A DNA stretch of 64,000 nt, taken from positions 1-64,000 of IMG/VR virus record IMGVR_UViG_3300035703_000010; one strand, given 5' to 3'. This document shows positions 1 through 64,000 of this stretch, piece after piece (position 1 is the stretch's first letter; the number at the start of each line of letters is the position of its first letter). Both the position numbers and the translations under genes were made by a program. Origin of the DNA: a virus. The notes under the pieces are model-generated. The model did no database searches, was not told the origin of the DNA, and was given only the letters and a program-made list of their open reading frames with translations.

Positions 1-947
1 GTGCCATCGTCGGATTCTCTGTGCAGCTTGCAGAAACTCTTTCGACTCGTTATGAGGATGGTAAGGGTATCATCATCGAAGACCCGGTCATGTATCCTGT
101 TCGTGTCGAACCGAAGTTGGATGGTCTTAGGTGCGTTGCCGTAAAGCATAACGGCGAAGTGACGATGTTCACACGGAATGGTACGGTCCTTGAGACTCTT
201 CCACGAATCAAGTCTTTGATTGAAGCGGCTCCATGGGATGAGTTTGTTCTCGATGGCGAAGTGATGGGTGTGGACTGGAACGAATCAGCTTCTGTCGTGA
301 TGTCTCACAAGAAAGGTAAGGATGATTCGAATATGATCTTCCACGTCTTCGACGCCCTTCACTTCTCTGACTGGCGCGACCAAGATAATCACCTAGACCT
401 CGAGGATCGAGTCGAACTCGTTAAGGAACTCGTTGGACAGGTAGGAAACTCGTCTGTCGTTCAAGTTCCAGGTCGATTGGTCAGTAACGAAAAGGAGTTA
501 CTTGAAGCATATGTCGCCGACACTGATGCTGGCTACGAAGGCATCATGGTGAAGGACTTGGTGGCTCCATACCTCTTTAAAAGATCTTCGAATATTCGTA
601 AGATGAAACCTGTGGCGACATATGAAGGAATTATTGTGGGTCATTATGAGGGCCGCAGGGGATCGAAGAGAGAAGGCTTGTGGGGAGGCTTTGAAGTTGT
701 CCTGCCAAATGGAGTTGTGACTCGAGTCGCGGGGGGATTTACCGACAAGATGAAGGCCGAAATCAATGTTGATCCAAATTCGTGGATCGGTCGAATCGTC
801 GAGATGGAAGGCCAACCTGATCCGCAGACTGGCGATGGTCTCACGAAGGATGGAAAAGTTAGATTTCCTGTGTTTATTCGAGAAAGAGACCCTCGCGACG
901 TCGATCAAAAGGTGGTTGTCGCAGGGCAAACTTATCTCAATAAGTGA
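1..947 (+). CDS. ATP-dependent DNA ligase, 3' part (5' end outside window)
   Basis: Seals nicks in duplex DNA through a lysyl-AMP intermediate. The frame is open to the left edge (first full codon at base 3), so the real start is probably upstream; a GTG at 21 is only a fallback. Seen: ligase motif I PKLDG with the adenylated lysine codon at 114-116, a motif III-like LDGE, motif IV EGIMVK, motif V-like RKMKP, then a C-terminal OB-fold-like region ending in RFPVFIRERDP, which fits motif VI. About 314 residues are visible; small phage ligases of the T7 type are about 360, so little is missing. Base composition is unlike most of the window: the first 60 bases are 50% G+C, against about 25% in a sampled line near 58.8 kb. 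Stop TGA at 945-947. Family assignment is firm. Confidence 0.93.
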   Translation, partial: AIVGFSVQLAETLSTRYEDGKGIIIEDPVMYPVRVEPKLDGLRCVAVKHNGEVTMFTRNGTVLETLPRIKSLIEAAPWDEFVLDGEVMGVDWNESASVVMSHKKGKDDSNMIFHVFDALHFSDWRDQDNHLDLEDRVELVKELVGQVGNSSVVQVPGRLVSNEKELLEAYVADTDAGYEGIMVKDLVAPYLFKRSSNIRKMKPVATYEGIIVGHYEGRRGSKREGLWGGFEVVLPNGVVTRVAGGFTDKMKAEINVDPNSWIGRIVEMEGQPDPQTGDGLTKDGKVRFPVFIRERDPRDVDQKVVVAGQTYLNK

Positions 948-948
948 A

Positions 949-977
949 TTGTAATACAATGTAAATTGTTAATACAA
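949..977. promoter_or_regulatory. Two tandem palindromic elements (candidate operator)
   Basis: TTGTAATACAA (949-959; arms TTGTA/TACAA around one base) is followed by TTGTTAATACAA (966-977). The copies start 17 bases apart, close to two helical turns, and lie between the ligase stop and the lipoprotein start. Two similar palindromes in phase would suit a dimeric regulator. A possible -10 (TATATT 992-997 or TATGAT 999-1004) follows, but there is no convincing -35. The repeat is seen; the function is inferred. Confidence 0.3.
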
Positions 978-1007
978 CTCATCTCATCATGTATATTTTA
1001 TGATCGC

Positions 1008-1024
1008 GTAATCTTGAAGATTAC
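1008..1024. terminator. Short perfect hairpin between ligase and lipoprotein gene
   Basis: GTAATCT (1008-1014) pairs perfectly with AGATTAC (1018-1024) across a 3-base loop. The downstream sequence (ATTTGG) is a poor T-tract, so it is either a weak terminator for the ligase or a 5'-leader hairpin of the lipoprotein gene 25 bases before its start. Confidence 0.3.
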
Positions 1025-1049
1025 ATTTGGTTACTAAATGGAGAAAAAA

Positions 1050-1259
1050 ATGAAGAACTTTGTATTACTTTCAATTGTTTCATGCTGCATTGCTGGATGC
1101 CCTGGTAAGGATCCTGTTGCAACTGATTCAACCGTTTCAGCTGTTGTTACTGCAGAAGCCGCACCATCAGCTGTTCCAACAGCCACTGCATCCGCAGCTG
1201 TCGAAGCCGCACCAGCTCCTTCAGCTAGCGCATCAGCAGCACCAGTTGAGAAGAAGTGA
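1050..1259 (+). CDS. Small phage-encoded lipoprotein with Ala/Pro/Ser-rich tail
   Basis: A 69-residue protein with a hydrophobic signal segment after Met-Lys and a lipobox ending IAGC, so the mature protein would be lipidated on that Cys and attached to a membrane. The rest is low-complexity Ala/Pro/Ser/Thr/Val with a Lys-rich end and no domain. I start at ATG 1050 because GGAG (1040-1043) lies six bases upstream; the in-frame ATG at 1038 would overlap that Shine-Dalgarno sequence and put charged residues before the signal. Phage lipoproteins are often superinfection-exclusion or lysis accessory factors, but nothing here decides the role. It converges on the leftward gene that ends near 1367. 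Confidence 0.72.
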   Translation: MKNFVLLSIVSCCIAGCPGKDPVATDSTVSAVVTAEAAPSAVPTATASAAVEAAPAPSASASAAPVEKK

Positions 1260-1282
1260 AAAAATATAATTGAGTTTTTAAA

Positions 1283-1369
1283 TTATACGGTGACCTCGTC
1301 CTCTAAATCTAAGATACGGACAACATCTTCCGAAATCAGAGTGAAAGCCTCTGCGAGGTCACAAAATCA
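1283..1369 (-). other. In-frame extension past a UGA, with possible structured RNA
   Basis: After the UGA (1369-1367) of the preceding leftward gene the same frame stays open for 27 codons to TAA (1285-1283). Read on the minus strand, GTGACCTCG (1362-1354) begins four bases after the UGA and pairs perfectly with CGAGGTCAC (1298-1290). Inside, CAGAG (1353-1349) can pair with CTCTG (1341-1337) and CGGA with TCCG, giving a branched fold. A stem just 3' of a UGA plus an open frame is the layout of some programmed readthrough sites. It could also be a fixed nonsense mutation or the convergent terminator region. It is not a canonical tRNA: no T-arm is visible. Confidence 0.35.
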
Positions 1370-1639
1370 ATCGATGATTGATTCAATATTAGGTGAGTTA
1401 ATTTTGTCATTTAACAAGCTGTATAGCTTGTTTTTTACAGCCTCATAAAGAGGTTGCTCAAACTCAACATTTGCTAAATCGACTTTGTCATGCTCTTTTG
1501 AAACAAAGTTTCCTGATCCGTCGATAAAACCCAAAGAATAATGAATCGTAACTAGTCCGCTTTCAGGCGTAACTACAAATTGGGTTATTTTCACGGTGTC
1601 TATAACGATTGTTTCTGGACTGTTAAGAGTTAAAGGCAT
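1367..1639 (-). CDS. Small protein of unknown function downstream of the tail fibres
   Basis: A 90-residue protein that I do not recognise. The first half looks beta-rich with alternating hydrophobic residues, and the last 35 residues look helical. It is the last gene of the leftward fibre block, 25 bases after the large fibre, so a fibre chaperone or a small virion decoration is possible; no motif shows it. Shine-Dalgarno match is weak (AAGAAAG well upstream). If the UGA at 1369-1367 is read through, the product would be 118 residues. Confidence 0.55.
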   Translation of the reverse strand: MPLTLNSPETIVIDTVKITQFVVTPESGLVTIHYSLGFIDGSGNFVSKEHDKVDLANVEFEQPLYEAVKNKLYSLLNDKINSPNIESIID

Positions 1640-1664
1640 AATTTAATTATTCTTTCTTAGTACG

Positions 1665-4600
1665 TCATGCAACAATAAAATTGACTTTTAAAGTTCCGTT
1701 TGTTGAATTAGTATTGTGAGCATTACAAATTCTAATATTGAAAGCTCCTGATGTAATAGAGTCTACCATTACATATGGATGACCATCTGTGCCTATTGTA
1801 CCTGAATAATCTCCAATTGTTGCGACGACGACTGATGAACTAGCGACTGCGCTGTTCGTTACGGTAAAGGAAGACGAGCTATTTGCGCTGATGGCCGTTG
1901 AAACTGTTGTGATAACACCTGATGATGAGTTTATCGTAACTCCAGTAGTAATCGATCCAGTTTGAGTTACAGTCGCTTGTCCAAGGTTGAAAAGTTTTCC
2001 TTGCGTTAAAGCTGTGTTCGCAGTTAGAGAAACTCCTCCGCTTCCAGCATTAAGTGTCAAAGACGAAGTGCTATTTGTAGATCCAAGAGTAACTGTCTGG
2101 GCGGCTGCGCCTGTGGCAATGCTTGTAGTTCTGGCTGAAGCGCTAGTACCAATGTTTATTTGACCTGTACCAGCGTTGATTGTGACGGCTGACGCACCAG
2201 TCGATGCTCCTATGGAAACAGCTGAAAGTCCTGTACCTGCTCCGATAGTGATCGTCTGTGTATTGGACGTATTGTTACCGCTGCTTCCAATGTTAATTGT
2301 GTTTGTAGCAGTTGATCGTCCGAACGTCATAGTTCCAGTAGCGTCAGCCGATCCAAATGTATACGTACCTGCCGTTGCGCAAGCTAGAGAAAAATTACCT
2401 GAACCTGTTAGGTTAAAACCGCCTGTTCCTGATCTTAGGATCGTAAAACCTGTGCTGGTCGATAAGCTTCCAATCGTAATATTGTTTCTTCCTGTAGTAG
2501 AGGCAATGTTGACTGTTTGTATAAGGGTACCGTTGTTACCAGCTGCGCCAATATTAATCGTGTTAGAAGATGTTGAACGTCCTAACGTTATCGTGCCTGT
2601 GCCTGTTTCTCCGCCGACAGTATATGTTGTCGATGTAGATCCGGTTAATAACATGTTACCGGTTCCTGCTTCAAGCATTAACGAAGAAGCTCCGAAAATA
2701 GAGCCTACTGTTACTGCCTGAATTGCATCAGCTGTACCTAAGTTAACTGCGCGCGACGAAGGAGTCGTTCCTATGTTTAGAATCGATGCACTTTGAAGAA
2801 GATTGAATGTCGAAGCCGTCGTGTTAAGATTACCGCCGTTTACGTTAACATCGCCAGTAAAAGAAGTTCCGCTGACGGTTGCAACAATAGAATCATTAAT
2901 AGCTAAAACAACTGAGCTATTTGCACCGCCGTCTGTAAGTGTTAATCCAGTTCCTGCGCCTAGAGTTCTTTCGTTAGTCAATGTAGAGTCAGAAGAAATT
3001 ACAACATAAGAAGCAGTCACTGGAGCTATTTCAGAAACGTGTGCTAATTCTCTTGGAACTCCTCCAATTAAGGAATTAGGACGACCAGTCGTCGTGTTCA
3101 TACCTAAATCTCCAGCAGAAAGAGGAGTTGAAGTCGCATTAAACCTAAACAAAGCTCCTGGTGCTGAGCCGCTGACGTTTATAATTCCTGCTCCACCTCT
3201 GATGAATCCTGCATCTTTTGCTTGACCTAACCCAGGTTGGAATCCGACGGTTGTAGATGGCGGGAATAAAAGATCAGCATTATGTTCTATTGTTGTTACA
3301 GAACCTCCTCTAGTCCAACGGTATACTGCTGTAGATGCTTGAATTAGTTCAGCAAAGTCGGTCGTGCCGATTCTAAATGACGGGCTGGTTCCTATATGTA
3401 GAGTTCGTACAGGAGTTGTTGTGTTTATCCCAAGTCTATTGTTGTCAGAATCCCAAACAAAAGCAGAATCTTGTTGAATTATTCCGTTAGCTTGATAAAG
3501 CACGCCGCTAAGAATTGTTAAGTTTGAAGCTCCTAAACTTCCTGTAATCCCAACGTTTCCCCTGAATTGAGTGCCGCTAACAGTGGCAACTATGTTATCG
3601 TTGATTGCTAGCGTAACATCACCTGAAGATCCTCCTCCTGTCAGACCGGTTCCAGCATTAACTGCAGTAATGTCGCCAACCGTTCCATCATTCGTGATTG
3701 TGATTGCACCAGAAGAGCCCGTGGTGATAGAGATACCACTTCCTGCAATGAGGTATGATGTTCCGTTAGTTAATTTTGTTAATGAACCGCTGAGACCTTG
3801 GGAGAACTTCGTTTGGCCGGAGACGGTGTTTGTTCCAGAAGAATTTCCTATGTTTAGTGCTGTCGATGCCGCGCCGGCGAAGTTGACAGTCGTTGAGTTC
3901 GTGTTGAAAACGTTTGCTGTCGTGTTTGAAGTGGAGATTAATCCAGAATCGCCGATCGAAACATCACCGATCGTGAGGATGTTTGTCGTTTTATTATAAG
4001 TAAATTCGGCGTCACCACCGAATGTAGATCCTCCATCGTTGAACTGAACGTATGTGTCTAATCCTCCCGGCGTCGTTGGAGATACACCACCACCTCCTGT
4101 AGAAGTTATGCTTCTAAAGAGACCGCCTTGAACAAACCTAGCCTGAGCTGTATCTGATAGATTGCTTGCATTACCTTTTACTAACAGCGAGGCGACGTAG
4201 ATCGCTCCATTTTGCGTGTTTTTTCCTTCAGTAAATGTTTCTGTTGGAATAGCAGCTTCAGCTAAGTCTAACGAATTGTACGTAGCGTTACCGTAATAAA
4301 CATAGAAAGCTCTATTTGCAGAATTCGGGAACCAATAGACTCTCTGTATCGTAAACTGTCCTGCCGTGACGCTTCCAAGCGTTCCGTTGTTGTTGTACTT
4401 TGTTGGATCGATTACGGTATAACCTGCTCCACCTACGCCGGAATCGATGATATCTGTAGAGCCACTGACATATTCTCTGTATATCTTTGAAACAGTGACA
4501 GCCGTGTCTGTCGTCGACATGACGTAGTTTGGATCGTCTGGATCGACGGTGTAATTTCTGCCTTCCGCATATGATTCACCGGCTGATTTTATTAACGATA

Positions 4601-5423
4601 ATGTAGACCCGCTAGCTGCTAGCACGTGACCAGAAATCTTTAAGGGTCCAAACGCGCGGACGAAATGGCTCGTTTGTTGCGGGACAGAGTATGCTGTAGA
4701 TGGAGTCGTGGCCGTACCGTTCGTGACGCTACCTGATTGGTGTAGCACCTGACCTATTTTGACGTAGTCTAAAAAGTCTCCATTCGTGAATGGCGTTGTC
4801 TGCTGAATAATTCCACCGTTCTGATTAATACCAACGTATGTGATCTGATGGGTCGCGACGTACGTCAACGATTGGCTAACGTAGGTGGGCCATTCGACAT
4901 ATTGCACTGTTGGATACGGATCTGAAATTAATGATGCATTCGGCGCGATGATAAGAGCCGAGCCTGAAGTGATTGAAAACGTTGTCGTACCGTTTTGTGT
5001 TGATAGAACCCCGCCGTGGAGAAGACCCGTCGACATTATCGATTCTAACCAACGAAGACGTGTCGTGTTCGTGTAACCAGTCCCTGGCTGGTATTGAGTG
5101 AAGTAGAGGTCGTTTGTGGATCCTGAGGTATAGATGTAAGAAGCCGACTGATTCGTTGGGATTCTAAGCGCCCCGACTGGTTTCATCTGGATGTATTCAG
5201 AGACGCCGAAGGCCCCAGAAGCGAATGTATCACCTTTGAAAACGATGGATGGGGTATCGGCCCCCGAAGCCGTTGAGCTACCAGAGACGAAGAAGGTGAC
5301 GGTAGGATTTGGAAAAGAAGGGAAGGATGAACCTGGCTGGTTCGCGAATATGACGCTACCTGTAATGCCAATTCTCGAAGAGTTACTAGCCGATCCAGAA
5401 ATATTATTCGCAATTAAAGCCAT
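1665..5423 (-). CDS. Large repetitive tail-fibre-like virion protein
   Basis: A 1252-residue Ser/Thr/Gly-rich, beta-repetitive protein typical of trimeric phage fibres that contact the host surface. Residues 1-60 (start MALIANNISGS, with VTFFVSGSS at 42-50) match the start of the next fibre gene, so this is probably a shared attachment module. Residues 543-578 carry the module GLSGSLTxLxxGTSYLIAG found in all three fibres. Residues 815-860 resemble residues 49-95 of the third fibre. From about 880 to 1130 there are short beads with recurring TINIG and TLNAG elements. The last 70 residues are non-repetitive and may be the receptor-binding tip. A Shine-Dalgarno GGAAGGA precedes the ATG. Which host structure is bound cannot be told. 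Confidence 0.8.
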   Translation of the reverse strand: MALIANNISGSASNSSRIGITGSVIFANQPGSSFPSFPNPTVTFFVSGSSTASGADTPSIVFKGDTFASGAFGVSEYIQMKPVGALRIPTNQSASYIYTSGSTNDLYFTQYQPGTGYTNTTRLRWLESIMSTGLLHGGVLSTQNGTTTFSITSGSALIIAPNASLISDPYPTVQYVEWPTYVSQSLTYVATHQITYVGINQNGGIIQQTTPFTNGDFLDYVKIGQVLHQSGSVTNGTATTPSTAYSVPQQTSHFVRAFGPLKISGHVLAASGSTLSLIKSAGESYAEGRNYTVDPDDPNYVMSTTDTAVTVSKIYREYVSGSTDIIDSGVGGAGYTVIDPTKYNNNGTLGSVTAGQFTIQRVYWFPNSANRAFYVYYGNATYNSLDLAEAAIPTETFTEGKNTQNGAIYVASLLVKGNASNLSDTAQARFVQGGLFRSITSTGGGGVSPTTPGGLDTYVQFNDGGSTFGGDAEFTYNKTTNILTIGDVSIGDSGLISTSNTTANVFNTNSTTVNFAGAASTALNIGNSSGTNTVSGQTKFSQGLSGSLTKLTNGTSYLIAGSGISITTGSSGAITITNDGTVGDITAVNAGTGLTGGGSSGDVTLAINDNIVATVSGTQFRGNVGITGSLGASNLTILSGVLYQANGIIQQDSAFVWDSDNNRLGINTTTPVRTLHIGTSPSFRIGTTDFAELIQASTAVYRWTRGGSVTTIEHNADLLFPPSTTVGFQPGLGQAKDAGFIRGGAGIINVSGSAPGALFRFNATSTPLSAGDLGMNTTTGRPNSLIGGVPRELAHVSEIAPVTASYVVISSDSTLTNERTLGAGTGLTLTDGGANSSVVLAINDSIVATVSGTSFTGDVNVNGGNLNTTASTFNLLQSASILNIGTTPSSRAVNLGTADAIQAVTVGSIFGASSLMLEAGTGNMLLTGSTSTTYTVGGETGTGTITLGRSTSSNTINIGAAGNNGTLIQTVNIASTTGRNNITIGSLSTSTGFTILRSGTGGFNLTGSGNFSLACATAGTYTFGSADATGTMTFGRSTATNTINIGSSGNNTSNTQTITIGAGTGLSAVSIGASTGASAVTINAGTGQINIGTSASARTTSIATGAAAQTVTLGSTNSTSSLTLNAGSGGVSLTANTALTQGKLFNLGQATVTQTGSITTGVTINSSSGVITTVSTAISANSSSSFTVTNSAVASSSVVVATIGDYSGTIGTDGHPYVMVDSITSGAFNIRICNAHNTNSTNGTLKVNFIVA

Positions 5424-5466
5424 TGTTCATCCTTCCGATTTATCTTGATTTAAATAAACGTTAATG

Positions 5467-6822
5467 TCAGAACTTGAGCTGTGGATCCTCATCAAGGTGA
5501 GGAACAGCTTCAAGTAAGAACTTGTAACGTTTACCGGTCTTGTTGAAACGAATTGTCAGCATATCCTCTTCTTCGATGAGGGTATAGTCGCCACGGTCGT
5601 TTCTGAGGTGTAAGTCGCCTGTATACACGTTAGCCCAACGGTTCGTTGCAGAACCAAGGTTTTGAGCATTATCTCCAGAAGGTATAATATCAGAATTGAC
5701 TCTTGCTGTGAATGTAACAGTATCAGAAGTAGTATCACCAAGAGCAACAGATCCAGAAACCCCTAAATCAGCTGCAATCCATAAAGATGTATCACCGTTT
5801 GTCGTAAGAGAAGAATTTCTTAAAACTTTTCCTGTTGTATCATCGAACAATGCAACAGCGTATTGCGTAGACGATCCAGGTCCTGTAACATCTCCAATTA
5901 CTAAAGAGCTTATCGTAACTGCACCATTTGATGCAGATGAGATAGAAATTCCAGATCCCGCGATCATGTATGAAGTTCCATCCATCAAGCGAGTTAATGA
6001 TCCGCTAAATCCGAGGCTTGCAGAAACTATGTTTGCTTGAATGTCGTTTGTATGAAGGTTTGAATAAGATGATATTGCAAAGCTTCCTGTTGCTGATGAG
6101 GTAGTGGTTGCAAATGCAAATTCAGAATTTGTGTTATCCCACTTATTCATTACATTTGTGCCACCAGTCGTAAGGCCTCCAATCCACCCGCGATCTCCGT
6201 TTGTTTGCGCTATCGTACCTGAAGCGAATCCAAGACCAATCACTGAATCTTTGACTTCAAGATTCGTTGTGTTAACAGTAGCCATCGTACCATTAACCGT
6301 AAGATCACCTGTTACTGTTACATTTTTTGAAACAATAAGGTTGTTGTTTACAGTCGTTGTACCGGTACCAGCAGCAGATCCTATTATTAATGCAGTTGCA
6401 GATGAACCGATTGCAACGTTTGTTGCGTTAGCATTGAATAATGTAGCTGTTGCGGAAGTTGTAGTAATATCTCCACCGTTAACAGCGATGTCTCCGCTTG
6501 TCGTTATGTTTCCTGTTGAAAGCGTAATTGAAACTGTGCTTCCTATGGAAACACCAACCGTGCTAGCAGAAAAAGAATTAGTTCCAGTGCTTGGGTTCTT
6601 TACGAGAAGCGTGCCGGAATTTACAAGATCTCCTCCGAATACAGCCCTGTCGATTCCGGTGGCTGCTCCGGACGACGACGATCCTGAAACGAAGAACGTT
6701 ACGTCAGTTCCTGGTAACGATGGAAACAGTGAACTTGGACGGTTCGCTATAATTACTGATCCAGAAACTCCGATGACTGAATTCGATTGTGTACTACCTG
6801 ATATGTGACCGACTAATGCCAT
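5467..6822 (-). CDS. Tail-fibre-like protein with conserved C-terminal domain
   Basis: A 451-residue fibre-like protein. Residues 1-60 match the N-terminus of the larger downstream fibre. Residues 271-306 carry the shared module (GFSGSLTRLMDGTSYMIAG). Residues 385-451 form a conserved terminal domain with RWANVYTGDLHLRNDRGD, which is also present at the end of the upstream fibre. The middle is Ser/Thr/Gly/Asn-rich. The ATG is preceded by CAGGAG at good spacing. Shared ends with different middles point to recombinational exchange among fibre genes. It probably acts on the virion as a short fibre or whisker; no enzyme motif is seen. Confidence 0.78.
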   Translation of the reverse strand: MALVGHISGSTQSNSVIGVSGSVIIANRPSSLFPSLPGTDVTFFVSGSSSSGAATGIDRAVFGGDLVNSGTLLVKNPSTGTNSFSASTVGVSIGSTVSITLSTGNITTSGDIAVNGGDITTTSATATLFNANATNVAIGSSATALIIGSAAGTGTTTVNNNLIVSKNVTVTGDLTVNGTMATVNTTNLEVKDSVIGLGFASGTIAQTNGDRGWIGGLTTGGTNVMNKWDNTNSEFAFATTTSSATGSFAISSYSNLHTNDIQANIVSASLGFSGSLTRLMDGTSYMIAGSGISISSASNGAVTISSLVIGDVTGPGSSTQYAVALFDDTTGKVLRNSSLTTNGDTSLWIAADLGVSGSVALGDTTSDTVTFTARVNSDIIPSGDNAQNLGSATNRWANVYTGDLHLRNDRGDYTLIEEEDMLTIRFNKTGKRYKFLLEAVPHLDEDPQLKF

Positions 6823-6875
6823 GAAAGATTACTCCTGCTGTTATAAAAGCTATTAAATGACAAGAGTAAATATTG

Positions 6876-8480
6876 TCAAGATTCGCTATCGATCGGTTGC
6901 AACATCATTTTGTACTTTTTACCTGTTATATTATTGATAACACAGAGATAATCACGTTCCTCTACGATTGTCCAATCTCCACGGTCGTTTCTGAGATGTA
7001 AGTCGCCTGTATAAACATGACCCCATCTTTTTTCAGACGTTCCTAAAGTATAAGTTGTATCTTCATCTGGTATGATATTACCTTTCATACCAAAAGATCC
7101 AGTCAAAGACAAAAGGTTTGTAGAAGAATTAAAATTTAAATTCGCAGAAGCCCCAAAAGATCCTGCATTATTAAATTGTAACTCAGTATTGCTACCAGCT
7201 GGCGTTCCACCGCCGGTAGATGAAATTGTTACTTGACCGTTTGACGCCGATGATATTGTAACGTTTGTTCCAGCAACAAGATATGAAGTACCATCAGTTA
7301 ATCTAGTAAGAGAACCTGATAATCCAAGAGTTGCTGCAAAAGAACCTGTAACTTCAACGATTCCTCTTCCTATTGAGATTCCTTTATTTACGCGTACTAT
7401 ATCTCCACGCGTAGCATTGCTGGTTGAAGTCCCGTCACCAATGATGAACAATGATGTAGAATTATTTCTTAAATTGTATTGTCCAAAGACATTTTGTCCA
7501 GAACCTGAAGCTATTGTTCCTATACCTGCTGCTAGCGAATAAGTACCTACAGCTTCAGTAGAACTACCTTCAGCATGTGATGCAATTCCAGAAGCTGTTG
7601 TTGATGCGCCTTCAGCATGAGAATACCATCCAGAAGCAATCGTAAATTGACCTTCTGCATGTGAAGCAATTGCTGAAGCTGTTGTGGTAAGTCCTTCAGC
7701 ATGTGAGTAAATGCCAGAAGCCGTAGTATTTGCGCCTTCAGCATGCGCACCAGAAGCAGAAGCCGTAGTGCTAGATCCTTCTGCATGCGCGGCAGCACCA
7801 GAAGCCGTGGTAGTTTGGCCTTCAGCGTGTGAATACAACCCTGATGCGTTTACTAATAAACCTTGTCTTAAAGATCCACTTATGACAACATCGCCACCAA
7901 ATAATGAGCGCTTATCATCCACTCCGCTTCCGCTAATCGATCCTGAGATATAAAAGAATACGTTTGTTCCTTTATCTGATGGAGAATCAATCCCGGCTTC
8001 ATTACCAATGAATGCCGCAGATCCTGTTGTGAAAATGGATCCATTCGTAGTGCTGCTGAAAAAGTTATTGGTAGCTGCAGTAGAAGAGATTGTTACAGAA
8101 CCATTTGAAGAAGAAAATATCGATATGTTATTTCCAGCGATTAAATAACTTGTACCGTCTACTAATGTTGTAAGCGATCCTGAAAGTCCTAATGTATGCT
8201 TCGTAACTCCAGTAAATGTTGATCCGCTGATCGTTGCTACTTCACCATCATTTATGGACAACGTGTAATTTGAATTTGCGCCTCCATCAGTGGCTTTTAA
8301 TCCGATGCTCGGAATAAATCGTCTTTCATTGGATAGTGAAGACGTCAATGATAGAACTAGATACGATGCGTCAGGGTCGCCTCCTCCAGTTGTACCTCCA
8401 CCCCCACCACCAGATGCATAGACAGGTTGCTGCCTATAAAATGAATACGTTTTTCTTAACCTATTTTTATCTTCGACCAT
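6876..8480 (-). CDS. Fibre protein with YadA-head-like 14-residue repeats
   Basis: A 534-residue adhesin-like virion protein, first gene after the late promoter at 8599-8606. It has a poly-Gly stretch (24-29), the shared GLSGSLTxLxDGTSYLIAG module twice (98-133 and 386-421), eight exact-period 14-residue repeats of the form SHAEGxxTTASGxx (217-328), and the conserved C-terminal domain RWGHVYTGDLHLRNDRGD (485-534). The HAEG repeats are the Hep_Hag/YadA head repeat, known to fold as a left-handed beta-roll in trimeric autotransporter adhesins. No clear Shine-Dalgarno precedes the ATG (bases before it are CCCCCAA), so either the start is unusual or translation is weak. A role in host recognition is inferred. 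Confidence 0.82.
   Translation of the reverse strand: MVEDKNRLRKTYSFYRQQPVYASGGGGGGTTGGGDPDASYLVLSLTSSLSNERRFIPSIGLKATDGGANSNYTLSINDGEVATISGSTFTGVTKHTLGLSGSLTTLVDGTSYLIAGNNISIFSSSNGSVTISSTAATNNFFSSTTNGSIFTTGSAAFIGNEAGIDSPSDKGTNVFFYISGSISGSGVDDKRSLFGGDVVISGSLRQGLLVNASGLYSHAEGQTTTASGAAAHAEGSSTTASASGAHAEGANTTASGIYSHAEGLTTTASAIASHAEGQFTIASGWYSHAEGASTTASGIASHAEGSSTEAVGTYSLAAGIGTIASGSGQNVFGQYNLRNNSTSLFIIGDGTSTSNATRGDIVRVNKGISIGRGIVEVTGSFAATLGLSGSLTRLTDGTSYLVAGTNVTISSASNGQVTISSTGGGTPAGSNTELQFNNAGSFGASANLNFNSSTNLLSLTGSFGMKGNIIPDEDTTYTLGTSEKRWGHVYTGDLHLRNDRGDWTIVEERDYLCVINNITGKKYKMMLQPIDSES
7497..7832 (-). repeat. Eight tandem 42-bp units encoding YadA-head-like repeats
   Basis: Eight consecutive 14-codon units, no insertions or deletions. 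HAEG recurs at residues 218, 232, 246, 260, 274, 288 and 302 of the fibre; the eighth unit is degenerate (LAAG at 316-319). The DNA copies have diverged at third positions, so selection on the protein rather than very recent DNA duplication maintains them. Copy-number change by slippage would lengthen or shorten the fibre. Confidence 0.85.
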
Positions 8481-8598
8481 TTGGGGGACAACCCATGAGA
8501 TTGTATTACATATTATGCAGAATTATATCCTACGGAGTAAAATTATTTACTTTTAAACATTGCTTGCCCAATTTTGTGCTGTAATAATAAAAAACGAA

Positions 8599-8606
8599 TA
8601 TTTATA
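8599..8606 (-). promoter_or_regulatory. T4-type late promoter octamer for the fibre block
   Basis: The minus strand reads TATAAATA, an exact match to the T4 late promoter -10 octamer used by gp55-type sigma factors. It lies 119 bases upstream of the first fibre start at 8480 and points at it. A gp55-like gene is present at 28140-28892. It abuts the rightward NADAR start at 8608. Confidence 0.65.
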
Positions 8607-8607
8607 G

Positions 8608-9150
8608 ATGTTAACCATGAATCTGGTTAAACAATACTGGAATATGCTTGTAAAGGATCATGCGTGTGATCCCGACCATCATAGAAATATTTTTAATAAT
8701 CATGATAATAAAATCATAGGATTTAATAAGAAAAATAATTCTGAATTTCTTTCTAACTTCTATCCTTCAACAATCTATTTTGAAGGTGACTTATATCCAA
8801 CTGTAGAACATGCATACCAAGCTTCAAAAAGTTTAAATCTTGATACAAGAAGCTTGATCAAAAAAGCAAAATCTCCTTATGAAGCTAAAAAGTTAGGGAA
8901 ATCAGTCATCCTGTATGAGGGTTGGCATGATTTGAAAGTAGACACAATGAGATTTTTAATAAATGAAAAATTTAAAAATCCATTTTTACGATACATGTTG
9001 TTGTTAACAGATGGATATAATCTAATTAACGAAAATAAATGGAATGACAAGTTTTGGGGAATGACAAATGGTATAGGCCAAAATTGGCTTGGAAAGATTT
9101 TAGAGGAGGTGAGAAGTCAAATTATTGCTGAAGATTCTTCTGACGTTTAG
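8608..9150 (+). CDS. NADAR-family (YbiA-like) N-glycosidase
   Basis: A 180-residue protein with the NADAR core FLSNFYPSTIYFEGDLYPTVEHAYQASK-like segment around residues 46-73, and conserved blocks WGMTNGIGQNWLGK near the C-terminus. The family hydrolyses N-glycosidic bonds; members include YbiA/RibX acting on riboflavin precursors and others reported to remove ADP-ribose from guanine in DNA. In phages an anti-defence role against ADP-ribosylating toxins is plausible but is inference here. A second ATG at 8617 is an equally possible start; neither has a good Shine-Dalgarno. First of a three-gene rightward cassette between two leftward late blocks. Confidence 0.85.
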   Translation: MLTMNLVKQYWNMLVKDHACDPDHHRNIFNNHDNKIIGFNKKNNSEFLSNFYPSTIYFEGDLYPTVEHAYQASKSLNLDTRSLIKKAKSPYEAKKLGKSVILYEGWHDLKVDTMRFLINEKFKNPFLRYMLLLTDGYNLINENKWNDKFWGMTNGIGQNWLGKILEEVRSQIIAEDSSDV

Positions 9151-9164
9151 TTTACGGAGGTAAC

Positions 9165-9542
9165 ATGACTGGATTGAAACAAGCTATAATAGTTAGAAAA
9201 GATTTGAATCTGAACAAGAGACAAGTTGCTAACACAGTTGCGCAAGCTTCGCTAAAATTTATTTTAGAAAACAATGAGGCAGATAGAGGAGGAAAGCTAG
9301 TCGTAAGTTTATCAAGCGATGAAGTAGCATGGTTGACAGGATCTTTTTCTCAAGATATTTTAGAGGTAAAAAATCAAGAACAATTAAATGATATAATGTT
9401 CCGCGCACAAATTTTAGGAATAGAAGCATATCCAGTTTTCGATAAAAAAAATGAAGAATCAGAAGAAACTGTTTGTATTGCGTTAGGTCCTGATGAAGAA
9501 AATGTCATAGACAAGCTTATTCATGGACTAAAACCATTATAA
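9165..9542 (+). CDS. Pth2-family peptidyl-tRNA hydrolase-like protein
   Basis: A 125-residue protein with the Pth2 fold signature: an opening KQAIIVRKDLNLNKRQVANTVAQAS-type segment (residues 5-29), a central region of about 50 residues, and the closing TVCIALGPDEENVIDKL (residues 102-118). The family cleaves peptidyl-tRNA to recycle tRNA; it is typical of archaea and eukaryotes, with scattered bacterial and phage members. The Shine-Dalgarno GGAGGT is very strong, six bases before the ATG, so expression may be high. It may rescue tRNA during infection, or the fold may have been reused. Length is normal for the family. Confidence 0.85.
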   Translation: MTGLKQAIIVRKDLNLNKRQVANTVAQASLKFILENNEADRGGKLVVSLSSDEVAWLTGSFSQDILEVKNQEQLNDIMFRAQILGIEAYPVFDKKNEESEETVCIALGPDEENVIDKLIHGLKPL

Positions 9543-9581
9543 GATTTAAACTGTTGTTATATAGTAGATAAAATTACATAA

Positions 9582-10061
9582 ATGAAGAAATGTAAGATAA
9601 CGCTTGATCAAGGAGCGAAGAAAAAATTTTTTTATTTAGCTCCTAATGCAGAATTGTTGTATTTAACGGCGGCTATCTCTACGAATAAAACTATAATAAA
9701 AAACCTTAAATCCAACCCTGATGTAGAAGAAATTTGTCTTGATCAAAACGAATGGATAGAGGCAGAATGGAACGGATGCCAGAACGTTACTGACGATTTT
9801 TCGACAATAAGAATGAATTATGTACGTTTGGTAAAAGTTTCTAAATTAACTTCTAATCAAGAAAATGATGATGCGCTGGTTTCAGTTTATTTCGGATGGA
9901 TGCTTAGAGATCATTTACGCTTTAAGAACCATAAAAAGAATAAACTGTGCGTAAAATTACTTGAATCGACTGATGAACAGTATGATTTTTCTGAGTTATT
10001 TCAAGATAATGAAACAGCTGATGATATAATAAGAAATTCTGAAGTTTCTAATTCTTGCTGA
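9582..10061 (+). CDS. Protein of unknown function
   Basis: A 159-residue acidic-ended protein that I do not recognise. It has mixed alpha/beta composition, no signal peptide and no membrane segment; the last 30 residues are acidic and probably disordered. It follows the Pth2-like gene by about 40 bases without a visible Shine-Dalgarno and ends convergently with the leftward virion genes. Confidence 0.6.
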   Translation: MKKCKITLDQGAKKKFFYLAPNAELLYLTAAISTNKTIIKNLKSNPDVEEICLDQNEWIEAEWNGCQNVTDDFSTIRMNYVRLVKVSKLTSNQENDDALVSVYFGWMLRDHLRFKNHKKNKLCVKLLESTDEQYDFSELFQDNETADDIIRNSEVSNSC

Positions 10062-10075
10062 TATAAATTATATCA
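10059..10075. terminator. 17-base palindrome bridging two convergent stop codons
   Basis: TGATATAA and TTATATCA are perfect 8-base arms around a single A. The palindrome includes the TGA of the rightward gene (10059-10061) and the TAA of the leftward gene (10070-10068). It is weak in G+C and lacks a T-tract, so a bidirectional terminator is possible but unproven. Confidence 0.35.
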
Positions 10076-10550
10076 CCATCCATCCTTCTCCGTGCCAGCA
10101 CAATCTGGTAGAACCATAATTCGTAGCTATAGTTTGATAGCTTGCTCCATCTATCAATAATCCACCTTCGGTTGTTATTCTAATTGGAATAACCCCAGAA
10201 GCTCCTGAAAAGTCTTTAACTATTAAAAGTTGACCATGCCTAGAATTATTAGGTAAAACGACGGAAGAATACCCCCTTGAAGGTCTTTCTGCAATGGAGT
10301 ATGAAGTTATTATACTTGCAATTGTAACATTATCATCTATGTTTATTGACCAGGAATTCGAATTACTAATTGTATATTTTTTTTCAGATAAACAAATTTT
10401 TCCTTTTAGTATCATATCGGCTGGTGTTTGTGACAAACCAACTTGAAAACTTGAAGGACTTGCAACTAATTGTATGTTATTAGTAGCGCTATTTCTGACT
10501 AATAAAAAAGCTGATTCATCAATTTTCTTTTTTGTTTCTACTTGTTTCAT
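10068..10550 (-). CDS. Putative virion protein with fibre-like C-terminus
   Basis: A 160-residue protein, last gene of the leftward baseplate block. The ending GASYQTIATNYGSTRLCWHG-type segment, then GWMVI, resembles the C-terminal motif often found in phage tail and head-decoration proteins (a beta-strand pair finishing with a Trp near the end). No enzymatic motif. It sits two bases from the upstream gene, so it is co-transcribed. Role as a small baseplate or fibre component is inferred from context. Confidence 0.6.
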   Translation of the reverse strand: MKQVETKKKIDESAFLLVRNSATNNIQLVASPSSFQVGLSQTPADMILKGKICLSEKKYTISNSNSWSINIDDNVTIASIITSYSIAERPSRGYSSVVLPNNSRHGQLLIVKDFSGASGVIPIRITTEGGLLIDGASYQTIATNYGSTRLCWHGEGWMVI

Positions 10551-10552
10551 GA

Positions 10553-12025
10553 TTAAATAGTTACATTTCCTACATCATCAATTGAAAAGCCTATTAACGT
10601 TAAATTCGACATTAATGGAACGTTAGATCTATTCCTTTGTTGCAAATCAAAGTATGGTAATGAAGAAGTCGCAAATTGACTTAAATTTTGTGACATTGTA
10701 AGTTCAGGATCAGTTATATTTTCATTTTGATCTAAAAACTTTACAGTAATTGGTCCATCCGATATTTGCGTTCGTGATATTAATTCTTCTTTATTTTCTA
10801 ATAACGTTTTTGTATATATCCTTTGTTCCAACATGTCTCTATACTGTCCGTATCTGCCTTGACGATAGTACATTGATGTATAATCTGGTAAGCCATTATA
10901 AATGCCGTATTTCCATCCGCGTATAACAGGTGATGTACACCATATGCTTCCAGTGTAGTTTTCGTATCCTATATAAGCCCCTCCAAGCGGAGGGACTGTT
11001 GTTATTTTGTTCGTCCTAAATTCTGGCCAGTTATTAGTTCCTCTTCTACCATATCCTGTTATGCTAGAAGTTGAAATAAGGCTTCTATCATAAAACGTAG
11101 TTATTGCATCTCCAAATCCGAATAAAATTTTTATTGTGTCTTCAACGTTGCAAGCACCGGTTACATATGTTGAAAATCCTCCTCCTAAACTAACTGTTGA
11201 TCCTAAATTTACGTCAGCACCCCATCTGTGGTAAAAATTTCCGCTAATCGGAGGAGAATAAGAACCTGAAGTAACATTACTTCTAAAAATGTTTTGTGGA
11301 CCGAATGTTCCTATGACTAATCCGCTTTTCTTTCTAGGTATATTAGTATAATAAAAACTAGCAGACGTGAAACCATCTCTAAAAAAAGATCCTATTAATT
11401 TAGTTTCTATGTTAGAAAAATTTTGATATTTTTCTCTCTTTATTGAAGAATATCTTGGTTCAAACGGAAATGTTTTAGTCCAATGTTTGTCAACACCAGG
11501 ATTTATTGAACCTGTTATTCCATTCCAGATTGTTTCTGTTCCCCCTGGTAAGAAACGTATATTATCTTCTGGAACGTAGGTATCAAACATGATAAATGCA
11601 GAACCAAATGTGTCCACGCCTGTATAATCCTTTCTCTGCCCAGGAGTGGAATAAGGATTATTATTCGTTGCAAATACGCTAGCACCATTAATGTTAAAAC
11701 ACTTTAATGGATTTGGTAACGTCGTATCATATATTCTTTCTTCTTGACAAATAAATTTAGCAGCTCTACAATTCCCTGATTTTTCTTTATACGGTTGTAG
11801 TCTATAAGATAATGAAGTGTTAGAATCAAATATTCCAGTACCAGGTTGTTGCGCTTGATTACTGTTTATTGATCCATAAACAACACCCCTGTTGGAATAG
11901 ATGTACTTTTTTATTCCAAATTCTGTCACTTGCTTAAACATTTTTCCCATGACAATTTGGTCATAAGATCCTGAAATATAACATTCTTTATATTCTACTT
12001 CAAATTGATCTAAAACGGTGGTCAT
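10553..12025 (-). CDS. Putative virion structural protein
   Basis: A 490-residue protein rich in Ser, Gly, Tyr and Asn with no recognisable domain. Its composition and position among large baseplate-region genes suggest a peripheral tail or baseplate protein. Its start overlaps the stop of the upstream 957-residue gene by four bases (ATGA), so the two are probably translationally coupled. Confidence 0.6.
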   Translation of the reverse strand: MTTVLDQFEVEYKECYISGSYDQIVMGKMFKQVTEFGIKKYIYSNRGVVYGSINSNQAQQPGTGIFDSNTSLSYRLQPYKEKSGNCRAAKFICQEERIYDTTLPNPLKCFNINGASVFATNNNPYSTPGQRKDYTGVDTFGSAFIMFDTYVPEDNIRFLPGGTETIWNGITGSINPGVDKHWTKTFPFEPRYSSIKREKYQNFSNIETKLIGSFFRDGFTSASFYYTNIPRKKSGLVIGTFGPQNIFRSNVTSGSYSPPISGNFYHRWGADVNLGSTVSLGGGFSTYVTGACNVEDTIKILFGFGDAITTFYDRSLISTSSITGYGRRGTNNWPEFRTNKITTVPPLGGAYIGYENYTGSIWCTSPVIRGWKYGIYNGLPDYTSMYYRQGRYGQYRDMLEQRIYTKTLLENKEELISRTQISDGPITVKFLDQNENITDPELTMSQNLSQFATSSLPYFDLQQRNRSNVPLMSNLTLIGFSIDDVGNVTI

Positions 12026-14895
12026 TTCTTTGTTTCTCCAATGACAACTTCATGTACTGCGCCTGATGATAAAGGTTGATTCAAAGTATCATGGAATTCG
12101 CTACCATTTGACACTAGACTTCCATATAAAGTTATGTTTATGCTTCCTGTTGAAAATTTAATATCATGTTGTATAGATCCAGAAGTCCAAGGGGAAGAAG
12201 TTAGCGTAGAAAAAAACGCTGGTCTAGATTTGGAAGCTGCTAAAATCAGTCTATCTCCAGGAAGTAAAAGATATGGAGAAGTAAACGATTTACTTCTATT
12301 TACGATAGATGATGCTATTACTACTCCTTTAGCATCGGCATAAGATCCAATAGCATTTTTTATATCAGAAAGAGTAGTGGTCCCTTGGTAAAGGTAAAAT
12401 GGATTATCATAATAATCTAAATTTCCTTGAGTTGTAATGTATTCTTTACCTAATAATGATCTTCCTGAAGGTTCGAATCCAACCCCTCCACGACCAAAAT
12501 TATTTATTGATAAAATTTCCTTATATCTAAATGAAGACAATCCTCCATAAGGATTTGGATTAAAAAAGTATTCTGATCCTTCATACTTCCATGTAGAAGA
12601 ACTAAATAACAAATCTAACTTAGCCTTAGCTAAATTGATGTCATTCCCTCCAGAACCGTTATTATAACCTTCATTAATTAATATTGAATCTCTTATTAAT
12701 GTTCCATTCGATATTTCTGATTTACACTTAAAAACAACACTTCCTGTGTAATAATAATTTCCTCCAACATTTTCTGGAATGATTACAGCTGAAGGCGTTC
12801 CGTACGCATTAAATCCTTGAGGAACCACTTGCCAGACTTGTCCTCCGTTATCAACCCAATTGCTACTTGCTGCATCAATGTCAGGAAAATTAGAAAAAAC
12901 TATTTCAGCTGTATTGTCTAGTTGATGCGTGACAGTTCCACTCAAAATTAAGTCTCTTCTAGTTTTGTTAGGACCAATAAAAACTTGATTGTACAAACAT
13001 ATTGTTAAGCCTGGACCTCCTATATCAAAACAATGATTTAATTCATCTGGAGCATATGGAGAATCATCTGTTAACGGTATAAAACATTTTGTTTTATCGT
13101 TAAACCATCCAGGACCAGCTTCTAAAGGTAATTCAATCACTGCTTTTTCTAATAAAAATGGTTGTTGAATTGGTATGCTTATAGATTCATCTTCTATTGC
13201 TGAATACCGCTGATCTGTTTGTATACTTTTATTATAAGATTTAGTTATTGCCTTAATTTCATTTTGCCTGGTCCAATTTGTGCCGATAAATTCGTCAGTT
13301 CCTAAAGAGCTATAACTTCTCGTATTGCTTCCTGAAGATATATTAAATCCGAAAGCATTAAACCCTCTATCTGTTTCTATAATTCTAACATTTGAAGCAT
13401 CTGCATAAGGATCAGCTATGTCAAATCCTTGCAAAAATGATGATGTCGGATACTGCCATCTTCCGGTTCTTTTGTTAAAATAATATATGCTTGATGATGC
13501 TCCAAACATCGTCGTTTTGTGATCAACTCTATAAGATAATCTAATTTGCGTTTTTGATTTTAGCGGACTGGTAAAACCTTCGCCTACATCTTTTAATGTA
13601 GAACCTACCGTAAAAAATGGATCAATATCTGAACCTGGATCATTTTCAAATAATTTATTTTCAGTAAATGGAGAGATATAACTTTTAGAATTATCTTCTA
13701 GAAAATCTTGTACTAAAGTTTTATTAACAGAACCGGTTGTTATTATATCTTCTGAAAAAAGATTCTGATTTGCTATTTCTGAAAATGATGTTGGAGCATA
13801 GAATCTAGGAAGAGTTGTTGGATAATTTATGTCATTTCTTGTTGTGTAATTAATTGATTTTCTATCGTCGAATGTAGATGAACCGTTTCCAGGTCTAGAA
13901 GAATCTCCTGTTCTAGCGACTGTAGGTAAAGTTATTTTAGAGTCTTTTTCTCTTAATGATAGTCTTGGTAAAATTTTTCTTCTATTTAGGGGTGGTTGAA
14001 ATGTAAAAACAGCTCCTGAATTTGTCTGGCCTGGCCAGTAGTTGTTAACTGTTAAATTTCCGCCATAAGGAACATTTTCATACGTCATTGTAAAGTCATC
14101 TAAAACAGAATCAACATATGACCCAGAAATTGATCCACCTAAAGAATATTTGATACGAGAAGACTGATCATATCCTAACTCATATGAAAAATCACGAAAT
14201 CTATAAGTTCCATTTGGCATAAAAATGCCAATTGTTGCGCTTTCATTTACCGGAAAATCAAAAACAGAAATTTGATTTCTTGGAGCATATCTAAATTCTA
14301 TTTTTCCATTTTCATAAAAAATTATCTCAAATTCTAATCTATTACTTAATCCACCAGCGTTTGTTGAATTCCATCTTACAATTAAACGCCTTCCTTCGAA
14401 GGGCAATATGTCATTACAGTATTGAATCGCAAATTTTCTTGGATTAACTCTTGCTAATGGAGGTTCTATTCCTTTATTATATCCATCAGTTCCTAAGATT
14501 TCTGCGTTGCTAGAATTTGTTAAGTTAGACCACCATACTGCAAAAAAAGCATGGTTTGCTAAGAAAGTAGGTTTAATAATATTTGCATAAGGAGTAGAAC
14601 CTCCTAAAACATCTGAAGCTGTAAACGTTGTAGCAGGATCAACTAAAACTATCCATCCATCGACGCTAACGTTAAACTTTGTATAAGTTATTCCATCAAA
14701 AATAAAAGGAAACCCTATATCTGTATCTCCACTTAACCCCCCGCTTTGTCCAGATTTACCTGCATTTCCTGGTGCTTGTGAAAATCTTTCTTGAGGAACC
14801 TTAGTTAATCCTAAGTTGCTGTCTACTGATAACGTTAGAATATAATTCTCGAATATTCTAGCGGGCGCTTGGCGTAATGATTTTGGAGTTGGCAT
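12022..14895 (-). CDS. Large putative virion protein with adhesin-like N-terminal segment
   Basis: A 957-residue protein. Around residues 58-82 the segment GFPFIFDGITYTKFNVSVDG resembles the fPFtfnGttYtsvtvssNG element found in many secreted beta-sandwich proteins. The remainder is beta-rich with many Ser/Asn/Tyr residues, and I see no catalytic motif. Start and stop codons with both neighbours overlap (TGATG with the upstream gene, ATGA with the downstream gene), so it belongs to one coupled leftward operon with the baseplate genes. A peripheral baseplate or fibre-linker role is inferred. Confidence 0.62.
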   Translation of the reverse strand: MPTPKSLRQAPARIFENYILTLSVDSNLGLTKVPQERFSQAPGNAGKSGQSGGLSGDTDIGFPFIFDGITYTKFNVSVDGWIVLVDPATTFTASDVLGGSTPYANIIKPTFLANHAFFAVWWSNLTNSSNAEILGTDGYNKGIEPPLARVNPRKFAIQYCNDILPFEGRRLIVRWNSTNAGGLSNRLEFEIIFYENGKIEFRYAPRNQISVFDFPVNESATIGIFMPNGTYRFRDFSYELGYDQSSRIKYSLGGSISGSYVDSVLDDFTMTYENVPYGGNLTVNNYWPGQTNSGAVFTFQPPLNRRKILPRLSLREKDSKITLPTVARTGDSSRPGNGSSTFDDRKSINYTTRNDINYPTTLPRFYAPTSFSEIANQNLFSEDIITTGSVNKTLVQDFLEDNSKSYISPFTENKLFENDPGSDIDPFFTVGSTLKDVGEGFTSPLKSKTQIRLSYRVDHKTTMFGASSSIYYFNKRTGRWQYPTSSFLQGFDIADPYADASNVRIIETDRGFNAFGFNISSGSNTRSYSSLGTDEFIGTNWTRQNEIKAITKSYNKSIQTDQRYSAIEDESISIPIQQPFLLEKAVIELPLEAGPGWFNDKTKCFIPLTDDSPYAPDELNHCFDIGGPGLTICLYNQVFIGPNKTRRDLILSGTVTHQLDNTAEIVFSNFPDIDAASSNWVDNGGQVWQVVPQGFNAYGTPSAVIIPENVGGNYYYTGSVVFKCKSEISNGTLIRDSILINEGYNNGSGGNDINLAKAKLDLLFSSSTWKYEGSEYFFNPNPYGGLSSFRYKEILSINNFGRGGVGFEPSGRSLLGKEYITTQGNLDYYDNPFYLYQGTTTLSDIKNAIGSYADAKGVVIASSIVNRSKSFTSPYLLLPGDRLILAASKSRPAFFSTLTSSPWTSGSIQHDIKFSTGSINITLYGSLVSNGSEFHDTLNQPLSSGAVHEVVIGETKK

Positions 14896-15800
14896 CAGTA
14901 ACCTAAGCCTCCATATGCTAGAGAGTCTGTACCCTTTGTTGTAACATCATCGTACATCCATCCGCATCCTGCAGAGATTTCATTTTCAGAAATATAATTT
15001 TCTGTCGACCCAACTAATTTTAAAGCATCATCAAGCATATCTTGTGGAAGGTTTGTTGACAATTGTACTTTGTTTAAAGAATCATTAAAAGGATTTATGT
15101 AAGATTTATCATCATTAAAGTATGCCATTGTGGGAATTTTTTTTACTGTTCCCATCATGTCTATCAAATCTAGCCACGGTTGAATTTTATAGTTTTCTTT
15201 TTTTAATTTTATGTTGCTGATTCTGCTCGTCGACGTCGTTATATCTGAATTTCCATCCATCATCATTCCTTTGATAGAATGAGCTTCGAATGGAACGTCA
15301 ATGCTGTATAAAGCCGCAACAGCTCTTATTGATAGCGGTTCTATTACACCGTTAAAATTATAATTTTCAGTTTCATCGCTATCATGCGTTACTAAAGGGT
15401 AGGTTATTATCTGCTCAAAATTTATATACTTTAATGCGTCGTAATATTCTAACTCTTTAAAATGATTTTGACGTAAGAAATTTCTATCTGCTCCATAGAA
15501 ATTTTTTCTTATAACATGACCAGGTTCACCAGCATGTATTCTAATAGAATTACCAGCATAAAAGTGAGAATATTGTGTTATCTCTACACCTTGCCTAAAC
15601 CCGTCTATTAATTTTGTGTCTATAGATCCGGTGATCAAATATTGATTAGCATTTGAATTTTTTATTCTTTCATTTAAATCTACGCCTGGGCTATCATCAA
15701 AAAATAAAACATCTTTTTTTGGCAAATAATTGTAAAAAAACGCTTCATTTTTTTTAGGTGTTAATAGCTGATTAGCACGATTTAATATTTGCTTTGACAT
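14895..15800 (-). CDS. Putative virion structural protein
   Basis: A 301-residue protein I cannot assign. It is soluble in composition, with a Tyr/Asn/Phe-rich N-terminal half and a Gly-rich end. Only about 20 bases separate it from the upstream 1160-residue LamG protein, and its stop shares a base with the next start. Its repeated association with large baseplate-type proteins suggests a baseplate component. Confidence 0.58.
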   Translation of the reverse strand: MSKQILNRANQLLTPKKNEAFFYNYLPKKDVLFFDDSPGVDLNERIKNSNANQYLITGSIDTKLIDGFRQGVEITQYSHFYAGNSIRIHAGEPGHVIRKNFYGADRNFLRQNHFKELEYYDALKYINFEQIITYPLVTHDSDETENYNFNGVIEPLSIRAVAALYSIDVPFEAHSIKGMMMDGNSDITTSTSRISNIKLKKENYKIQPWLDLIDMMGTVKKIPTMAYFNDDKSYINPFNDSLNKVQLSTNLPQDMLDDALKLVGSTENYISENEISAGCGWMYDDVTTKGTDSLAYGGLGY

Positions 15801-15821
15801 AAGAACTATCTATGAATTTGT

Positions 15822-18800
15822 TCAACTTCCCATCCCGGAATCAAATTGCGTTTTTCTTGAATTGCTTGAAATGAAATAATTGTTAGAAAACTTATATTCA
15901 AATTTATGCCTTTCTAACATATGTGATTCAACCAAAAAGTTTGTTCCCTTAAACACAGTTTTTCTAGGGATTAACTGTTCTATAAAAGAGCTAATAGAAT
16001 TATCGAACCAACTATAAAATTCAAAAAACGCTTTAAAATTAAGTTTGTTTTTTAGTTTATTAAAATAAACCATTCTTAGTTTTTCTAAATCAGGATAATC
16101 TGAAGAAAACATCAATTCTGGATTTCCTAAATAGTTTTGAATGGAATCAAATGTAGAAAACATGTTGATTATGTCTTTATTTAACGCATCAACTAAAGAA
16201 AAATCTATAGAAAATCTTGTGTCATCTATCGGAGATTCTGATCTAACGATTTCATAAACAGGTGCTTTTTGTGACCATTGATTCCTGTTTATGAGCTCTT
16301 CATTTTTATAACCTCTTACTCTTATTTTGTCATTAGTAATCAATTCATCAAAATATGGAGAAAGATGAGAATAACGAATTATTTCAGGAGTTATGCAATT
16401 TCTGTCATTTGGAAATCCGCTTCCTGAAAGATGAGCATTGTTTTCACTAAAATCTATAAATTCTATATTTCCGTTGTTATCTGCTTTTTTAACTTCTTGT
16501 TTAGATAAAGAATCTATTCGAAGTCTTTCAAAAGATCCAGTTAATATCTTTTCATAATTGAAATTTTTTAATGGATCATTCACTCCTAAAGATTGATAAT
16601 TTCTTATGTGTTCTATCCATTCATTTTCTTCAAAAGATTTTGACCAAAATCTCAATTTCATTGCTCTTCCATCAAACGTCGTTTGGCGAGCTGCGTTATC
16701 AAAAACTTTTGTTTCGTTATTTAAAAACCTATATGACGTTGAACTGCCAGCTGAAATTGCCTGATTGGTTCCTAAACAAATGAAAGATCCAGACACGTTC
16801 GTTTGATGAACTAAATCTAATGTTCTAAATACGTTAGAGTTTAGTGGTGAAGAAGATCCAGTTAATTCATAAAAATATGAAGAAGTTGATAACAGATAAC
16901 TTATTTCTCCATCATTTTGTAATCCAACTCTTAAAAAGTATGATGATGATGAAATAGAAGAAAAAGAATCATTTCTTTTGCAACCAAAAGAAACGTTCCA
17001 TACATCTCCCCCGAATATTGCATCTTTCGGAAGGTCTAAAGACATGTTTAAAACTGGAGCATCAAAATCGTTTCCTGGCCTTAAAAACAAAGATACTCTT
17101 GGAGAAGTTTCATCGTAGTATCCTACTAGATTTGCTACTAATCCTGGATTTTGTATTCCAGATCCAGTAACACACAATCTTGCTAAAGATTGTGTCAAAG
17201 AATTTAATTCTACTGTATTCAAATTGTATTTGTAAGAACATTCAAATGTCCATGATCCTGATGTTAGCAAACCATCATTTAGAGAATTTGATATGCCGTG
17301 AGGTGGATACTCTTGTTTGTTTGTAAATGTTCCTTCAGGATATGGATATCCAACTTCAGTTCTAGAACCAGATAAGAAAGCAGACGTAACAAGAGAACCA
17401 GTCGAAAAGCTTACGATTCCTACTACGTCAGTTTTTGATTCTCTTGAATCTGAAATGTTTTTATAATTTGCTCCGCCATATTCTCTAAATCTCATGCTTG
17501 CATCTGGTTCTATTCCAATAGAACGTAAAAATGCTTTGATGCTATGCTGAGTTCCTTTCGAGCGGATAACTGAAGGTAAATTGATTAAAATTCTTCTTAA
17601 AAGTTCATGTTGAACTGATTGCAATGAAAGGTTTTCGTTTCCTTTGACCAAGGGGTCGATGTTTTCAGCAGAAACGTATTGCTCAATTGTTGAAGTCGTA
17701 AAAAGAGGAGGTATAAAAAACCCATAATGTTTTGCGACGTCAAATAAAAGATTATTAGGTATGCTTTTGTTTAAGTCATAATCGACTGTTTTTAAAGAGC
17801 TAAATGCGTCTAAAAACAGTTTTATTTCATCAAAAAACTTTGCCCAAATATAAAGCAAAGAAAGCATAACTTGGACATTGTTTAATTCTCCTTGTCCAGG
17901 TATTCCGTTTCCACCGTATTTTGTTCCATCATTTTGATCTTCAGATATGAAACCTTCAGAAGCGCTTCCTTCCAACAAATAATGCTTAGGAATTAATTTA
18001 GTAATGATATTTGGATTTTCTTCATCATAGCTTGAAGCGCTAGTTAACAATTCCACGTTCAGAGTAATGACATCATCATAAGCAGGAAAAAGAACAGGAG
18101 ATAAACTGTCTTTTTCGTATGTCATATTACTGTCTGCATCATTTTCCGTAGATTGTCTTAAGCTTCCCGTGAAGTTTGAAATGTATGAATGTAATGCATT
18201 TCCAGAGCTATCTAAAACGATTGAATTGACTAAGTCGTTAGTAATAGGAGATAATGGTGGAGGTGGCTCATTAAATTTATAGTACAGTTTTAAGTCTGGT
18301 GATGAATAAATCGATTTTTTAGCATACGATTTTAATTGACCCAGAGTACGAACGGAATGAAAGATTCTAAGCTCATCCATGCTACCAGACAATGTCTGTT
18401 GAGGAGCAATAAAAGATCCTAATACGGTATAACTAGATCCACTTCCTATTAATAGATCCGCATAATTTATGTTTAAGTTATCTATCTTTGTTTGATTCGT
18501 TGATACGGCAGCTAAAGATTCTTGATTGTAAATTTTTAGATTATGAAGACCCGAGTCCCTGTCAAATATAAAACATAAATGATTGAATTTTCCTTTGTCT
18601 ATATTTGTAGAAACAGACATACTGGAAGATCCAGAAAAAACGTCAAAAACAGTTTCTACTATTGATGTCGACACAGTCGGATTCAAACGTATAGAGAACC
18701 CTTGGTTGTCATCAGGATTAATTTTCTGTAATATGATTTGTGTTCCATCGGTAGAAATCTCAGGAATTTTTAATTGCATTTCTATGCTTAAAGAATTGTT

Positions 18801-19304
18801 GTTTCCTGGATTGATTATTGAAGATTTTGCTGATGCATCTGGACTTAGACCAGGGAATAAAGATCCTGGTATGTCTTTTACTTGAATGTACGTTCCGAAG
18901 GAAGGAGATGCTTCTGAAAGTTGCGTTCCTGAAAAATGTAGCTGTCCTTTAAACTTTGGAAATCTATCAAAAACCCATTTATCAAACCCTGTTAAGTCAG
19001 AAAAAAAGTTTTCTATTTCTTCTCTGTTTCCGTCGAATGGATATCCGTTAATAATCTGTTCAAAAGCTAAATTAACTTTAGCTTCTGCGGACATGAAAAA
19101 TGTGTGATTTTCAAATTTTGACCAGTCTACATTTAATTGTTGGGTTGACTTTAAACCTGTTCCTTGTATAGAATACCCAAAAGAATTTTCATTGTTAATG
19201 TTTGAGCCTGAAACGTCTGAAAACGTTAAAGAAATTGATCTTCCGTTTTGAGAAGCTGCTTTTAAAAATGAAGGAATATATTGCGATTGATTGTAATTTG
19301 ACAT
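15822..19304 (-). CDS. Large baseplate-region protein with LamG/ConA-like domains
   Basis: A 1160-residue protein. Two stretches look like concanavalin/LamG beta-sandwiches: about 165-345 (containing FNHLCFIFD and GSMDELRIFHSVRTLGQL) and about 680-890 (WTFECSYKY, then ending AMKLRFWSKSFEENEWIEHI). Between them lies LPSVIRSKGTQHSIKAFLR, and the C-terminus has FIEQLIPRKTVFKGTNFLVE; I recall both segments as conserved in large baseplate proteins of aquatic myoviruses. Such folds bind glycans or mediate protein contacts. Its position just after the gp6-like wedge and the DNRLRE-like gene, and its length, resemble the place of T4 gp7, but I do not claim orthology. Confidence 0.72.
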   Translation of the reverse strand: MSNYNQSQYIPSFLKAASQNGRSISLTFSDVSGSNINNENSFGYSIQGTGLKSTQQLNVDWSKFENHTFFMSAEAKVNLAFEQIINGYPFDGNREEIENFFSDLTGFDKWVFDRFPKFKGQLHFSGTQLSEASPSFGTYIQVKDIPGSLFPGLSPDASAKSSIINPGNNNSLSIEMQLKIPEISTDGTQIILQKINPDDNQGFSIRLNPTVSTSIVETVFDVFSGSSSMSVSTNIDKGKFNHLCFIFDRDSGLHNLKIYNQESLAAVSTNQTKIDNLNINYADLLIGSGSSYTVLGSFIAPQQTLSGSMDELRIFHSVRTLGQLKSYAKKSIYSSPDLKLYYKFNEPPPPLSPITNDLVNSIVLDSSGNALHSYISNFTGSLRQSTENDADSNMTYEKDSLSPVLFPAYDDVITLNVELLTSASSYDEENPNIITKLIPKHYLLEGSASEGFISEDQNDGTKYGGNGIPGQGELNNVQVMLSLLYIWAKFFDEIKLFLDAFSSLKTVDYDLNKSIPNNLLFDVAKHYGFFIPPLFTTSTIEQYVSAENIDPLVKGNENLSLQSVQHELLRRILINLPSVIRSKGTQHSIKAFLRSIGIEPDASMRFREYGGANYKNISDSRESKTDVVGIVSFSTGSLVTSAFLSGSRTEVGYPYPEGTFTNKQEYPPHGISNSLNDGLLTSGSWTFECSYKYNLNTVELNSLTQSLARLCVTGSGIQNPGLVANLVGYYDETSPRVSLFLRPGNDFDAPVLNMSLDLPKDAIFGGDVWNVSFGCKRNDSFSSISSSSYFLRVGLQNDGEISYLLSTSSYFYELTGSSSPLNSNVFRTLDLVHQTNVSGSFICLGTNQAISAGSSTSYRFLNNETKVFDNAARQTTFDGRAMKLRFWSKSFEENEWIEHIRNYQSLGVNDPLKNFNYEKILTGSFERLRIDSLSKQEVKKADNNGNIEFIDFSENNAHLSGSGFPNDRNCITPEIIRYSHLSPYFDELITNDKIRVRGYKNEELINRNQWSQKAPVYEIVRSESPIDDTRFSIDFSLVDALNKDIINMFSTFDSIQNYLGNPELMFSSDYPDLEKLRMVYFNKLKNKLNFKAFFEFYSWFDNSISSFIEQLIPRKTVFKGTNFLVESHMLERHKFEYKFSNNYFISSNSRKTQFDSGMGS

Positions 19305-19306
19305 TT

Positions 19307-20851
19307 TTAAGCAACCTGTGTATCACTGATTTTAAAGACGTTTGAAACAGATTTAAAGGTTTTCTTAGTTCCACCTAAAACCAACATTACATCTATAACA
19401 TAGCTTCTTTCTTTCATTAGATTAGAAGTGTCTAAAACGAAATACATTCCGCTAAAATCGCTGCTAACTTTTGTAGAACCATATGTTTCATCAAAAGATA
19501 GAATGATTTCATTTGTAGAAATATCTCTTACTTGATAATAAGCTTTTCTTACGACTACTCCTGATAGCTCAATCGGTCTTTTCACTAGTTTTATTGTGGG
19601 AGACGTATGATCGAATATGTTTAATCTAATGAAAACTTTTTCATCAGTTCTGTGTAATGCTTGAAGTCCTGAAGTAGTAACAACGTAATTCTTGAAATCT
19701 ATCGTTGAATTTGATCTTTGAGAAGGATAGACTGTCAATTTGCTACCGGTGAAATATGCTACAGATTCATCAAGAGACAACCAGATTGGTGTGAACGTAA
19801 CCGATCCTGAATGCTGAAGTTCTTTATACAGAGTTTGATTTGTTTGAGGTATTGTAAACGAAGCAGAATATAACCCTGGATAATAGTTTACACCATCTGA
19901 ATGCTGAGATCCTGTAAAAATTAAAGAGTAGCTTCCGTTTCCAGACACTGCGGTTACTAATTTTAAAAGTAGACTGTTAGATCCAGTTATAGAAGTTAAA
20001 GATGATCCGCTTAAAATATTTGCAGGCTCTCCGTGTAAATAATTCCTTAAAAATATAGTAGAGTTTTGATCAAATCTTAAATTTTGAGAATCGTCTTGCA
20101 CTGAATCGTCATATCTAACGATTAGACGCGGGTGCTTAGTAGAATCATAAGCTGTTCTGCTAGAGAATCTTTTTACAAAGTACGAATATTTGTCATCTTC
20201 AAGATTCGATTTTAATGATAACCTGAATCCGCTATCTGGTAGAATTCCTGCTAAAGTCGCAGAAACTATCTTCGTCACGTCAACAGTTAGGTCTTCTTCT
20301 CCTGTGGAGAAGTGTTGAGTAACTTCAAGATTCGTTCCTCCTAAATCGACTGAAGAAGTTATATAATCGCAGACTTCTTCAGCTCCTCCACCTTTTCCAG
20401 ACCCTGACATTTCCCAGCTTGTACCAATTGATGAAGAAGAAAAATTGCAAGCGTCATAATCAGAATAGTAAACGACGTCTCTTCCGACACCTTCATCAAA
20501 AGATTTTGACATTGGGAATATAGAAACATCAAAATTTGAAGGAGTTGTTTGGCCGCCATATACATCAAAAAGCTTCAATGAACAATTGAATGTTTTATGA
20601 TTGATATTAATAGAGCTTGAATAAATTAGATCTTTTATAGGTTGCAAATCAAAATGAATCAAGATCCTGCTTAATTCCAAGTTAGGAAAAGATGGATTGT
20701 TGTCTGCAAACGTAACTCCATAGAGTTTGAACAAATCTAAAGTTCCTGCTGCGCCTACATTCGAACCTGTACGCAATGAACCTGAACTTGCTATTTTAAT
20801 AAATCTATTTGTTATGTAAGCATCTTTATCTGCTTTTAATATCTTATACAT
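19307..20851 (-). CDS. Virion protein with DNRLRE/CBM96-like beta-sandwich
   Basis: A 514-residue protein whose first 250 residues follow the DNRLRE-type pattern: KDAYITNR at 9-16, SRILIHFDL near 85, a WEMSG-containing central part, a TVDVTKIV segment near 198, then FRLSLKS and HPRLIVRYDD closing the domain. Such domains occur in cell-surface carbohydrate-binding proteins. The second half is made of Ser/Thr-rich beta segments. It starts two bases after the gp6-like gene and is co-transcribed with it, so a baseplate-associated role is inferred. Confidence 0.68.
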   Translation of the reverse strand: MYKILKADKDAYITNRFIKIASSGSLRTGSNVGAAGTLDLFKLYGVTFADNNPSFPNLELSRILIHFDLQPIKDLIYSSSININHKTFNCSLKLFDVYGGQTTPSNFDVSIFPMSKSFDEGVGRDVVYYSDYDACNFSSSSIGTSWEMSGSGKGGGAEEVCDYITSSVDLGGTNLEVTQHFSTGEEDLTVDVTKIVSATLAGILPDSGFRLSLKSNLEDDKYSYFVKRFSSRTAYDSTKHPRLIVRYDDSVQDDSQNLRFDQNSTIFLRNYLHGEPANILSGSSLTSITGSNSLLLKLVTAVSGNGSYSLIFTGSQHSDGVNYYPGLYSASFTIPQTNQTLYKELQHSGSVTFTPIWLSLDESVAYFTGSKLTVYPSQRSNSTIDFKNYVVTTSGLQALHRTDEKVFIRLNIFDHTSPTIKLVKRPIELSGVVVRKAYYQVRDISTNEIILSFDETYGSTKVSSDFSGMYFVLDTSNLMKERSYVIDVMLVLGGTKKTFKSVSNVFKISDTQVA

Positions 20852-20852
20852 G

Positions 20853-22688
20853 TTATAAAGCAGTCCTTCCTACTATATCAAATTCAGGATATTTAAATTC
20901 AAATATTCCGCCTTCAGGTGGATATAGCAATCCTTTTCTAGTGTTGTTCTTTACGTCATAGCTTACATCGCTATATTGTCTTCCATTCACTATGCCGTTG
21001 ACGTTTCTGAACTCCATGTTGGTAACTGATATTACGCCAGAAACAGTATATATTATGTTTTGAATATCAGATAAAACTATAGGTTGATCTATATAGAATC
21101 TTTTTGTGTTAAATTGTTCTACAAGCAAAGTAATAATTTCTTGTAATACGATTTGTTGATTTAGCGAAGGATCAATTAATACGTCAAATTGAAACGATAA
21201 ATTGACTATTTTTGCATCTAAAATGTCTATGGCGTCCGTGATTAAACGATAAGGAGCTAAATATTTTCTTATGTTTTCTTTCAACGTATCTGGAGCATGT
21301 ATTAAAGTCGACAAAGAATCTCTGCAAACTATGAATAGCTGGGTAGACAGCGGATTTGTAGGATTAGACCTCACAGTAGCTCTGAATGGTCTTCCAAAGT
21401 TTGATGGGATCGAGTAAATTCTAGCAAGCAAATCTTCTCTAGTAACAATTCTTTCTTGAGAGTTTCTTATTGATGATATCAACGCTCTTAATTCGTCAAT
21501 CGTGGGAGCATCTTCTCCTCCTGCTGCTGGTCTTTCATTTGTTAATGAAAAACTTTTTCTAACAAAATTCACTATTTCTAAGCTTGGATTTAACGGAAAC
21601 TCTAAAAGAAGTTGTGAAACATTTGTTAAGTTGTTTGCAGCGATATTATGGCTTAATCCTCCTCCATATCTGTAAGTAACTGTTAATATAGAGTTTGGAG
21701 CATATACCCCTAAAGTTCTTGTATTTAAAAGTTTTAATGGATTTACTGAAGTTCTAGAAAAAGTCTTTGAGTAAGGAAATGATATTGCAAATTCAGAAGG
21801 ATCTGGGACTGCATCATCATCTATATTGTTGTCATCACCAGCTCCTAAAATAAGAGTCGTCGACCTTGATCCTAAGTCTACAACGCTAACAAATCTATAA
21901 GGCGCTGGAACGACTTTCAATGAATCAGGTACGTCTGCAGAATCACTAGCTGTGTTTAAGACGTTTCTATATACAACATCTTCTGTCAAATTTCCAACTT
22001 CATAGTATGAATTTCCTAAACTATCATTTACTGATATGATGTCAGTTACACTGTTTTGAGCTAATGTGATCGACTTGAAGGGAATAAAGTTAGAAAGGTT
22101 AAATTTTTCCGTTGTTTGCGTACCAGAAATGCATAATCCTCTGGTCGCCATAGTAAAAGTGTTAGGATTACCGTTTTGGTTTAATTTTGCAACTTTTATT
22201 TCTGCAATATAGTTTCCGTCGGCATCTTTTTTTGCAAAATCTACGTCTGATAATAGAATAAAATTTGTTCCAGTTATAGAAGTAAACGTTGAATTTGCTT
22301 TTACAATTGGTAAAGAACCTGGTCTTGGAACATAGCTTCCTTCAGATAATACTGCTGGAACTTCAATAAAGAAAGTAACCTCTACAGTAGCCGGCGTAGC
22401 TCCTGTTATTGGAACGCCGGCTGATCTAATAAGTTTCTCTATATTTTGAGTTTCTATTGCAGTGTTTGGATCAAGTTCGTTATATTGATGATCAAGATAA
22501 AATGACATGACATCACCAGTGTATGCAGCCATGTCAAGCAATAGTCCACCGACTGAAGTCTCTGAAAAATCTTGTATTCTATCAGGGTAATATAATCTTG
22601 CGTATTGAATTAAATTTGCGCGCAACGCATCAAAATCTTTAGCAAGATAACTTCTACTTCTAAAACGTTTTAATTCTGTTTTTGCCAT
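20853..22688 (-). CDS. Baseplate wedge protein, gp6/baseplate-J-like
   Basis: A 611-residue protein with the hallmark N-terminus of T4 gp6-like/baseplate-J proteins: RSYLAKDFDALRANLIQYA, then GGLLLDMAAYTGDVMSFYLD around residues 47-66. The C-terminal half has the phase typical of the family, with REDLLARIYSIP and a LAPYRLITDAIDILDAKI-like segment near 475. gp6 forms the ring that holds baseplate wedges together and triggers sheath contraction. The gp25-like gene lies two bases upstream, as in many contractile systems. Assignment is firm at the family level. Confidence 0.9.
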   Translation of the reverse strand: MAKTELKRFRSRSYLAKDFDALRANLIQYARLYYPDRIQDFSETSVGGLLLDMAAYTGDVMSFYLDHQYNELDPNTAIETQNIEKLIRSAGVPITGATPATVEVTFFIEVPAVLSEGSYVPRPGSLPIVKANSTFTSITGTNFILLSDVDFAKKDADGNYIAEIKVAKLNQNGNPNTFTMATRGLCISGTQTTEKFNLSNFIPFKSITLAQNSVTDIISVNDSLGNSYYEVGNLTEDVVYRNVLNTASDSADVPDSLKVVPAPYRFVSVVDLGSRSTTLILGAGDDNNIDDDAVPDPSEFAISFPYSKTFSRTSVNPLKLLNTRTLGVYAPNSILTVTYRYGGGLSHNIAANNLTNVSQLLLEFPLNPSLEIVNFVRKSFSLTNERPAAGGEDAPTIDELRALISSIRNSQERIVTREDLLARIYSIPSNFGRPFRATVRSNPTNPLSTQLFIVCRDSLSTLIHAPDTLKENIRKYLAPYRLITDAIDILDAKIVNLSFQFDVLIDPSLNQQIVLQEIITLLVEQFNTKRFYIDQPIVLSDIQNIIYTVSGVISVTNMEFRNVNGIVNGRQYSDVSYDVKNNTRKGLLYPPEGGIFEFKYPEFDIVGRTAL

Positions 22689-22689
22689 T

Positions 22690-23154
22690 TTACGTCACAT
22701 ACATTGATATTTGAAGTGCTTTATCTTTTATTCCTAATTCATTAACATTATAAGTTATTATTATTTTTAATATACCTACATGTCTGTTTTCTTCTCTGTC
22801 GATAGAAGAAGCAAAGTTTTGCAAACTAACAAATGGCATCCATTTTGAAACTGCATTTCTTATTCTAGTTATAGCTTCATCATCGAAAGTTTCTATGTCT
22901 GTATACTCTGAAGTCAACTCTTTTAAGTTTGCACCAAACTCGTAAAGACCAAGTCTTTCACCCCAGTTTGTAAGAAGTAAATTTCTTAAGTTATCATGTA
23001 TTTGGTCTGCAAAACTATAGTGCATTGCAAATATGTTCTTTTCATCTAATCTAAGAGGGGTTTTAATTCCAACAGGGGTTCTCGTTACTAAAACTTTCTC
23101 TGTTTCAATAACGGATGCTGTTTTACCGACGCTCTTAAACTTGTAAGAAGACAT
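22690..23154 (-). CDS. gp25-like baseplate wedge protein
   Basis: A 154-residue GPW/gp25-family protein, the core wedge component paired with gp6 in phage tails and type VI secretion. Seen: IHDNLRNLLLTNWGERLGLYEFGANLK (residues 53-79), matching the conserved helix and EFG-type motif of the family, followed by the helix DEAITRIRNAVSKWMPFV. It is immediately upstream of the gp6-like gene in the leftward operon. Length is normal. Confidence 0.9.
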   Translation of the reverse strand: MSSYKFKSVGKTASVIETEKVLVTRTPVGIKTPLRLDEKNIFAMHYSFADQIHDNLRNLLLTNWGERLGLYEFGANLKELTSEYTDIETFDDEAITRIRNAVSKWMPFVSLQNFASSIDREENRHVGILKIIITYNVNELGIKDKALQISMYVT

Positions 23155-23223
23155 TTATTTCTCTAACGGTAAATATAATTAGAGCAATTTTCTTTGCACA
23201 TAAATTATGCAAAATTTTGTGTA
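23155..23223 (-). promoter_or_regulatory. Spacer upstream of gp25-like gene
   Basis: A 69-base AT-rich gap, the largest within the leftward baseplate block. On the minus strand it contains the imperfect inverted sequence GCATAATTTATGTGC. There is no TATAAATA match. It may hold a weak promoter or a processing site; the evidence is thin. Confidence 0.2.
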
Positions 23224-26070
23224 TCATGAAAGAGTATCTTTATTTTTTTCAGATTCATTTTTTTCAGATTCTTTGTAAGGTCTACAATAATTTGGAAATA
23301 CGTAAGGACCAAAAGGGTTATATACTCGTTTAATTCTTTTAAAGTTCTTAGAACTGTTTACTGATATTTCATCCATATAGTCAGCTGCTATAGCAGCTAA
23401 TGGTCCTGAATTTTCTTCTTTATTGCAGTAGTTATCCGTCTTATAAATTGCAATAATTCTTCTTTCATTAGGAGATATTACGATTCCATCTTTAGAATTA
23501 ATTGTGCTAGCTTGTGGTAATTTAGAACAACCGATAAAAAAACCATCGTCACCATCAAAATTATTAGAGATATATTTCTTATTGTAATGACGAAACAGCC
23601 CTAAATCATACACATTTTCTAAAATAGCTGATGGTTTACCTACTTCTTTAGCAAAAGAAATAGTGATGTTATCACCAGCGTTTAGTCCATCAAAACTTGC
23701 TTGGTAACCTTTTATTTCATCGGCTGATACTTGCGTTGCGACATTATTAGAAAACTTTTTCCGTATTCTTAATTGATATCCTATGTTTTCTCTTATTTTT
23801 TTATTCGTTTCTTCATTATCTGATTTTATGAATTTTTCTTCTTTTTCTACATATTTTGAATTATAGTCGTCGATTGATCCACCTTCAATAGCTTGTATAC
23901 TGTATGATAACGTATCAAACTTAGGACCTCCTTGTTTAAACGGTTTATAGTCATATCCAGCTTTTCTATCAACATCAACAAGCAAAACGTGCTCTCCGTT
24001 TATAGCCCAATCAGATGTTTTGCCATATGTGTTAGGACCCGGGTTAGCAGTCCTGACGATTAGAACTGCATCTCCTTTTGACAAAGAAGGAAACCCTAGT
24101 TCTTCAGAGTTATTGTTTCTTAACATTATTCCTATATCAAAACCGCTTAAAATAGCTCGTTCTTGTCTTGGTTTGAGATAAGGTTTTAAAAATTGCAAAT
24201 TTTCTGAAGGAACAATATTTGCTTGATCTGCTTTTAAACTCCAGTCTTCGTTAAATGCATCTGTAGCTAACATTTCTCCTACATGTAACGCCATGCGACC
24301 ACTATCTTTACTTGTCTTCATTTCAGCGCCGGAGCCCAGATTATATCTGCATTTTTCCCCTGCATACTTTTCTAGTTTTTCTTTTAGTTGTTTTACAGTA
24401 AGACCAGTTCCAGGTATTACAGTTGTTTCTACTCTTGGCGTTATAATTGGTTGTTTCGTTTTTTCATCTATAGTAACGTCATATAAATCATTTATAATTC
24501 CTCTGCCACCAGTAGGATTTTCAAAGTTATATTCATAATTTGGACTTTTACACCCTTTTGAAACCCAACGGAAATTTCTCATTAATCCTATGTTCAATCC
24601 TATCCTAACCGTTCCTTCGTCTGAAGAAAACGTTGATAAGAAAAAACGGTTTAAAGCTCCACCAGCTCTTAAGCACGACCGAACAAACATTCCACATGAT
24701 GATAAATTACCAGAATTGTTTTCAGCTTCTCTAAAAAACCCTGTTTTGTCGTGAACAGGTGTTGCTTCCAAAACTTGAATGTCTTGTGAAATTTCGCTTA
24801 ACAAACGTTTTGGACCAACATCAAACTTAATCGCGTTTTCTGGATTGGTTACTGGTTCTCCGAATACATTTAAAAAGTTGTCTGGAAAGCTTTGAAATAG
24901 ATGTTCTGTGTAAAATAGCCCTTGTAAGTACCGTGTTCTTTCAGAAGCGTGTTCGGCATTCCCGTAATAAGAATTTTTTAATCCTACTGCATAAGAATGC
25001 GCCTTTTCTGATGGTCTTAGTTCTTCTTTTTCTAATGGTTGTTTTCTTTCTATAACTACAGGTCTGTATTTAGCTGCAGGTTCTTTTGCGCTAGTTATTT
25101 GAGTTATACTTGTCGTCATAGATCCAGGAGCAGAACCTATCGTTAATGCTAAAGTTGCGACTAGGTTCATTTCTGCTATTTTCACAGCAAGAACTGAGCT
25201 ACTTGCTCTTTCTAAGACTGCAAATTCGTTTGGTTCAGGACCTAACATTCCTGATTTTTTTATGATTCCTGCTATTTCTGAAACTATCTCTATAGGATTT
25301 CCTATCTTAGAAATAAAGTTTGGAACTTTAGAAACTGTTTCTGATAGTACTTTTGGAAGATTTTGAAAAGCTGCAAATTCTTTTGCTGCCAAGAAAGAAA
25401 ATATTACTTCTGGAGGCTTTGGAGCATTTGCGATTATTTGTTCTGGGGTTAATTCAAATTTTGGCAAAGAGTCAGGAATATTTGGTAAAGAAAATCCTAA
25501 AGGAGGTAACGGTGGAACAATAATAGGAGGTTTTGGAATTGCTGGCGGGGGAGGGAGGTTTTTTTCTAGTAACGTTTTCAATAATTTTGCAGGTCCATCT
25601 GGAGCTAGAAATTTAACTTCTCCTGCATCTATTAAATCTCCAATCATTTTTATTGGAAGTAGACCGGTCAAATACTGTATGAATCCTCCTGGGAAATCTA
25701 TGAGGGGAAGATCTACATTAAAAGCATCTTTACCTAATGCTATAGGGTCAGCAATAGCTGGTAACAGACTATAATTTGGTTTTAGGTTATAATCATTTGC
25801 AAGTTTTTCATACCTTGCTATCCAGGTTTCATAAAATGAAGAATAAACAACTTCATCTTTTAAAAAATTTGGATTTCTTCTTATTAAGTCTTTAAATACA
25901 GGAGACGGAGCAATTTTATCAGGAAATGGAATGGGAGGTTTTAGTGCTTCTGGTATATTATCTGTACCGTATTCAAGAATTAAAAGAACTTGAGAAATGA
26001 AACTATTTTTTGCTTCTTTAGTAAGTTTTCCATTTTCGTCTAAAATACCTACGTGTTGTTGGCAACTCAT
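23224..26070 (-). CDS. Large tail/hub protein with embedded NlpC/P60-like peptidase
   Basis: A 948-residue protein. Residues 1-340 include a proline-rich hinge (172-191) and hydrophobic helices. Residues about 455-470 read SSCGMFVRSCLRAGG, the catalytic-Cys helix of NlpC/P60 or CHAP peptidases (Cys459). LSKGDAVLIV (663-672) matches the usual PGDlvff strand and GEHVLLVDVD (692-701) supplies a candidate catalytic His694. Cys-to-His spacing is about 235 residues, far longer than in ordinary members, so a 150-200 residue insertion (including an LHVGEML segment) is present. Such enzymes cut peptidoglycan peptides during DNA entry. It sits between the gp25-like and gp5-like genes, which fits a tail-associated lysin. 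Activity is inferred. Confidence 0.7.
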   Translation of the reverse strand: MSCQQHVGILDENGKLTKEAKNSFISQVLLILEYGTDNIPEALKPPIPFPDKIAPSPVFKDLIRRNPNFLKDEVVYSSFYETWIARYEKLANDYNLKPNYSLLPAIADPIALGKDAFNVDLPLIDFPGGFIQYLTGLLPIKMIGDLIDAGEVKFLAPDGPAKLLKTLLEKNLPPPPAIPKPPIIVPPLPPLGFSLPNIPDSLPKFELTPEQIIANAPKPPEVIFSFLAAKEFAAFQNLPKVLSETVSKVPNFISKIGNPIEIVSEIAGIIKKSGMLGPEPNEFAVLERASSSVLAVKIAEMNLVATLALTIGSAPGSMTTSITQITSAKEPAAKYRPVVIERKQPLEKEELRPSEKAHSYAVGLKNSYYGNAEHASERTRYLQGLFYTEHLFQSFPDNFLNVFGEPVTNPENAIKFDVGPKRLLSEISQDIQVLEATPVHDKTGFFREAENNSGNLSSCGMFVRSCLRAGGALNRFFLSTFSSDEGTVRIGLNIGLMRNFRWVSKGCKSPNYEYNFENPTGGRGIINDLYDVTIDEKTKQPIITPRVETTVIPGTGLTVKQLKEKLEKYAGEKCRYNLGSGAEMKTSKDSGRMALHVGEMLATDAFNEDWSLKADQANIVPSENLQFLKPYLKPRQERAILSGFDIGIMLRNNNSEELGFPSLSKGDAVLIVRTANPGPNTYGKTSDWAINGEHVLLVDVDRKAGYDYKPFKQGGPKFDTLSYSIQAIEGGSIDDYNSKYVEKEEKFIKSDNEETNKKIRENIGYQLRIRKKFSNNVATQVSADEIKGYQASFDGLNAGDNITISFAKEVGKPSAILENVYDLGLFRHYNKKYISNNFDGDDGFFIGCSKLPQASTINSKDGIVISPNERRIIAIYKTDNYCNKEENSGPLAAIAADYMDEISVNSSKNFKRIKRVYNPFGPYVFPNYCRPYKESEKNESEKNKDTLS

Positions 26071-26083
26071 AGCTTTACCCTTA

Positions 26084-27718
26084 TCATTTAATCAAAACTT
26101 TATTAGCAAAAGTCCCTAAATCAGCATTTCCTTGTTGCGGAAGAGCTGGTATATTTCCAGAAGGCGATGGGTTTTGCGAACCAGCAATGAGTCCGCCACC
26201 ATTCGTCATTATAGAAGTACCTGCTATTCCACCGTTTACGGCAATAACAGGTTGAGCAGTGCATACTATTCCTCTATTTGCGTCTTCTCCACCTAACTTT
26301 ATATACCCTGTATCTGATGGTTCAAATACGATGTCACCGTTAGATTTTATAGTTATCGATGCCCACTTTTTTGAATCAGAATTTTGGGTTTTTATAGAGT
26401 TTTCTCCTATTTGCTGAGTTGTGTTATTAGCAGAATTGTCGTTGGAAATCGTATCAGGTTCATAGTCACCGACTGCACTTTCTATTGGTTCTTCAGAAAA
26501 TCCAGTTACTAAAATTTGCACATCTGATCTTGCAAAAATCCTAACTTTGTCAGATTTTATTATTATTCCTGCATCTCCATTTTCTGAATCTAATACTTTA
26601 GGAGTTCTTGAAGAATTTTTTTGAGTTAATAAAAGGCTTTCATCGACTCTTGTGTTTTGAGAGACATAAATTCTACTTCTATCGTTTAAAAAATCTGGAT
26701 CTCCTTCATTTGAAAATTGAGTTGTTGAAACTTTATCTTTAGCTAATTCTTGGTTTTGAAGATGATTAATAACTTTCTTACCACCAGTTTCTGGTCGTTG
26801 TCCTCTTCCAGCTACGATGTCTATAGATCCTGCATTTTTCTTAGATAGATTTGGATTTGTTCTATCAACAGAAAATGAATTTTCAAAAATATCATTAGGA
26901 TTGTATGAAGCAACTCTTCCTAACCTATCTCTGCCTAGAACAATAAGGGTGTTATTACTTCCTTCTAGCGCAATATCTCCTGGCCTTTTTTTAAACCTAG
27001 GAACTGCTTCGTAGACAGAAGCTTTTGCTGCGTCTGACTGTTGAATGATTTTTTCGTATTCTCCTTCATCGCCCGATATTAGAGCGCTGTCTGGATCTAC
27101 TATCGTTGAATCATCATCTAAAAATATTTTTTTATAGACCCCGTTTTTGAAATGATATCTTGGTTTTTTTATTTTTTCTTGATGTTTAAATCTTGCTTCT
27201 ACATTTTCTTCTTTTGATATTAAAAATGTTTCGTCATATTCTCTTGGATGATGTGAGTGATTTACGTCATCAACATGTCCAGAACCTACGATAGAACATA
27301 CCCAATACCCTAATATTTGTCTTTGTGTTAATGATTCGAACATGACCCAGACGTGTTCTCCGGGTTTACAAGGCATGGATAACGCTGATGGAAAAAGGGG
27401 ATATAAAAATAAGTTTGTTTTAGCGTATGTTATGTCTCCATCAGCTGATTTATAGACAGGTCTTGCTAATATGGAGTTTCTTGGTAAAGTTTTGTCAATC
27501 GCAAATTCGCGATTTCTTATTTCTCCGTGCAATCCTTCAAGCTCTTTAATTTTATCTAAAGTTATAATATTCGGATCAAAAACAGTTTCTAAAACTACCC
27601 AGCGTTGAAAAACTGGCGGGAGATTTAATTGATTTCCTCTAACCGTATTATATCGGTTTTGTACTTCATTATCTCGCTTTAGAAAACCTTCTGCTGTTTT
27701 TACATGTATTTCAGACAT
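26084..27718 (-). CDS. Baseplate hub/spike protein, gp5 OB-fold-like
   Basis: A 544-residue protein. Residues about 35-145 form the OB-fold-like N-terminus seen in gp5/VgrG-type hub proteins, with CKPGEHVWVMFESLTQRQILGYW at 117-139 as the key strand pair. The middle is charged. The C-terminal third has SITIKSNGDIVFEPSD and GYIKLGGEDANRGI, a pattern typical of spike or hub C-termini. No lysozyme domain is seen here; the muramidase-like job may have moved to the neighbouring peptidase protein. Thirteen bases separate the two genes. Confidence 0.75.
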   Translation of the reverse strand: MSEIHVKTAEGFLKRDNEVQNRYNTVRGNQLNLPPVFQRWVVLETVFDPNIITLDKIKELEGLHGEIRNREFAIDKTLPRNSILARPVYKSADGDITYAKTNLFLYPLFPSALSMPCKPGEHVWVMFESLTQRQILGYWVCSIVGSGHVDDVNHSHHPREYDETFLISKEENVEARFKHQEKIKKPRYHFKNGVYKKIFLDDDSTIVDPDSALISGDEGEYEKIIQQSDAAKASVYEAVPRFKKRPGDIALEGSNNTLIVLGRDRLGRVASYNPNDIFENSFSVDRTNPNLSKKNAGSIDIVAGRGQRPETGGKKVINHLQNQELAKDKVSTTQFSNEGDPDFLNDRSRIYVSQNTRVDESLLLTQKNSSRTPKVLDSENGDAGIIIKSDKVRIFARSDVQILVTGFSEEPIESAVGDYEPDTISNDNSANNTTQQIGENSIKTQNSDSKKWASITIKSNGDIVFEPSDTGYIKLGGEDANRGIVCTAQPVIAVNGGIAGTSIMTNGGGLIAGSQNPSPSGNIPALPQQGNADLGTFANKVLIK

Positions 27719-27719
27719 A

Positions 27720-28103
27720 TTAGTTTTTTATTTTATCAAATAAATCTTCTGGATTTATGGATTCTGAAGCAGCCTCTGCCCTTGCAACTAGTTCAGCTAA
27801 TTTTATTAGCTGATCGTTCGCTTTACTCATTCTTTCGATGTATGAAGATATCGTCCTTCCATGTACTGCATGTTCGGTGCTTTTATCTTGGACTATCATA
27901 ACGAGTTTAGTGAACATTATGTACGCATTTTGTCTGTCACAAATTGCATTTTCATAAATTTCTTTCCACAGTTGTTTCTTTTTATCATTGATAGATTCAA
28001 TCTGGTTTAAAAGACCACTAAAATCCTTGATTCTGTCTTTTATACTTCTATCTGATATCTCAACAATTTCTGTTTGTGAAGCGTCTTGGTCGTCATCAGA
28101 CAT
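27720..28103 (-). CDS. Small helical protein, unknown function
   Basis: A 127-residue, mostly helical, charged protein with an acidic first 20 residues. I do not recognise it. The arrangement of two long helices with the segment ANDQLIKLAELVARAE recalls small terminase subunits or baseplate-assembly factors, but this is only a resemblance. It lies between the late sigma gene and the hub gene. An AAGGAA Shine-Dalgarno precedes the ATG. Confidence 0.55.
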   Translation of the reverse strand: MSDDDQDASQTEIVEISDRSIKDRIKDFSGLLNQIESINDKKKQLWKEIYENAICDRQNAYIMFTKLVMIVQDKSTEHAVHGRTISSYIERMSKANDQLIKLAELVARAEAASESINPEDLFDKIKN

Positions 28104-28123
28104 GTTATCAATTCCTTATTAGC

Positions 28124-28131
28124 TATCTATA
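28124..28131 (-). promoter_or_regulatory. Possible late promoter, one mismatch
   Basis: The minus strand reads TATAGATA, one base off the exact TATAAATA octamers at 8599 and 47281. It lies between the sigma gene and the 127-residue gene, 21 bases from the next ATG, which leaves a very short leader. AT-richness makes chance matches common, so confidence is low. Confidence 0.25.
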
Positions 28132-28139
28132 AAAATTAT

Positions 28140-28892
28140 TTAATAATTTGAAACTTGTTCCACTTTTAATTTATTGTAATGTTTTTTTACCGCCTGCATC
28201 GAAGTAGTTAATTGTTTAGGACTCAAGCCAGATAGTTCTCTTATGTATAGAAGAATTGCGCTTTTATTTAAGATGTCAATGTCATTAATATTTTCAAATA
28301 TCGTTATAACTGAATTGATACAAAGCAATTCATTTTCAACTTTTACTCTAGATCGTATCTCATACATCATCTTTAATATTTCTGCAATGTTTTCAGAATT
28401 TTCTAAGAAGTAATCTTGAGATGGAATCATTCTTCTTTCTTCTACGACTTGAATTTCTGAGGTGCTTAATCCTTTCGGATCATCTATGCTGACATCTCTT
28501 CTTCCTCTTTGCACCTTTTGTTTTGTCTTTATGATCAACCAGTTTTTTGCGACGACGTTAAAATAAGAAAACGCATTTGTACCCATGTCTGGATTAAATT
28601 TATGAATCGTTTCAAAAAGAAAATTAACGCAATCATTCTTTAAATCTTCGTACGTGTCATGAAGGCCACTAAACTTGTGAATGTTGATTAAATTTTCTAC
28701 AAGCTTTTCGAATGCAGGTAATATTTTTTCAACATAAAGCTTTTCTCTTACTTTACGATCTGAAGATTTTTGAAATTCCACGATTGCTTCTTGAGTTTCA
28801 TTCGTAAAATAAAACTTTGGATTTTGTGGATCCGCTTTTACTTCTTCGTTTTTTAATTTTTTGTTATTTCTTTTATTTTTTCCAGTCGTCAC
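28140..28892 (-). CDS. Late transcription sigma factor, T4 gp55-like
   Basis: A 250-residue divergent sigma factor that would direct host RNA polymerase to late phage promoters. Residues 55-125 match the gp55/sigma region 2 pattern: FEKLVENLINIHKFSG, then YEDLKNDCVNFLFETIHKFN, then NAFSYFNVVAKNWLIIKTK. The N-terminus is basic. Two exact TATAAATA octamers in the window are its likely targets. It starts at GTG 28892, overlapping the previous stop by four bases (GTGA), which couples it to the membrane-helix protein upstream. In T4, gp55 works with the sliding clamp and gp33; neither is in this window. Confidence 0.8.
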   Translation of the reverse strand: MTTGKNKRNNKKLKNEEVKADPQNPKFYFTNETQEAIVEFQKSSDRKVREKLYVEKILPAFEKLVENLINIHKFSGLHDTYEDLKNDCVNFLFETIHKFNPDMGTNAFSYFNVVAKNWLIIKTKQKVQRGRRDVSIDDPKGLSTSEIQVVEERRMIPSQDYFLENSENIAEILKMMYEIRSRVKVENELLCINSVITIFENINDIDILNKSAILLYIRELSGLSPKQLTTSMQAVKKHYNKLKVEQVSNY

Positions 28893-29194
28893 GATATCAT
28901 CCCATCTTCTTTTTCTTTTTCAAAAGGTACAATGACTTTGTTTGCAATTAATAACATAGCCTCTCTAGCGTTTTTTACATCTTTTACCATTGATATAACG
29001 ACTGGATCATCGAATAATACAGGAGATTTTAGATGCCTAGATACGTCTTGATAAGATTTATCTATAATGTCTAAAGATTCTTCTATTTGCGACCCTATCT
29101 CATCTATTTGCTCTACTAACTTTAACGATTTTTTTATCATCGTTAGTAGCGAAAACAATGTAATGAGATTTGTTATTAGTAAAAGATATATCAT
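28889..29194 (-). CDS. Small membrane-anchored helical protein
   Basis: A 101-residue protein with one N-terminal transmembrane helix (residues 2-19) followed by a probable coiled coil (22-55) and a second helix ending KNAREAMLLIANKVIVPFEKE. Function unknown. Both ends overlap neighbours by four bases (glycosyltransferase upstream, sigma gene downstream), so it is translated as part of the chain that joins the glycan genes to the late tail genes. Confidence 0.6.
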   Translation of the reverse strand: MIYLLLITNLITLFSLLTMIKKSLKLVEQIDEIGSQIEESLDIIDKSYQDVSRHLKSPVLFDDPVVISMVKDVKNAREAMLLIANKVIVPFEKEKEDGMIS

Positions 29195-30351
29195 GTTAAA
29201 TATTTCGAAAGTTTTTCATCATAAATCTTTGAAATTTGAGAATGGCTATACAGCTCAATTATTTTTTTTGAACCTTGTTCAGCCCATTCTTTTGGCGCAT
29301 TTGGAGCGCTTTTAAATTTTAAGATTTTTTTCTTAAAATCTTTTTCAACGGCTTCTGCCCATTTTGCATTTTTTACAAATATCTTTTCATCGACTCTACT
29401 TTGGTGTATTTGCTTAAGTTCATAATCTACATTTATGAACTTAGTATGATTCATAAAGTCCATATGTCCAGACCACCCAGTAGCGATGACAGGAAGACCA
29501 GATGCAGCTGCTTCTAGAAGAGGTAATCCATATCCTTCTCCTCTAGTTAAAGAAACTAAAGCTTTTATCTTTGGATGTTTATAAAGTGCAGATACGTCTT
29601 CATCGTTCATATCTCCATGAAGCAAATAAAATTTTGGAAATTGAGTTTTTCTTACTTCTTTAAGAAGAGCTTCTAAGTTTCTTAAAACAATATTTTTGTC
29701 TATCTTCGTATTTCTGCCTGCGTTTGTTTTTATTACTATTCCAACATCTTCATCTTTAGAAAATGTTTCACAAATCCACTTAATGGTAAAAAGTAAGTTT
29801 TTTCTATCATTATATGGATTGTTTCCGGTCATTTGTCCAAACAACAAAAAGTTAAATGAAGTCTTGATATTCGACAAGTCTATTTCTTTTTTAGACGTTA
29901 AAATTTCTTCTGGAAATGATTCAGGTATTATGTACGATGGTGTTTGTAACTCTGCTGAGTTTTGCAAACTTTGCAATGAATGTTTAGAAGGAACAACTAT
30001 GCAAGACATTTTATTGCAGTTTGAAACCCAAGATGGATTTGCTATATCCGTTTCAACTGCTGCAGTAATTCCAATGTTTGTTTTGCACAGATTTGGATCC
30101 CACTCATTCGGTAGTTGTAGCTGGATTGAAACGTCTGCTCTATAATCAGGATTAACTGTTCTTTCCATTATTTTTGAAATAAGACCATTGTCTTTATTTC
30201 TATCTAAAATCCATGGCGTGTCTCCCCATGGAGTTAATAAAAACTTAACATCTATATCATTTCTAGACAACAACCATTTTGCTACTTGTCTACTATGAAC
30301 GCCATATCCAGATTGAGTTAAAGCAGGCCCTCTAAAAATTACTTTTTTCAT
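29191..30351 (-). CDS. Glycosyltransferase, GT-B fold (GT4-like)
   Basis: A 386-residue glycosyltransferase. It begins RGPALTQSGYGVHSRQVAKWL, the acceptor-side N-terminal motif of GT4-type enzymes. The C-terminal donor site has RGEGYGLPLLEAAASGLPVIATGWSGH (about residues 270-296), the usual EGxGLPxLEAxAxGxPVI signature. The nucleotide-sugar donor and acceptor cannot be read from sequence. It is the glycan gene nearest the late sigma and tail genes, with only a three-base gap to the next glycosyltransferase upstream. Confidence 0.85.
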   Translation of the reverse strand: MKKVIFRGPALTQSGYGVHSRQVAKWLLSRNDIDVKFLLTPWGDTPWILDRNKDNGLISKIMERTVNPDYRADVSIQLQLPNEWDPNLCKTNIGITAAVETDIANPSWVSNCNKMSCIVVPSKHSLQSLQNSAELQTPSYIIPESFPEEILTSKKEIDLSNIKTSFNFLLFGQMTGNNPYNDRKNLLFTIKWICETFSKDEDVGIVIKTNAGRNTKIDKNIVLRNLEALLKEVRKTQFPKFYLLHGDMNDEDVSALYKHPKIKALVSLTRGEGYGLPLLEAAASGLPVIATGWSGHMDFMNHTKFINVDYELKQIHQSRVDEKIFVKNAKWAEAVEKDFKKKILKFKSAPNAPKEWAEQGSKKIIELYSHSQISKIYDEKLSKYLT

Positions 30352-30354
30352 TTT

Positions 30355-31599
30355 TCAAACCTCTGTAAGATTCCAGCTTTTGTATTTTTCGCTCCAGCTT
30401 TCGCATAAATCCGTCAAAGTTTCATCCCATTGTAAGATGACATTTTCGATATTGTAATCTTTTTGTGCATGTTCAAATGCTCTTTGACCAATTGATTTTC
30501 TTTTTTCAGGACCCCATTCATACATCTTCATAAACGCGTTTGTTAAAGATTCATGCGTGACATAATCTTCATAAATGTAAGGAACTAATTGATTTCCTAC
30601 AAGAGAGCTTGCATCAGGAGTTAGTGCAATTCCATATTGCTCACCAGTTTCATGATCTTCAACTTGTCGAGTCAAACCACCAGTTTTTATTGCTATAATT
30701 GGTTTTCCACACATCATTGCTTCTAATGTTGATAACCCAAATCCTTCATTACAGCTACGGTTTACAACCGTGTCGCAAGCGTTGTATAACTTGTTCATGT
30801 CTTTAAATTCTATTCTATCTTTTGAAAATACTACATGATCTCTTAGTCCCAACATTTCTACGACATGAAATAAATTTGGTCCTTCAGGATCTAACGGTTC
30901 AGTGTGCATTATTAATGTTGCTTTTGTATGACCGTGCTTTTCTCTTAATTGGTCAATGAACTTTTTCCAAGAAACGAGTATATCTGATGGCATTTTTCTA
31001 CGAGCATTTCTTGAAACGAATAACGCAGTAAAATGATCAACTTTTTCTTTTCCTAACAATGAAGACTTATATTTTTTTTGTTCTTCTTCAGGAAGAGGAT
31101 GATAGATTTCTTTAGGAATTGCATGAGGAATATAATTCGTTTTTTCAGGAAATCTTGAATGTACCATTTCATATGTTGGCCAATTAATACAATTTATTAA
31201 ATCGGTAGATTCATACAAAACTTTATTAAACTCTGGCCAAGGATAGTTATCCCATAGATGGTTATATGCTATTGGGCACACTTGATGAATTTCATCTTCC
31301 ATTTCCCAAACCCAAATAAAAAATCTTGGATCTGTAAAAAGCAATAAAACGTCGGGTTTTTCTGTAGCTAAAACCTGACGTAACATATTTCTATCTCCAA
31401 ATCCATTAGTGGGTTTGATTATAAAATCGTCGTTAACTACGACAGTTCTATAATCTTCATGTTTAACAGCTCCTCCAAAACACTTAAACTTCCATTTTCC
31501 AGTTGCGATTAATCCGTGAATTAACCACCTAGCTTGTGTACCTACGCCGCTTGAACTTAACGGATGGTCTGAAAGCATTAATACTGTTTTTTTCTGCAT
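30355..31599 (-). CDS. Glycosyltransferase, GT-B fold (GT4-like)
   Basis: A 414-residue glycosyltransferase. The N-terminal domain starts MLSDHPLSSSGVGTQARWL; the donor-binding domain has CNEGFGLSTLEAMMCGKPIIAIKTGG (about residues 283-308). Also present is RNARRKMPSDIL, matching the R-x-x-x-K/R loop typical of the family. Donor and acceptor are unknown. It is separated from the nuclease gene by about 38 bases. Confidence 0.85.
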   Translation of the reverse strand: MQKKTVLMLSDHPLSSSGVGTQARWLIHGLIATGKWKFKCFGGAVKHEDYRTVVVNDDFIIKPTNGFGDRNMLRQVLATEKPDVLLLFTDPRFFIWVWEMEDEIHQVCPIAYNHLWDNYPWPEFNKVLYESTDLINCINWPTYEMVHSRFPEKTNYIPHAIPKEIYHPLPEEEQKKYKSSLLGKEKVDHFTALFVSRNARRKMPSDILVSWKKFIDQLREKHGHTKATLIMHTEPLDPEGPNLFHVVEMLGLRDHVVFSKDRIEFKDMNKLYNACDTVVNRSCNEGFGLSTLEAMMCGKPIIAIKTGGLTRQVEDHETGEQYGIALTPDASSLVGNQLVPYIYEDYVTHESLTNAFMKMYEWGPEKRKSIGQRAFEHAQKDYNIENVILQWDETLTDLCESWSEKYKSWNLTEV

Positions 31600-31637
31600 G
31601 TCGTTATATTACTAACTTTTGAAAAATTTGTAATATT

Positions 31638-32456
31638 TTAAGTGCAGTGTTCACTATTTTTAAATTCACACCACGTACAAGCATCTCTATTCTTTAGAGC
31701 GATACCTCTTTTTACTGAGGTTATCATATTGCTAACAACTTTTAAAGATCGTTTAATAGGAACTTCTCCAAGCGAAACCGAGAACAATTCGCAATGTTCG
31801 CCTGGCTTCGCAGACTTTTTTAACAACACGAATCCACAACGTACATCTTTAACTGGGACATTGGGATGTTTTTGACACCAATAGTTTTTATAAAGCGCCA
31901 ACTGCGCCTTGACCATATCATCGGATCGTTTTTCACGAAACCAACCACGGGCGGTTGTCTTCCAGTCTAGGATCCAGTAAATAGTCTCTCCTCGCTTACC
32001 CTTAGCTTTAATGACACCGTCAATAAACCCCTTGAAAGCATGCGGATGATTCTCTACGGCTTCGTAGAGCTGATGTTCTGCGTCAACGACTTCCCATTCT
32101 GGAAAAGTATCGTCTAAAAACTTTGGAACTTCCGATAAAATAATTTCAGCTTCAACTTTAGCTTTAGATAATGACTGTTTACTAAAGTCTTGATTTCCTT
32201 CATGCTGTGCCCATGCTTTTTCCATGTGCTCAAAAGCAATTTCAAATTTCATTTCTCTAGTCAATAGATAATGTTCGCATGAAGCATGTACTGCAGTTCC
32301 AAATTCAAGAACAGGAGATGGTTTCGAAAGGTCAATTTTTTTGATATGGATAAGATTGTGTCTATACGAACACTCTTTCCATAGCTTAATTTCTGAAAAT
32401 GAAACATGAGGTTTACCAGTAGGTAATACCTCAAAAGGGGGTGTTACTTCTTGCAT
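31638..32456 (-). CDS. RecB/Cas4-like PD-(D/E)XK nuclease with Fe-S cysteines
   Basis: A 272-residue nuclease. Seen: SFSEIKLWKECSYRHNL near the start (Cys29), FGTAVHASCEHYL, the catalytic acid in FKGFIDGVI, then ILDWKTT as the DxK motif and an AQLALYKNYW-like helix. The C-terminus has Cys260, Cys263 and Cys271. One early and three late Cys is the Fe-S arrangement of Cas4/AddB-type nucleases. Such enzymes process DNA ends in recombination, replication or host DNA breakdown. It is the only DNA enzyme inside the glycan cluster. Its start codon lies in the loop of a strong hairpin. Confidence 0.85.
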   Translation of the reverse strand: MQEVTPPFEVLPTGKPHVSFSEIKLWKECSYRHNLIHIKKIDLSKPSPVLEFGTAVHASCEHYLLTREMKFEIAFEHMEKAWAQHEGNQDFSKQSLSKAKVEAEIILSEVPKFLDDTFPEWEVVDAEHQLYEAVENHPHAFKGFIDGVIKAKGKRGETIYWILDWKTTARGWFREKRSDDMVKAQLALYKNYWCQKHPNVPVKDVRCGFVLLKKSAKPGEHCELFSVSLGEVPIKRSLKVVSNMITSVKRGIALKNRDACTWCEFKNSEHCT

Positions 32457-32474
32457 TTAACGATAGTAACACCC
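32439..32474 (-). promoter_or_regulatory. Hairpin enclosing the nuclease start codon (candidate translational operator)
   Basis: On the minus strand GGGTGTTACT (32474-32465) pairs perfectly with AGTAACACCC (32448-32439) across a 16-base loop that contains the ATG (32456-32454). The Shine-Dalgarno-like AAGAGGG (32478-32472) runs into the 5' arm. Folding would hide ribosome access, as in T4 autoregulated mRNAs such as gene 43. Pairing is seen; regulation is inferred. Confidence 0.5.
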
Positions 32475-32488
32475 TCTTAATTGTTAGT

Positions 32489-33454
32489 TCAAACTTTAGG
32501 TTTCTTTGAGATTGCTCTACCTACTAGCTTTTCCCAATCTCTTTGTGGACGAACTTCCATGTTTTTGTGCCAAGCGCCATTCATTACTTTTGGATCTACT
32601 CCAAGCGTCTTTGCAATGCTAATCAAAGCGTTAATATCTTTAACAAAGCAGCTTCCTCCGAAACCGAAAGCAGGTTCTCCTGTATCATCTGCAGGCATTG
32701 GACCAGGAACTTTCCAATGCGAATTTCCTAGTCGCTTGTCTAAGGTCGCGTACTCAATTACTTTATCATAATCGATATTTGCTCCTGAAGAGTCTAAAGC
32801 TTGACAAATTTGATAAAACTCGTTTGCAAGAGCGACTTTGACAGCAAGATGAATGTTGGTAACATATTTTACCATTTCTGCTGTTGTTGATGAAGTTTTG
32901 ATAATTGGAACATTTGGAAATGCTGATTCAAAAACTTGCTTAACTTTGTTAATCCAAGGACGAGGGCCTCCAAGGATAATTCTGTTTTGATTTCGCATGT
33001 CATCGACTGCATTTGCTTCTGTTAAAAATTCTGGATTAAAAATCACTTTCAATCCAGTTTCAGCAAACTTTTTATTCCACATTTCTACTGAGCCTGGTGG
33101 AACGGTTGATTTGACGACTGCAATTCTTTCGCCTGGTACTGCGGCTAATTCTTTTAAAGCACCTTCGACGATGCTAAGATCGGCAGAGCCATCCTCAAAC
33201 ATAGGTGTAGGAAGGCACACAAAATAAACTTTAGAAAAGCCCGGTGTTCCACCTTCCTCATTATCTCCGATTAATTCTGCAATAGACCCAGGATAACCAG
33301 CAGCTGAATCTCCATGAGAAGGTAAAGATCCTTTAGCATATTTGCCTGCTTTGTCATAAGCATATACATCAAATCCGCGTTCTGAGAAAACAGTCGTAAG
33401 AGATCCTCCTACGAACCCTTGACCAATTACAGCGATAGATTTATTTTTTTTCAT
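32489..33454 (-). CDS. UDP-glucose 6-dehydrogenase-like, C-terminally short
   Basis: A 321-residue member of the UDP-glucose/GDP-mannose dehydrogenase family, which oxidises the nucleotide sugar to a uronic acid using two NAD+. Seen: the Rossmann motif VIGQGFVGGSL (9-19), STVPPGS, FNPEFLTEANAVDD, and the active-site FGGSCFVKD with Cys269. The protein ends about 50 residues after that Cys, whereas usual enzymes run 390-450 with a C-terminal UDP-binding domain. That domain is missing here, so either it is supplied otherwise, the substrate differs, or the enzyme is altered. One sampled 60-base line (32641) is 48% G+C, well above its neighbours, which hints at separate acquisition. Confidence 0.82.
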   Translation of the reverse strand: MKKNKSIAVIGQGFVGGSLTTVFSERGFDVYAYDKAGKYAKGSLPSHGDSAAGYPGSIAELIGDNEEGGTPGFSKVYFVCLPTPMFEDGSADLSIVEGALKELAAVPGERIAVVKSTVPPGSVEMWNKKFAETGLKVIFNPEFLTEANAVDDMRNQNRIILGGPRPWINKVKQVFESAFPNVPIIKTSSTTAEMVKYVTNIHLAVKVALANEFYQICQALDSSGANIDYDKVIEYATLDKRLGNSHWKVPGPMPADDTGEPAFGFGGSCFVKDINALISIAKTLGVDPKVMNGAWHKNMEVRPQRDWEKLVGRAISKKPKV

Positions 33455-33486
33455 AGATTTTTATATAATCTAAAAAATGCTAAAGT

Positions 33487-34389
33487 TCATTTGATGACGT
33501 TGATAATGGATTTCCATCCTTCATCATTTCTGATAAACTCAACTGAAGAATTTATTTTTTCTTGAGTTTCTTCAACGTTATCAAGAGTTTTTGTTATTAA
33601 ATCCAAGGACTCTTCAAAACTTTTATAAGTCAAAATTGAAGAAATATTATTTGTGTAATTCACACATTCTTCCTCATAATCCCTAATGCTTATGCATCCT
33701 CGTGAAGCAGCTTCTATGTCTTTAACCCATAACGCGTTTGCTGATATTTTATTCGAATTTACAACCCATTCTACTTGTTCGTTGTGTATAAAAATTTTTA
33801 TTTTAGATAAATTTTGTAAAAAGCCGTTATAAGATGATTGTTGCAAAATCGTAACGTTAATATTTTTTGATTTTAAAAAATCAAAAAACTTTTTTCTATA
33901 AGGGTGAATTTGTCCACAAAATCCAACGTCAATTTCTCTATCCTTCCAAGCAGGATCAGAAGAACAATACTCTGGTAAAACCCACATTTTTACAAACGTA
34001 GATTTCATACCTTTATCGATGATAAAGTTACTCCACCATTTTGAAGTATTTAAAAACGATTTAACATTTAGTTCATTATAAATTTTTTGATACGATCCTT
34101 TGTAACGAGAATCATCTTTAAAAGATTCCCAAGGATCTTGTTCATATACGAATATTTCTTGATTGTTAAGATACTTTTTTACTAAAGAAATATTATTGTA
34201 CAGAGTTCTTAGTTTTAAACATGATAAAAACTTATCAGCATGAGGCAAACTTTTTCCTGAGGCTACGTCGGAAATAGTACTAAAACTAAGATTAGTTTCA
34301 TCTTGCAACGTTTTAAATAACTGATGTTGAAAACAATTGCTTTTTACATATTGGTAATCATCAATAATTACGTGAAGATTTAATTTCAT
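33487..34389 (-). CDS. Putative glycosyltransferase, CgeB/GT-B-like
   Basis: A 300-residue protein with the single-half GT-B look of CgeB-like proteins. It has EIDVGFCGQIHPYRKKFFDFLKS (residues about 156-178), a start of the C-terminal Rossmann half, followed by SANALWVKDIEAASRGCISIRD, matching the donor-site pattern in which a protein is marked and replaced. No classical EGxGLP motif is present. Its start lies inside the previous gene, overlapping by 29 bases. Glycosyltransferase function is likely by family and context but not certain. Confidence 0.62.
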   Translation of the reverse strand: MKLNLHVIIDDYQYVKSNCFQHQLFKTLQDETNLSFSTISDVASGKSLPHADKFLSCLKLRTLYNNISLVKKYLNNQEIFVYEQDPWESFKDDSRYKGSYQKIYNELNVKSFLNTSKWWSNFIIDKGMKSTFVKMWVLPEYCSSDPAWKDREIDVGFCGQIHPYRKKFFDFLKSKNINVTILQQSSYNGFLQNLSKIKIFIHNEQVEWVVNSNKISANALWVKDIEAASRGCISIRDYEEECVNYTNNISSILTYKSFEESLDLITKTLDNVEETQEKINSSVEFIRNDEGWKSIINVIK

Positions 34390-35089
34390 TTAGTATTAAT
34401 TCCTTTGAATAATTTTTAATAGAAAAATTAAATGCATTTTGAAAATCATCATCAGAATAGTCTACATCATTATATTTTGATGAAAGATTAAATCCTAATA
34501 AACATAAACCTCTTATTTTATCGAAGTTATTTTTTTGCCAAGCATCATAAACTTTGTTGAAAATATCTGACTGATTTTTTTTGCCTCTATGAAACCCATA
34601 GTGAAATGCTTGTTTATCTGAAGGAAACCAACAATGCATTCCAGCGGGTATTAATTCTTTAGGAAGTTCATTTCCTCTAATAACAATGTTATGTCCAGAA
34701 TCTGCTCGATCTGGATATAACTTGTTTACTTTTGTTGATACGTTCACTGTATTTCTTAAACATGTGAGTCCGTATATTAGGCTATCGGTCATGTAATCAT
34801 GAAGCCATGCTTGAACTCCAGTTAGCTTATTATTAATTTTAAAAAGTTCAGCAAATGTTTTTATAACTAAATTGTGAGACAATATTGTGTCTGCATCTAC
34901 TTTTAAAAAAAGATCATAATCTTTTTTTGATTTATTCCATTCTAAAAAAAGCTTTTCATGTGCTTCTTTTTCAGGCAAGTTAGAAACAACATAATGAAAT
35001 GTTTGAACATCTATTTGAGAAGCTATCGATTCCTTGCATTTCTCAAATTCATTTTCTCCACACTCCATCGTTCCTACAAAAACTTTCAT
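34361..35089 (-). CDS. GT2-like glycosyltransferase
   Basis: A 242-residue GT-A type protein. It has KVFVGTMECGENEFEKCKESI at the start and LFLKVDADTILS around residues 62-73, where DAD is the metal and nucleotide-binding motif. The region AGMHCWFPSDKQAFHYGFHRG gives the later acceptor side with conserved His residues. Donor unknown. Confidence 0.7.
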   Translation of the reverse strand: MKVFVGTMECGENEFEKCKESIASQIDVQTFHYVVSNLPEKEAHEKLFLEWNKSKKDYDLFLKVDADTILSHNLVIKTFAELFKINNKLTGVQAWLHDYMTDSLIYGLTCLRNTVNVSTKVNKLYPDRADSGHNIVIRGNELPKELIPAGMHCWFPSDKQAFHYGFHRGKKNQSDIFNKVYDAWQKNNFDKIRGLCLLGFNLSSKYNDVDYSDDDFQNAFNFSIKNYSKELILNEIKSSRNY

Positions 35090-35107
35090 TTATTTCTCCA
35101 AATAAAA

Positions 35108-35599
35108 TTATAAAATTTTGTACATACAAATTTGATCAAAAAATTTTTCATCTCTGTATAAAGAAGAAATTAATTTACCTTCTTCTATAAACCCAAGATT
35201 TTTATATACTCTTTGACCTATTAGATTGTATTCTGCTGTCGTTAAACTTACTCTATGAAGTCCGATCTCTTTACAATAATCTAACATTAACGACCACATG
35301 AATTTTGCATATCCTTTACCTCTAAAATTTTTATGAATATCTGCTCCTAATATGCAATTTCTATTAGTAAAATCTATATTGTAAAATTTAGTAAATCCTA
35401 CTCTTTCAGAATTTATTTCAAATATTTTTCTTTTTTGAGAATTATCTTTTGATATTTTTTCCCACCAAGATAAATGTTGATTTAAAGTTATAGGATTTGG
35501 ATTGGTTAAATTTTTTAAAACTTCTGGATCATTGTGTAATTCAACTAACCATTCATGGTCGCCATGATTAATCTCTCTTAATATCATGTTTTGTTGCAT
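35108..35599 (-). CDS. GNAT acetyltransferase, PseH-like
   Basis: A 163-residue GNAT enzyme with the acetyl-CoA loop motif RGKGYA (near residue 97) after LGADIHKNF, and the C-terminal pattern NLIGQRVYKNLGFIEEGKL typical of PseH/RimJ-type sugar or protein N-acetyltransferases. It follows the aminotransferase by three bases and the dehydratase before that, the same order as pseB-pseC-pseH. In that pathway it would acetylate the 4-amino group of a UDP-4-amino-4,6-dideoxy sugar. Context makes the sugar assignment more likely than protein acetylation. Confidence 0.78.
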   Translation of the reverse strand: MQQNMILREINHGDHEWLVELHNDPEVLKNLTNPNPITLNQHLSWWEKISKDNSQKRKIFEINSERVGFTKFYNIDFTNRNCILGADIHKNFRGKGYAKFMWSLMLDYCKEIGLHRVSLTTAEYNLIGQRVYKNLGFIEEGKLISSLYRDEKFFDQICMYKIL

Positions 35600-35602
35600 A
35601 TG

Positions 35603-36742
35603 TCATTTTTTAGATAATTTTATTGTTAGATTTGCGATGTAAGTTATGTCATCTTCATTTAACCACCATCCGCATGGCAAAGAAAATTGATAAGAAGAAA
35701 ATTCTCTAACTCCAGGTAAATTAGATTTAAATTTTTTAAAAGTAGTGTAGTCATCGTTAGGAACGTGTACAACACCAGCTTGAATTCCTTCTTTATTTAA
35801 CTTTTCTAATAGTTCATCTCTAGAAATTTTTTTATTTTTTAATTTCATGGTATAAACCCACGACGATGATTCAGAAAGACTAGGCTTCTTTGCAGGAATT
35901 ACATCTTTGCTTTTACTAAATAGTTTATCATATAAAGCAGAATTTTGTTTATGTTTATTGATAATGAAATCGATATAAGGAAGTTGTGATAATCCAACTG
36001 CTGCAGTTAGATTATTCATATTAAATTTGTATCCAGCTTCTAATATGTCGACGTCCCATTGTTGACCCTTCCAATTTCCTTTTGAGTCTTTTGCAAAATC
36101 TCTATCTAATCCAAACCATTTTAAAGATTTTGACTTTTTATAATCATTTTCGTCTAAACAAACTAATGCCCCACCATCTCCAGTTGTTATGTGTTTAATT
36201 GCTTGAAAACTATAACAAGTAAAATCTGCGTAATTATGAATTTGCGAATTGTTATAACGAGATCCAAACGCATGAGCTGCATCTAAAATTAGTTTTATAT
36301 TTTTTTCTTTGCAAATTTTACTTAGTTCTAAAAGTTCAGGTGGAGTTCCTGCCCAAGCTACAGCCATAACTGCTTTTGTTTTGTCAGTAATTTTTTTTGC
36401 AACATCGGCTGGATCAATCATTCCATGATCTGGGTTTATATCCGCCCAAATTATATTTGCACCAATAGTATGAATTGGAGTATTAGTAGCTACGCAAGTC
36501 ATTGGAGTCGTGATGACTTCATCACCTTGTTGAACTCCAGCTAATTTTAAAGCTAGAGTTAAAGCAGAAGTGCAACTATTAACTAATATTAGTTTATTAG
36601 TTTCAAATATTTCTTGCATTTTTTGAGTTAGCTCAGTGACTTGAATTCCTTCATTAATGAATCCTGATTCTAATACATCTTTAATTTTTTCTAAAGATTC
36701 TTTTACTGGTATATGAACTTTAAAAAGAGGATAGCTTTTCAT
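35603..36742 (-). CDS. DegT/DnrJ/EryC1 sugar aminotransferase, PseC-like
   Basis: A 379-residue PLP-dependent aminotransferase. Seen: VNSCTSALTLALKLAGVQQGDEVITTPMT (PLP phosphate-binding region), LILDAAHAFGSRY with the Asp contacting the PLP nitrogen, and SFQAIKHITTGDGGALVC where the Lys forms the Schiff base. Length fits the family. Its likely role is transfer of an amino group to C4 of the keto sugar made by the adjacent dehydratase. Only three bases separate the genes on each side. Confidence 0.88.
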   Translation of the reverse strand: MKSYPLFKVHIPVKESLEKIKDVLESGFINEGIQVTELTQKMQEIFETNKLILVNSCTSALTLALKLAGVQQGDEVITTPMTCVATNTPIHTIGANIIWADINPDHGMIDPADVAKKITDKTKAVMAVAWAGTPPELLELSKICKEKNIKLILDAAHAFGSRYNNSQIHNYADFTCYSFQAIKHITTGDGGALVCLDENDYKKSKSLKWFGLDRDFAKDSKGNWKGQQWDVDILEAGYKFNMNNLTAAVGLSQLPYIDFIINKHKQNSALYDKLFSKSKDVIPAKKPSLSESSSWVYTMKLKNKKISRDELLEKLNKEGIQAGVVHVPNDDYTTFKKFKSNLPGVREFSSYQFSLPCGWWLNEDDITYIANLTIKLSKK

Positions 36743-36745
36743 TTT

Positions 36746-37768
36746 TTACTTTCTATTAGTTGCAATTTCTTCTATTTTTAAACCTTGAAATTTTTCTAGT
36801 GGCATGTCAATTATGCCAAGATCTTTTAACTTTTCAAGTAATTGTTGCTTTGACATAACGTCATCTGCGCTAGTGTAGGTAAATCTTTTTTCAGAACCAG
36901 CATGATAAGCAGGTCCTATTACAAAATGAGTGTTTATATCTTTTGTTCGAACGGATTCTGATTCATTAACTAAATCTTCATGTTTTTTCTCACCAGGTCT
37001 TAGTCCTATTGTTTTTATAGGTTTATTATATAATGTTGAGAAAATTTCTGCAAGATCCCCAATTCTCATTGAAGGAATTTTTGGTATCCAAGTTTCTCCG
37101 CTATTTCCATTTTGTAAAGCTGATACTATTAGATCTACGCTGTCATCTAAAGTCATAACAAATCTTGTCATGTCAGGATCAGTGACAGTTAAATAATCAG
37201 AACTTTCAGCTTGATATTTAAATAAAGGTATAATGCTTCCTCTAGACTCTAGAACGTTGCCATATCTAGTGCATAAAAATTTGATGTTTGTTAAATCATT
37301 CTTTGATTGAGAAGTAACCAATCTTTCAGATATACCTTTGCACATGCCGTAAACATTGACTGGAGAACAGGCTTTATCGGTACTCACGAATAAAACTTTC
37401 TCTAATTTCCAACTGTCATTAAAATTTGAAGAAAGCTCTTTAACAGACTTTATTACGTTTTGAGTTCCTAAAAGATTTGTTTGAACGCTTTCAAATGGAC
37501 TTAATTCGCATGTATCTACTTGCTTTAAAGCAGCAGCGATAATTATTACTTGAGGTCTATAATGATAAATGACTTCTTTTACTCTAGAAAAATCTCTAAT
37601 ATCTCCTACAAAAAATTCTAAATTTTTTGGATAAGACAATTCATTTTTTATCGTCCAATGTTTTGCTTCATCTCTTGAATAAACAGCTACATCATTATTG
37701 GATGATAAAAATCTAGTAATTAATTTTCTTCCTAAAGAGCCTGTCCCACCAAATATTAGATATTTCAT
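36746..37768 (-). CDS. UDP-GlcNAc 4,6-dehydratase, PseB-like inverting SDR
   Basis: A 340-residue extended SDR enzyme. It has FGGTGSLGRKLI at the NAD(P) site and FVSTDKACSPVNVYGMCKG with the DK pair and the YxxxK motif. The Tyr at this position (rather than the Met of long retaining FlaA1-type enzymes) and the short soluble form match PseB, which converts UDP-GlcNAc into a 4-keto-6-deoxy L-sugar by C5 inversion. It heads a three-gene unit PseB-PseC-PseH. The later Pse enzymes (PseG, PseI, PseF) are not in the window, so pseudaminic acid itself is not shown. Confidence 0.85.
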   Translation of the reverse strand: MKYLIFGGTGSLGRKLITRFLSSNNDVAVYSRDEAKHWTIKNELSYPKNLEFFVGDIRDFSRVKEVIYHYRPQVIIIAAALKQVDTCELSPFESVQTNLLGTQNVIKSVKELSSNFNDSWKLEKVLFVSTDKACSPVNVYGMCKGISERLVTSQSKNDLTNIKFLCTRYGNVLESRGSIIPLFKYQAESSDYLTVTDPDMTRFVMTLDDSVDLIVSALQNGNSGETWIPKIPSMRIGDLAEIFSTLYNKPIKTIGLRPGEKKHEDLVNESESVRTKDINTHFVIGPAYHAGSEKRFTYTSADDVMSKQQLLEKLKDLGIIDMPLEKFQGLKIEEIATNRK

Positions 37769-37800
37769 TTTTATATTGTATTTTTTTACAAAAACGTTGT

Positions 37801-38631
37801 TTAAAGTTTAACAACACTTTCAAACGAAATATCAAAAAGTTCATCAGTTCTTGTCGGTTTATAATCAATAGACAAATTGTAATTTCTGCTTCCATTTATA
37901 ACTAGATGAGGGTTTTCATTTCCTAGTTTAGAGTGCCAAATTCCACCATCTATAATTGCTGACTTTTGATACTTTTTATAATAAATTTTTTGATAATCTG
38001 TTTCATTAAACTTTTTAAGATTGAAAAGTTCAAAAAAAACTTCTTTCATTGTTTGCATTCTTGTAAGAGAAGGAAGTTTTGGTAAAAAATTGCAAGTGTA
38101 TATCTCGTGATCTTTATCAACAAGATTAAACTCTACTTTTTTATTTTCTATGAAATTATCTTGAACCACCCACGCGTATCTTTTGGAGTCTTTGTTTATA
38201 TTTCTTTTATCATATAAGTTTCTTTTTGAAACGGAAAATTCTTCAGTCCTTACAAATCCAACATCATTATGCTTGTTTAAAAACTCTTCACAATGTTTTA
38301 ACTTGCTGAATGCATCATCAAAATGAATAATGTCTGATTCTATTATGTAAAGATACTTGTAATCTTTATTCATTATTTTTTGGTAATTTTTTAAACACCA
38401 AAAAATAGCGCTCCAAAATCCAATATTAGTTTTACTTTTAAGAACGTTTTTAAAGTTGTCTTTTAAAAGATCTATACTTCCTGGATAAGTAGAATCATTA
38501 TCAAATACTAAAAGATCTTTCTTTAAATCATCATCTAAAAGACTTGAAAGATTATTTACGACTTGCTTCAACACTTCAAATCTAGTGCTTTCTTTCGTAC
38601 ATGTTACTAAAAGAATTAGTGTATCATTCAT
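37801..38631 (-). CDS. Putative GT2-like glycosyltransferase
   Basis: About 276 residues. It opens with NDTLILLVTCTKESTRFEVLKQV, has LLVFDNDST (donor-side Asp) and YLYIIESDIIHFD as a DxD-like element. The remaining sequence is lysine-rich and divergent. I start at ATG 38631 rather than the GTG at 38637 because AAAGG lies at a suitable distance from the ATG and the GTG sits within that ribosome-binding region. It overlaps the end of the upstream gene. Assignment rests on fold-level motifs and context. Confidence 0.6.
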   Translation of the reverse strand: MNDTLILLVTCTKESTRFEVLKQVVNNLSSLLDDDLKKDLLVFDNDSTYPGSIDLLKDNFKNVLKSKTNIGFWSAIFWCLKNYQKIMNKDYKYLYIIESDIIHFDDAFSKLKHCEEFLNKHNDVGFVRTEEFSVSKRNLYDKRNINKDSKRYAWVVQDNFIENKKVEFNLVDKDHEIYTCNFLPKLPSLTRMQTMKEVFFELFNLKKFNETDYQKIYYKKYQKSAIIDGGIWHSKLGNENPHLVINGSRNYNLSIDYKPTRTDELFDISFESVVKL

Positions 38632-39757
38632 AAACACCTTTTAGAAATTTTTCCCAAACTTCCCAGTAATAATCATTAAAAATTTTAAGATTCATTTCTT
38701 CCATCCCAAATTTTAAGCTCCTTTCATAACCTGGATCTTTTAAAATTTTTTCTATTGCTTCTGCAGCTTCATTTGGAGTTTCAACAATAACTGAGTTAAT
38801 TTTGTCTACTAAATAGTTTGTAGAATTAGATGAAAGAACATATTTTTTTGTTGTAATAATAGGAATTCCTGAGTTTAAACAATAATAAAAAACTCCGCCG
38901 CCCCAATCAGTTTGTTTGAAGTGTACTGCTGCTTTTAAATTTTTAGTAATTTTATAAGATTGCCTTGGAGAAATTGTCGAAAATTTACCAGTTACGCCAT
39001 TTTTTTCAGAAAATCTTATATCTGCGCCGGCTGACCGAATGTTTCCTCCAAAATTTTTTACTTCTTCAACGTTTTTTTCTTTTAAAATTAAATTCATTTT
39101 AACAAAAAACTTGTAGTCATCTGGTTGCCTGACTTCAAAATTATGATTAAATGATGCAAATTGTAATGAATCTACAACATTAAACTCGCTATCTATGTCT
39201 AACAATTTAGTTTCAAAATCTACGCAAAAAACATTAACGTTATTAACGTTCGTATGTTTAGATTCATAGTTAGCTGGAATAAACTTAGCTACGTTTTTTG
39301 GTCTGTGATTTCCAGGATCATGGTTCCATGCATTCATTGTTGATGAAACCCATTTTGCGTTTGGAAAATATTCGTTAGCTACCTTGAAGTAATGTAATAA
39401 ACTTTCTTCGCCTCCTCTTAAAGTATGAAAAATTTCTATTCCGGGATTTTTTTCATTTAAATCTATTATTTCGCAAGATATGTCTTCATCATATAAGCAA
39501 CATGATTTAAATGTTTTCAGAAAAAAATCTTCTCCAAAAAATGCATTGTTTTCCTGGAATGGATAAAGATCAAGATTTCTTTTGCTTTTATCAATTGAAG
39601 ATTTGCACAATAAGATAGGCCATGTAGCTATTTTTTCCCATTTAAGTCCTAAAGTGCCAGGTTTTGGTACAAAAACTTTATGGCCTAACTTTGAATAATG
39701 ATAGATCATAGATGTTAATCCACTTCTATCATCAGTTGGAAAAATAAAAATATTCAT
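38624..39757 (-). CDS. Putative GT-B glycosyltransferase
   Basis: A 377-residue protein with a GT-B-like layout: MNIFIFPTDDRSGLTSMIYHYSKLGHKVFVP at the N-terminus and a C-terminal half with AAVHFKQTDWGGGVFYYCLNSGIPIITTKKYV (around 280-312), where a Gly-rich loop precedes a G-x-P-I-I strand typical of the donor site. Divergent from standard GT4 enzymes: no E-x7-E motif is obvious. Function as a glycosyltransferase is likely from context. Confidence 0.6.
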   Translation of the reverse strand: MNIFIFPTDDRSGLTSMIYHYSKLGHKVFVPKPGTLGLKWEKIATWPILLCKSSIDKSKRNLDLYPFQENNAFFGEDFFLKTFKSCCLYDEDISCEIIDLNEKNPGIEIFHTLRGGEESLLHYFKVANEYFPNAKWVSSTMNAWNHDPGNHRPKNVAKFIPANYESKHTNVNNVNVFCVDFETKLLDIDSEFNVVDSLQFASFNHNFEVRQPDDYKFFVKMNLILKEKNVEEVKNFGGNIRSAGADIRFSEKNGVTGKFSTISPRQSYKITKNLKAAVHFKQTDWGGGVFYYCLNSGIPIITTKKYVLSSNSTNYLVDKINSVIVETPNEAAEAIEKILKDPGYERSLKFGMEEMNLKIFNDYYWEVWEKFLKGVYE

Positions 39758-39775
39758 ATTATTTCTTTTATTAGA

Positions 39776-40687
39776 TTAAAAATCAAATTCTGGTCCTTCT
39801 AACAAAACCTTGCTTTGAGGATATTTTTTTTGATCTCCATTTTCAGTCTGATAAGTCCATCCAATAGGATTGCATACATCAACAAAACTTAAAGGAGCGA
39901 AAGAATCTTGTTTTTTATAATACTCTTCTGGAGAAATTTTTTCATAATATTCTCCAGAAGAAGAAGGAGCATCTAAATAATACCCATATCGTTTATTGCC
40001 TCGTATGAAAGCGTATCCTCCTCTTGGGTCGTTCCATACAGGGGCAAATAAAGGAACCCAACTGCAATAATTCAATTGCAAATTAGGCAATTTTGATTTT
40101 AAATGAGAATCGTACCAGTCTTCTGATCTACCCCAAAATTCTTGAGTTTGTGGCCAATCAACTGGATAATTTCCAAACTTTTCAAAAATTTCTTTTTTAA
40201 AGAAACCCATAGTCGGAAAGTGGTTATCTAACGGCAAATAGTATTTGTAGTTTTTATTTTTTATTACTAAATTTTTATTAAATTTATTTTGAATAGTGGA
40301 TCTTCTAACCGCGTTAACTTCCAGAGAAAGCATTTCTTTAGAAGAATAGAAATCTTCTACAACTTTTTCTAAAACTTCTTTATTGCCAATAAATTGTAAA
40401 TCATCTTGAAGAAACAAGATTACATCATGCTTTGCATTTTCTATGATAATGTTTTTTGCAATATATTCATCATTAACCCAATTTCTTTCTTCAGGACTTC
40501 TAGAAAATAGTTGATGAATAACCCCGCTTTTTTTCTGCTCTTCAAGATATTCTTTAAGACCATGTTCTATGCTACAATTGTCAACAGCAATAACTTGATG
40601 ATCATTAGAAATTTCTTTTATGCTATTAAAAAGAGATTTTGTGTATTTTAAACGATTAAACGTTGTTATTCCAATTGTTATGTTCAC
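39776..40687 (-). CDS. GT2-family glycosyltransferase
   Basis: A 303-residue GT-A enzyme. It begins MNITIGITTFNRLKYTKSLFNSI, followed by VIAVDNCSIEHG and VILFLQDDLQFIG (around residues 90-102), the nucleotide and metal-binding segment of GT2. A later segment WGRSEDWYDSHLKSK resembles the catalytic W-x-x-E-D block. Donor and acceptor unknown. Confidence 0.78.
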   Translation of the reverse strand: MNITIGITTFNRLKYTKSLFNSIKEISNDHQVIAVDNCSIEHGLKEYLEEQKKSGVIHQLFSRSPEERNWVNDEYIAKNIIIENAKHDVILFLQDDLQFIGNKEVLEKVVEDFYSSKEMLSLEVNAVRRSTIQNKFNKNLVIKNKNYKYYLPLDNHFPTMGFFKKEIFEKFGNYPVDWPQTQEFWGRSEDWYDSHLKSKLPNLQLNYCSWVPLFAPVWNDPRGGYAFIRGNKRYGYYLDAPSSSGEYYEKISPEEYYKKQDSFAPLSFVDVCNPIGWTYQTENGDQKKYPQSKVLLEGPEFDF

Positions 40688-40696
40688 TTTTTAACC

Positions 40697-41584
40697 TCAG
40701 CTTAAAATAATCTTCCAAAACGATTCCATAGATTCTTTCCACTTTGGAGGAGTTTTAGAATTTTTTAAAAAATTTCTTTTTGATAATATCTGTTCAATTT
40801 CAAAGAAATTTTTATAAACATGTTGTTTACCTACAAATTCAACGGCGCCGCCTCCTTCAGCATGAACGTATGTTGGAAGTCCAACTGCAATTGATTCTAA
40901 AACGTGATTAGGTCCAGGATCATGTCTAGACGCGCTAACATAAACGTCATATTTACATAATTCATCAGCTAAAGCTTTTCCGTATAGCGGAGGTATCGTT
41001 TTTGAATTAGAAAAAGTTCCTCTATCTCTTCCTATATACGTGAATGATATTTTATCGTTTTTAGTACTTAAGTAATCTAAAAATTCGTAAACATCAAAAC
41101 CTTTTAAGTAGTTATTAGACCAATGATGAGTTACAATTTTTAAAACATCATCATTCTTTTCTTGATAATTTGTATTAAAAAAATCTTCATCAACTCCGTT
41201 ATATAAAACGGATTGATTTTTGCAAATCCACCCTTTGTTATTAAAGTAATTTTTCATCCAATTACTTACAAAAATAGTTTTTGTATTAATCGCGCTACAT
41301 TGTAATAACAATTGATCCATATGTTCTGTGTTTTTTCTTGCGTCACATTCATTAATCCTTTGAATGACGGGTATTTTTTTTCTTGATATAAATTTTGCAG
41401 CATCATTTATATCGAATGATTTATCTCTTCGAGGATCGACCAAAAAAATTAGATCAGTATCATCAGTTAACTTATCAGTTAATTCAACTCCATCTGGAAC
41501 AGATGAATAAACTGCTTTAACAAAATTATTGCCACCGCCGTACGGTCCAGAAATAGGAGCTCTATTAATTGCAATTTTAACCAT
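40697..41584 (-). CDS. Glycosyltransferase, GT-B fold (GT4-like)
   Basis: A 295-residue enzyme. Seen: APISGPYGGGNNFVKAVY (Gly-rich loop at the acceptor side), TIFVSNWMKNYFNNKGW, VLYNGVDEDFFNTNY, and the donor site ASRHDPGPNHVLESIAVGLPTYVHAEGG (around 218-245), in which E-x-x-A-x-G-x-P is conserved. Slightly short for a GT4. Substrates unknown. Confidence 0.8.
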   Translation of the reverse strand: MVKIAINRAPISGPYGGGNNFVKAVYSSVPDGVELTDKLTDDTDLIFLVDPRRDKSFDINDAAKFISRKKIPVIQRINECDARKNTEHMDQLLLQCSAINTKTIFVSNWMKNYFNNKGWICKNQSVLYNGVDEDFFNTNYQEKNDDVLKIVTHHWSNNYLKGFDVYEFLDYLSTKNDKISFTYIGRDRGTFSNSKTIPPLYGKALADELCKYDVYVSASRHDPGPNHVLESIAVGLPTYVHAEGGGAVEFVGKQHVYKNFFEIEQILSKRNFLKNSKTPPKWKESMESFWKIILS

Positions 41585-41603
41585 TCATAAAATTTTATAA
41601 ATT

Positions 41604-42506
41604 TTATAATGATTGTATCAAAGTTCTATAAGGATCATATCCTTTAGGAAGTTTCCATTCTTCTACGTCTGGTATGCTAGGAATTGCAAAAGTTACATCG
41701 TCTGAAATTGACGATTGAGGTAAAATTTGAGAAGCAATTCCTATGTTTCTAGAAACCACTGGAATGTTTAAAAGACCGCATTCAATAAGCGATTGTGGAC
41801 CTCCTTCGCATCTAGCAGTTACAGGATATAAATCTAATGTTTGATATAGCTCATTAATCGTTTTTTGATCTGGTCTATCGAAATATGTAAATGAAATATT
41901 CGACGCAGTTAATCGATTGATAATATACTGCCTTCTCCATCCTGCTAAAACTACATGTAAATTTTGTTTTTCTTTTGACCATTTTTCTATTGCGTCAGCT
42001 AGAAGATCTGGTCCTTTTTCTAGTTTTGGAGAAATTAAGTCTTTACCTTCTGTATCTCTTTGAAATGATCCAATTAAAAATCCATTTTCAGGTAAATTAT
42101 GTTTTTTTCTTAGACTTTGTTTTTCTTCTGTTTGATACCAAATATTTTGATTTGCCCAATACTTTAATAAGTGAATAGGCTTAGAAGTAAACTTTCTAAT
42201 AAAGTCTGACGTTTGTTCATTGTAAACATGATATGCTGTAGTAATTTTATCTCTTAACAAAAAATTATGAACGTCAATGTCTTTAAACTTTTCTGGAACT
42301 ATATGATGTACTGTCGTTAGAACTTTTTTATTTTTTAATAGTCCTTTAAAAAACATTTGTTCCCAACACCAATCAGCAAGTAGCCAAACAACATCAGCGT
42401 CTTTGGGATTTAACACGCTGATATCTTTGTTGTCTTCATTCCACTCTTTTACAAAACGGTCAACAATCCAGTCTTCTGATGGCGGGAGGACATACACTTT
42501 ATTCAT
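41604..42506 (-). CDS. Glycosyltransferase, GT-B fold (GT4-like)
   Basis: A 300-residue enzyme. Features are TAYHVYNEQTSDFIRKF, GSFQRDTEGKDLISPKLEKGPDLLADAIE, and the donor-side ARCEGGPQSLIECGLLNIPVVSRNIGIA (around residues 233-260), a variant of the EGxxxxxxE motif. It begins four bases inside the previous gene (ATGA), the last of five such overlaps in a row. Substrates unknown. Confidence 0.8.
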   Translation of the reverse strand: MNKVYVLPPSEDWIVDRFVKEWNEDNKDISVLNPKDADVVWLLADWCWEQMFFKGLLKNKKVLTTVHHIVPEKFKDIDVHNFLLRDKITTAYHVYNEQTSDFIRKFTSKPIHLLKYWANQNIWYQTEEKQSLRKKHNLPENGFLIGSFQRDTEGKDLISPKLEKGPDLLADAIEKWSKEKQNLHVVLAGWRRQYIINRLTASNISFTYFDRPDQKTINELYQTLDLYPVTARCEGGPQSLIECGLLNIPVVSRNIGIASQILPQSSISDDVTFAIPSIPDVEEWKLPKGYDPYRTLIQSL

Positions 42507-43438
42507 GAATGTAAAACGCTTTCTAAAAACGAAAGATAATCATTTAATGTTCGTTGCATTGAAACATCAAAACAGTGAGATAAATCATTCTTATGGGGTA
42601 AACGATTCTTTATTTGTGCTACGTCAATTTTAGGAGGATTATCGTAGTCAGTTAGTTCAAAGTTATATTCTTTTTCTTCTTTTAAAATAACTCCATACCC
42701 CTGAACTAGTTCTTTTGTTCCTCCATGTTCAGAACAAATAACTGGTGTTCCTTGTGATAAGGATTCTACTACAGTATTTGGACAATGGTCTAACCATGCA
42801 AGATGTAACATCCAATTAGCTGCAGAAAATATTTCTAAACAAACTTCGTGGGGTTGAGATCCTGCATAAAAAACGTGAGGATCAGCGACTTTTATTGGAT
42901 TAGATCCTAAAACTATAAGAGCAGCTGAAGAATAAAAATTTCTTAAATGTTTATATAACTCTATGTTTTGTAACAAACGTTTTTGAGGATGCCAATTTGC
43001 AGAACATACGAATAACATTTCGTATTGTTGTCTAATTTGTTCTAATACAGGTATTTGAAATTTTTTAATTTCTGGTGCATTAATACCGTTTCGAATTATT
43101 TCGAATTTTTTTGGATATCCCCACCACTTCGTAGTCATGCCTTTATCAAATGCTGACTGCCATATTACAGCATCAGCTGATTGATAAAGCTTTTTTATAG
43201 AAGAGTTTTTTGTTTCAAACTCTTCAGGAGAAAACCAAATTCCATCAAGCCTTTGAACAACTTTTTTTGCTAATGGTCTGCCAGTAGGTTCAATAAAAAC
43301 TATTGAAATTTCAGCTTTTCTACCATCATATAATTCAACTTCATGACCAGATTCTATTAACGCCATAGCTAATCTCTTTCCAAAAGAATTTGGACCAGAG
43401 TTTGAGCTCATATTAACGTTGTCAAGATGTATTTTCAT
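42503..43438 (-). CDS. Glycosyltransferase, GT-B fold (GT4-like)
   Basis: A 311-residue enzyme. Seen: MSSNSGPNSFGKRLAMALIESGHEVE (acceptor-side loop), VCSANWHPQKRLLQNIELY (R-x-x-K loop of the donor domain), and DHCPNTVVESLSQGTPVICSEHGGTKE (around 218-244), the conserved E-x-x-x-G-x-P-V-I donor site. Start and stop overlap the neighbours by four bases. Substrates unknown. Confidence 0.84.
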   Translation of the reverse strand: MKIHLDNVNMSSNSGPNSFGKRLAMALIESGHEVELYDGRKAEISIVFIEPTGRPLAKKVVQRLDGIWFSPEEFETKNSSIKKLYQSADAVIWQSAFDKGMTTKWWGYPKKFEIIRNGINAPEIKKFQIPVLEQIRQQYEMLFVCSANWHPQKRLLQNIELYKHLRNFYSSAALIVLGSNPIKVADPHVFYAGSQPHEVCLEIFSAANWMLHLAWLDHCPNTVVESLSQGTPVICSEHGGTKELVQGYGVILKEEKEYNFELTDYDNPPKIDVAQIKNRLPHKNDLSHCFDVSMQRTLNDYLSFLESVLHS

Positions 43439-43800
43439 GATCTCTTTTTTACTTCAGCAATAAAAGGAATTGCAAATGGAGTCTTATTAAACATCATTGC
43501 CATCAAAGCAATTTCTTTTGTTTCTATGTTAGAAAGACTAGCTCTTTGCGTAAATATATTTGGATCTAACTCTTGATTTCCATTTATAGTTACAGCATCA
43601 TAATACATCTGTGCTATAAAATTTACAGATTCATTAGTCAAAGGAACTGAAGATTCTTTAATGATTTCAGATAAAGAAAAGAAAATATCTTGATAAATTT
43701 CTGAACAAATTTGTGGTGTTAGTTTTTCACCTTTTCTTTTAAATAAGCGTTCAGATAAAAGCTTAGAAATAGATTCATGAAGAGCTTCGCCTTGCATCAT
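43435..43800 (-). CDS. Small helical protein of unknown function inside glycan operon
   Basis: A 121-residue, probably all-helical protein with no domain I recognise. It is overlapped by four bases at both ends by glycosyltransferase genes, so it is translated in the same coupled chain. It may be a regulator, scaffold or accessory subunit of the enzymes on either side. A second ATG follows the first directly. Confidence 0.55.
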   Translation of the reverse strand: MMQGEALHESISKLLSERLFKRKGEKLTPQICSEIYQDIFFSLSEIIKESSVPLTNESVNFIAQMYYDAVTINGNQELDPNIFTQRASLSNIETKEIALMAMMFNKTPFAIPFIAEVKKRS

Positions 43801-44531
43801 TTTACATACCCTCTGTTCCTTAAAAAAACAGCTTCATCCCTTTGAAATATAGCATCATTTGTTTGATATGTTTCAGGAACATCATTAATTGTGTAATGAT
43901 ACATTACTCTAGGTAAGAAAAATCTTTTTTTAGAATTATGAAGAGCTGGTAAATAAATTGCTTGATCTCCTGCTCTTCTGATATAACTTCCATCTTCTCC
44001 TCTATAGTTTTCATCTTTTACTTCATTTAGTAATTTTTTTCTAAATGTTTTTAAATGACTAGAAACCCAAGCATGTTTATACGGATCAACTTCTTGTGAC
44101 ATTGGACAACTTATGTTTTTGTCACTAAATCCCCAACGATGAGCTGTCCATAAAGTATCACATGAAGTTTGAACATAAGCAGAATTGATTATCATCAAAC
44201 AATCAGAATCTGTTAGCCAGTCATCTGCATCAATTCTACAGACGATGTCTTCATCATCACACATTGATAACCCTTGTAATACATTTGCAACTTCCCATTT
44301 TTTTTCAGAGTTCCAAATATTAATGATTCTATTTTGATAAGTTTTTCCTAAGATATTTTTAAAATCATCACAAATTTGAAGAGATTTTTTTGAATGATTT
44401 TCTGAAGACACATCATCGATTAAAATAATTTTCCAATTATCATATGATTGACCGCAAATAGAATGAAGCATTCTGGGTAATGTTTCAGACGCATTATACA
44501 TTGGAGAAATAAACACAAATCTATTATTCAT
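43797..44531 (-). CDS. GT2-family glycosyltransferase
   Basis: A 244-residue GT-A enzyme. It begins FVFISPMYNASETLPRMLHSICGQSYDNWKIILIDDVSSE, the textbook GT2 N-terminus, and has VCRIDADDWLTDSD around residues 93-106, where DADD is the metal/nucleotide site. A later RRAGDQAIYLP segment fits the acceptor side. Overlaps both neighbours by four bases. Substrates unknown. Confidence 0.87.
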   Translation of the reverse strand: MNNRFVFISPMYNASETLPRMLHSICGQSYDNWKIILIDDVSSENHSKKSLQICDDFKNILGKTYQNRIINIWNSEKKWEVANVLQGLSMCDDEDIVCRIDADDWLTDSDCLMIINSAYVQTSCDTLWTAHRWGFSDKNISCPMSQEVDPYKHAWVSSHLKTFRKKLLNEVKDENYRGEDGSYIRRAGDQAIYLPALHNSKKRFFLPRVMYHYTINDVPETYQTNDAIFQRDEAVFLRNRGYVK

Positions 44532-45238
44532 TTCATCATCTCATTTGCTTTTTTATAAGATTCATGCGTACCAGCATCTATCCAACCAGTTTCAACATTT
44601 GTGAAAGTTCCAATTCTGTTTTTTACCATGAAAGAGTTTATGTCGCTTACTTCATATTCTCCTCTTGCTGATGGTTTTAAACTTTTAATAACATTAAAAG
44701 CTTCTGGAGTGTAGCAATATACTCCGACTATAGCATCATTGCAAGTTGGATGTTTAGGTTTTTCAACTACATCGGCTATTTTTCCATTTTGATAAACTGG
44801 AATTCCGAATCTTTCTGGATCATGTACTTTTTTAGTAAACAACGCATAGTCATCGTTTGAATCGCTAAATTTTTTTATAGAGTTTGTTATTTTTGAGTAG
44901 TTTTCAAAAATATTGTCTCCTAAGATTGTTACAAATTTTTGATTTCCGACGAATCCTTCGCATAATTGAATTGCTGAAGCAATTCCGTTAGCTACTTCTT
45001 GTATGCAGTAATAAATTGAGCATCCATATTCAGTTCCGGAACCAAGCAACATGGCGAATTGTCCAATGTGCTCTTGTCTAGTAATAATGCAAATTTCCTT
45101 GATACCAGATTCTACTAAAAGATTTATAGAATGAATTATCATAGGCTTTTCGCCTACTGGAAGTAGACATTTACTGGTAAATTTTGTTAAAGGCTGAAGT
45201 CGACTGCTAATCCCTCCAGTTAGAATAATTCCTTTCAT
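44528..45238 (-). CDS. Sugar-1-phosphate nucleotidyltransferase, RmlA-like
   Basis: A 236-residue nucleotidyltransferase that makes an NDP-sugar from NTP and sugar-1-phosphate. Seen: LTGGISSRLQPLTKFTSKCL with the G-G-x-x-x-R loop, LLPVGEKPMI, ILGDNIFEN (metal-binding Asp), and GWIDAGTHESYKKANEM near the end, the form typical of glucose-1-phosphate thymidylyltransferases. It is shorter than RmlA (about 290). No RmlB, C or D gene is seen nearby, so the product may feed the local transferases directly. Confidence 0.84.
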   Translation of the reverse strand: MKGIILTGGISSRLQPLTKFTSKCLLPVGEKPMIIHSINLLVESGIKEICIITRQEHIGQFAMLLGSGTEYGCSIYYCIQEVANGIASAIQLCEGFVGNQKFVTILGDNIFENYSKITNSIKKFSDSNDDYALFTKKVHDPERFGIPVYQNGKIADVVEKPKHPTCNDAIVGVYCYTPEAFNVIKSLKPSARGEYEVSDINSFMVKNRIGTFTNVETGWIDAGTHESYKKANEMMK

Positions 45239-47175
45239 TTTTTATTCCTGTTTAACATGATTTTTGGTTGCGCTTTTTCAACTGTTAAATGAGGAGTTGT
45301 AGTTTTGCCATCCCATTTTTGATGCCAAATCCATCCGCCTAATTTTTCTTTAAGCTCTTTAGCTCTTTTTTCAATCATTTCGTCAGTAACTTCTTGCCAA
45401 GGATGATCAAACATCATATTTGAAGCTGAAGTATCTTCGTATTTTTTACCAGATAATGATTCCCAATGTTTTGTCCAATAATCTTTATATAATTTGATCT
45501 TTCTTTCAAGATTATACCAGCTATAATGAAAAACGCCTGGTAAATTATTAACGACATTATTAAACCAAGCATTATAGTCTTTTAATGCTTTTTGATTTCC
45601 TAATAATGCAGATCTTCTTATTTGATCTGCTTCTGCAGTATAGAATGTAACATGATTGATTCTATTTCCAGTTTTAGAATCAATCATGTCGCAACCATCT
45701 GTACCTTCAGCTGCATACAAATCTCCGTTAGAGTCATATCTTCTAAGTTCAACAGGAATGCCATGAGTTATGTTTTGCTTATTTCTACTTAACCTCCACT
45801 TCCAAGGCATGATATCAAGTCGAACCTTTTCAGGACCACCCCAATACTCAATGACTGGTAATGATATTAAATCAACATTTGCTGGAAACTTTGAACACAA
45901 ATCAATTATTTTTTCTGCATCTGACTCATGAACAATTTCATCTGAATCCATTTGCCAACAGAAAGTTGATTTACACATGGATCTTGCTTCTGCTTTTTGC
46001 ATTCCATCAAACACTGCAAATCGTGGATGGTTCCAATCTCTATGAATTTGTTTTATGACAATCTTGTCATTTTTTTCAGATAATTCTTTTAGTTTTTCCC
46101 ATGTGCCGTCAGAAGAACCTCCATCTACAACACATACTTCTTCGCAAAATTGAAGCATAGATTCGATGCATTCTACAAAAGGATAGTCTTGTTTAATGCA
46201 ATTATATACAGTTGTGTATCCACTTATAGATGGCTTATAATCCATCATCTTCTTTATTCCATTCCAAAAAATTGTTGGAGCTGTAAAAAGATATTCTTCA
46301 ATTTCTTTGATGTTTTCTGTATTAAACCATTCTTCATCTTTGTGTTGAACGTTATCATTAAGATGAAGCTTACATCCTAACAATTTTGCTTCTATAACCA
46401 TTCTTGGACACGTATCTTTTCCTTCAGGAAGATATACAAATCCTTCTGCTTTCGAAAACCTATTTAGCATTTCATCATATGAAATATTCCAAACTACGTC
46501 ATGCTCTTTTTTATTTTCTTGGCACCAAAGTTTCGCATTTTTAGCTCCTTTTACCCAAGAATCTGATCCAAGTACTATCCAAGATTTTCTAGGCGTAGAA
46601 GATGAATTAGATTGTTCTCTAAGAAGCTTGATCATTCCTAGAGTATTTTTTGAAAATACGCTGGATAAAACAATGTTCGTTTTTTCTAATAAAAATGGGA
46701 ATAAATTTAGATACCACTCTTTTTGAGCTTCTGACATCCACCATAGTCCTCTAGAACCATAGTAGAAAGCTGATATCAATTTTCCATTAAGTTGTTCTTG
46801 ACAATCGCAATCTTTTCCTGATGCTGATTTATGTTTTTCTGGGGATCTATATCGACAGTATTTATAGTCGTATTCTAATATGCTATATTTTAAATTTCCT
46901 ATGATGGTAGGAATTAATTCTGGATTCAATTGAGCAAAATTTCCAAATATCCAGAATTTGTCGACGCCTTGTTTAAGAAGATCTAAACTTAAATCTTTTG
47001 ATAAAATTTTTGTGTACGGAAGAGGACATTCATCTATTAAAGCTTGAGTTGTTAATTCTGCTCCTCCGACATAATGCTCTGCAAAAAGATCAGCAACAAA
47101 AATTATCTTTGCATCTTGTGGGATAGATAAATCTATCATTTTTGTGCTAAAAATACTTTCATTAAAGTTATTCAA
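45235..47175 (-). CDS. Two-domain glycosyltransferase (GT-B-like plus GT2)
   Basis: A 646-residue fusion and the first gene after the late promoter. Residues about 22-310 look like a GT-B half enzyme (IIFVADLFAEHYVGGAELT, then WIVLGSDSWVKGAKNAKLW and CPRMVIEAKLLGCKLHLND near 256-274). From about 317 a complete GT2 domain follows: VVDGGSSDGTWEKL (349-362) and WQMDSDEIVH (407-416). The start is TTG at 47175 with GAGGG four bases upstream; the first ATG is 12 codons later and lacks such a site. Two transfers on one chain could be done by one protein. Donors unknown. Confidence 0.8.
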   Translation of the reverse strand: MNNFNESIFSTKMIDLSIPQDAKIIFVADLFAEHYVGGAELTTQALIDECPLPYTKILSKDLSLDLLKQGVDKFWIFGNFAQLNPELIPTIIGNLKYSILEYDYKYCRYRSPEKHKSASGKDCDCQEQLNGKLISAFYYGSRGLWWMSEAQKEWYLNLFPFLLEKTNIVLSSVFSKNTLGMIKLLREQSNSSSTPRKSWIVLGSDSWVKGAKNAKLWCQENKKEHDVVWNISYDEMLNRFSKAEGFVYLPEGKDTCPRMVIEAKLLGCKLHLNDNVQHKDEEWFNTENIKEIEEYLFTAPTIFWNGIKKMMDYKPSISGYTTVYNCIKQDYPFVECIESMLQFCEEVCVVDGGSSDGTWEKLKELSEKNDKIVIKQIHRDWNHPRFAVFDGMQKAEARSMCKSTFCWQMDSDEIVHESDAEKIIDLCSKFPANVDLISLPVIEYWGGPEKVRLDIMPWKWRLSRNKQNITHGIPVELRRYDSNGDLYAAEGTDGCDMIDSKTGNRINHVTFYTAEADQIRRSALLGNQKALKDYNAWFNNVVNNLPGVFHYSWYNLERKIKLYKDYWTKHWESLSGKKYEDTSASNMMFDHPWQEVTDEMIEKRAKELKEKLGGWIWHQKWDGKTTTPHLTVEKAQPKIMLNRNKK

Positions 47176-47300
47176 TTTTCCCTCAAAAATTACTGTTAAA
47201 GAATATTTAATTAAAGATCTAATTCTTATTAGATTTATTCTAAGAAATATCTTAGATATAGATCTATTGTCTTTATAGATTATTTATAATAGCTAAATAA
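47176..47300. promoter_or_regulatory. Divergent intergenic control region
   Basis: A 125-base, very AT-rich spacer between the leftward glycan/tail unit and the rightward unit. It contains small inverted repeats (ATCTAA with TTAGAT; TTCTTA with TAAGAA) and two AGATCT sites. A TATAAT (47285-47290, plus strand) overlaps the minus-strand late octamer, so rightward and leftward initiation could exclude each other; I see no good -35 for the rightward one. Confidence 0.5.
47281..47288 (-). promoter_or_regulatory. T4-type late promoter octamer for glycan/tail unit
   Basis: The minus strand reads TATAAATA, exact match to the T4 late octamer, 106 bases upstream of the TTG start at 47175. It points into the continuous leftward series that includes the glycosyltransferases, sigma factor and baseplate genes. 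This is the second exact copy in the window, also at the head of a leftward unit. Confidence 0.65.
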
Positions 47301-47312
47301 ATGAGGTTGTAT

Positions 47313-47933
47313 ATGCCTAGGGGAAAAAATAGCGAAAAAAGTAATTCACTTATGAAAAAAGCTGGACGTCCTAGGAAATATCAATCTTCTGTAGAAGAAG
47401 TTGAACAAGGCTCAGAACATTCAAAAAAAGCTATTGAAACTATTGAAAATAGTTATAAACAAATCATGGAAATGCAAGATAGAATCTTGTCAGCCCCAGC
47501 GATGAATGGTGGATTTACAACTTTGATGTATAAGGTTGAGAACATAGAAAAATCTCAAAGCCAGCTGGTACAAAAAGTTGATCAAATTCATGGAGTTCTT
47601 TACGAACCTGACACAGGCTTGTATGCCAGGCTAAAAAAAGTAGAAAATGATTGCGCTCCAAACGAAATGATAGATGAAATCGAAAAAGATATTCAAGAAA
47701 TAAAGCTTTGGAAAAACTCAGAAGAAAAGCAATCTGAAAAAGAAGAAGTTAAAGACGTAGAAAAAGAAAAAATCTTATCCGATCATGAGACGACAATAAA
47801 AGATCTACAAAGAAGCATAAACAAATACAATGCAGCAACGAAATGGATTGCTGTATCTTTAGGCGGCGGCATAATAAGCATGATTATTAAACTCATATAT
47901 GAATATGTTAGTGGTCACGTAAAAATAGTTTGA
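47313..47933 (+). CDS. Membrane-anchored coiled-coil protein
   Basis: A 206-residue protein: basic N-terminus with an AT-hook-like GRPRK (near residue 18), long heptad-like coiled coil (about 28-170), and a single C-terminal transmembrane helix (WIAVSLGGGIISMIIKLIYEYV). The tail-anchor topology puts the coiled coil in the cytoplasm. Start chosen at ATG 47313 because GAGGT precedes it; an in-frame ATG at 47301 contains that site. A basic motif plus membrane anchor could tether DNA or replication machinery to the membrane, or it may be a lysis accessory; this is inference. Confidence 0.6.
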   Translation: MPRGKNSEKSNSLMKKAGRPRKYQSSVEEVEQGSEHSKKAIETIENSYKQIMEMQDRILSAPAMNGGFTTLMYKVENIEKSQSQLVQKVDQIHGVLYEPDTGLYARLKKVENDCAPNEMIDEIEKDIQEIKLWKNSEEKQSEKEEVKDVEKEKILSDHETTIKDLQRSINKYNAATKWIAVSLGGGIISMIIKLIYEYVSGHVKIV

Positions 47934-47966
47934 ACATCATCAATAAATTGAAACATAATAAAAATT

Positions 47967-49166
47967 ATGTCAGTTTTTCTAAACGAAGAAGTATCTTTAA
48001 AGATATCTTACGTTTTTAAAAAGCTTAAAGAAATTATTGAAAATTCAAAAAATTCTATATCATCAAAAAAAGAAAAAGTTTTGTTTAAAACAGACATACA
48101 GGCATGTTTAAACTATAAGTTTGAAGATGCTTTAGAAGAATCTATTAAAAAAATTATAATTGATCATGCTTTTAAAGCAGAGCAATTATCTCCTGGTTCT
48201 TTTAAAGAAACTATTTTAATTTCTAATGATTTATTGATGAATGAAAATAGAAATGAACATGATGTAAAAGTTTCATTCCATCCAAAATTAGAAGATTTAA
48301 AAAAAATAATTGATGTGTTTTCTACAGATGAAGTTGTTTCAGCTTTATGTTTTGAAGCTATAAATTTATCTGGATTTGGCGGAAAAATTTCTATAGAAAA
48401 AAGTTTAAATTCTGAGACGTCTGTTGAACTTATTGACGGATATTCGTTTAAACATGATAACTTAGGAATTCATCCAATAAAAATAAAAAAGCCTAGAATT
48501 ATTTGCATTGATGGATATATCGAATCTGTTTCTGAAGCAAACTTATTGTTTGAAGGAGCTGTGCAATTAAAACATCCACTAATTCTAGTTTGTAGAGGAA
48601 TGAGTGATGAAGTTCTTCAAACAATAAAAGTTAACAAGGATAGAAAAACTATGTTTATTTATCCTATTAAAATACCTTTTGATTTGCAAGGAATTAATAC
48701 AATAGCTGATATTAGCACTGTGATAGGATTAAATCCAGTATCTTGTAATTTAGGTGATCTTATATCTGCTACAAAAATAGAAGATTCGGTAGAAATAGAT
48801 GAGATTTTTATTACTGGAAATTCTTTAATAATAAAGAATTCAAAAACTAGAAAAAATGTTAACTTACATTTAAGATCTTTAATAGAAAAAAGACATTCTT
48901 CGAATGTTGATGTAGAAGAGTTATTAACAGTTAGAATAAAATCATTATCCAATAATTGTGTAATTATAAGATTGCCTAATGATTCAAAGTATGTATCAAC
49001 TTCTCAATCAATTGATTATGTACTTAGGTCAGTAAAATCTATGCTAGATTATGGGATATTTTTTGACAATAATAAAATTAAACTTTATGGAAGTCGCCAA
49101 TTTTCTATTGACATGTCGAAAAAACTTTATTCTTTAATAAAAAACATTCATGCATTTTTAGAGTAA
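47967..49166 (+). CDS. Degenerate GroEL-like (group I chaperonin-fold) protein without ATP site
   Basis: A 399-residue protein, against about 548 in GroEL. Alignment by eye: residues 51-92 follow the GroEL helix [22 protein letters not shown], but the GDGTTT nucleotide motif is replaced by PGSFKE (76-81). Residues 119-162 match the [31 protein letters not shown] part (STDEVVSALCFEAINLSGFGGKISIEKS, then VELIDGYSF). Residues 170-290 match the apical domain (LILVCRGMSDEVLQTIKVN; ISTVIGLNPVS). Residues 315-365 match the closing helix region up to the Gly-rich loop, which is lost. The GPKGRNV loop is SSKKEKV. So the fold is probably kept but ATP use lost; a passive holder or adaptor is possible. 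Confidence 0.78.
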   Translation: MSVFLNEEVSLKISYVFKKLKEIIENSKNSISSKKEKVLFKTDIQACLNYKFEDALEESIKKIIIDHAFKAEQLSPGSFKETILISNDLLMNENRNEHDVKVSFHPKLEDLKKIIDVFSTDEVVSALCFEAINLSGFGGKISIEKSLNSETSVELIDGYSFKHDNLGIHPIKIKKPRIICIDGYIESVSEANLLFEGAVQLKHPLILVCRGMSDEVLQTIKVNKDRKTMFIYPIKIPFDLQGINTIADISTVIGLNPVSCNLGDLISATKIEDSVEIDEIFITGNSLIIKNSKTRKNVNLHLRSLIEKRHSSNVDVEELLTVRIKSLSNNCVIIRLPNDSKYVSTSQSIDYVLRSVKSMLDYGIFFDNNKIKLYGSRQFSIDMSKKLYSLIKNIHAFLE

Positions 49167-49170
49167 AAAC

Positions 49171-49185
49171 ATCTTTTGTAAAGAT
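49171..49185 (+). terminator. Small hairpin after the chaperonin-like gene
   Basis: ATCTTT (49171-49176) pairs with AAAGAT (49180-49185) across a 3-base loop, five bases after the stop. It is short, AT-only in the loop and lacks a clear T-tract, so it is at most a weak terminator or RNA-processing signal. Confidence 0.22.
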
Positions 49186-49227
49186 TTCCAGTTTACTTTG
49201 TTAAAGATGATGCATAACATATAGATT

Positions 49228-49491
49228 ATGTCAAACGTAAATTTAGATAAAGCTTCTTGGGAATTAGTTGAAGTGTTGAAAGATACTGCTAAGAAAAATC
49301 TTCTTAACGCTGTAAAAAATGATCAACTTAAATTAGATCAAGAAATTTTACCAAAACTTTTTACCTTGATTGATTCTTCAATGTCTGAAGGTTATAATAA
49401 AAGTTATAAAGCTTTTTCAACAAAGTTTTTAAAAGTAAGCAAAGATTTAGCTGCTACAGCTGATAAAGATTCTTTAAAAAAAAGAAAGTGA
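49228..49491 (+). CDS. Small helical protein, unknown function
   Basis: An 87-residue lysine-rich protein, helical throughout by eye, with a basic C-terminal SLKKRK tail. No family recognised. It sits between the chaperonin-like gene and a zinc-ribbon-like protein in the rightward unit. Confidence 0.55.
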   Translation: MSNVNLDKASWELVEVLKDTAKKNLLNAVKNDQLKLDQEILPKLFTLIDSSMSEGYNKSYKAFSTKFLKVSKDLAATADKDSLKKRK

Positions 49492-49507
49492 ACTTCTTTA
49501 AAAGAAT

Positions 49508-49984
49508 ATGGCTATCTTTGGTCAAAAACACTTAATAAAGTGTAGATGCGTATTACCACAGTTTAAAAACTCTTCAGACCCAGAGAAAAAACAACATAGA
49601 TTCACTGTTTTTTCAGAAATTGTTGATGATGTTGTTAAACAAAAATTTTCTCAATGTAACAATTGCGGTCTTATTCATAAAGTTACAGATATATGCACTT
49701 CTGAAATAATGTCAGGTAAAGAAGCAATGTCATCAATTTTAACAATTGAAGATATAAAGTCGGGTCTTCATCCTTCTTTAACTTCAATTCTTGAAAGATA
49801 TCAATGTGATTTACCTACATGGGAACAAGCACAATTTATTACGGAAAATAAGCGTTGGGGTGAAATAATCATCTTAACTAGCGACGTTGAAGATGACTCT
49901 AAAGTTATAAAATATCTTAGAGTTTTAGGGGAAACTTTATTTAAAGTTGATTCTCATTCTAGAAAAGAAACATTAGGTGTTTGA
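49508..49984 (+). CDS. Zinc-ribbon-like protein of unknown function
   Basis: A 158-residue protein with CxC at residues 12 and 14 and CxxC at 50 and 53, a likely zinc-binding set, followed by a His-rich LIHKVTDIC. The second half has a WEQAQF-type helix and beta strands. I recall similar zinc-containing proteins in T4-like marine phages but cannot name a function. Ends one base before the next start. Confidence 0.6.
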   Translation: MAIFGQKHLIKCRCVLPQFKNSSDPEKKQHRFTVFSEIVDDVVKQKFSQCNNCGLIHKVTDICTSEIMSGKEAMSSILTIEDIKSGLHPSLTSILERYQCDLPTWEQAQFITENKRWGEIIILTSDVEDDSKVIKYLRVLGETLFKVDSHSRKETLGV

Positions 49985-49985
49985 T

Positions 49986-50225
49986 ATGCATTATGGACAA
50001 TTATCTTCAGAAAAATCAGCTAAAGAAAATGAAGATTGCAGAAGAATTGTAAAAGAAATTTTAAATGTAGGATTGACTCAACGTCAACATATGTTTCTTA
50101 TTTATTTACTTTCTCTTGAATTAGAAAACATTGAATACGTACAAGCTTTAGCGGATACTATTAAAGAAATAGCTGGAGATCAGATTTTTATTTCAAAGAG
50201 AGAAGAAAATGGGACGAACAGTTGA
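49986..50225 (+). CDS. Small helical protein, unknown function
   Basis: A 79-residue, helical, charged protein. Start set at ATG 49986, which follows the previous stop by one base and has AGGTG upstream; an in-frame GTG at 49977 is less likely. Its end overlaps the ClpP-like start by 17 bases, so they are probably coupled. No family recognised. Confidence 0.55.
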   Translation: MHYGQLSSEKSAKENEDCRRIVKEILNVGLTQRQHMFLIYLLSLELENIEYVQALADTIKEIAGDQIFISKREENGTNS

Positions 50226-50814
50226 ACCTCAAAATTTGCGAACCGCTCATTCAGGAAAAACAAACTCAGATGGGCAAGATGCTGCTATATTAATGTCTCC
50301 AAGCGAAGATTCTAGAATAGTAGTTCTTTATGGAGGAGTAAGCGAGCAATCAATAGCTGCAACTATAGTTCAACTTCTTTATTTAGCAAATCAAAATCAT
50401 AAACCAATTCATCTTGTAGTTTCTACTTATGGCGGATCAGTTGATGAGATGTTTTCTCTTTATGACACTATTAAGTTTTTACCATGTCCAGTTCACACTA
50501 TCGCTCTAGGCAAAGTTATGTCTGCCGGCGTTCTATTGTTGGCCTCGGGCGTCAAAGGCAAAAGAATGATTGGTTCATCTGCTAGACTTATGATGCATCC
50601 AATTTCAGGCGGATTTTATGGAAACGTTTTTGAATCAGTAAATGAGACAAATGAACATAAGAGACTTCATCATTTAATGACTACAGCTCTTCAAGATGAA
50701 ACAAAGATGACAGTTGAGCAAATTGAATCGATCATGAAGTCAGGTCATGATTACTATCTGACCCCTGAAGATGCGATAAAGTTAGGAATCGTCGACAAAA
50801 TCATCGGCAAATGA
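50209..50814 (+). CDS. ClpP-like serine protease
   Basis: A 201-residue S14-family protease. The catalytic triad looks complete: Ser105 in KVMSAGVLLLASG, His130 in RLMMHPISGG, and Asp181 in SGHDYYLTPEDA. The oxyanion-loop sequence STYGGSVDEMFSLYDTIK is typical. ClpP normally forms a double ring fed by a Clp ATPase. Here no Clp ATPase is seen, so either the host ATPase is used or the enzyme acts alone on phage proteins. ClpP-like enzymes often act as prohead proteases in tailed phages. Confidence 0.9.
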   Translation: MGRTVEPQNLRTAHSGKTNSDGQDAAILMSPSEDSRIVVLYGGVSEQSIAATIVQLLYLANQNHKPIHLVVSTYGGSVDEMFSLYDTIKFLPCPVHTIALGKVMSAGVLLLASGVKGKRMIGSSARLMMHPISGGFYGNVFESVNETNEHKRLHHLMTTALQDETKMTVEQIESIMKSGHDYYLTPEDAIKLGIVDKIIGK

Positions 50815-50853
50815 TTGTGCAATGTTTGCAGGATTAGTTGTACCTTTGTACGC

Positions 50854-52500
50854 ATGCCTCTTAACGATTATGTAAGATATTTTCCTTTTCAAAAGATCAG
50901 AAAAGAGCAATCTAAAGCCATCGAATTTGCTTTAGATTCTTATGAATCTGGAAAAAGATTTGTAATTCTTGAATTAGGTACTGGAGTTGGAAAATCAGCA
51001 ATTGGAATTACAATTGCTAGATACATGGAGGCACATGGATCAAGAATTAGAGATCAAAAAGGAGATTTGATGACAGGATCATATGTCATCACGACTCAAA
51101 AAATTCTTCAAGAACAATATCTTAGAGACTTTGGTGGTAGTCCTACAAAATCTTCTTTAGTAAGATCGATTAAGTCTAGTTCAAATTATCAGTGTTCATT
51201 TTATCCTGATCAAACATGCGCAGAATCTAGAAGATTGCTAAGTAGCCTTACGAAACAATTAAGTGGAACTGAATTTCAAAAGCAATGTAAAAACCAATGT
51301 CCTTACGCTTTAGAAAAGCAAGAATTCATTGATTCACCAATTTCAGTAACAAACTTTTCTTATTTTCTTGCAGAAACAATGTATGCTGGAAAATTAGAAC
51401 CAAGAGGATTGTTGGTTGTTGATGAAGCGCATAATACAGAAACTGAATTAGGAAAATTCATTGAAGTAACTTTTTCAGAAAAGTTTGCTAGAGATGTTTT
51501 GAAATGTAAGTTACCAAAAAGTTTAGATCAAGAATCTGTTTTTGAATGGGTAAGTAAAACCTACAAAAAAGCAGCTTCAAAGTATTCTAAAGAACTAGAA
51601 AAAAACTTAGCAAAACTTAGTGGTGATATTGAAGGATATGGATCGTTTTCTAAGCAATACGAAATGCTGGACAAACATGTTTGCAAGGTTAATCGATTTT
51701 TAGAAGTTTATAAATCGAACAATTGGGTGATGAACGTTTCATACCCATCTCCTGACAACAAGAAAGCCGGAAAAAAATTCGAATTTAAACCTATTGATGT
51801 TTCACCATATAGTCATGATGTATTTTTTAAACATGGTGGAAGAGTCTTATTGATGTCCGCAACGATTGTTAACAAAGAAATATTTTGCGAGTCTTTAGGA
51901 ATACATCACGATGATGTTGCATTTTTGAATATTCCATCACCATTTCCTATTGAAAATAGACCAATTCATTTTATTCCTGTTGGTTCAATGTCTAAAAGTA
52001 GCATTGATCAAACGTTGCCTAAGATGGCAGAAGCAGTTAAGATGCTTTTAGAAAAACATTCAAATGAAAAAGGAATAATTCATTGTTCAAATTACAAGGT
52101 TGCAAAATTTATCAATGAATCGCTTGTTTCTCATAGGGTTCTTATGCATGATTCTTCAAATCGTGATCAAATGTTAAAGATTCATTTAGAATCTTCTGAA
52201 CCAACTGTTTTATTGAGTCCATCTATGATGGAAGGTGTCGATTTATTTGATGATCATAGCAGATTTCAAATAATTTGCAAAATTCCATTCCCTTATTTAG
52301 GAGATCTAGTCGTAAAGAAGAGAATGGAAAAAAATAAATTTTGGTATCCTTATATGACAGCTAAATCCGTGATTCAGTCATTAGGAAGATCAATTAGAAA
52401 TGAAAAAGATCACGCGGTCTCTTACATACTAGACGGAGATTGGGATAGATTTTTTAAAATGAATAGAACTATGTTTCCAGATGATTTTGTCATATCATAA
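50854..52500 (+). CDS. XPD/DinG-like superfamily 2 helicase with Fe-S cluster
   Basis: A 548-residue DNA helicase. Seen: Walker A GTGVGKSA (42-49), four Cys at 114, 122, 145 and 149, the position of the Fe-S domain of XPD/DinG, DEAH at 190-193, LLMSATI, and the C-terminal motif VI region SVIQSLGRSIRNEKD. XPD/DinG enzymes unwind DNA 5' to 3' and resolve repair or R-loop structures. Start chosen at ATG 50854, the first Met giving a canonical N-terminus; a TTG at 50815 would add 13 residues. It follows ClpP with only about 39 bases between. Confidence 0.88.
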   Translation: MPLNDYVRYFPFQKIRKEQSKAIEFALDSYESGKRFVILELGTGVGKSAIGITIARYMEAHGSRIRDQKGDLMTGSYVITTQKILQEQYLRDFGGSPTKSSLVRSIKSSSNYQCSFYPDQTCAESRRLLSSLTKQLSGTEFQKQCKNQCPYALEKQEFIDSPISVTNFSYFLAETMYAGKLEPRGLLVVDEAHNTETELGKFIEVTFSEKFARDVLKCKLPKSLDQESVFEWVSKTYKKAASKYSKELEKNLAKLSGDIEGYGSFSKQYEMLDKHVCKVNRFLEVYKSNNWVMNVSYPSPDNKKAGKKFEFKPIDVSPYSHDVFFKHGGRVLLMSATIVNKEIFCESLGIHHDDVAFLNIPSPFPIENRPIHFIPVGSMSKSSIDQTLPKMAEAVKMLLEKHSNEKGIIHCSNYKVAKFINESLVSHRVLMHDSSNRDQMLKIHLESSEPTVLLSPSMMEGVDLFDDHSRFQIICKIPFPYLGDLVVKKRMEKNKFWYPYMTAKSVIQSLGRSIRNEKDHAVSYILDGDWDRFFKMNRTMFPDDFVIS

Positions 52501-52540
52501 ATTTTACTCTTGATTCATGATGCCTATATTTTTCGTCAGG

Positions 52541-52546
52541 AGGATA
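52541..52546 (+). promoter_or_regulatory. Strong ribosome binding site for Hc1-like gene
   Basis: AGGAGG or very close to it lies about eight bases before the ATG at 52554, among the best matches in the window and consistent with high expression of a DNA-binding structural protein. Confidence 0.5.
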
Positions 52547-52553
52547 ATCCAAA

Positions 52554-52754
52554 ATGTCAGAAAATGAAGTTTTAGCAAAGTGGTCAGATCTTAAATCTCT
52601 AGTAGAAGCTCTAGAGCATGATGTTGCAAAGAACGCAAAAGGTACTGCAGCTGCAGGCGTTAGAGTAAGAAAAGGTCTTAGAGATTTAAAGGTAAAAGCA
52701 GGAGAACTTGTTAAGTTAACTCTTACTTTAGACAAGACCAAGAAAAAGGATTGA
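52554..52754 (+). CDS. Histone H1-like (Hc1-family) DNA-binding protein
   Basis: A 66-residue protein matching the Hc1/bacterial histone H1-like pattern: LKSLVEALEHDVAKNAKGTAAAGVRVRKGLRDLKVKAGELVKLTL, in which an acidic-to-basic amphipathic helix is followed by KGxxAAGxRxRKxLxxLK. Chlamydial Hc1 and similar small proteins of Bacteroidetes compact DNA. The C-terminal Lys-rich tail of longer members is reduced here to TKKKD. A strong Shine-Dalgarno precedes the start. It may organise phage DNA during replication or packaging. The family is recognised by pattern; binding is inferred. Confidence 0.72.
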   Translation: MSENEVLAKWSDLKSLVEALEHDVAKNAKGTAAAGVRVRKGLRDLKVKAGELVKLTLTLDKTKKKD

Positions 52755-52776
52755 TTTTAAATTGGTCAGTATTTGA

Positions 52777-52808
52777 AATGGGATACATATATGTTTGTGT
52801 ATCCCATT
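52777..52808 (+). terminator. Hairpin terminator after the histone-like gene
   Basis: AATGGGATACA (52777-52787) pairs perfectly with TGTATCCCATT (52798-52808) across a 10-base loop, then GTTATTT follows. Eleven base pairs with a G/C-containing core is the strongest intrinsic terminator candidate in the window, although the T-tract is broken. Confidence 0.6.
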
Positions 52809-52842
52809 GTTATTTAACAAGTACTTAACTAAGAGGTTTTAA

Positions 52843-53217
52843 ATGCCAGCACCACGTAGAGCAATTTTAGCAAATATTCATGAACAAAAACTAGATCCAA
52901 AGAAGTCTTATTCAAAACTAGACAAAAGTGGAAAGCTTGTTGAAGAATCTTCTTTTACAGATAATAAAAAAGTAAAAGAAGACAAGCCTATTGTTTTTGC
53001 TTCATTAGATAAAGTTGAAAAAACTCAAAATGATGTTTTAGATCAAGAAATATTGCAAGCTTCGCAACAAGCAAAAGAAGAAATTCTTGAATCTAAAACA
53101 GAAAATTTAGTTGAATCTTTAGCCGAAACGACTGAAATTCAACAAGAAAAAATTGAAATTAATCAGCAATTTATGAAAAAGAAGCAAAAGAAAAAAGAAC
53201 AATCAAATCAAAATTGA
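52843..53217 (+). CDS. Charged, Gln/Glu/Lys-rich protein, unknown
   Basis: A 124-residue hydrophilic protein with a basic N-terminus (MPAPRRAILANI) and a Glu/Lys/Gln-rich, probably coiled or disordered, second half ending in a KKKQKKKEQ-type run. No family recognised. It follows the hairpin terminator, so it may have its own promoter. Its 3' end overlaps the converging leftward gene by 15 bases. Confidence 0.58.
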   Translation: MPAPRRAILANIHEQKLDPKKSYSKLDKSGKLVEESSFTDNKKVKEDKPIVFASLDKVEKTQNDVLDQEILQASQQAKEEILESKTENLVESLAETTEIQQEKIEINQQFMKKKQKKKEQSNQN

Positions 53218-53451
53218 GTTTTTGATTTTTTGAATGATTGTTTTTTCTATTTGGCAAATTCTCATTCTTGTTAATCCGTATATTTTCCCAATTTTTTGAA
53301 GAGTATACGGTCCGTTTTGAGATGCAATTACAACACAGTTAAAGCTGTCATCATTATTGATATAATGTTTACAGCTTTTCTTTTGGCAATTTACTTTATT
53401 TGCAGAATGTGCTTCGAAACATTTTGTGTTGTTAATAACTGGTAATTTCAT
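53203..53451 (-). CDS. Mini sigma-region-4-like HTH protein with N-terminal Cys cluster
   Basis: An 82-residue leftward protein. Residues 49-75 read YTLQKIGKIYGLTRMRICQIEKTIIQKIK, matching the sigma-70 region 4.2 helix-turn-helix that contacts the -35 element (compare TLEEIGKxLGLTRERVRQIE). The N-terminal half has Cys11, Cys22, Cys27, His29 and Cys39, a possible zinc site. There is no region 2. It could be a stand-alone -35 binder or a partner of the gp55-like factor, which itself lacks region 4. Its 3' end overlaps the converging gene by 15 bases. Confidence 0.72.
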   Translation of the reverse strand: MKLPVINNTKCFEAHSANKVNCQKKSCKHYINNDDSFNCVVIASQNGPYTLQKIGKIYGLTRMRICQIEKTIIQKIKNSILI

Positions 53452-53513
53452 TTTTCTTCTATCAATTAGTTTATAATCTAAATGTTAAATTTACATTGTT
53501 CATATAGAATAAC
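53452..53513. promoter_or_regulatory. Divergent spacer with possible -10
   Basis: A 62-base AT-rich gap between the leftward mini-sigma gene and the rightward PIN-PhoH gene. TATAAT (53472-53477) is a candidate rightward -10, but no -35 match is seen. No exact late octamer is present. Confidence 0.3.
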
Positions 53514-54878
53514 ATGACAAAAACATATGTTTTAGATACAAACGTCTTGCTAAGTGATCCTGATAGCATTCATAGCTTTGAAGATAATGATTTATTGATT
53601 CCAATTTTAGTTTTAGAGGAATTAGATAAACATAAAACTAGAAATGATGATGTAGGAAGAAACGCTAGACAGGTAAGCAGAATGCTAGATTCCATGAGAA
53701 ATGAATCTAGTTTTCATGATGGAGTTAAAACTCGTGGTGGAGGAACTATAAAAATAGTTTCTTCAGAGGATGATCCACGTTCTCTTTTACCAAAGGAATT
53801 ATTAAAAAGCTCCAGTTTGGATAACATGATCATTGGATTCATGCTAACTCAAAAAGACAAGAATCTAGTTCTTGTTTCTAAAGATATAAACATAAGAGTT
53901 AAATGTGATGCTTTAGGTCTTAAGTGTCAAGACTATTTAAACATGAGAGTTTCATCAGACATAGATGAACTTTACAGAGGCGTGAAGCTTGTTCATGTTA
54001 ATGAAGACATCGTTGATTCTTTTTACAAAGATGGAAAGATTCAAAAATCAGATGCAACAGATGAACAAACTTATCCAAATCAAATCGTTATTTTAAAAAC
54101 AGTTGACGATAGAGGAAACACTATTAAGTCTGCTATGTCACGCTTTCATGAAGATGGAACTTTAAGATCATTAGCAAAAATTGATAGCGTGTTTGGATTG
54201 AGACCTAGAAATAAAGAACAACTTTTTTCTTTAGACTTACTCATGGATGAAAACATAAAACTTTTATCCATGATAGGTAAAGCCGGTTGCGGTAAAACAC
54301 TATTAGCTATAGCAGCTGGATTAGAACAATTAAATTCTATAGGTTCACAATCAAAATATCAAAAGTTGATTGTGTCTCGTCCAGTTCAACCCGTTGGAAA
54401 AGACATCGGTTACTTACCAGGAACATTAGAAGAAAAAATGGAACCATGGATAGCACCTGTTAAAGACAATCTAGATTTTCTTTTAGGTATTAATGGTAAG
54501 AAACCTGGTAGAAAATCAAAAGATAATCTAATGACATCTGATCCTTATCTTGAGTTGATGCAACAAAGAGGATTGATAGAAATTGAAGCGATATCATTTA
54601 TTAGAGGTCGTTCAATTCCAAATGCATTCATTATAATAGATGAAGCTCAAAATTTGTCAATGCATGAATTAAAAACGATCGTAACTCGTGTAGGAGAAGG
54701 AACAAAAATCGTTTTAACTGGAGATATTGAGCAAATTGACAATGTTGACGTCGATGCTTACACGAACGGTCTTACATATGCAATTGAAAAATTTAAAGAA
54801 CATTCAATTGCTGCTCACGTTACTCTTCTAAAAGGAGAAAGAAGTCCATTGGCTACTTTAGCTTCTAAGATTTTGTAA
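53514..54878 (+). CDS. PIN-domain plus PhoH-like ATPase (PhoH2-type)
   Basis: A 454-residue two-domain protein. The N-terminus is a PIN ribonuclease domain with YVLDTNVLLSDP (Asp8), PILVLEELDKHK and a later DNMIIGF segment. The second half is a PhoH P-loop ATPase with IGKAGCGKTLLAIAAGLEQL (about 254-273), SRPVQPVGKDIGYLPGT, and IIDEAQNLSMHELKTIVTRVGEGTKIVLTGD. PhoH2 proteins are reported as RNA-unwinding ribonucleases and PhoH genes are common in aquatic phages. A role in RNA turnover during infection is inferred. Confidence 0.9.
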   Translation: MTKTYVLDTNVLLSDPDSIHSFEDNDLLIPILVLEELDKHKTRNDDVGRNARQVSRMLDSMRNESSFHDGVKTRGGGTIKIVSSEDDPRSLLPKELLKSSSLDNMIIGFMLTQKDKNLVLVSKDINIRVKCDALGLKCQDYLNMRVSSDIDELYRGVKLVHVNEDIVDSFYKDGKIQKSDATDEQTYPNQIVILKTVDDRGNTIKSAMSRFHEDGTLRSLAKIDSVFGLRPRNKEQLFSLDLLMDENIKLLSMIGKAGCGKTLLAIAAGLEQLNSIGSQSKYQKLIVSRPVQPVGKDIGYLPGTLEEKMEPWIAPVKDNLDFLLGINGKKPGRKSKDNLMTSDPYLELMQQRGLIEIEAISFIRGRSIPNAFIIIDEAQNLSMHELKTIVTRVGEGTKIVLTGDIEQIDNVDVDAYTNGLTYAIEKFKEHSIAAHVTLLKGERSPLATLASKIL

Positions 54879-54903
54879 GTTATCTTGTGTGATTTAATAA
54901 ATA

Positions 54904-54915
54904 GTTGATATCAAC
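54904..54915 (+). promoter_or_regulatory. 12-base palindrome abutting the start codon
   Basis: GTTGATATCAAC is perfectly self-complementary and ends at the base before ATG 54916. AATAAATA (54896-54903), one mismatch from the late octamer, lies directly before it. No Shine-Dalgarno is visible in this gap. It may be a protein-binding site, an RNA hairpin at the start, or a late promoter flank. Confidence 0.35.
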
Positions 54916-55902
54916 ATGAGTGGAATCTTAGATAATAGAACGAGAATAATGGATACCATCGTCACTTTAGAAGGTCGACGACAAATGGCTGATGGTAAAC
55001 TAAGAATAGAATATGTCAGTTTTACAGATAATTCTACATTCTATGATCCAGATGTTGTCAGTGGATCAGCTGATGCCACCAATAGATTATATTTTGAACA
55101 ATGTCATTTGCCTCAAGATCAAATAACTTTTGAAGCTGATGATTCTGGAAGATTAAAACCATTTAAAAATTCTAAAAACGTTAACGTATCTAACTCTGGA
55201 AAAATTTTCGTTTCTTCTTCAGCGGATATAGAATTTTTAACAGGAACTGAATTTACTTCAACAGCTGAAGATTTAATTGCATCATCTATTAATAATTTCA
55301 ATAATTTGCAAGCTATTGGAACTAAAGATTATGTTTTTGAAAATGAAGGATTTGAATTAGGGCCTTCAGAGATATCTTATACTGTTAATTACAATATAAA
55401 AAATGGAAAAGAAGAAATTGTTAATAATTTTAATGAAAATTTTCTAGAAACAAGAAACTTAGAAGAATTTCCTAGTTTGTTTAATTCTAAATGGTTAGAA
55501 AACGTTATTAATTTTAAGTATTTGCCTCCAATAAATAAAAATAATGATAAGAGTATAGACAAATCCAATATTTCGTTTTTAGAAGCTAACAAAATTGGGA
55601 ATTACCAAAATTTAAAATCAGACAAGCCTTATGATTATGTTTCTATTGAAAAAGATTTAGCAAATCTTGAAAAGAATGGATTAAAAAAATCTATAACTTT
55701 TGATCCTACGTCTTTAAATAATAACTTGGTTTCTCAATTTTTAGAAATAAGCAATGTAGAAATGCAAAAATTAGATGTTATTGATTACGGAACGTATATT
55801 AATAACGGTAAAACAAAACATATGTTCTTTGTTGGGAAAATAAAGACAGATGTTGATGATTCACAATGCTTTATTAATTTATTTACTTTAGTTTTTGAAT
55901 GA
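54916..55902 (+). CDS. Putative virion structural protein
   Basis: A 328-residue protein with the start SGILDNRTRIMDTIVTLEGRRQMADGKLRIEYVSFTDNSTFYDP, which I recall as a conserved opening in large aquatic phages where proteins of this type are listed as virion or hypothetical. The remainder is Asn/Ser-rich. First of four consecutive rightward genes of this kind; a head-neck or tail-end component is possible. Its stop lies just before the next start. Confidence 0.6.
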   Translation: MSGILDNRTRIMDTIVTLEGRRQMADGKLRIEYVSFTDNSTFYDPDVVSGSADATNRLYFEQCHLPQDQITFEADDSGRLKPFKNSKNVNVSNSGKIFVSSSADIEFLTGTEFTSTAEDLIASSINNFNNLQAIGTKDYVFENEGFELGPSEISYTVNYNIKNGKEEIVNNFNENFLETRNLEEFPSLFNSKWLENVINFKYLPPINKNNDKSIDKSNISFLEANKIGNYQNLKSDKPYDYVSIEKDLANLEKNGLKKSITFDPTSLNNNLVSQFLEISNVEMQKLDVIDYGTYINNGKTKHMFFVGKIKTDVDDSQCFINLFTLVFE

Positions 55903-55909
55903 GGATCCG

Positions 55910-58381
55910 ATGTACGTAGAAGGTATAGACAAAAAAAGAGGAATTCTATTTGTAGAGGATAATTTCGCCAGTCTCGAAAAAATTGATCCTTTAAATGATG
56001 CTATAACAAACATAAATAAAGATCTTCACTTCAAATTTTATTTTAAAGTTTCTCAAACAAAAGCAATTCAAGAAGGTTGTTTTTCTGTTGTTGTAACCTT
56101 AAGAAGCGCAAATAAGCAAATACCTGTTATTGTTCCGAATGTAAGAAATGGAGAAATCAATACAGAGACTCTTTTAGATAACATCTTAACCAACAAACAA
56201 AAAATAAAAAATCAAAGCATTCAAGATGAAACGTTTATTGTTTCAGAAAAAACTGCAGATATTAGTTCAAGAATAGATAATAAGTTTCTAACGTCTTTAA
56301 GATCAGGTGCTATAGATGAATCGCAGTTTGGAAAAACAAAAGTAATTGTTAGAAAAAAAAGAAATGTCCAAGACATCGATACAAGCTTTGATAAAAATGG
56401 ACTAAATAATAGAGTTTTAACGAGGACTGCTTTTGGAGATTTAGCAATGCTAAAATCAACCCCTAAACTGGAACCAGAAGCAATAAAAAAACGTTTTAAA
56501 TTGTTGAACTCTTTAATACCTCCATCTTCTGTTACATCTGTTTCAAATAAAACTATAACTCCTTATTCTTCATTAACTGGGTGTGTAAACACTTTACAAA
56601 AAAATAATTTTAGAAATTCTTTATTGGATTCTTTATCCTATTTTCATCACACTTTTGATATTCAAGATGAAAAGACTCAAAAAGACAGAAATGATTATGA
56701 AACGATAATTGAACAAAAATTTGATGATTTAATAAACATTAACGTTGATTTTGTTTTAAAACAATCATACATGTATCAACCGTTCTTTATTGTAGAATTT
56801 AAACTAGTAAAAAGAATAGTAGATTCCAGAAAACAAGTTCAACAAATCGTAATAGAAACAGTAGAAAAAAAGCTAGACGTTAAATCACATTATGATGAAT
56901 TTCTTTTTAATGATTACAAACCATTATCAGTAGGTGTATCTAAAAAAGGTCAAGAAGTTTTTTTGCAGATATGCAATCCTAATGAAGGAGCTTGTTCTGC
57001 AGAAATATATGGAAAACATATAAAAAACTTTAATGAATCTTCATTTTATAAAGTCGGATCATTAGTTTTTGATTCAAAGAATCAAATAGCATTTAAAAAG
57101 TTAATCGATAATGACATAGATTCAATTTATAGAGTCGTTGCATCGAACATAAGAAATGGTAATTTATCAAATGATTTTACAGATGTTGTTGTAAAAAATC
57201 CAAGAAAAATCACGAACAATGAAGTTATTGTAATTCCTCAGTTGGGATCTGGAAAAATTAATTTAACCGTAATTAACAATTCTTATAATTCAGGAATTAT
57301 TGCATGTAAGATTTTATATAGAAATGTTACTAAAAAAGAAAATAGTTATCAAATTTCTCAAATTTTAAATTTTTCTGAGCAAAAACAACAGTCTATTTTG
57401 ATTACTTCTGCGTTAATTCCTTATAACGACTATGAAATTACTACTAAACTTATTTATGAAAATGGAGTAGAAATATTTTCTCAAAATTCTAATTTGATAA
57501 AATATATTCCTTATTTGGGTAACGTGTCGACGACTCAAGCAACAAACGTAGTTACTTCAACAGGATTTAATGTTACGTTTGACCTAAATGCAAGTCTAGA
57601 ACAAAGTGAATTATCTCAAATAAATGATCTTCTTGCTAGCGTCTCCACAGTTTTTGATACTGAGTATTATGATTCTAAAATTTCAGAATATGAGAAGTTT
57701 ATTGCATTTCAAATTTTTAGATACAACAAACTAGATGGTAGCTGTTCAGATTTAGGGATATTAAGCAATAATTCTTCTTTTTCAGATGTCGATCAATCTA
57801 ATTTAAGAGGAATAAGTCCAGCAATACAAGGAGGAAAATACAGATATGTAGTTTATCCCTTGTTAAGAGACCCAGAAACAATATTACAAACTAAAAAAGA
57901 ATTAATAGATCAAGAAACAAAGAAAAAATATACTGCGAACATTAGAAAACATAAGCATCCTCTAACTTTAATGAGAGGAAGCGTTTTATCAAAATCAAAA
58001 ATTGACAATGACACCGTTCCTGATATGCTGTATGGTATGATCGGAAATTCTATTCATATTGATGTTGACGTAGGAATTAATCAATTTCCTATGATAAAAA
58101 ACTTTGTTGCAAATCAAATAAACAATAAAAAAGTTATTTTAACGTGGAATATAGAAGGAGATATAAAGAAGTTTGATCATATTTTAGTTTTAAAAGATGA
58201 AGGTGGAATAAAAACATTAATAGGAAAAACTCACTGTTTGCAGCAAGAATTTAAATTCGGTTATGATTTATCAAGCGATGATATAGGTAACATTAGATTT
58301 GTTTTAACTCCGATATTACAAGATTATTCGACTGGAAGGTCAATAATGTCAGATTATGTTTTAGTTAATGATGTTGAGTAA
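55910..58381 (+). CDS. Large putative virion protein with Fn3-like C-terminus
   Basis: About 823 residues. The start is ATG 55910 with GAGGAT nine bases upstream; a TTG at 55895 in frame is less likely because it overlaps the previous gene. The C-terminal 110 residues (from VDVGINQFPMIKNFVANQINNKKVILTWNIEGDIKKFDHILVLKDE) have the pattern of a fibronectin III-like beta-sandwich. The rest is Asn/Lys/Ile-rich with no enzyme motif. Structural role inferred from size, composition and neighbours. Confidence 0.6.
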   Translation: MYVEGIDKKRGILFVEDNFASLEKIDPLNDAITNINKDLHFKFYFKVSQTKAIQEGCFSVVVTLRSANKQIPVIVPNVRNGEINTETLLDNILTNKQKIKNQSIQDETFIVSEKTADISSRIDNKFLTSLRSGAIDESQFGKTKVIVRKKRNVQDIDTSFDKNGLNNRVLTRTAFGDLAMLKSTPKLEPEAIKKRFKLLNSLIPPSSVTSVSNKTITPYSSLTGCVNTLQKNNFRNSLLDSLSYFHHTFDIQDEKTQKDRNDYETIIEQKFDDLININVDFVLKQSYMYQPFFIVEFKLVKRIVDSRKQVQQIVIETVEKKLDVKSHYDEFLFNDYKPLSVGVSKKGQEVFLQICNPNEGACSAEIYGKHIKNFNESSFYKVGSLVFDSKNQIAFKKLIDNDIDSIYRVVASNIRNGNLSNDFTDVVVKNPRKITNNEVIVIPQLGSGKINLTVINNSYNSGIIACKILYRNVTKKENSYQISQILNFSEQKQQSILITSALIPYNDYEITTKLIYENGVEIFSQNSNLIKYIPYLGNVSTTQATNVVTSTGFNVTFDLNASLEQSELSQINDLLASVSTVFDTEYYDSKISEYEKFIAFQIFRYNKLDGSCSDLGILSNNSSFSDVDQSNLRGISPAIQGGKYRYVVYPLLRDPETILQTKKELIDQETKKKYTANIRKHKHPLTLMRGSVLSKSKIDNDTVPDMLYGMIGNSIHIDVDVGINQFPMIKNFVANQINNKKVILTWNIEGDIKKFDHILVLKDEGGIKTLIGKTHCLQQEFKFGYDLSSDDIGNIRFVLTPILQDYSTGRSIMSDYVLVNDVE

Positions 58382-58383
58382 AA

Positions 58384-61300
58384 ATGATTAAAATTCCAAG
58401 GATAAAAAAAGATTCTAGAGCAAAATTAGGAACTCCAACATCACAGGCTGTTCCTAAAAAAGTTGTAATAAATCAAAACGTACCAACTCAAATTACTACA
58501 ACTGTACCTGCTTCAGCACAAATATTTCAAACAGGACAAACTGCTCAAACTGTAAGACCAATTGTAGAAGGCAGCGCTGTTGGTCCATCTTCACGAACAG
58601 ATCAAAATATAATAGGTGGCACAGCAAATCAAACTTCTCAAGATTCTCAACCTTCTAAAAAAAATGATAAAAAGTATCAAGATCCGCAAAAAACAGCGCC
58701 TGGAATAATCCCTCCAGCTAATGACCTTAAACCAGAAGGAATGCAGCCAGGCAAGCTGCTTGAACCTGAAAAGCCTGACTATAATTCTGAAGAGTATAAA
58801 TCATCAATAACTTTATATCGTCCTGAAATAATAGCATTAACTAAGTTTAATCCTCTATATGATGAAAGTTTGAATCATACTGAGTATGGAAAGCTTTTTG
58901 AAGCTTTGGTAGAAACCTTAAGAAAATCTGATGTTGCTGCTAGAAACCTCGTAAATTCATCGCAGCAGCAGCAAGATTCAATTTTAAAAAATAATCAAAA
59001 ATTGAATGAAGAATTAAATGTTTTAAATTCAAAAATAAACGAATTGTCATCTTATATTCAAACTTTCGTTTCTTTACAAGATTCAATTGATTTATCTAAG
59101 TTTAGTTTTTCTCCTCAAGAATTTTTATCTTATGAATTCCAAAATCCTCAATCTTTTTCTACATACGATTCATTGAATAGCTACGTATCTAGATTAGAAA
59201 AAAATCTAACTTTAAACAAAGCTTTACATTATAGTCTGTCTTACAAAAACAAAAATCAAGATAAAGAAGGAAATTATTTTAATTCTCCCCCTACTAGATC
59301 ATGGATAGTATCTCTAGAAGAAATGAAACAAATGATTCATTCTCATTCTAGAAAAAAGATGAATGTAAAAACAAATGATGGAATATCATTAGCATTTCTT
59401 TCATTACCTGATTTAATTTCAAATGATAGAATTACAGCTCAAAAAATCATCGATTTAGGTAATGAAATTATAGGAGAAACAGAAGATATTCTTGAAGGAT
59501 CGAATAGATTTCTTTCTATTCAAGAACACATTTCAAGGTTTAATAGGCAAGTAGACGGTGTTTCTATTCTTTTATATGTGATGCTAAAAGAAATAAGGCA
59601 AAGAGCTTGCTTGCAAATGTCAAATCAAAATATTACTTTGCAATCTAGAAATGAAAAAATAAATTCATTAATTTTAAGTTATTATCCAGTAAACGGAAAT
59701 GTTTATAAAAGAAGTAATGAAAACGTATTTTCTGGTACAAAATTGTATGATATAGGCGTATTTGGAGAGTTTGGAGATCGATCTAGATTAGTTTTTCCTC
59801 TTGAGAAACAAAAACCGCCTGGAATCACTAACGGAAATGATTACTTTTTTAAAGACTTTGGAAGTGAGTCATTTTTTACGCAAATCCTTTCTCAAGAAGG
59901 ATCTTCTGACAAGATTAGAATAGATGATTTTACTTCAACGCTAAATGAAGTTGACAAACTTTTTTCTGATTACTTGTTAAATTCAGGAATATTACCGATA
60001 GATGACTCGAAGGTATCAAACGTTAGATTTTCTACTGACCCAGTTAGATTTTTACAAGACGTTTGTTCAAAACTTTTAGATACAAAAGGAAGATTTTTAT
60101 TAACTAAAAATCTTGCAGGAACAACAAGTTTAAGCGGATATGCTGGAGCAGGAAATTATGATTTAGATGCATTGATGCTATTTGGATTAGCTTCTGGAAA
60201 TTCAATATCTAAATCAAAAATGGGATCTAAAGATCTTCCAATAAAAAATGAATCTACAAAAGCTGGAACTTATAGACTTCAAGTAGAACCTAGAACTCCT
60301 GAAAAAAATATATCAATATTGAAAAATGCACTTTATTCTTATGTGTTAAAAAGACTTTCAGGAGAAACTCAAATTGATGAAGCTACTAAGTCTATAGCTT
60401 ATAGAATATATTATGTTTTAACAAATATTGCAGACGTCGTCGGGGCAGGATTAATAACTAACGATGATTATAAAGATCTAACAGTTAACGAGGGTTTTGG
60501 CGAGCAATTTCAAGAAGGAGAGCAACAAAGCGTTTTAGTATCATCAGATCCAGATAATGGATTTAGTGCAGAAGAAAGAGCTATTGTAGGTCCAACGACA
60601 ACTGGAAATCCTTTTCCAAGGAATGCTTCTCCATCTGATGAATTCATTAAATGGGGAATGTGGAGTATACAGACTCAGCCTGAAGGGTCTGACCCTTCTT
60701 CAAATGCTGAACCTTTTGCGATTCAAGACATTATAACTACTCTACAAAGTTCTAAGTTTATTGATGAGGTTGTAGAGTTGATGAGACCGGTTTCAGAATC
60801 AGATATATCACAGGATTTTTCTTTAGTTTACTTTGATGTAATTTGCAATCTAATTGGTGGATTAGCGCCTATAAAAAACATTAGAGTATATATCGATGAT
60901 TATATGATGGTTGATGAAGGTGGTGTAGCAGGTTCTACATTCGGTACTGACAACGAAATTAGAAGCGCTTTGGTGTTTTTTACCCACTTTCATAGATCTG
61001 AATCTGTTGCAGCAGAAGCTGCTGCAACATATAAGCAAGAAATTATCAATAACTTGATAGAAGAGACAAATTCTTTAATTTCATTATCATTTTCTACTCT
61101 TAACGTAGTTACTAGATTTTTAAATAATTTTAAAGAAATTAATAATAAGCTTTATTCTTTTAAATCAGAAATAGCAGAATACTTTGCAGCTTACTTAAAC
61201 AATGATCCTAAAAAGTTTGCATTAATGTTTAATGAGCAACAGCTTTCTTTAATCGTTAATTTATTTCAAGACTTTTATAATTCTTACAATTTTTTCTTAG

Positions 61301-62478
61301 AACAAAATGAAAATGAAACGCCTACTGATCAATTGTTTAGTAAGCAATTAGATAGTTTATCGTATTCTACAAAGATTGTCAAGGCTACAAGACAATTCTT
61401 TAAAGATTCAGACTACAATATGTCTAAGGGGTATAACAAACAAATTTTGACTGTTGGTATTCCGCAAGGGCTATTAAAAGATTTATTCAATAAATCTATA
61501 GCAAAATCTATTAATTCAGATGAAAAAGATATATCAAAATCTAACGATATATTCAAAATTCTTGTCTATAAAATTGATCTATTGAACGATAATATCGTTT
61601 ATTTACCGCAAGAATTTCTGTTTGAAACATCAAGATTTGTAGTAAAAGATTACTCAAAAATTGAAGATACTGATCTAATAGTAAGCAACGTTTCAGACTT
61701 TGAGAATTCATTATTTAAAGTTTTTTCAACTAGAAATTTTGAAATTTTTAGTAAAAAATCTAACAGTCTTTTTCAAGAATTTAAAGCAAAATCTAGTCCA
61801 AAAGAAGCGTTTGCATCAGCCGACTATACGAAGTTTCTTGATGATGAACAAATGTCTTCTATACTAAAAAACCATATAGTAAGTTTTATATTGGAAAACT
61901 ACTTACAGATAGTATCTGGAATTAAATTCAGTGAATCTTCATTCATACTATCAGATCCTAACGACGTTGAACTTTTATATAAAGATTTTATAGATATTCC
62001 TGTTGATAGTCAAGGTAATTTTATAAGCTTAGGCTCCGGTCGAGGTAGTCGGCAAGATAGAGCAGGTGGTCCAAATAGTCCAGAAAGAATAGCAAAAAAA
62101 CTTTCATTGACTGCAGATGTATTATTGAAAAATTTATTACATCCAAAATCTTTTGATAGAGTTTTCAATATAATATTTGATCCAGATTCGTTTATCGTTG
62201 ATGAATCTAAAACTAGTGTAGATACATTAGTCAAAATGAGAGAAATTGGAAGAATAAGACAGATTACATATAAGGGAAAGATCTACCACGTTGACAATGA
62301 TAGATCTTTTAAAGATCCTACTTTAAATTCTTATTTTGTCAATATAGAAACCCTTAATTCTACCAAACCGATTATTCCGTCAAATTCTTCAAATCCTATG
62401 ACACAATCTGGTGGTACTAATCAAAACATTCTAGATACTGCATTAAAAGTTAAAGTATTTGATGTTTGGAAAAACTAA
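58384..62478 (+). CDS. Very large putative virion protein with coiled coil
   Basis: A 1364-residue protein, the largest in the window. Residues 1-130 are Pro/Gln/Thr-rich and probably disordered. A coiled coil follows (about 185-235, with SSQQQQDSILKNNQKLNEEL), then a long mixed region without recognisable catalytic motifs. A short Gly/Ser/Arg stretch (GSGRGSRQDRAGGP) lies near residue 1220. It is separated by two bases from the upstream gene. It may be a tail-length, neck or internal virion protein; nothing here decides which. Confidence 0.6.
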   Translation: MIKIPRIKKDSRAKLGTPTSQAVPKKVVINQNVPTQITTTVPASAQIFQTGQTAQTVRPIVEGSAVGPSSRTDQNIIGGTANQTSQDSQPSKKNDKKYQDPQKTAPGIIPPANDLKPEGMQPGKLLEPEKPDYNSEEYKSSITLYRPEIIALTKFNPLYDESLNHTEYGKLFEALVETLRKSDVAARNLVNSSQQQQDSILKNNQKLNEELNVLNSKINELSSYIQTFVSLQDSIDLSKFSFSPQEFLSYEFQNPQSFSTYDSLNSYVSRLEKNLTLNKALHYSLSYKNKNQDKEGNYFNSPPTRSWIVSLEEMKQMIHSHSRKKMNVKTNDGISLAFLSLPDLISNDRITAQKIIDLGNEIIGETEDILEGSNRFLSIQEHISRFNRQVDGVSILLYVMLKEIRQRACLQMSNQNITLQSRNEKINSLILSYYPVNGNVYKRSNENVFSGTKLYDIGVFGEFGDRSRLVFPLEKQKPPGITNGNDYFFKDFGSESFFTQILSQEGSSDKIRIDDFTSTLNEVDKLFSDYLLNSGILPIDDSKVSNVRFSTDPVRFLQDVCSKLLDTKGRFLLTKNLAGTTSLSGYAGAGNYDLDALMLFGLASGNSISKSKMGSKDLPIKNESTKAGTYRLQVEPRTPEKNISILKNALYSYVLKRLSGETQIDEATKSIAYRIYYVLTNIADVVGAGLITNDDYKDLTVNEGFGEQFQEGEQQSVLVSSDPDNGFSAEERAIVGPTTTGNPFPRNASPSDEFIKWGMWSIQTQPEGSDPSSNAEPFAIQDIITTLQSSKFIDEVVELMRPVSESDISQDFSLVYFDVICNLIGGLAPIKNIRVYIDDYMMVDEGGVAGSTFGTDNEIRSALVFFTHFHRSESVAAEAAATYKQEIINNLIEETNSLISLSFSTLNVVTRFLNNFKEINNKLYSFKSEIAEYFAAYLNNDPKKFALMFNEQQLSLIVNLFQDFYNSYNFFLEQNENETPTDQLFSKQLDSLSYSTKIVKATRQFFKDSDYNMSKGYNKQILTVGIPQGLLKDLFNKSIAKSINSDEKDISKSNDIFKILVYKIDLLNDNIVYLPQEFLFETSRFVVKDYSKIEDTDLIVSNVSDFENSLFKVFSTRNFEIFSKKSNSLFQEFKAKSSPKEAFASADYTKFLDDEQMSSILKNHIVSFILENYLQIVSGIKFSESSFILSDPNDVELLYKDFIDIPVDSQGNFISLGSGRGSRQDRAGGPNSPERIAKKLSLTADVLLKNLLHPKSFDRVFNIIFDPDSFIVDESKTSVDTLVKMREIGRIRQITYKGKIYHVDNDRSFKDPTLNSYFVNIETLNSTKPIIPSNSSNPMTQSGGTNQNILDTALKVKVFDVWKN

Positions 62479-62509
62479 ATTATAATTTTAATCAAATTAA
62501 GTAATTCAT

Positions 62510-64000
62510 ATGCCAAAGATATCATCTATACCATCTAAACTGATATATTCAGTTGATGTTCCTGAAGTTGAAAACTTTCAAGCACAATTTGTATACAACT
62601 ATTATGTTCCAAATGAATCGATACAAGATTATAAAGATGATAAATTTGGGGAGTCTATTTTATTAGACAAAATGAATCTTAATCTTGATGTTTTAAAACA
62701 GCCTGGATATGAAATAGAAGGTTTTTTAAACAAAAATTCTAGAATTTCTGATCTAAAAAAGTTACCTCGGTATATAAAACTGACTTGGGCTAATGACTTT
62801 AAACTTTTGTCTAAAAGTAAATATGGTTTTTTTTATAAAGACAAAGTTAATAATGAAATTAAAGGAAAAGGTCTGACCGATTCTGATATATCAAAAATTG
62901 TAAGAGAGGATCAGTTTGCTAGCAGCTATTATACGTCTATAGAATCTAGCAACAGGAATATCATAAATGGAATATCTTCTGTTTTTGACTCGATAGACAA
63001 TACTTTGTTAAAAGATCCAGATCTTAGAAACAATTTTCCAAAATCAGTTAAAGAAGTTAATACAGTTTATAAAGATTCTGAAGCTGATAATACAATTCAA
63101 GCTTCTATGTCTGCAATTGCGTATCAAAAGGGAGGTCTTGAATTAAAGAACCAAACCAAAGATTCGTATTTGCAAAAATTATCATCAACAAAATTTTATT
63201 CGCAAATTAATAATAATTTTTTGCACAGCGTAGTAATAAATGCGTTAAGTTCTCAACATCCGAACAACTCAATTTTTCAAAGCTTTATAGATTATTCAAA
63301 AAAAATTAATAAGCTAAACATAAACCGCAAGCTTTCTGATTCTGAGTATAAGGCTTCAATACCATACCATACTACTTACCAATGGGACGCAAGATCAAAT
63401 TTAGATAATGAGTCTACATTTAATGTTACTGGATATGTTATAGAAAAAGTCGAAATGTTTTCTGATGGAACAGTAAAACGATTTAATCCTATCGTGATAA
63501 GAGGAGGGGAAAAAAATAGTTACATAGATTTTCAAGTTAGATATGGAGCTATGTATTTCTATAGCATTAGAACTATCATGGATATAACATACAATGCTAT
63601 AGACAATAAAGAATATAAGTTCATGAGAGTAGGATCTTTTATTGCTTCAAAAGATACGACTATTGACGTACAAACGATAGAAAATGTTGCTCCTCCTCCT
63701 CCACAAGATTTGATGTTTGTCTGGAATTATGATAGAGTAAATCAAAATACGATTGTTTTTGATCATCAAAACAATAAGCCATTTCCAAATACAGGAGTAC
63801 CAGGATCATTAATGATAGCTTGGTCAATGCCAGTTAACTCTCAAATGGATATAAAAAAATTCCAAGTTTTTAGAAGAAAATCTGTTAATGATCCATTTGA
63901 ATTAATAAAAATGTACGATTTCGATGACTCTATTTCAAAGTTTGAAACTTTAGAAAACAACATAAATCCAACGTTGATTACTAAGAGCAAAGATCCTGTT
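62510..64000 (+). CDS. Putative virion protein, 5' part (cut by window edge)
   Basis: Open reading frame of 497 codons from ATG 62510, still open at the window end, so the C-terminus is missing. It begins MPKISSIPSKLIYSVDVPEV. Asn/Lys/Ile/Ser-rich composition resembles the two preceding large genes. Towards the visible end there is a Pro run (VAPPPPQDLMFVW, residues about 395-407) and then segments like GSLMIAWSMPV and DIKKFQVFRR that look like a fibronectin III-type domain. No catalytic motif. Part of the same rightward structural block. Confidence 0.65.
   Translation, partial: MPKISSIPSKLIYSVDVPEVENFQAQFVYNYYVPNESIQDYKDDKFGESILLDKMNLNLDVLKQPGYEIEGFLNKNSRISDLKKLPRYIKLTWANDFKLLSKSKYGFFYKDKVNNEIKGKGLTDSDISKIVREDQFASSYYTSIESSNRNIINGISSVFDSIDNTLLKDPDLRNNFPKSVKEVNTVYKDSEADNTIQASMSAIAYQKGGLELKNQTKDSYLQKLSSTKFYSQINNNFLHSVVINALSSQHPNNSIFQSFIDYSKKINKLNINRKLSDSEYKASIPYHTTYQWDARSNLDNESTFNVTGYVIEKVEMFSDGTVKRFNPIVIRGGEKNSYIDFQVRYGAMYFYSIRTIMDITYNAIDNKEYKFMRVGSFIASKDTTIDVQTIENVAPPPPQDLMFVWNYDRVNQNTIVFDHQNNKPFPNTGVPGSLMIAWSMPVNSQMDIKKFQVFRRKSVNDPFELIKMYDFDDSISKFETLENNINPTLITKSKDPV

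Follow-up and report, generated by a model that had tools for sequence, protein, structure and literature searches.

A locus of fixed end genes and exchangeable sugar enzymes in large aquatic phages, with a possible role in virion glycosylation

In an uncultured virus, we found a block of glycosyltransferase and sugar-enzyme genes built, like bacterial capsule loci, as a framework plus an exchangeable cassette. The window analysed here comprises the first 64,000 nucleotides of the 204,651-base IMG/VR record IMGVR_UViG_3300035703_000010, and the block occupies its positions 29191-47175. Comparison with relatives shows that the genes at both ends of the block are fixed while the middle is hypervariable, and that the gene content of the middle does not follow the relatedness of the phages. 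Among the possible targets of these enzymes, we favour the proteins of the virion, most likely its fibres.

Organization of the locus

According to our ORF reading, 29191-47175 is a single unbroken block of 19 ORFs (A to S, numbered from the left), all on the minus strand. The ORFs are separated by gaps of -29 to +38 bases, and S, R, Q, P, O and N overlap by 4 bases at each of their five junctions, so that the close spacing reported in the initial annotation is borne out. The same is true of its placement of the block in one series with the baseplate genes. Leftward of A, the block continues through x101 (28889-29194, minus strand), a small protein whose hydrophobicity shows a single hydrophobic segment at the N-terminus, into a gp55-like late sigma factor gene (28140-28892, minus strand; phrog_234, E 1.2e-5) and baseplate genes matching phrog_43, phrog_219 (the baseplate wedge gene, 20853-22688, minus strand) and phrog_20556. 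The whole leftward series, from 47175 to 10068, comprises 32 genes without reversal.

On the minus strand, an exact TATAAATA octamer (47281-47288), already pointed out by the initial annotation, precedes the TTG of S by 106 bases and is probably the late-type promoter of the series. It is rarer than expected in the record, with five copies against the 15-17.5 predicted by Markov models of order 1-4. Only two copies are intergenic, the one before S and another at 8599-8606 (minus strand), 119 bases before the fibre gene at 6876-8480. L002, L003 and L008, which are close relatives, retain the octamer of S at -113 to -117; most others lack it. General sigma-70 promoter matches within the block were at shuffle level (82 versus 89.6), and no Bacteroidota-type pattern (TTTG...TAnnTTTG) was found upstream of genes. 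Terminator-like matches numbered 16, compared with 8.0 in shuffles, and were mostly short and within genes.

Fixed ends and a variable middle

We read 40 islands from S to the late sigma gene. In 39 of them S comes first and the nuclease gene C, followed by the glycosyltransferase genes B and A, comes last, adjoining gp55; x101 is kept between A and gp55 in 32. In all 40 records with a found gp55, this gene lies 8.8-28.9 kb after S in the same orientation. Nearly all ORFs of the islands (1009/1026) are on one strand. Between S and C-B-A there are 6-28 genes, which fall into 246 clusters without a universal member, and 210 of the 329 clusters of the islands are confined to a single record.

The divergence of the frame genes follows that of gp55 (Spearman 0.65-0.82), whereas several cassette genes show no such co-divergence (M 0.00, P 0.03, O 0.32, H 0.33). 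The cassettes are also 1.7 points lower in GC (p 1.6e-5). The cassette of the window agrees better with that of L047 (Jaccard 0.88), whose S is 72% identical, than with those of L001 and L002 (Jaccard 0.25-0.29), whose S is 77-78% identical. Phage relatedness thus does not predict island gene content. Taken together with the fixed ends and the variable middle, this identifies the locus as a framework plus an exchangeable cassette. Conserved ends around an exchangeable glycosyltransferase middle are also a trait of Wzx/Wzy loci, a likeness of layout only. This organization is visible only by comparison and was the main point missed by the initial annotation.

The enzymes of the island

S (45235-47175, minus strand) is a bifunctional glycosyltransferase, as first annotated, with an N-terminal GT-B-like domain and a C-terminal GT2 domain (Pfam GT2). 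We found it in 77 IMG/VR loci. Searches of phage records gave no match to S at E<=1e-5 (tblastn) and none to the whole block (megablast). Among 84,980 cellular genomes, S occurred in only two MAG contigs, both of which read as phage; the genes flanking S in these contigs (L133 and L134) match those of the phage loci, so that they do not count as evidence of a bacterial origin. More than 100 residues are invariant in 39 S sequences. The top PDB fold matches of its AF2 model (pLDDT 90.7) are the peptide glycosyltransferases SunS and ThuS, and the flagellin glycosyltransferase GmaR is among its profile matches.

The initial annotation counted about twelve glycosyltransferases, which should be taken as an upper count: eight are clear, one is supported and three are possible. 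The clear ones are S, the framework genes B (30355-31599; PF00534, 3e-16) and A (29191-30351; PF00534, 1e-9), each in 39/40 islands, and, within the cassette, the GT4 enzymes O (42503-43438; PF00534), N (41604-42506; PF00534) and M (40697-41584; phrog_2170, with a profile match to O at probability 98) and the GT2 enzymes Q (43797-44531; PF00535, 6e-17; 28/40 islands) and L (39776-40687; PF00535, 2e-10). A and B, like O, N and M, are of the GT4/GT-B type. E (33487-34389) is a probable GT-B enzyme supported through its relatives: its own match to Glyco_trans_1_2 has an E-value of 0.06, and the best E-value is 1.4e-6 when members of the E, F, J and K families are scanned together. Matches of E to interferon-gamma were discarded as chance. 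The possible glycosyltransferases are K (38624-39757), of GT-B type from a weak PDB profile match to a diacylglycerol glucosyltransferase (E 0.002), and J (37801-38637) and F (34361-35089), of GT-A type, which have an invariant ESD and an invariant DAD, respectively, and no library match.

Five genes encode nucleotide-sugar or sugar-acetylating enzymes; the initial annotation had listed a nucleotidyltransferase and four nucleotide-sugar enzymes. R (44528-45238) is an RmlA-like sugar-1-phosphate nucleotidyltransferase (PF00483, 6e-47; rmlA_long below cut-off). D (32489-33454; PF03721 and PF00984; 26/40 islands) is a nucleotide-sugar 6-dehydrogenase of the UDP-Glc/GDP-Man dehydrogenase type, without the C-terminal domain. 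The best matches of I, H and G are PseB, PseC and PseH: I (36746-37768; PF02719, 5e-79) resembles the UDP-GlcNAc 4,6-dehydratase PseB (271 bits, cut-off 408), H (35603-36742; PF01041, 1e-84) the DegT aminotransferase PseC (244 bits, cut-off 424) and G (35108-35599) the GNAT N-acetyltransferase PseH. For G, H, I and R, the scores do not reach the curated equivalog cut-offs. A profile scan of 29191-47175 revealed neither a PseI/NeuB synthase nor a CMP-sugar synthetase gene, and a full Pse pathway was dropped, as both PseI and PseF are absent from the block. NeuB is present in cassettes of relatives.

The two remaining genes are C (31638-32456; PF12705, 1e-16; 39/40 islands), a framework gene for a PD-(D/E)XK nuclease and not a sugar enzyme, and P (43435-43800; 21/40 islands), which encodes within the cassette a 121-aa all-helical protein of unknown function (AF2 pLDDT 89) that matched nothing in the PDB by sequence or fold. 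All these genes, from R to A, are on the minus strand.

In no island does an ORF have more than one TM segment. The Bac_transf, WecA-type and Wzx families were absent from 17 long records in which the controls were positive, and neither a polymerase nor an oligosaccharyltransferase was found in the islands, judged by TM count. The reported lack of flippase and polymerase genes therefore holds, on these respective grounds, and the initiating phosphoglycosyltransferase and flippase that a Wzx/Wzy locus requires are missing from the 17 long records.

What the enzymes may act on

Direct glycosylation of virion proteins, fibres in particular, is in our view the probable function of the locus. It is the best-supported reading because of the linkage to late and virion genes, the fibre genes found upstream of S, the absence of a membrane or lipid-linked step and the peptide-glycosyltransferase-like fold of S, although this support is indirect. 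The glycosyltransferases lie with virion genes, and both intergenic octamers, counted here in favour of virion glycosylation, precede S and the fibre series. The window carries three Ser/Thr-rich fibre genes as candidate acceptors (1665-5423, 5467-6822 and 6876-8480, minus strand; S+T 27-28%). Fibre homologues stand directly upstream of S on the same strand in ten relatives (L036, L048, L051, L053, L054, L062, L063, L067, L070 and L076). On the other hand, the fibres of the window (1665-8480) form a separate leftward series, split from that of the island by three rightward genes, the gene upstream of S is oppositely oriented in 45 of 72 loci, and the octamer is kept in close relatives only. 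Moreover, the GT2 fold is common to SunS, GmaR and polysaccharide synthases, so that the fold match of S is no proof of a protein acceptor.

Glycosylation of DNA, listed as an alternative in the initial annotation, is stronger than its author could know, and we regard it as unlikely but deserving attention. Hydroxymethylcytosine would be made by a dCMP hydroxymethylase and would receive from S, B, A and the cassette enzymes a sugar chain that keeps restriction or CRISPR enzymes from acting; in a mixed case, B and A would act on DNA and S with the cassette on protein. The record does encode a thymidylate-synthase-family enzyme that is closest in the PDB to CMP 5-hydroxymethylase and has Asp where thymidylate synthases have Asn. 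This possible (d)CMP hydroxymethylase, whose substrate is predicted, also counts against virion glycosylation. Its gene is adjoined by those of a dCMP deaminase and a thymidine kinase, and has homologues in 10/16 long relatives. The nuclease C stands beside B-A in 39/40 islands, and RM378 and Mel-JY01 have their B-A pair among replication genes, an association that again speaks against a virion target; yet neither of these two phages has the hydroxymethylase gene. Diverse glycans on 5hmC DNA made by phage enzymes are mentioned in PMC12619734 (citing Pyle 2024). No hydroxymethylase gene was found in 6/16 long relatives, whose records may be incomplete but among which those of 236, 257 and 323 kb carry complete islands, and the T4-type dNMP kinase (gp1 family, PF21448) is absent from the record, in a search whose control matched once. 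The Tet/JBP-type dioxygenase family, a mark of MT plus 5mYOX DNA hypermodification, was not found either, in a search without a positive control. Finally, up to 28 cassette genes exceed the need of known DNA pathways.

Remodelling of the host surface polysaccharide during infection, for instance blocking the attachment of other phages, seems improbable to us. The layout does resemble that of bacterial surface polysaccharide loci, the large and polymorphic glycosyltransferase and sugar-enzyme clusters of jumbo cyanophages were interpreted in this way in a 2021 comparative survey (PMC7824862), and host export enzymes could be borrowed. Nevertheless, the lack of an initiating phosphoglycosyltransferase, a WecA-type enzyme and a flippase in the 17 long records, and of multi-TM proteins in any island, weakens this alternative, and exclusion by genes of the late/baseplate series would come late. 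That the islands are loosely selected mobile sugar genes lacking a shared product would fit the many single-record clusters and the lower GC of the cassettes, but it is very hard to reconcile with the frame: S, B and A are conserved as much as or more than gp55 (median identity 0.55, 0.57 and 0.49 versus 0.46), hold their places in 39/40 islands and, in the case of S, keep their many invariant residues.

If virion proteins are the target, the late-expressed locus (from its position) would assemble a glycan directly on at least one of them, most likely on the Ser/Thr-rich fibres, within the cytoplasm. Nucleotide sugars would be made or modified by D, G, H, I and R; among these, I, H and G, acting in this order on UDP-GlcNAc, may give a UDP-activated 4-acetamido-4,6-dideoxy sugar. 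The invariant first sugars are probably put on the protein by S, which is missing from a single outlier among the islands read. The exchangeable middle enzymes might then extend a chain specific to the lineage, and other constant residues would come from B and A, which are fixed as well. The presumed benefit would be an altered virion surface shown to hosts or inhibitors.

Comparison with known systems

In the cultured Flavobacterium phage vB_FspM_immuto (NC_055915; grown on Flavobacterium sp. LMO8), C, B and A have homologues that keep their order (gp181 for B, gp180 for A), with an adjoining sugar cassette. This phage also has an aminotransferase homologous to H, as well as gp55, baseplate genes and a tail spike (gp101) homologous to the fibre encoded at 6876-8480. 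Differently from the window, it has no match to S, and its cassette flanks B-A on the opposite side, apart from gp55 and the baseplate genes. Moraphages, large uncultured Bacteroidota jumbo phages of aquatic origin with four core putative glycosyltransferase groups (PMC12619734), share with our record such groups and PhoH, gp6, gp25 and sigma genes. The framed exchangeable layout is not described there and the function is left open, and we do not assume that the record is of that lineage. The capsular polysaccharide modification clusters of jumbo cyanophages (P-SSM2 type, PMC7824862) are similarly large and polymorphic; the fixed S and C-B-A-gp55 ends and the virion-directed reading are particular to the present case.

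In mycobacteriophages, glycosyltransferases act on virion proteins of the capsid and tail tube (Freeman 2023, as presented in PMC12619734), and two such enzymes were reported in Maravista (PMC11256854). The acceptor class would be alike, but one or two enzymes and no exchangeable island are involved there. T4-type glucosylation of hydroxymethylcytosine DNA has a parallel in the hydroxymethylase-like gene, whereas the islands comprise many more enzymes and occur also where no hydroxymethylase gene was found.

Phage virions are usually pictured as bare protein. In dozens of large aquatic phages, a conserved enzyme frame known only from phages surrounds an exchangeable cassette. This suggests that sugar coats of the particle may be lineage-wide and swapped by recombination, which, if true, would matter for host recognition, defence and particle survival. 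The islands also provide many new glycosyltransferases, with S as a defined candidate for the first step, and immuto is a cultured relative with the C-B-A part in which part of this idea can be tested. More tentatively, and with rather less confidence than we have in a virion target as such, the locus may be serotype-like, specifying lineage-specific virion glycans through a cassette that recombines between fixed ends and is anchored by S as a phage-only bifunctional protein glycosyltransferase. In that case, the surfaces of phage particles would diversify as bacterial capsules do.

Organization of the glycosyltransferase block

The window covers the opening 64 kb of an IMG/VR virus record of 204,651 bases. 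The glycosyltransferase block (29191-47175) opens a leftward series of 32 ORFs that runs without reversal from 47175 to 10068; its own 19 ORFs are lettered from S (45235-47175, the first gene) back to A (29191-30351). Downstream lie a small protein gene (x101), a gp55-like late sigma factor gene (28140-28892(-)) and the baseplate genes, which confirms the continuity proposed by the initial annotation. Family searches identified GT4/GT-B enzymes (A, B, M, N and O), GT2 enzymes (L and Q) and a GT2 domain in S. With E supported through its relatives, K resting on weak evidence and F and J unproven candidates, the "about twelve" glycosyltransferases first counted are corrected to eight clear ones plus E. 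Five genes code for sugar enzymes, namely D, H and I, the acetyltransferase G and the nucleotidyltransferase R. C encodes a PD-(D/E)XK nuclease. P (43435-43800), flanked by glycosyltransferases with 4-base overlaps, is a conserved helical protein of 121 aa for which neither a sequence match nor a fold match was found.

The octamer TATAAATA is present before S on the minus strand (47281-47288), exactly as annotated. It is depleted in the whole record (5 copies versus 15-17.5 expected), and its only two intergenic copies lie upstream of S and upstream of the fibre series, that is, three Ser/Thr-rich genes on the minus strand (1665-5423, 5467-6822 and 6876-8480). Its position before S is retained in three relatives (L002, L003 and L008) and is not general. 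Of 57 upstream regions, 7 contain TATAAAT, where 1.1 would be expected. By analogy with T4, and given the gp55 homologue, we infer that the octamer may be used late.

Outside the window, the gene for DNA polymerase III alpha is in separate pieces (record positions 150309-155203, L082/L083). An intein N-part (152754-152996) closes its N-terminal half; next comes an endonuclease-like ORF that stands free (152974-153951), and the remainder of the polymerase begins with an intein C-part (153938-154036). The arrangement resembles a fractured gene that contains a split intein.

A fixed frame and an exchangeable cassette

Homologues of S were found at 77 IMG/VR loci (38-90% identity) and in two MAG contigs that both read as phage; tblastn gave no match in annotated phage records. 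These contigs (L133 and L134), filed as Halobacteriovorax and Pelagibacter, carry genes matching the phage group of the window and look mis-binned. Of 50 records searched for gp55, 40 gave a homologue, which in every case followed S at a distance of 8.8-28.9 kb and in the same direction. Single in-frame stops (TAA, TAG) in S of L057 and in gp55 of two records, including that behind L060, come from recoding or sequence error. On the opposite strand, adjoining S, a 399-aa distant GroEL relative (47967-49166) is conserved in most relatives.

We compared the S-to-gp55 DNA of 39 relatives and the window (40 islands). S stands first and C, B and A last in all islands except L075. The 1026 ORFs fell into 329 clusters, 210 of them confined to one record, counts that depend on the thresholds used (30% identity over 70% length, connected components). 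Between these frame genes lie 6-28 interior genes (median 16), none of them universal among the 40 islands; the relatives' cassettes encode methyltransferases, epimerases, dehydratases, aminotransferases, CMP-sugar synthetases and NeuB.

Divergence in the four frame genes (S, C, B, A) runs parallel to that in gp55, with Spearman values of 0.65-0.82, as it does in the cassette genes N and I (0.73 and 0.82); Q and D are intermediate (0.44 and 0.55), and M, P, O and H show no co-divergence (0.00-0.33). Similarity in S does not predict similarity in the cassette: the window shares a cassette Jaccard of 0.88 with L047 (S 72% identical), but only 0.25-0.29 with L001 and L002 (S 77-78% identical). 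Cassette GC is 1.7 points below that of the frame (p 1.6e-5). That the block merely gathers loosely selected mobile genes seems to us very improbable.

Possible acceptors

Immediately upstream of S, ten relatives carry same-strand homologues of the Ser/Thr-rich fibre genes 5467-6822 and 6876-8480. The three fibre proteins of the window share a repeated module (GLSGSLT.L.DGTSYLIAG..ISI.S.SNG.VTISS), and that encoded at 6876-8480 has HAEG repeats. The high-confidence structure model of S (pLDDT 90.7) best matches, among PDB folds, the peptide S-glycosyltransferases SunS and ThuS, with polysaccharide and teichoic-acid enzymes next; this result leans towards a protein acceptor, without proving it. 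The initial suggestion of virion glycosylation, for instance of the Ser/Thr-rich fibres, finds partial support in gene order and fold.

Glycosylation of DNA by these enzymes is a less likely alternative. One gene of the record encodes a member of the thymidylate synthase family that matches CMP 5-hydroxymethylase best (E 4e-45, versus 9e-20 for thymidylate synthase), with Asp where thymidylate synthase has Asn, between a sugar epimerase and a thymidine kinase (L083:6980-7981, record 160480-161481); judged from this gene, hydroxymethylcytosine DNA is possible in this phage. A similar gene occurs in 10 of 16 long relatives, but is lacking in the other six, which may be incomplete and include records of 236, 257 and 323 kb, and in the cultured phages Mel-JY01 and RM378, which carry B-A; therefore neither B-A nor the island pattern requires DNA glycosylation. 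Modification of the host surface, as the large polymorphic sugar clusters of jumbo cyanophages were interpreted in a 2021 survey (PMC7824862), appears unlikely here. No island ORF has two or more predicted TM segments, and the Bac_transf, Glycos_transf_4 and Polysacc_synt families were not found in 17 long records in which controls were detected, which argues against a lipid-linked surface glycan and bears out the reported lack of a flippase.

Flavobacterium phage immuto has C, B and A in the same order with an adjoining sugar cassette, as well as homologues of gp55, baseplate and tail-spike genes; the order is C, GuaB, B, A in Mel-JY01, and B-A is situated among replication genes in RM378. 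Big glycosyltransferase clusters are already known in jumbo phages, from the cyanophage survey and from Bacteroidota jumbo phages (2025), with four core glycosyltransferase groups whose role the authors left open (PMC12619734). In the literature searched we found no description of the layout of fixed ends and exchangeable middle linked to late genes and fibres. Our best reading, which we consider probable, is that the block is a late, modular locus whose products would glycosylate virion proteins in the cytoplasm.
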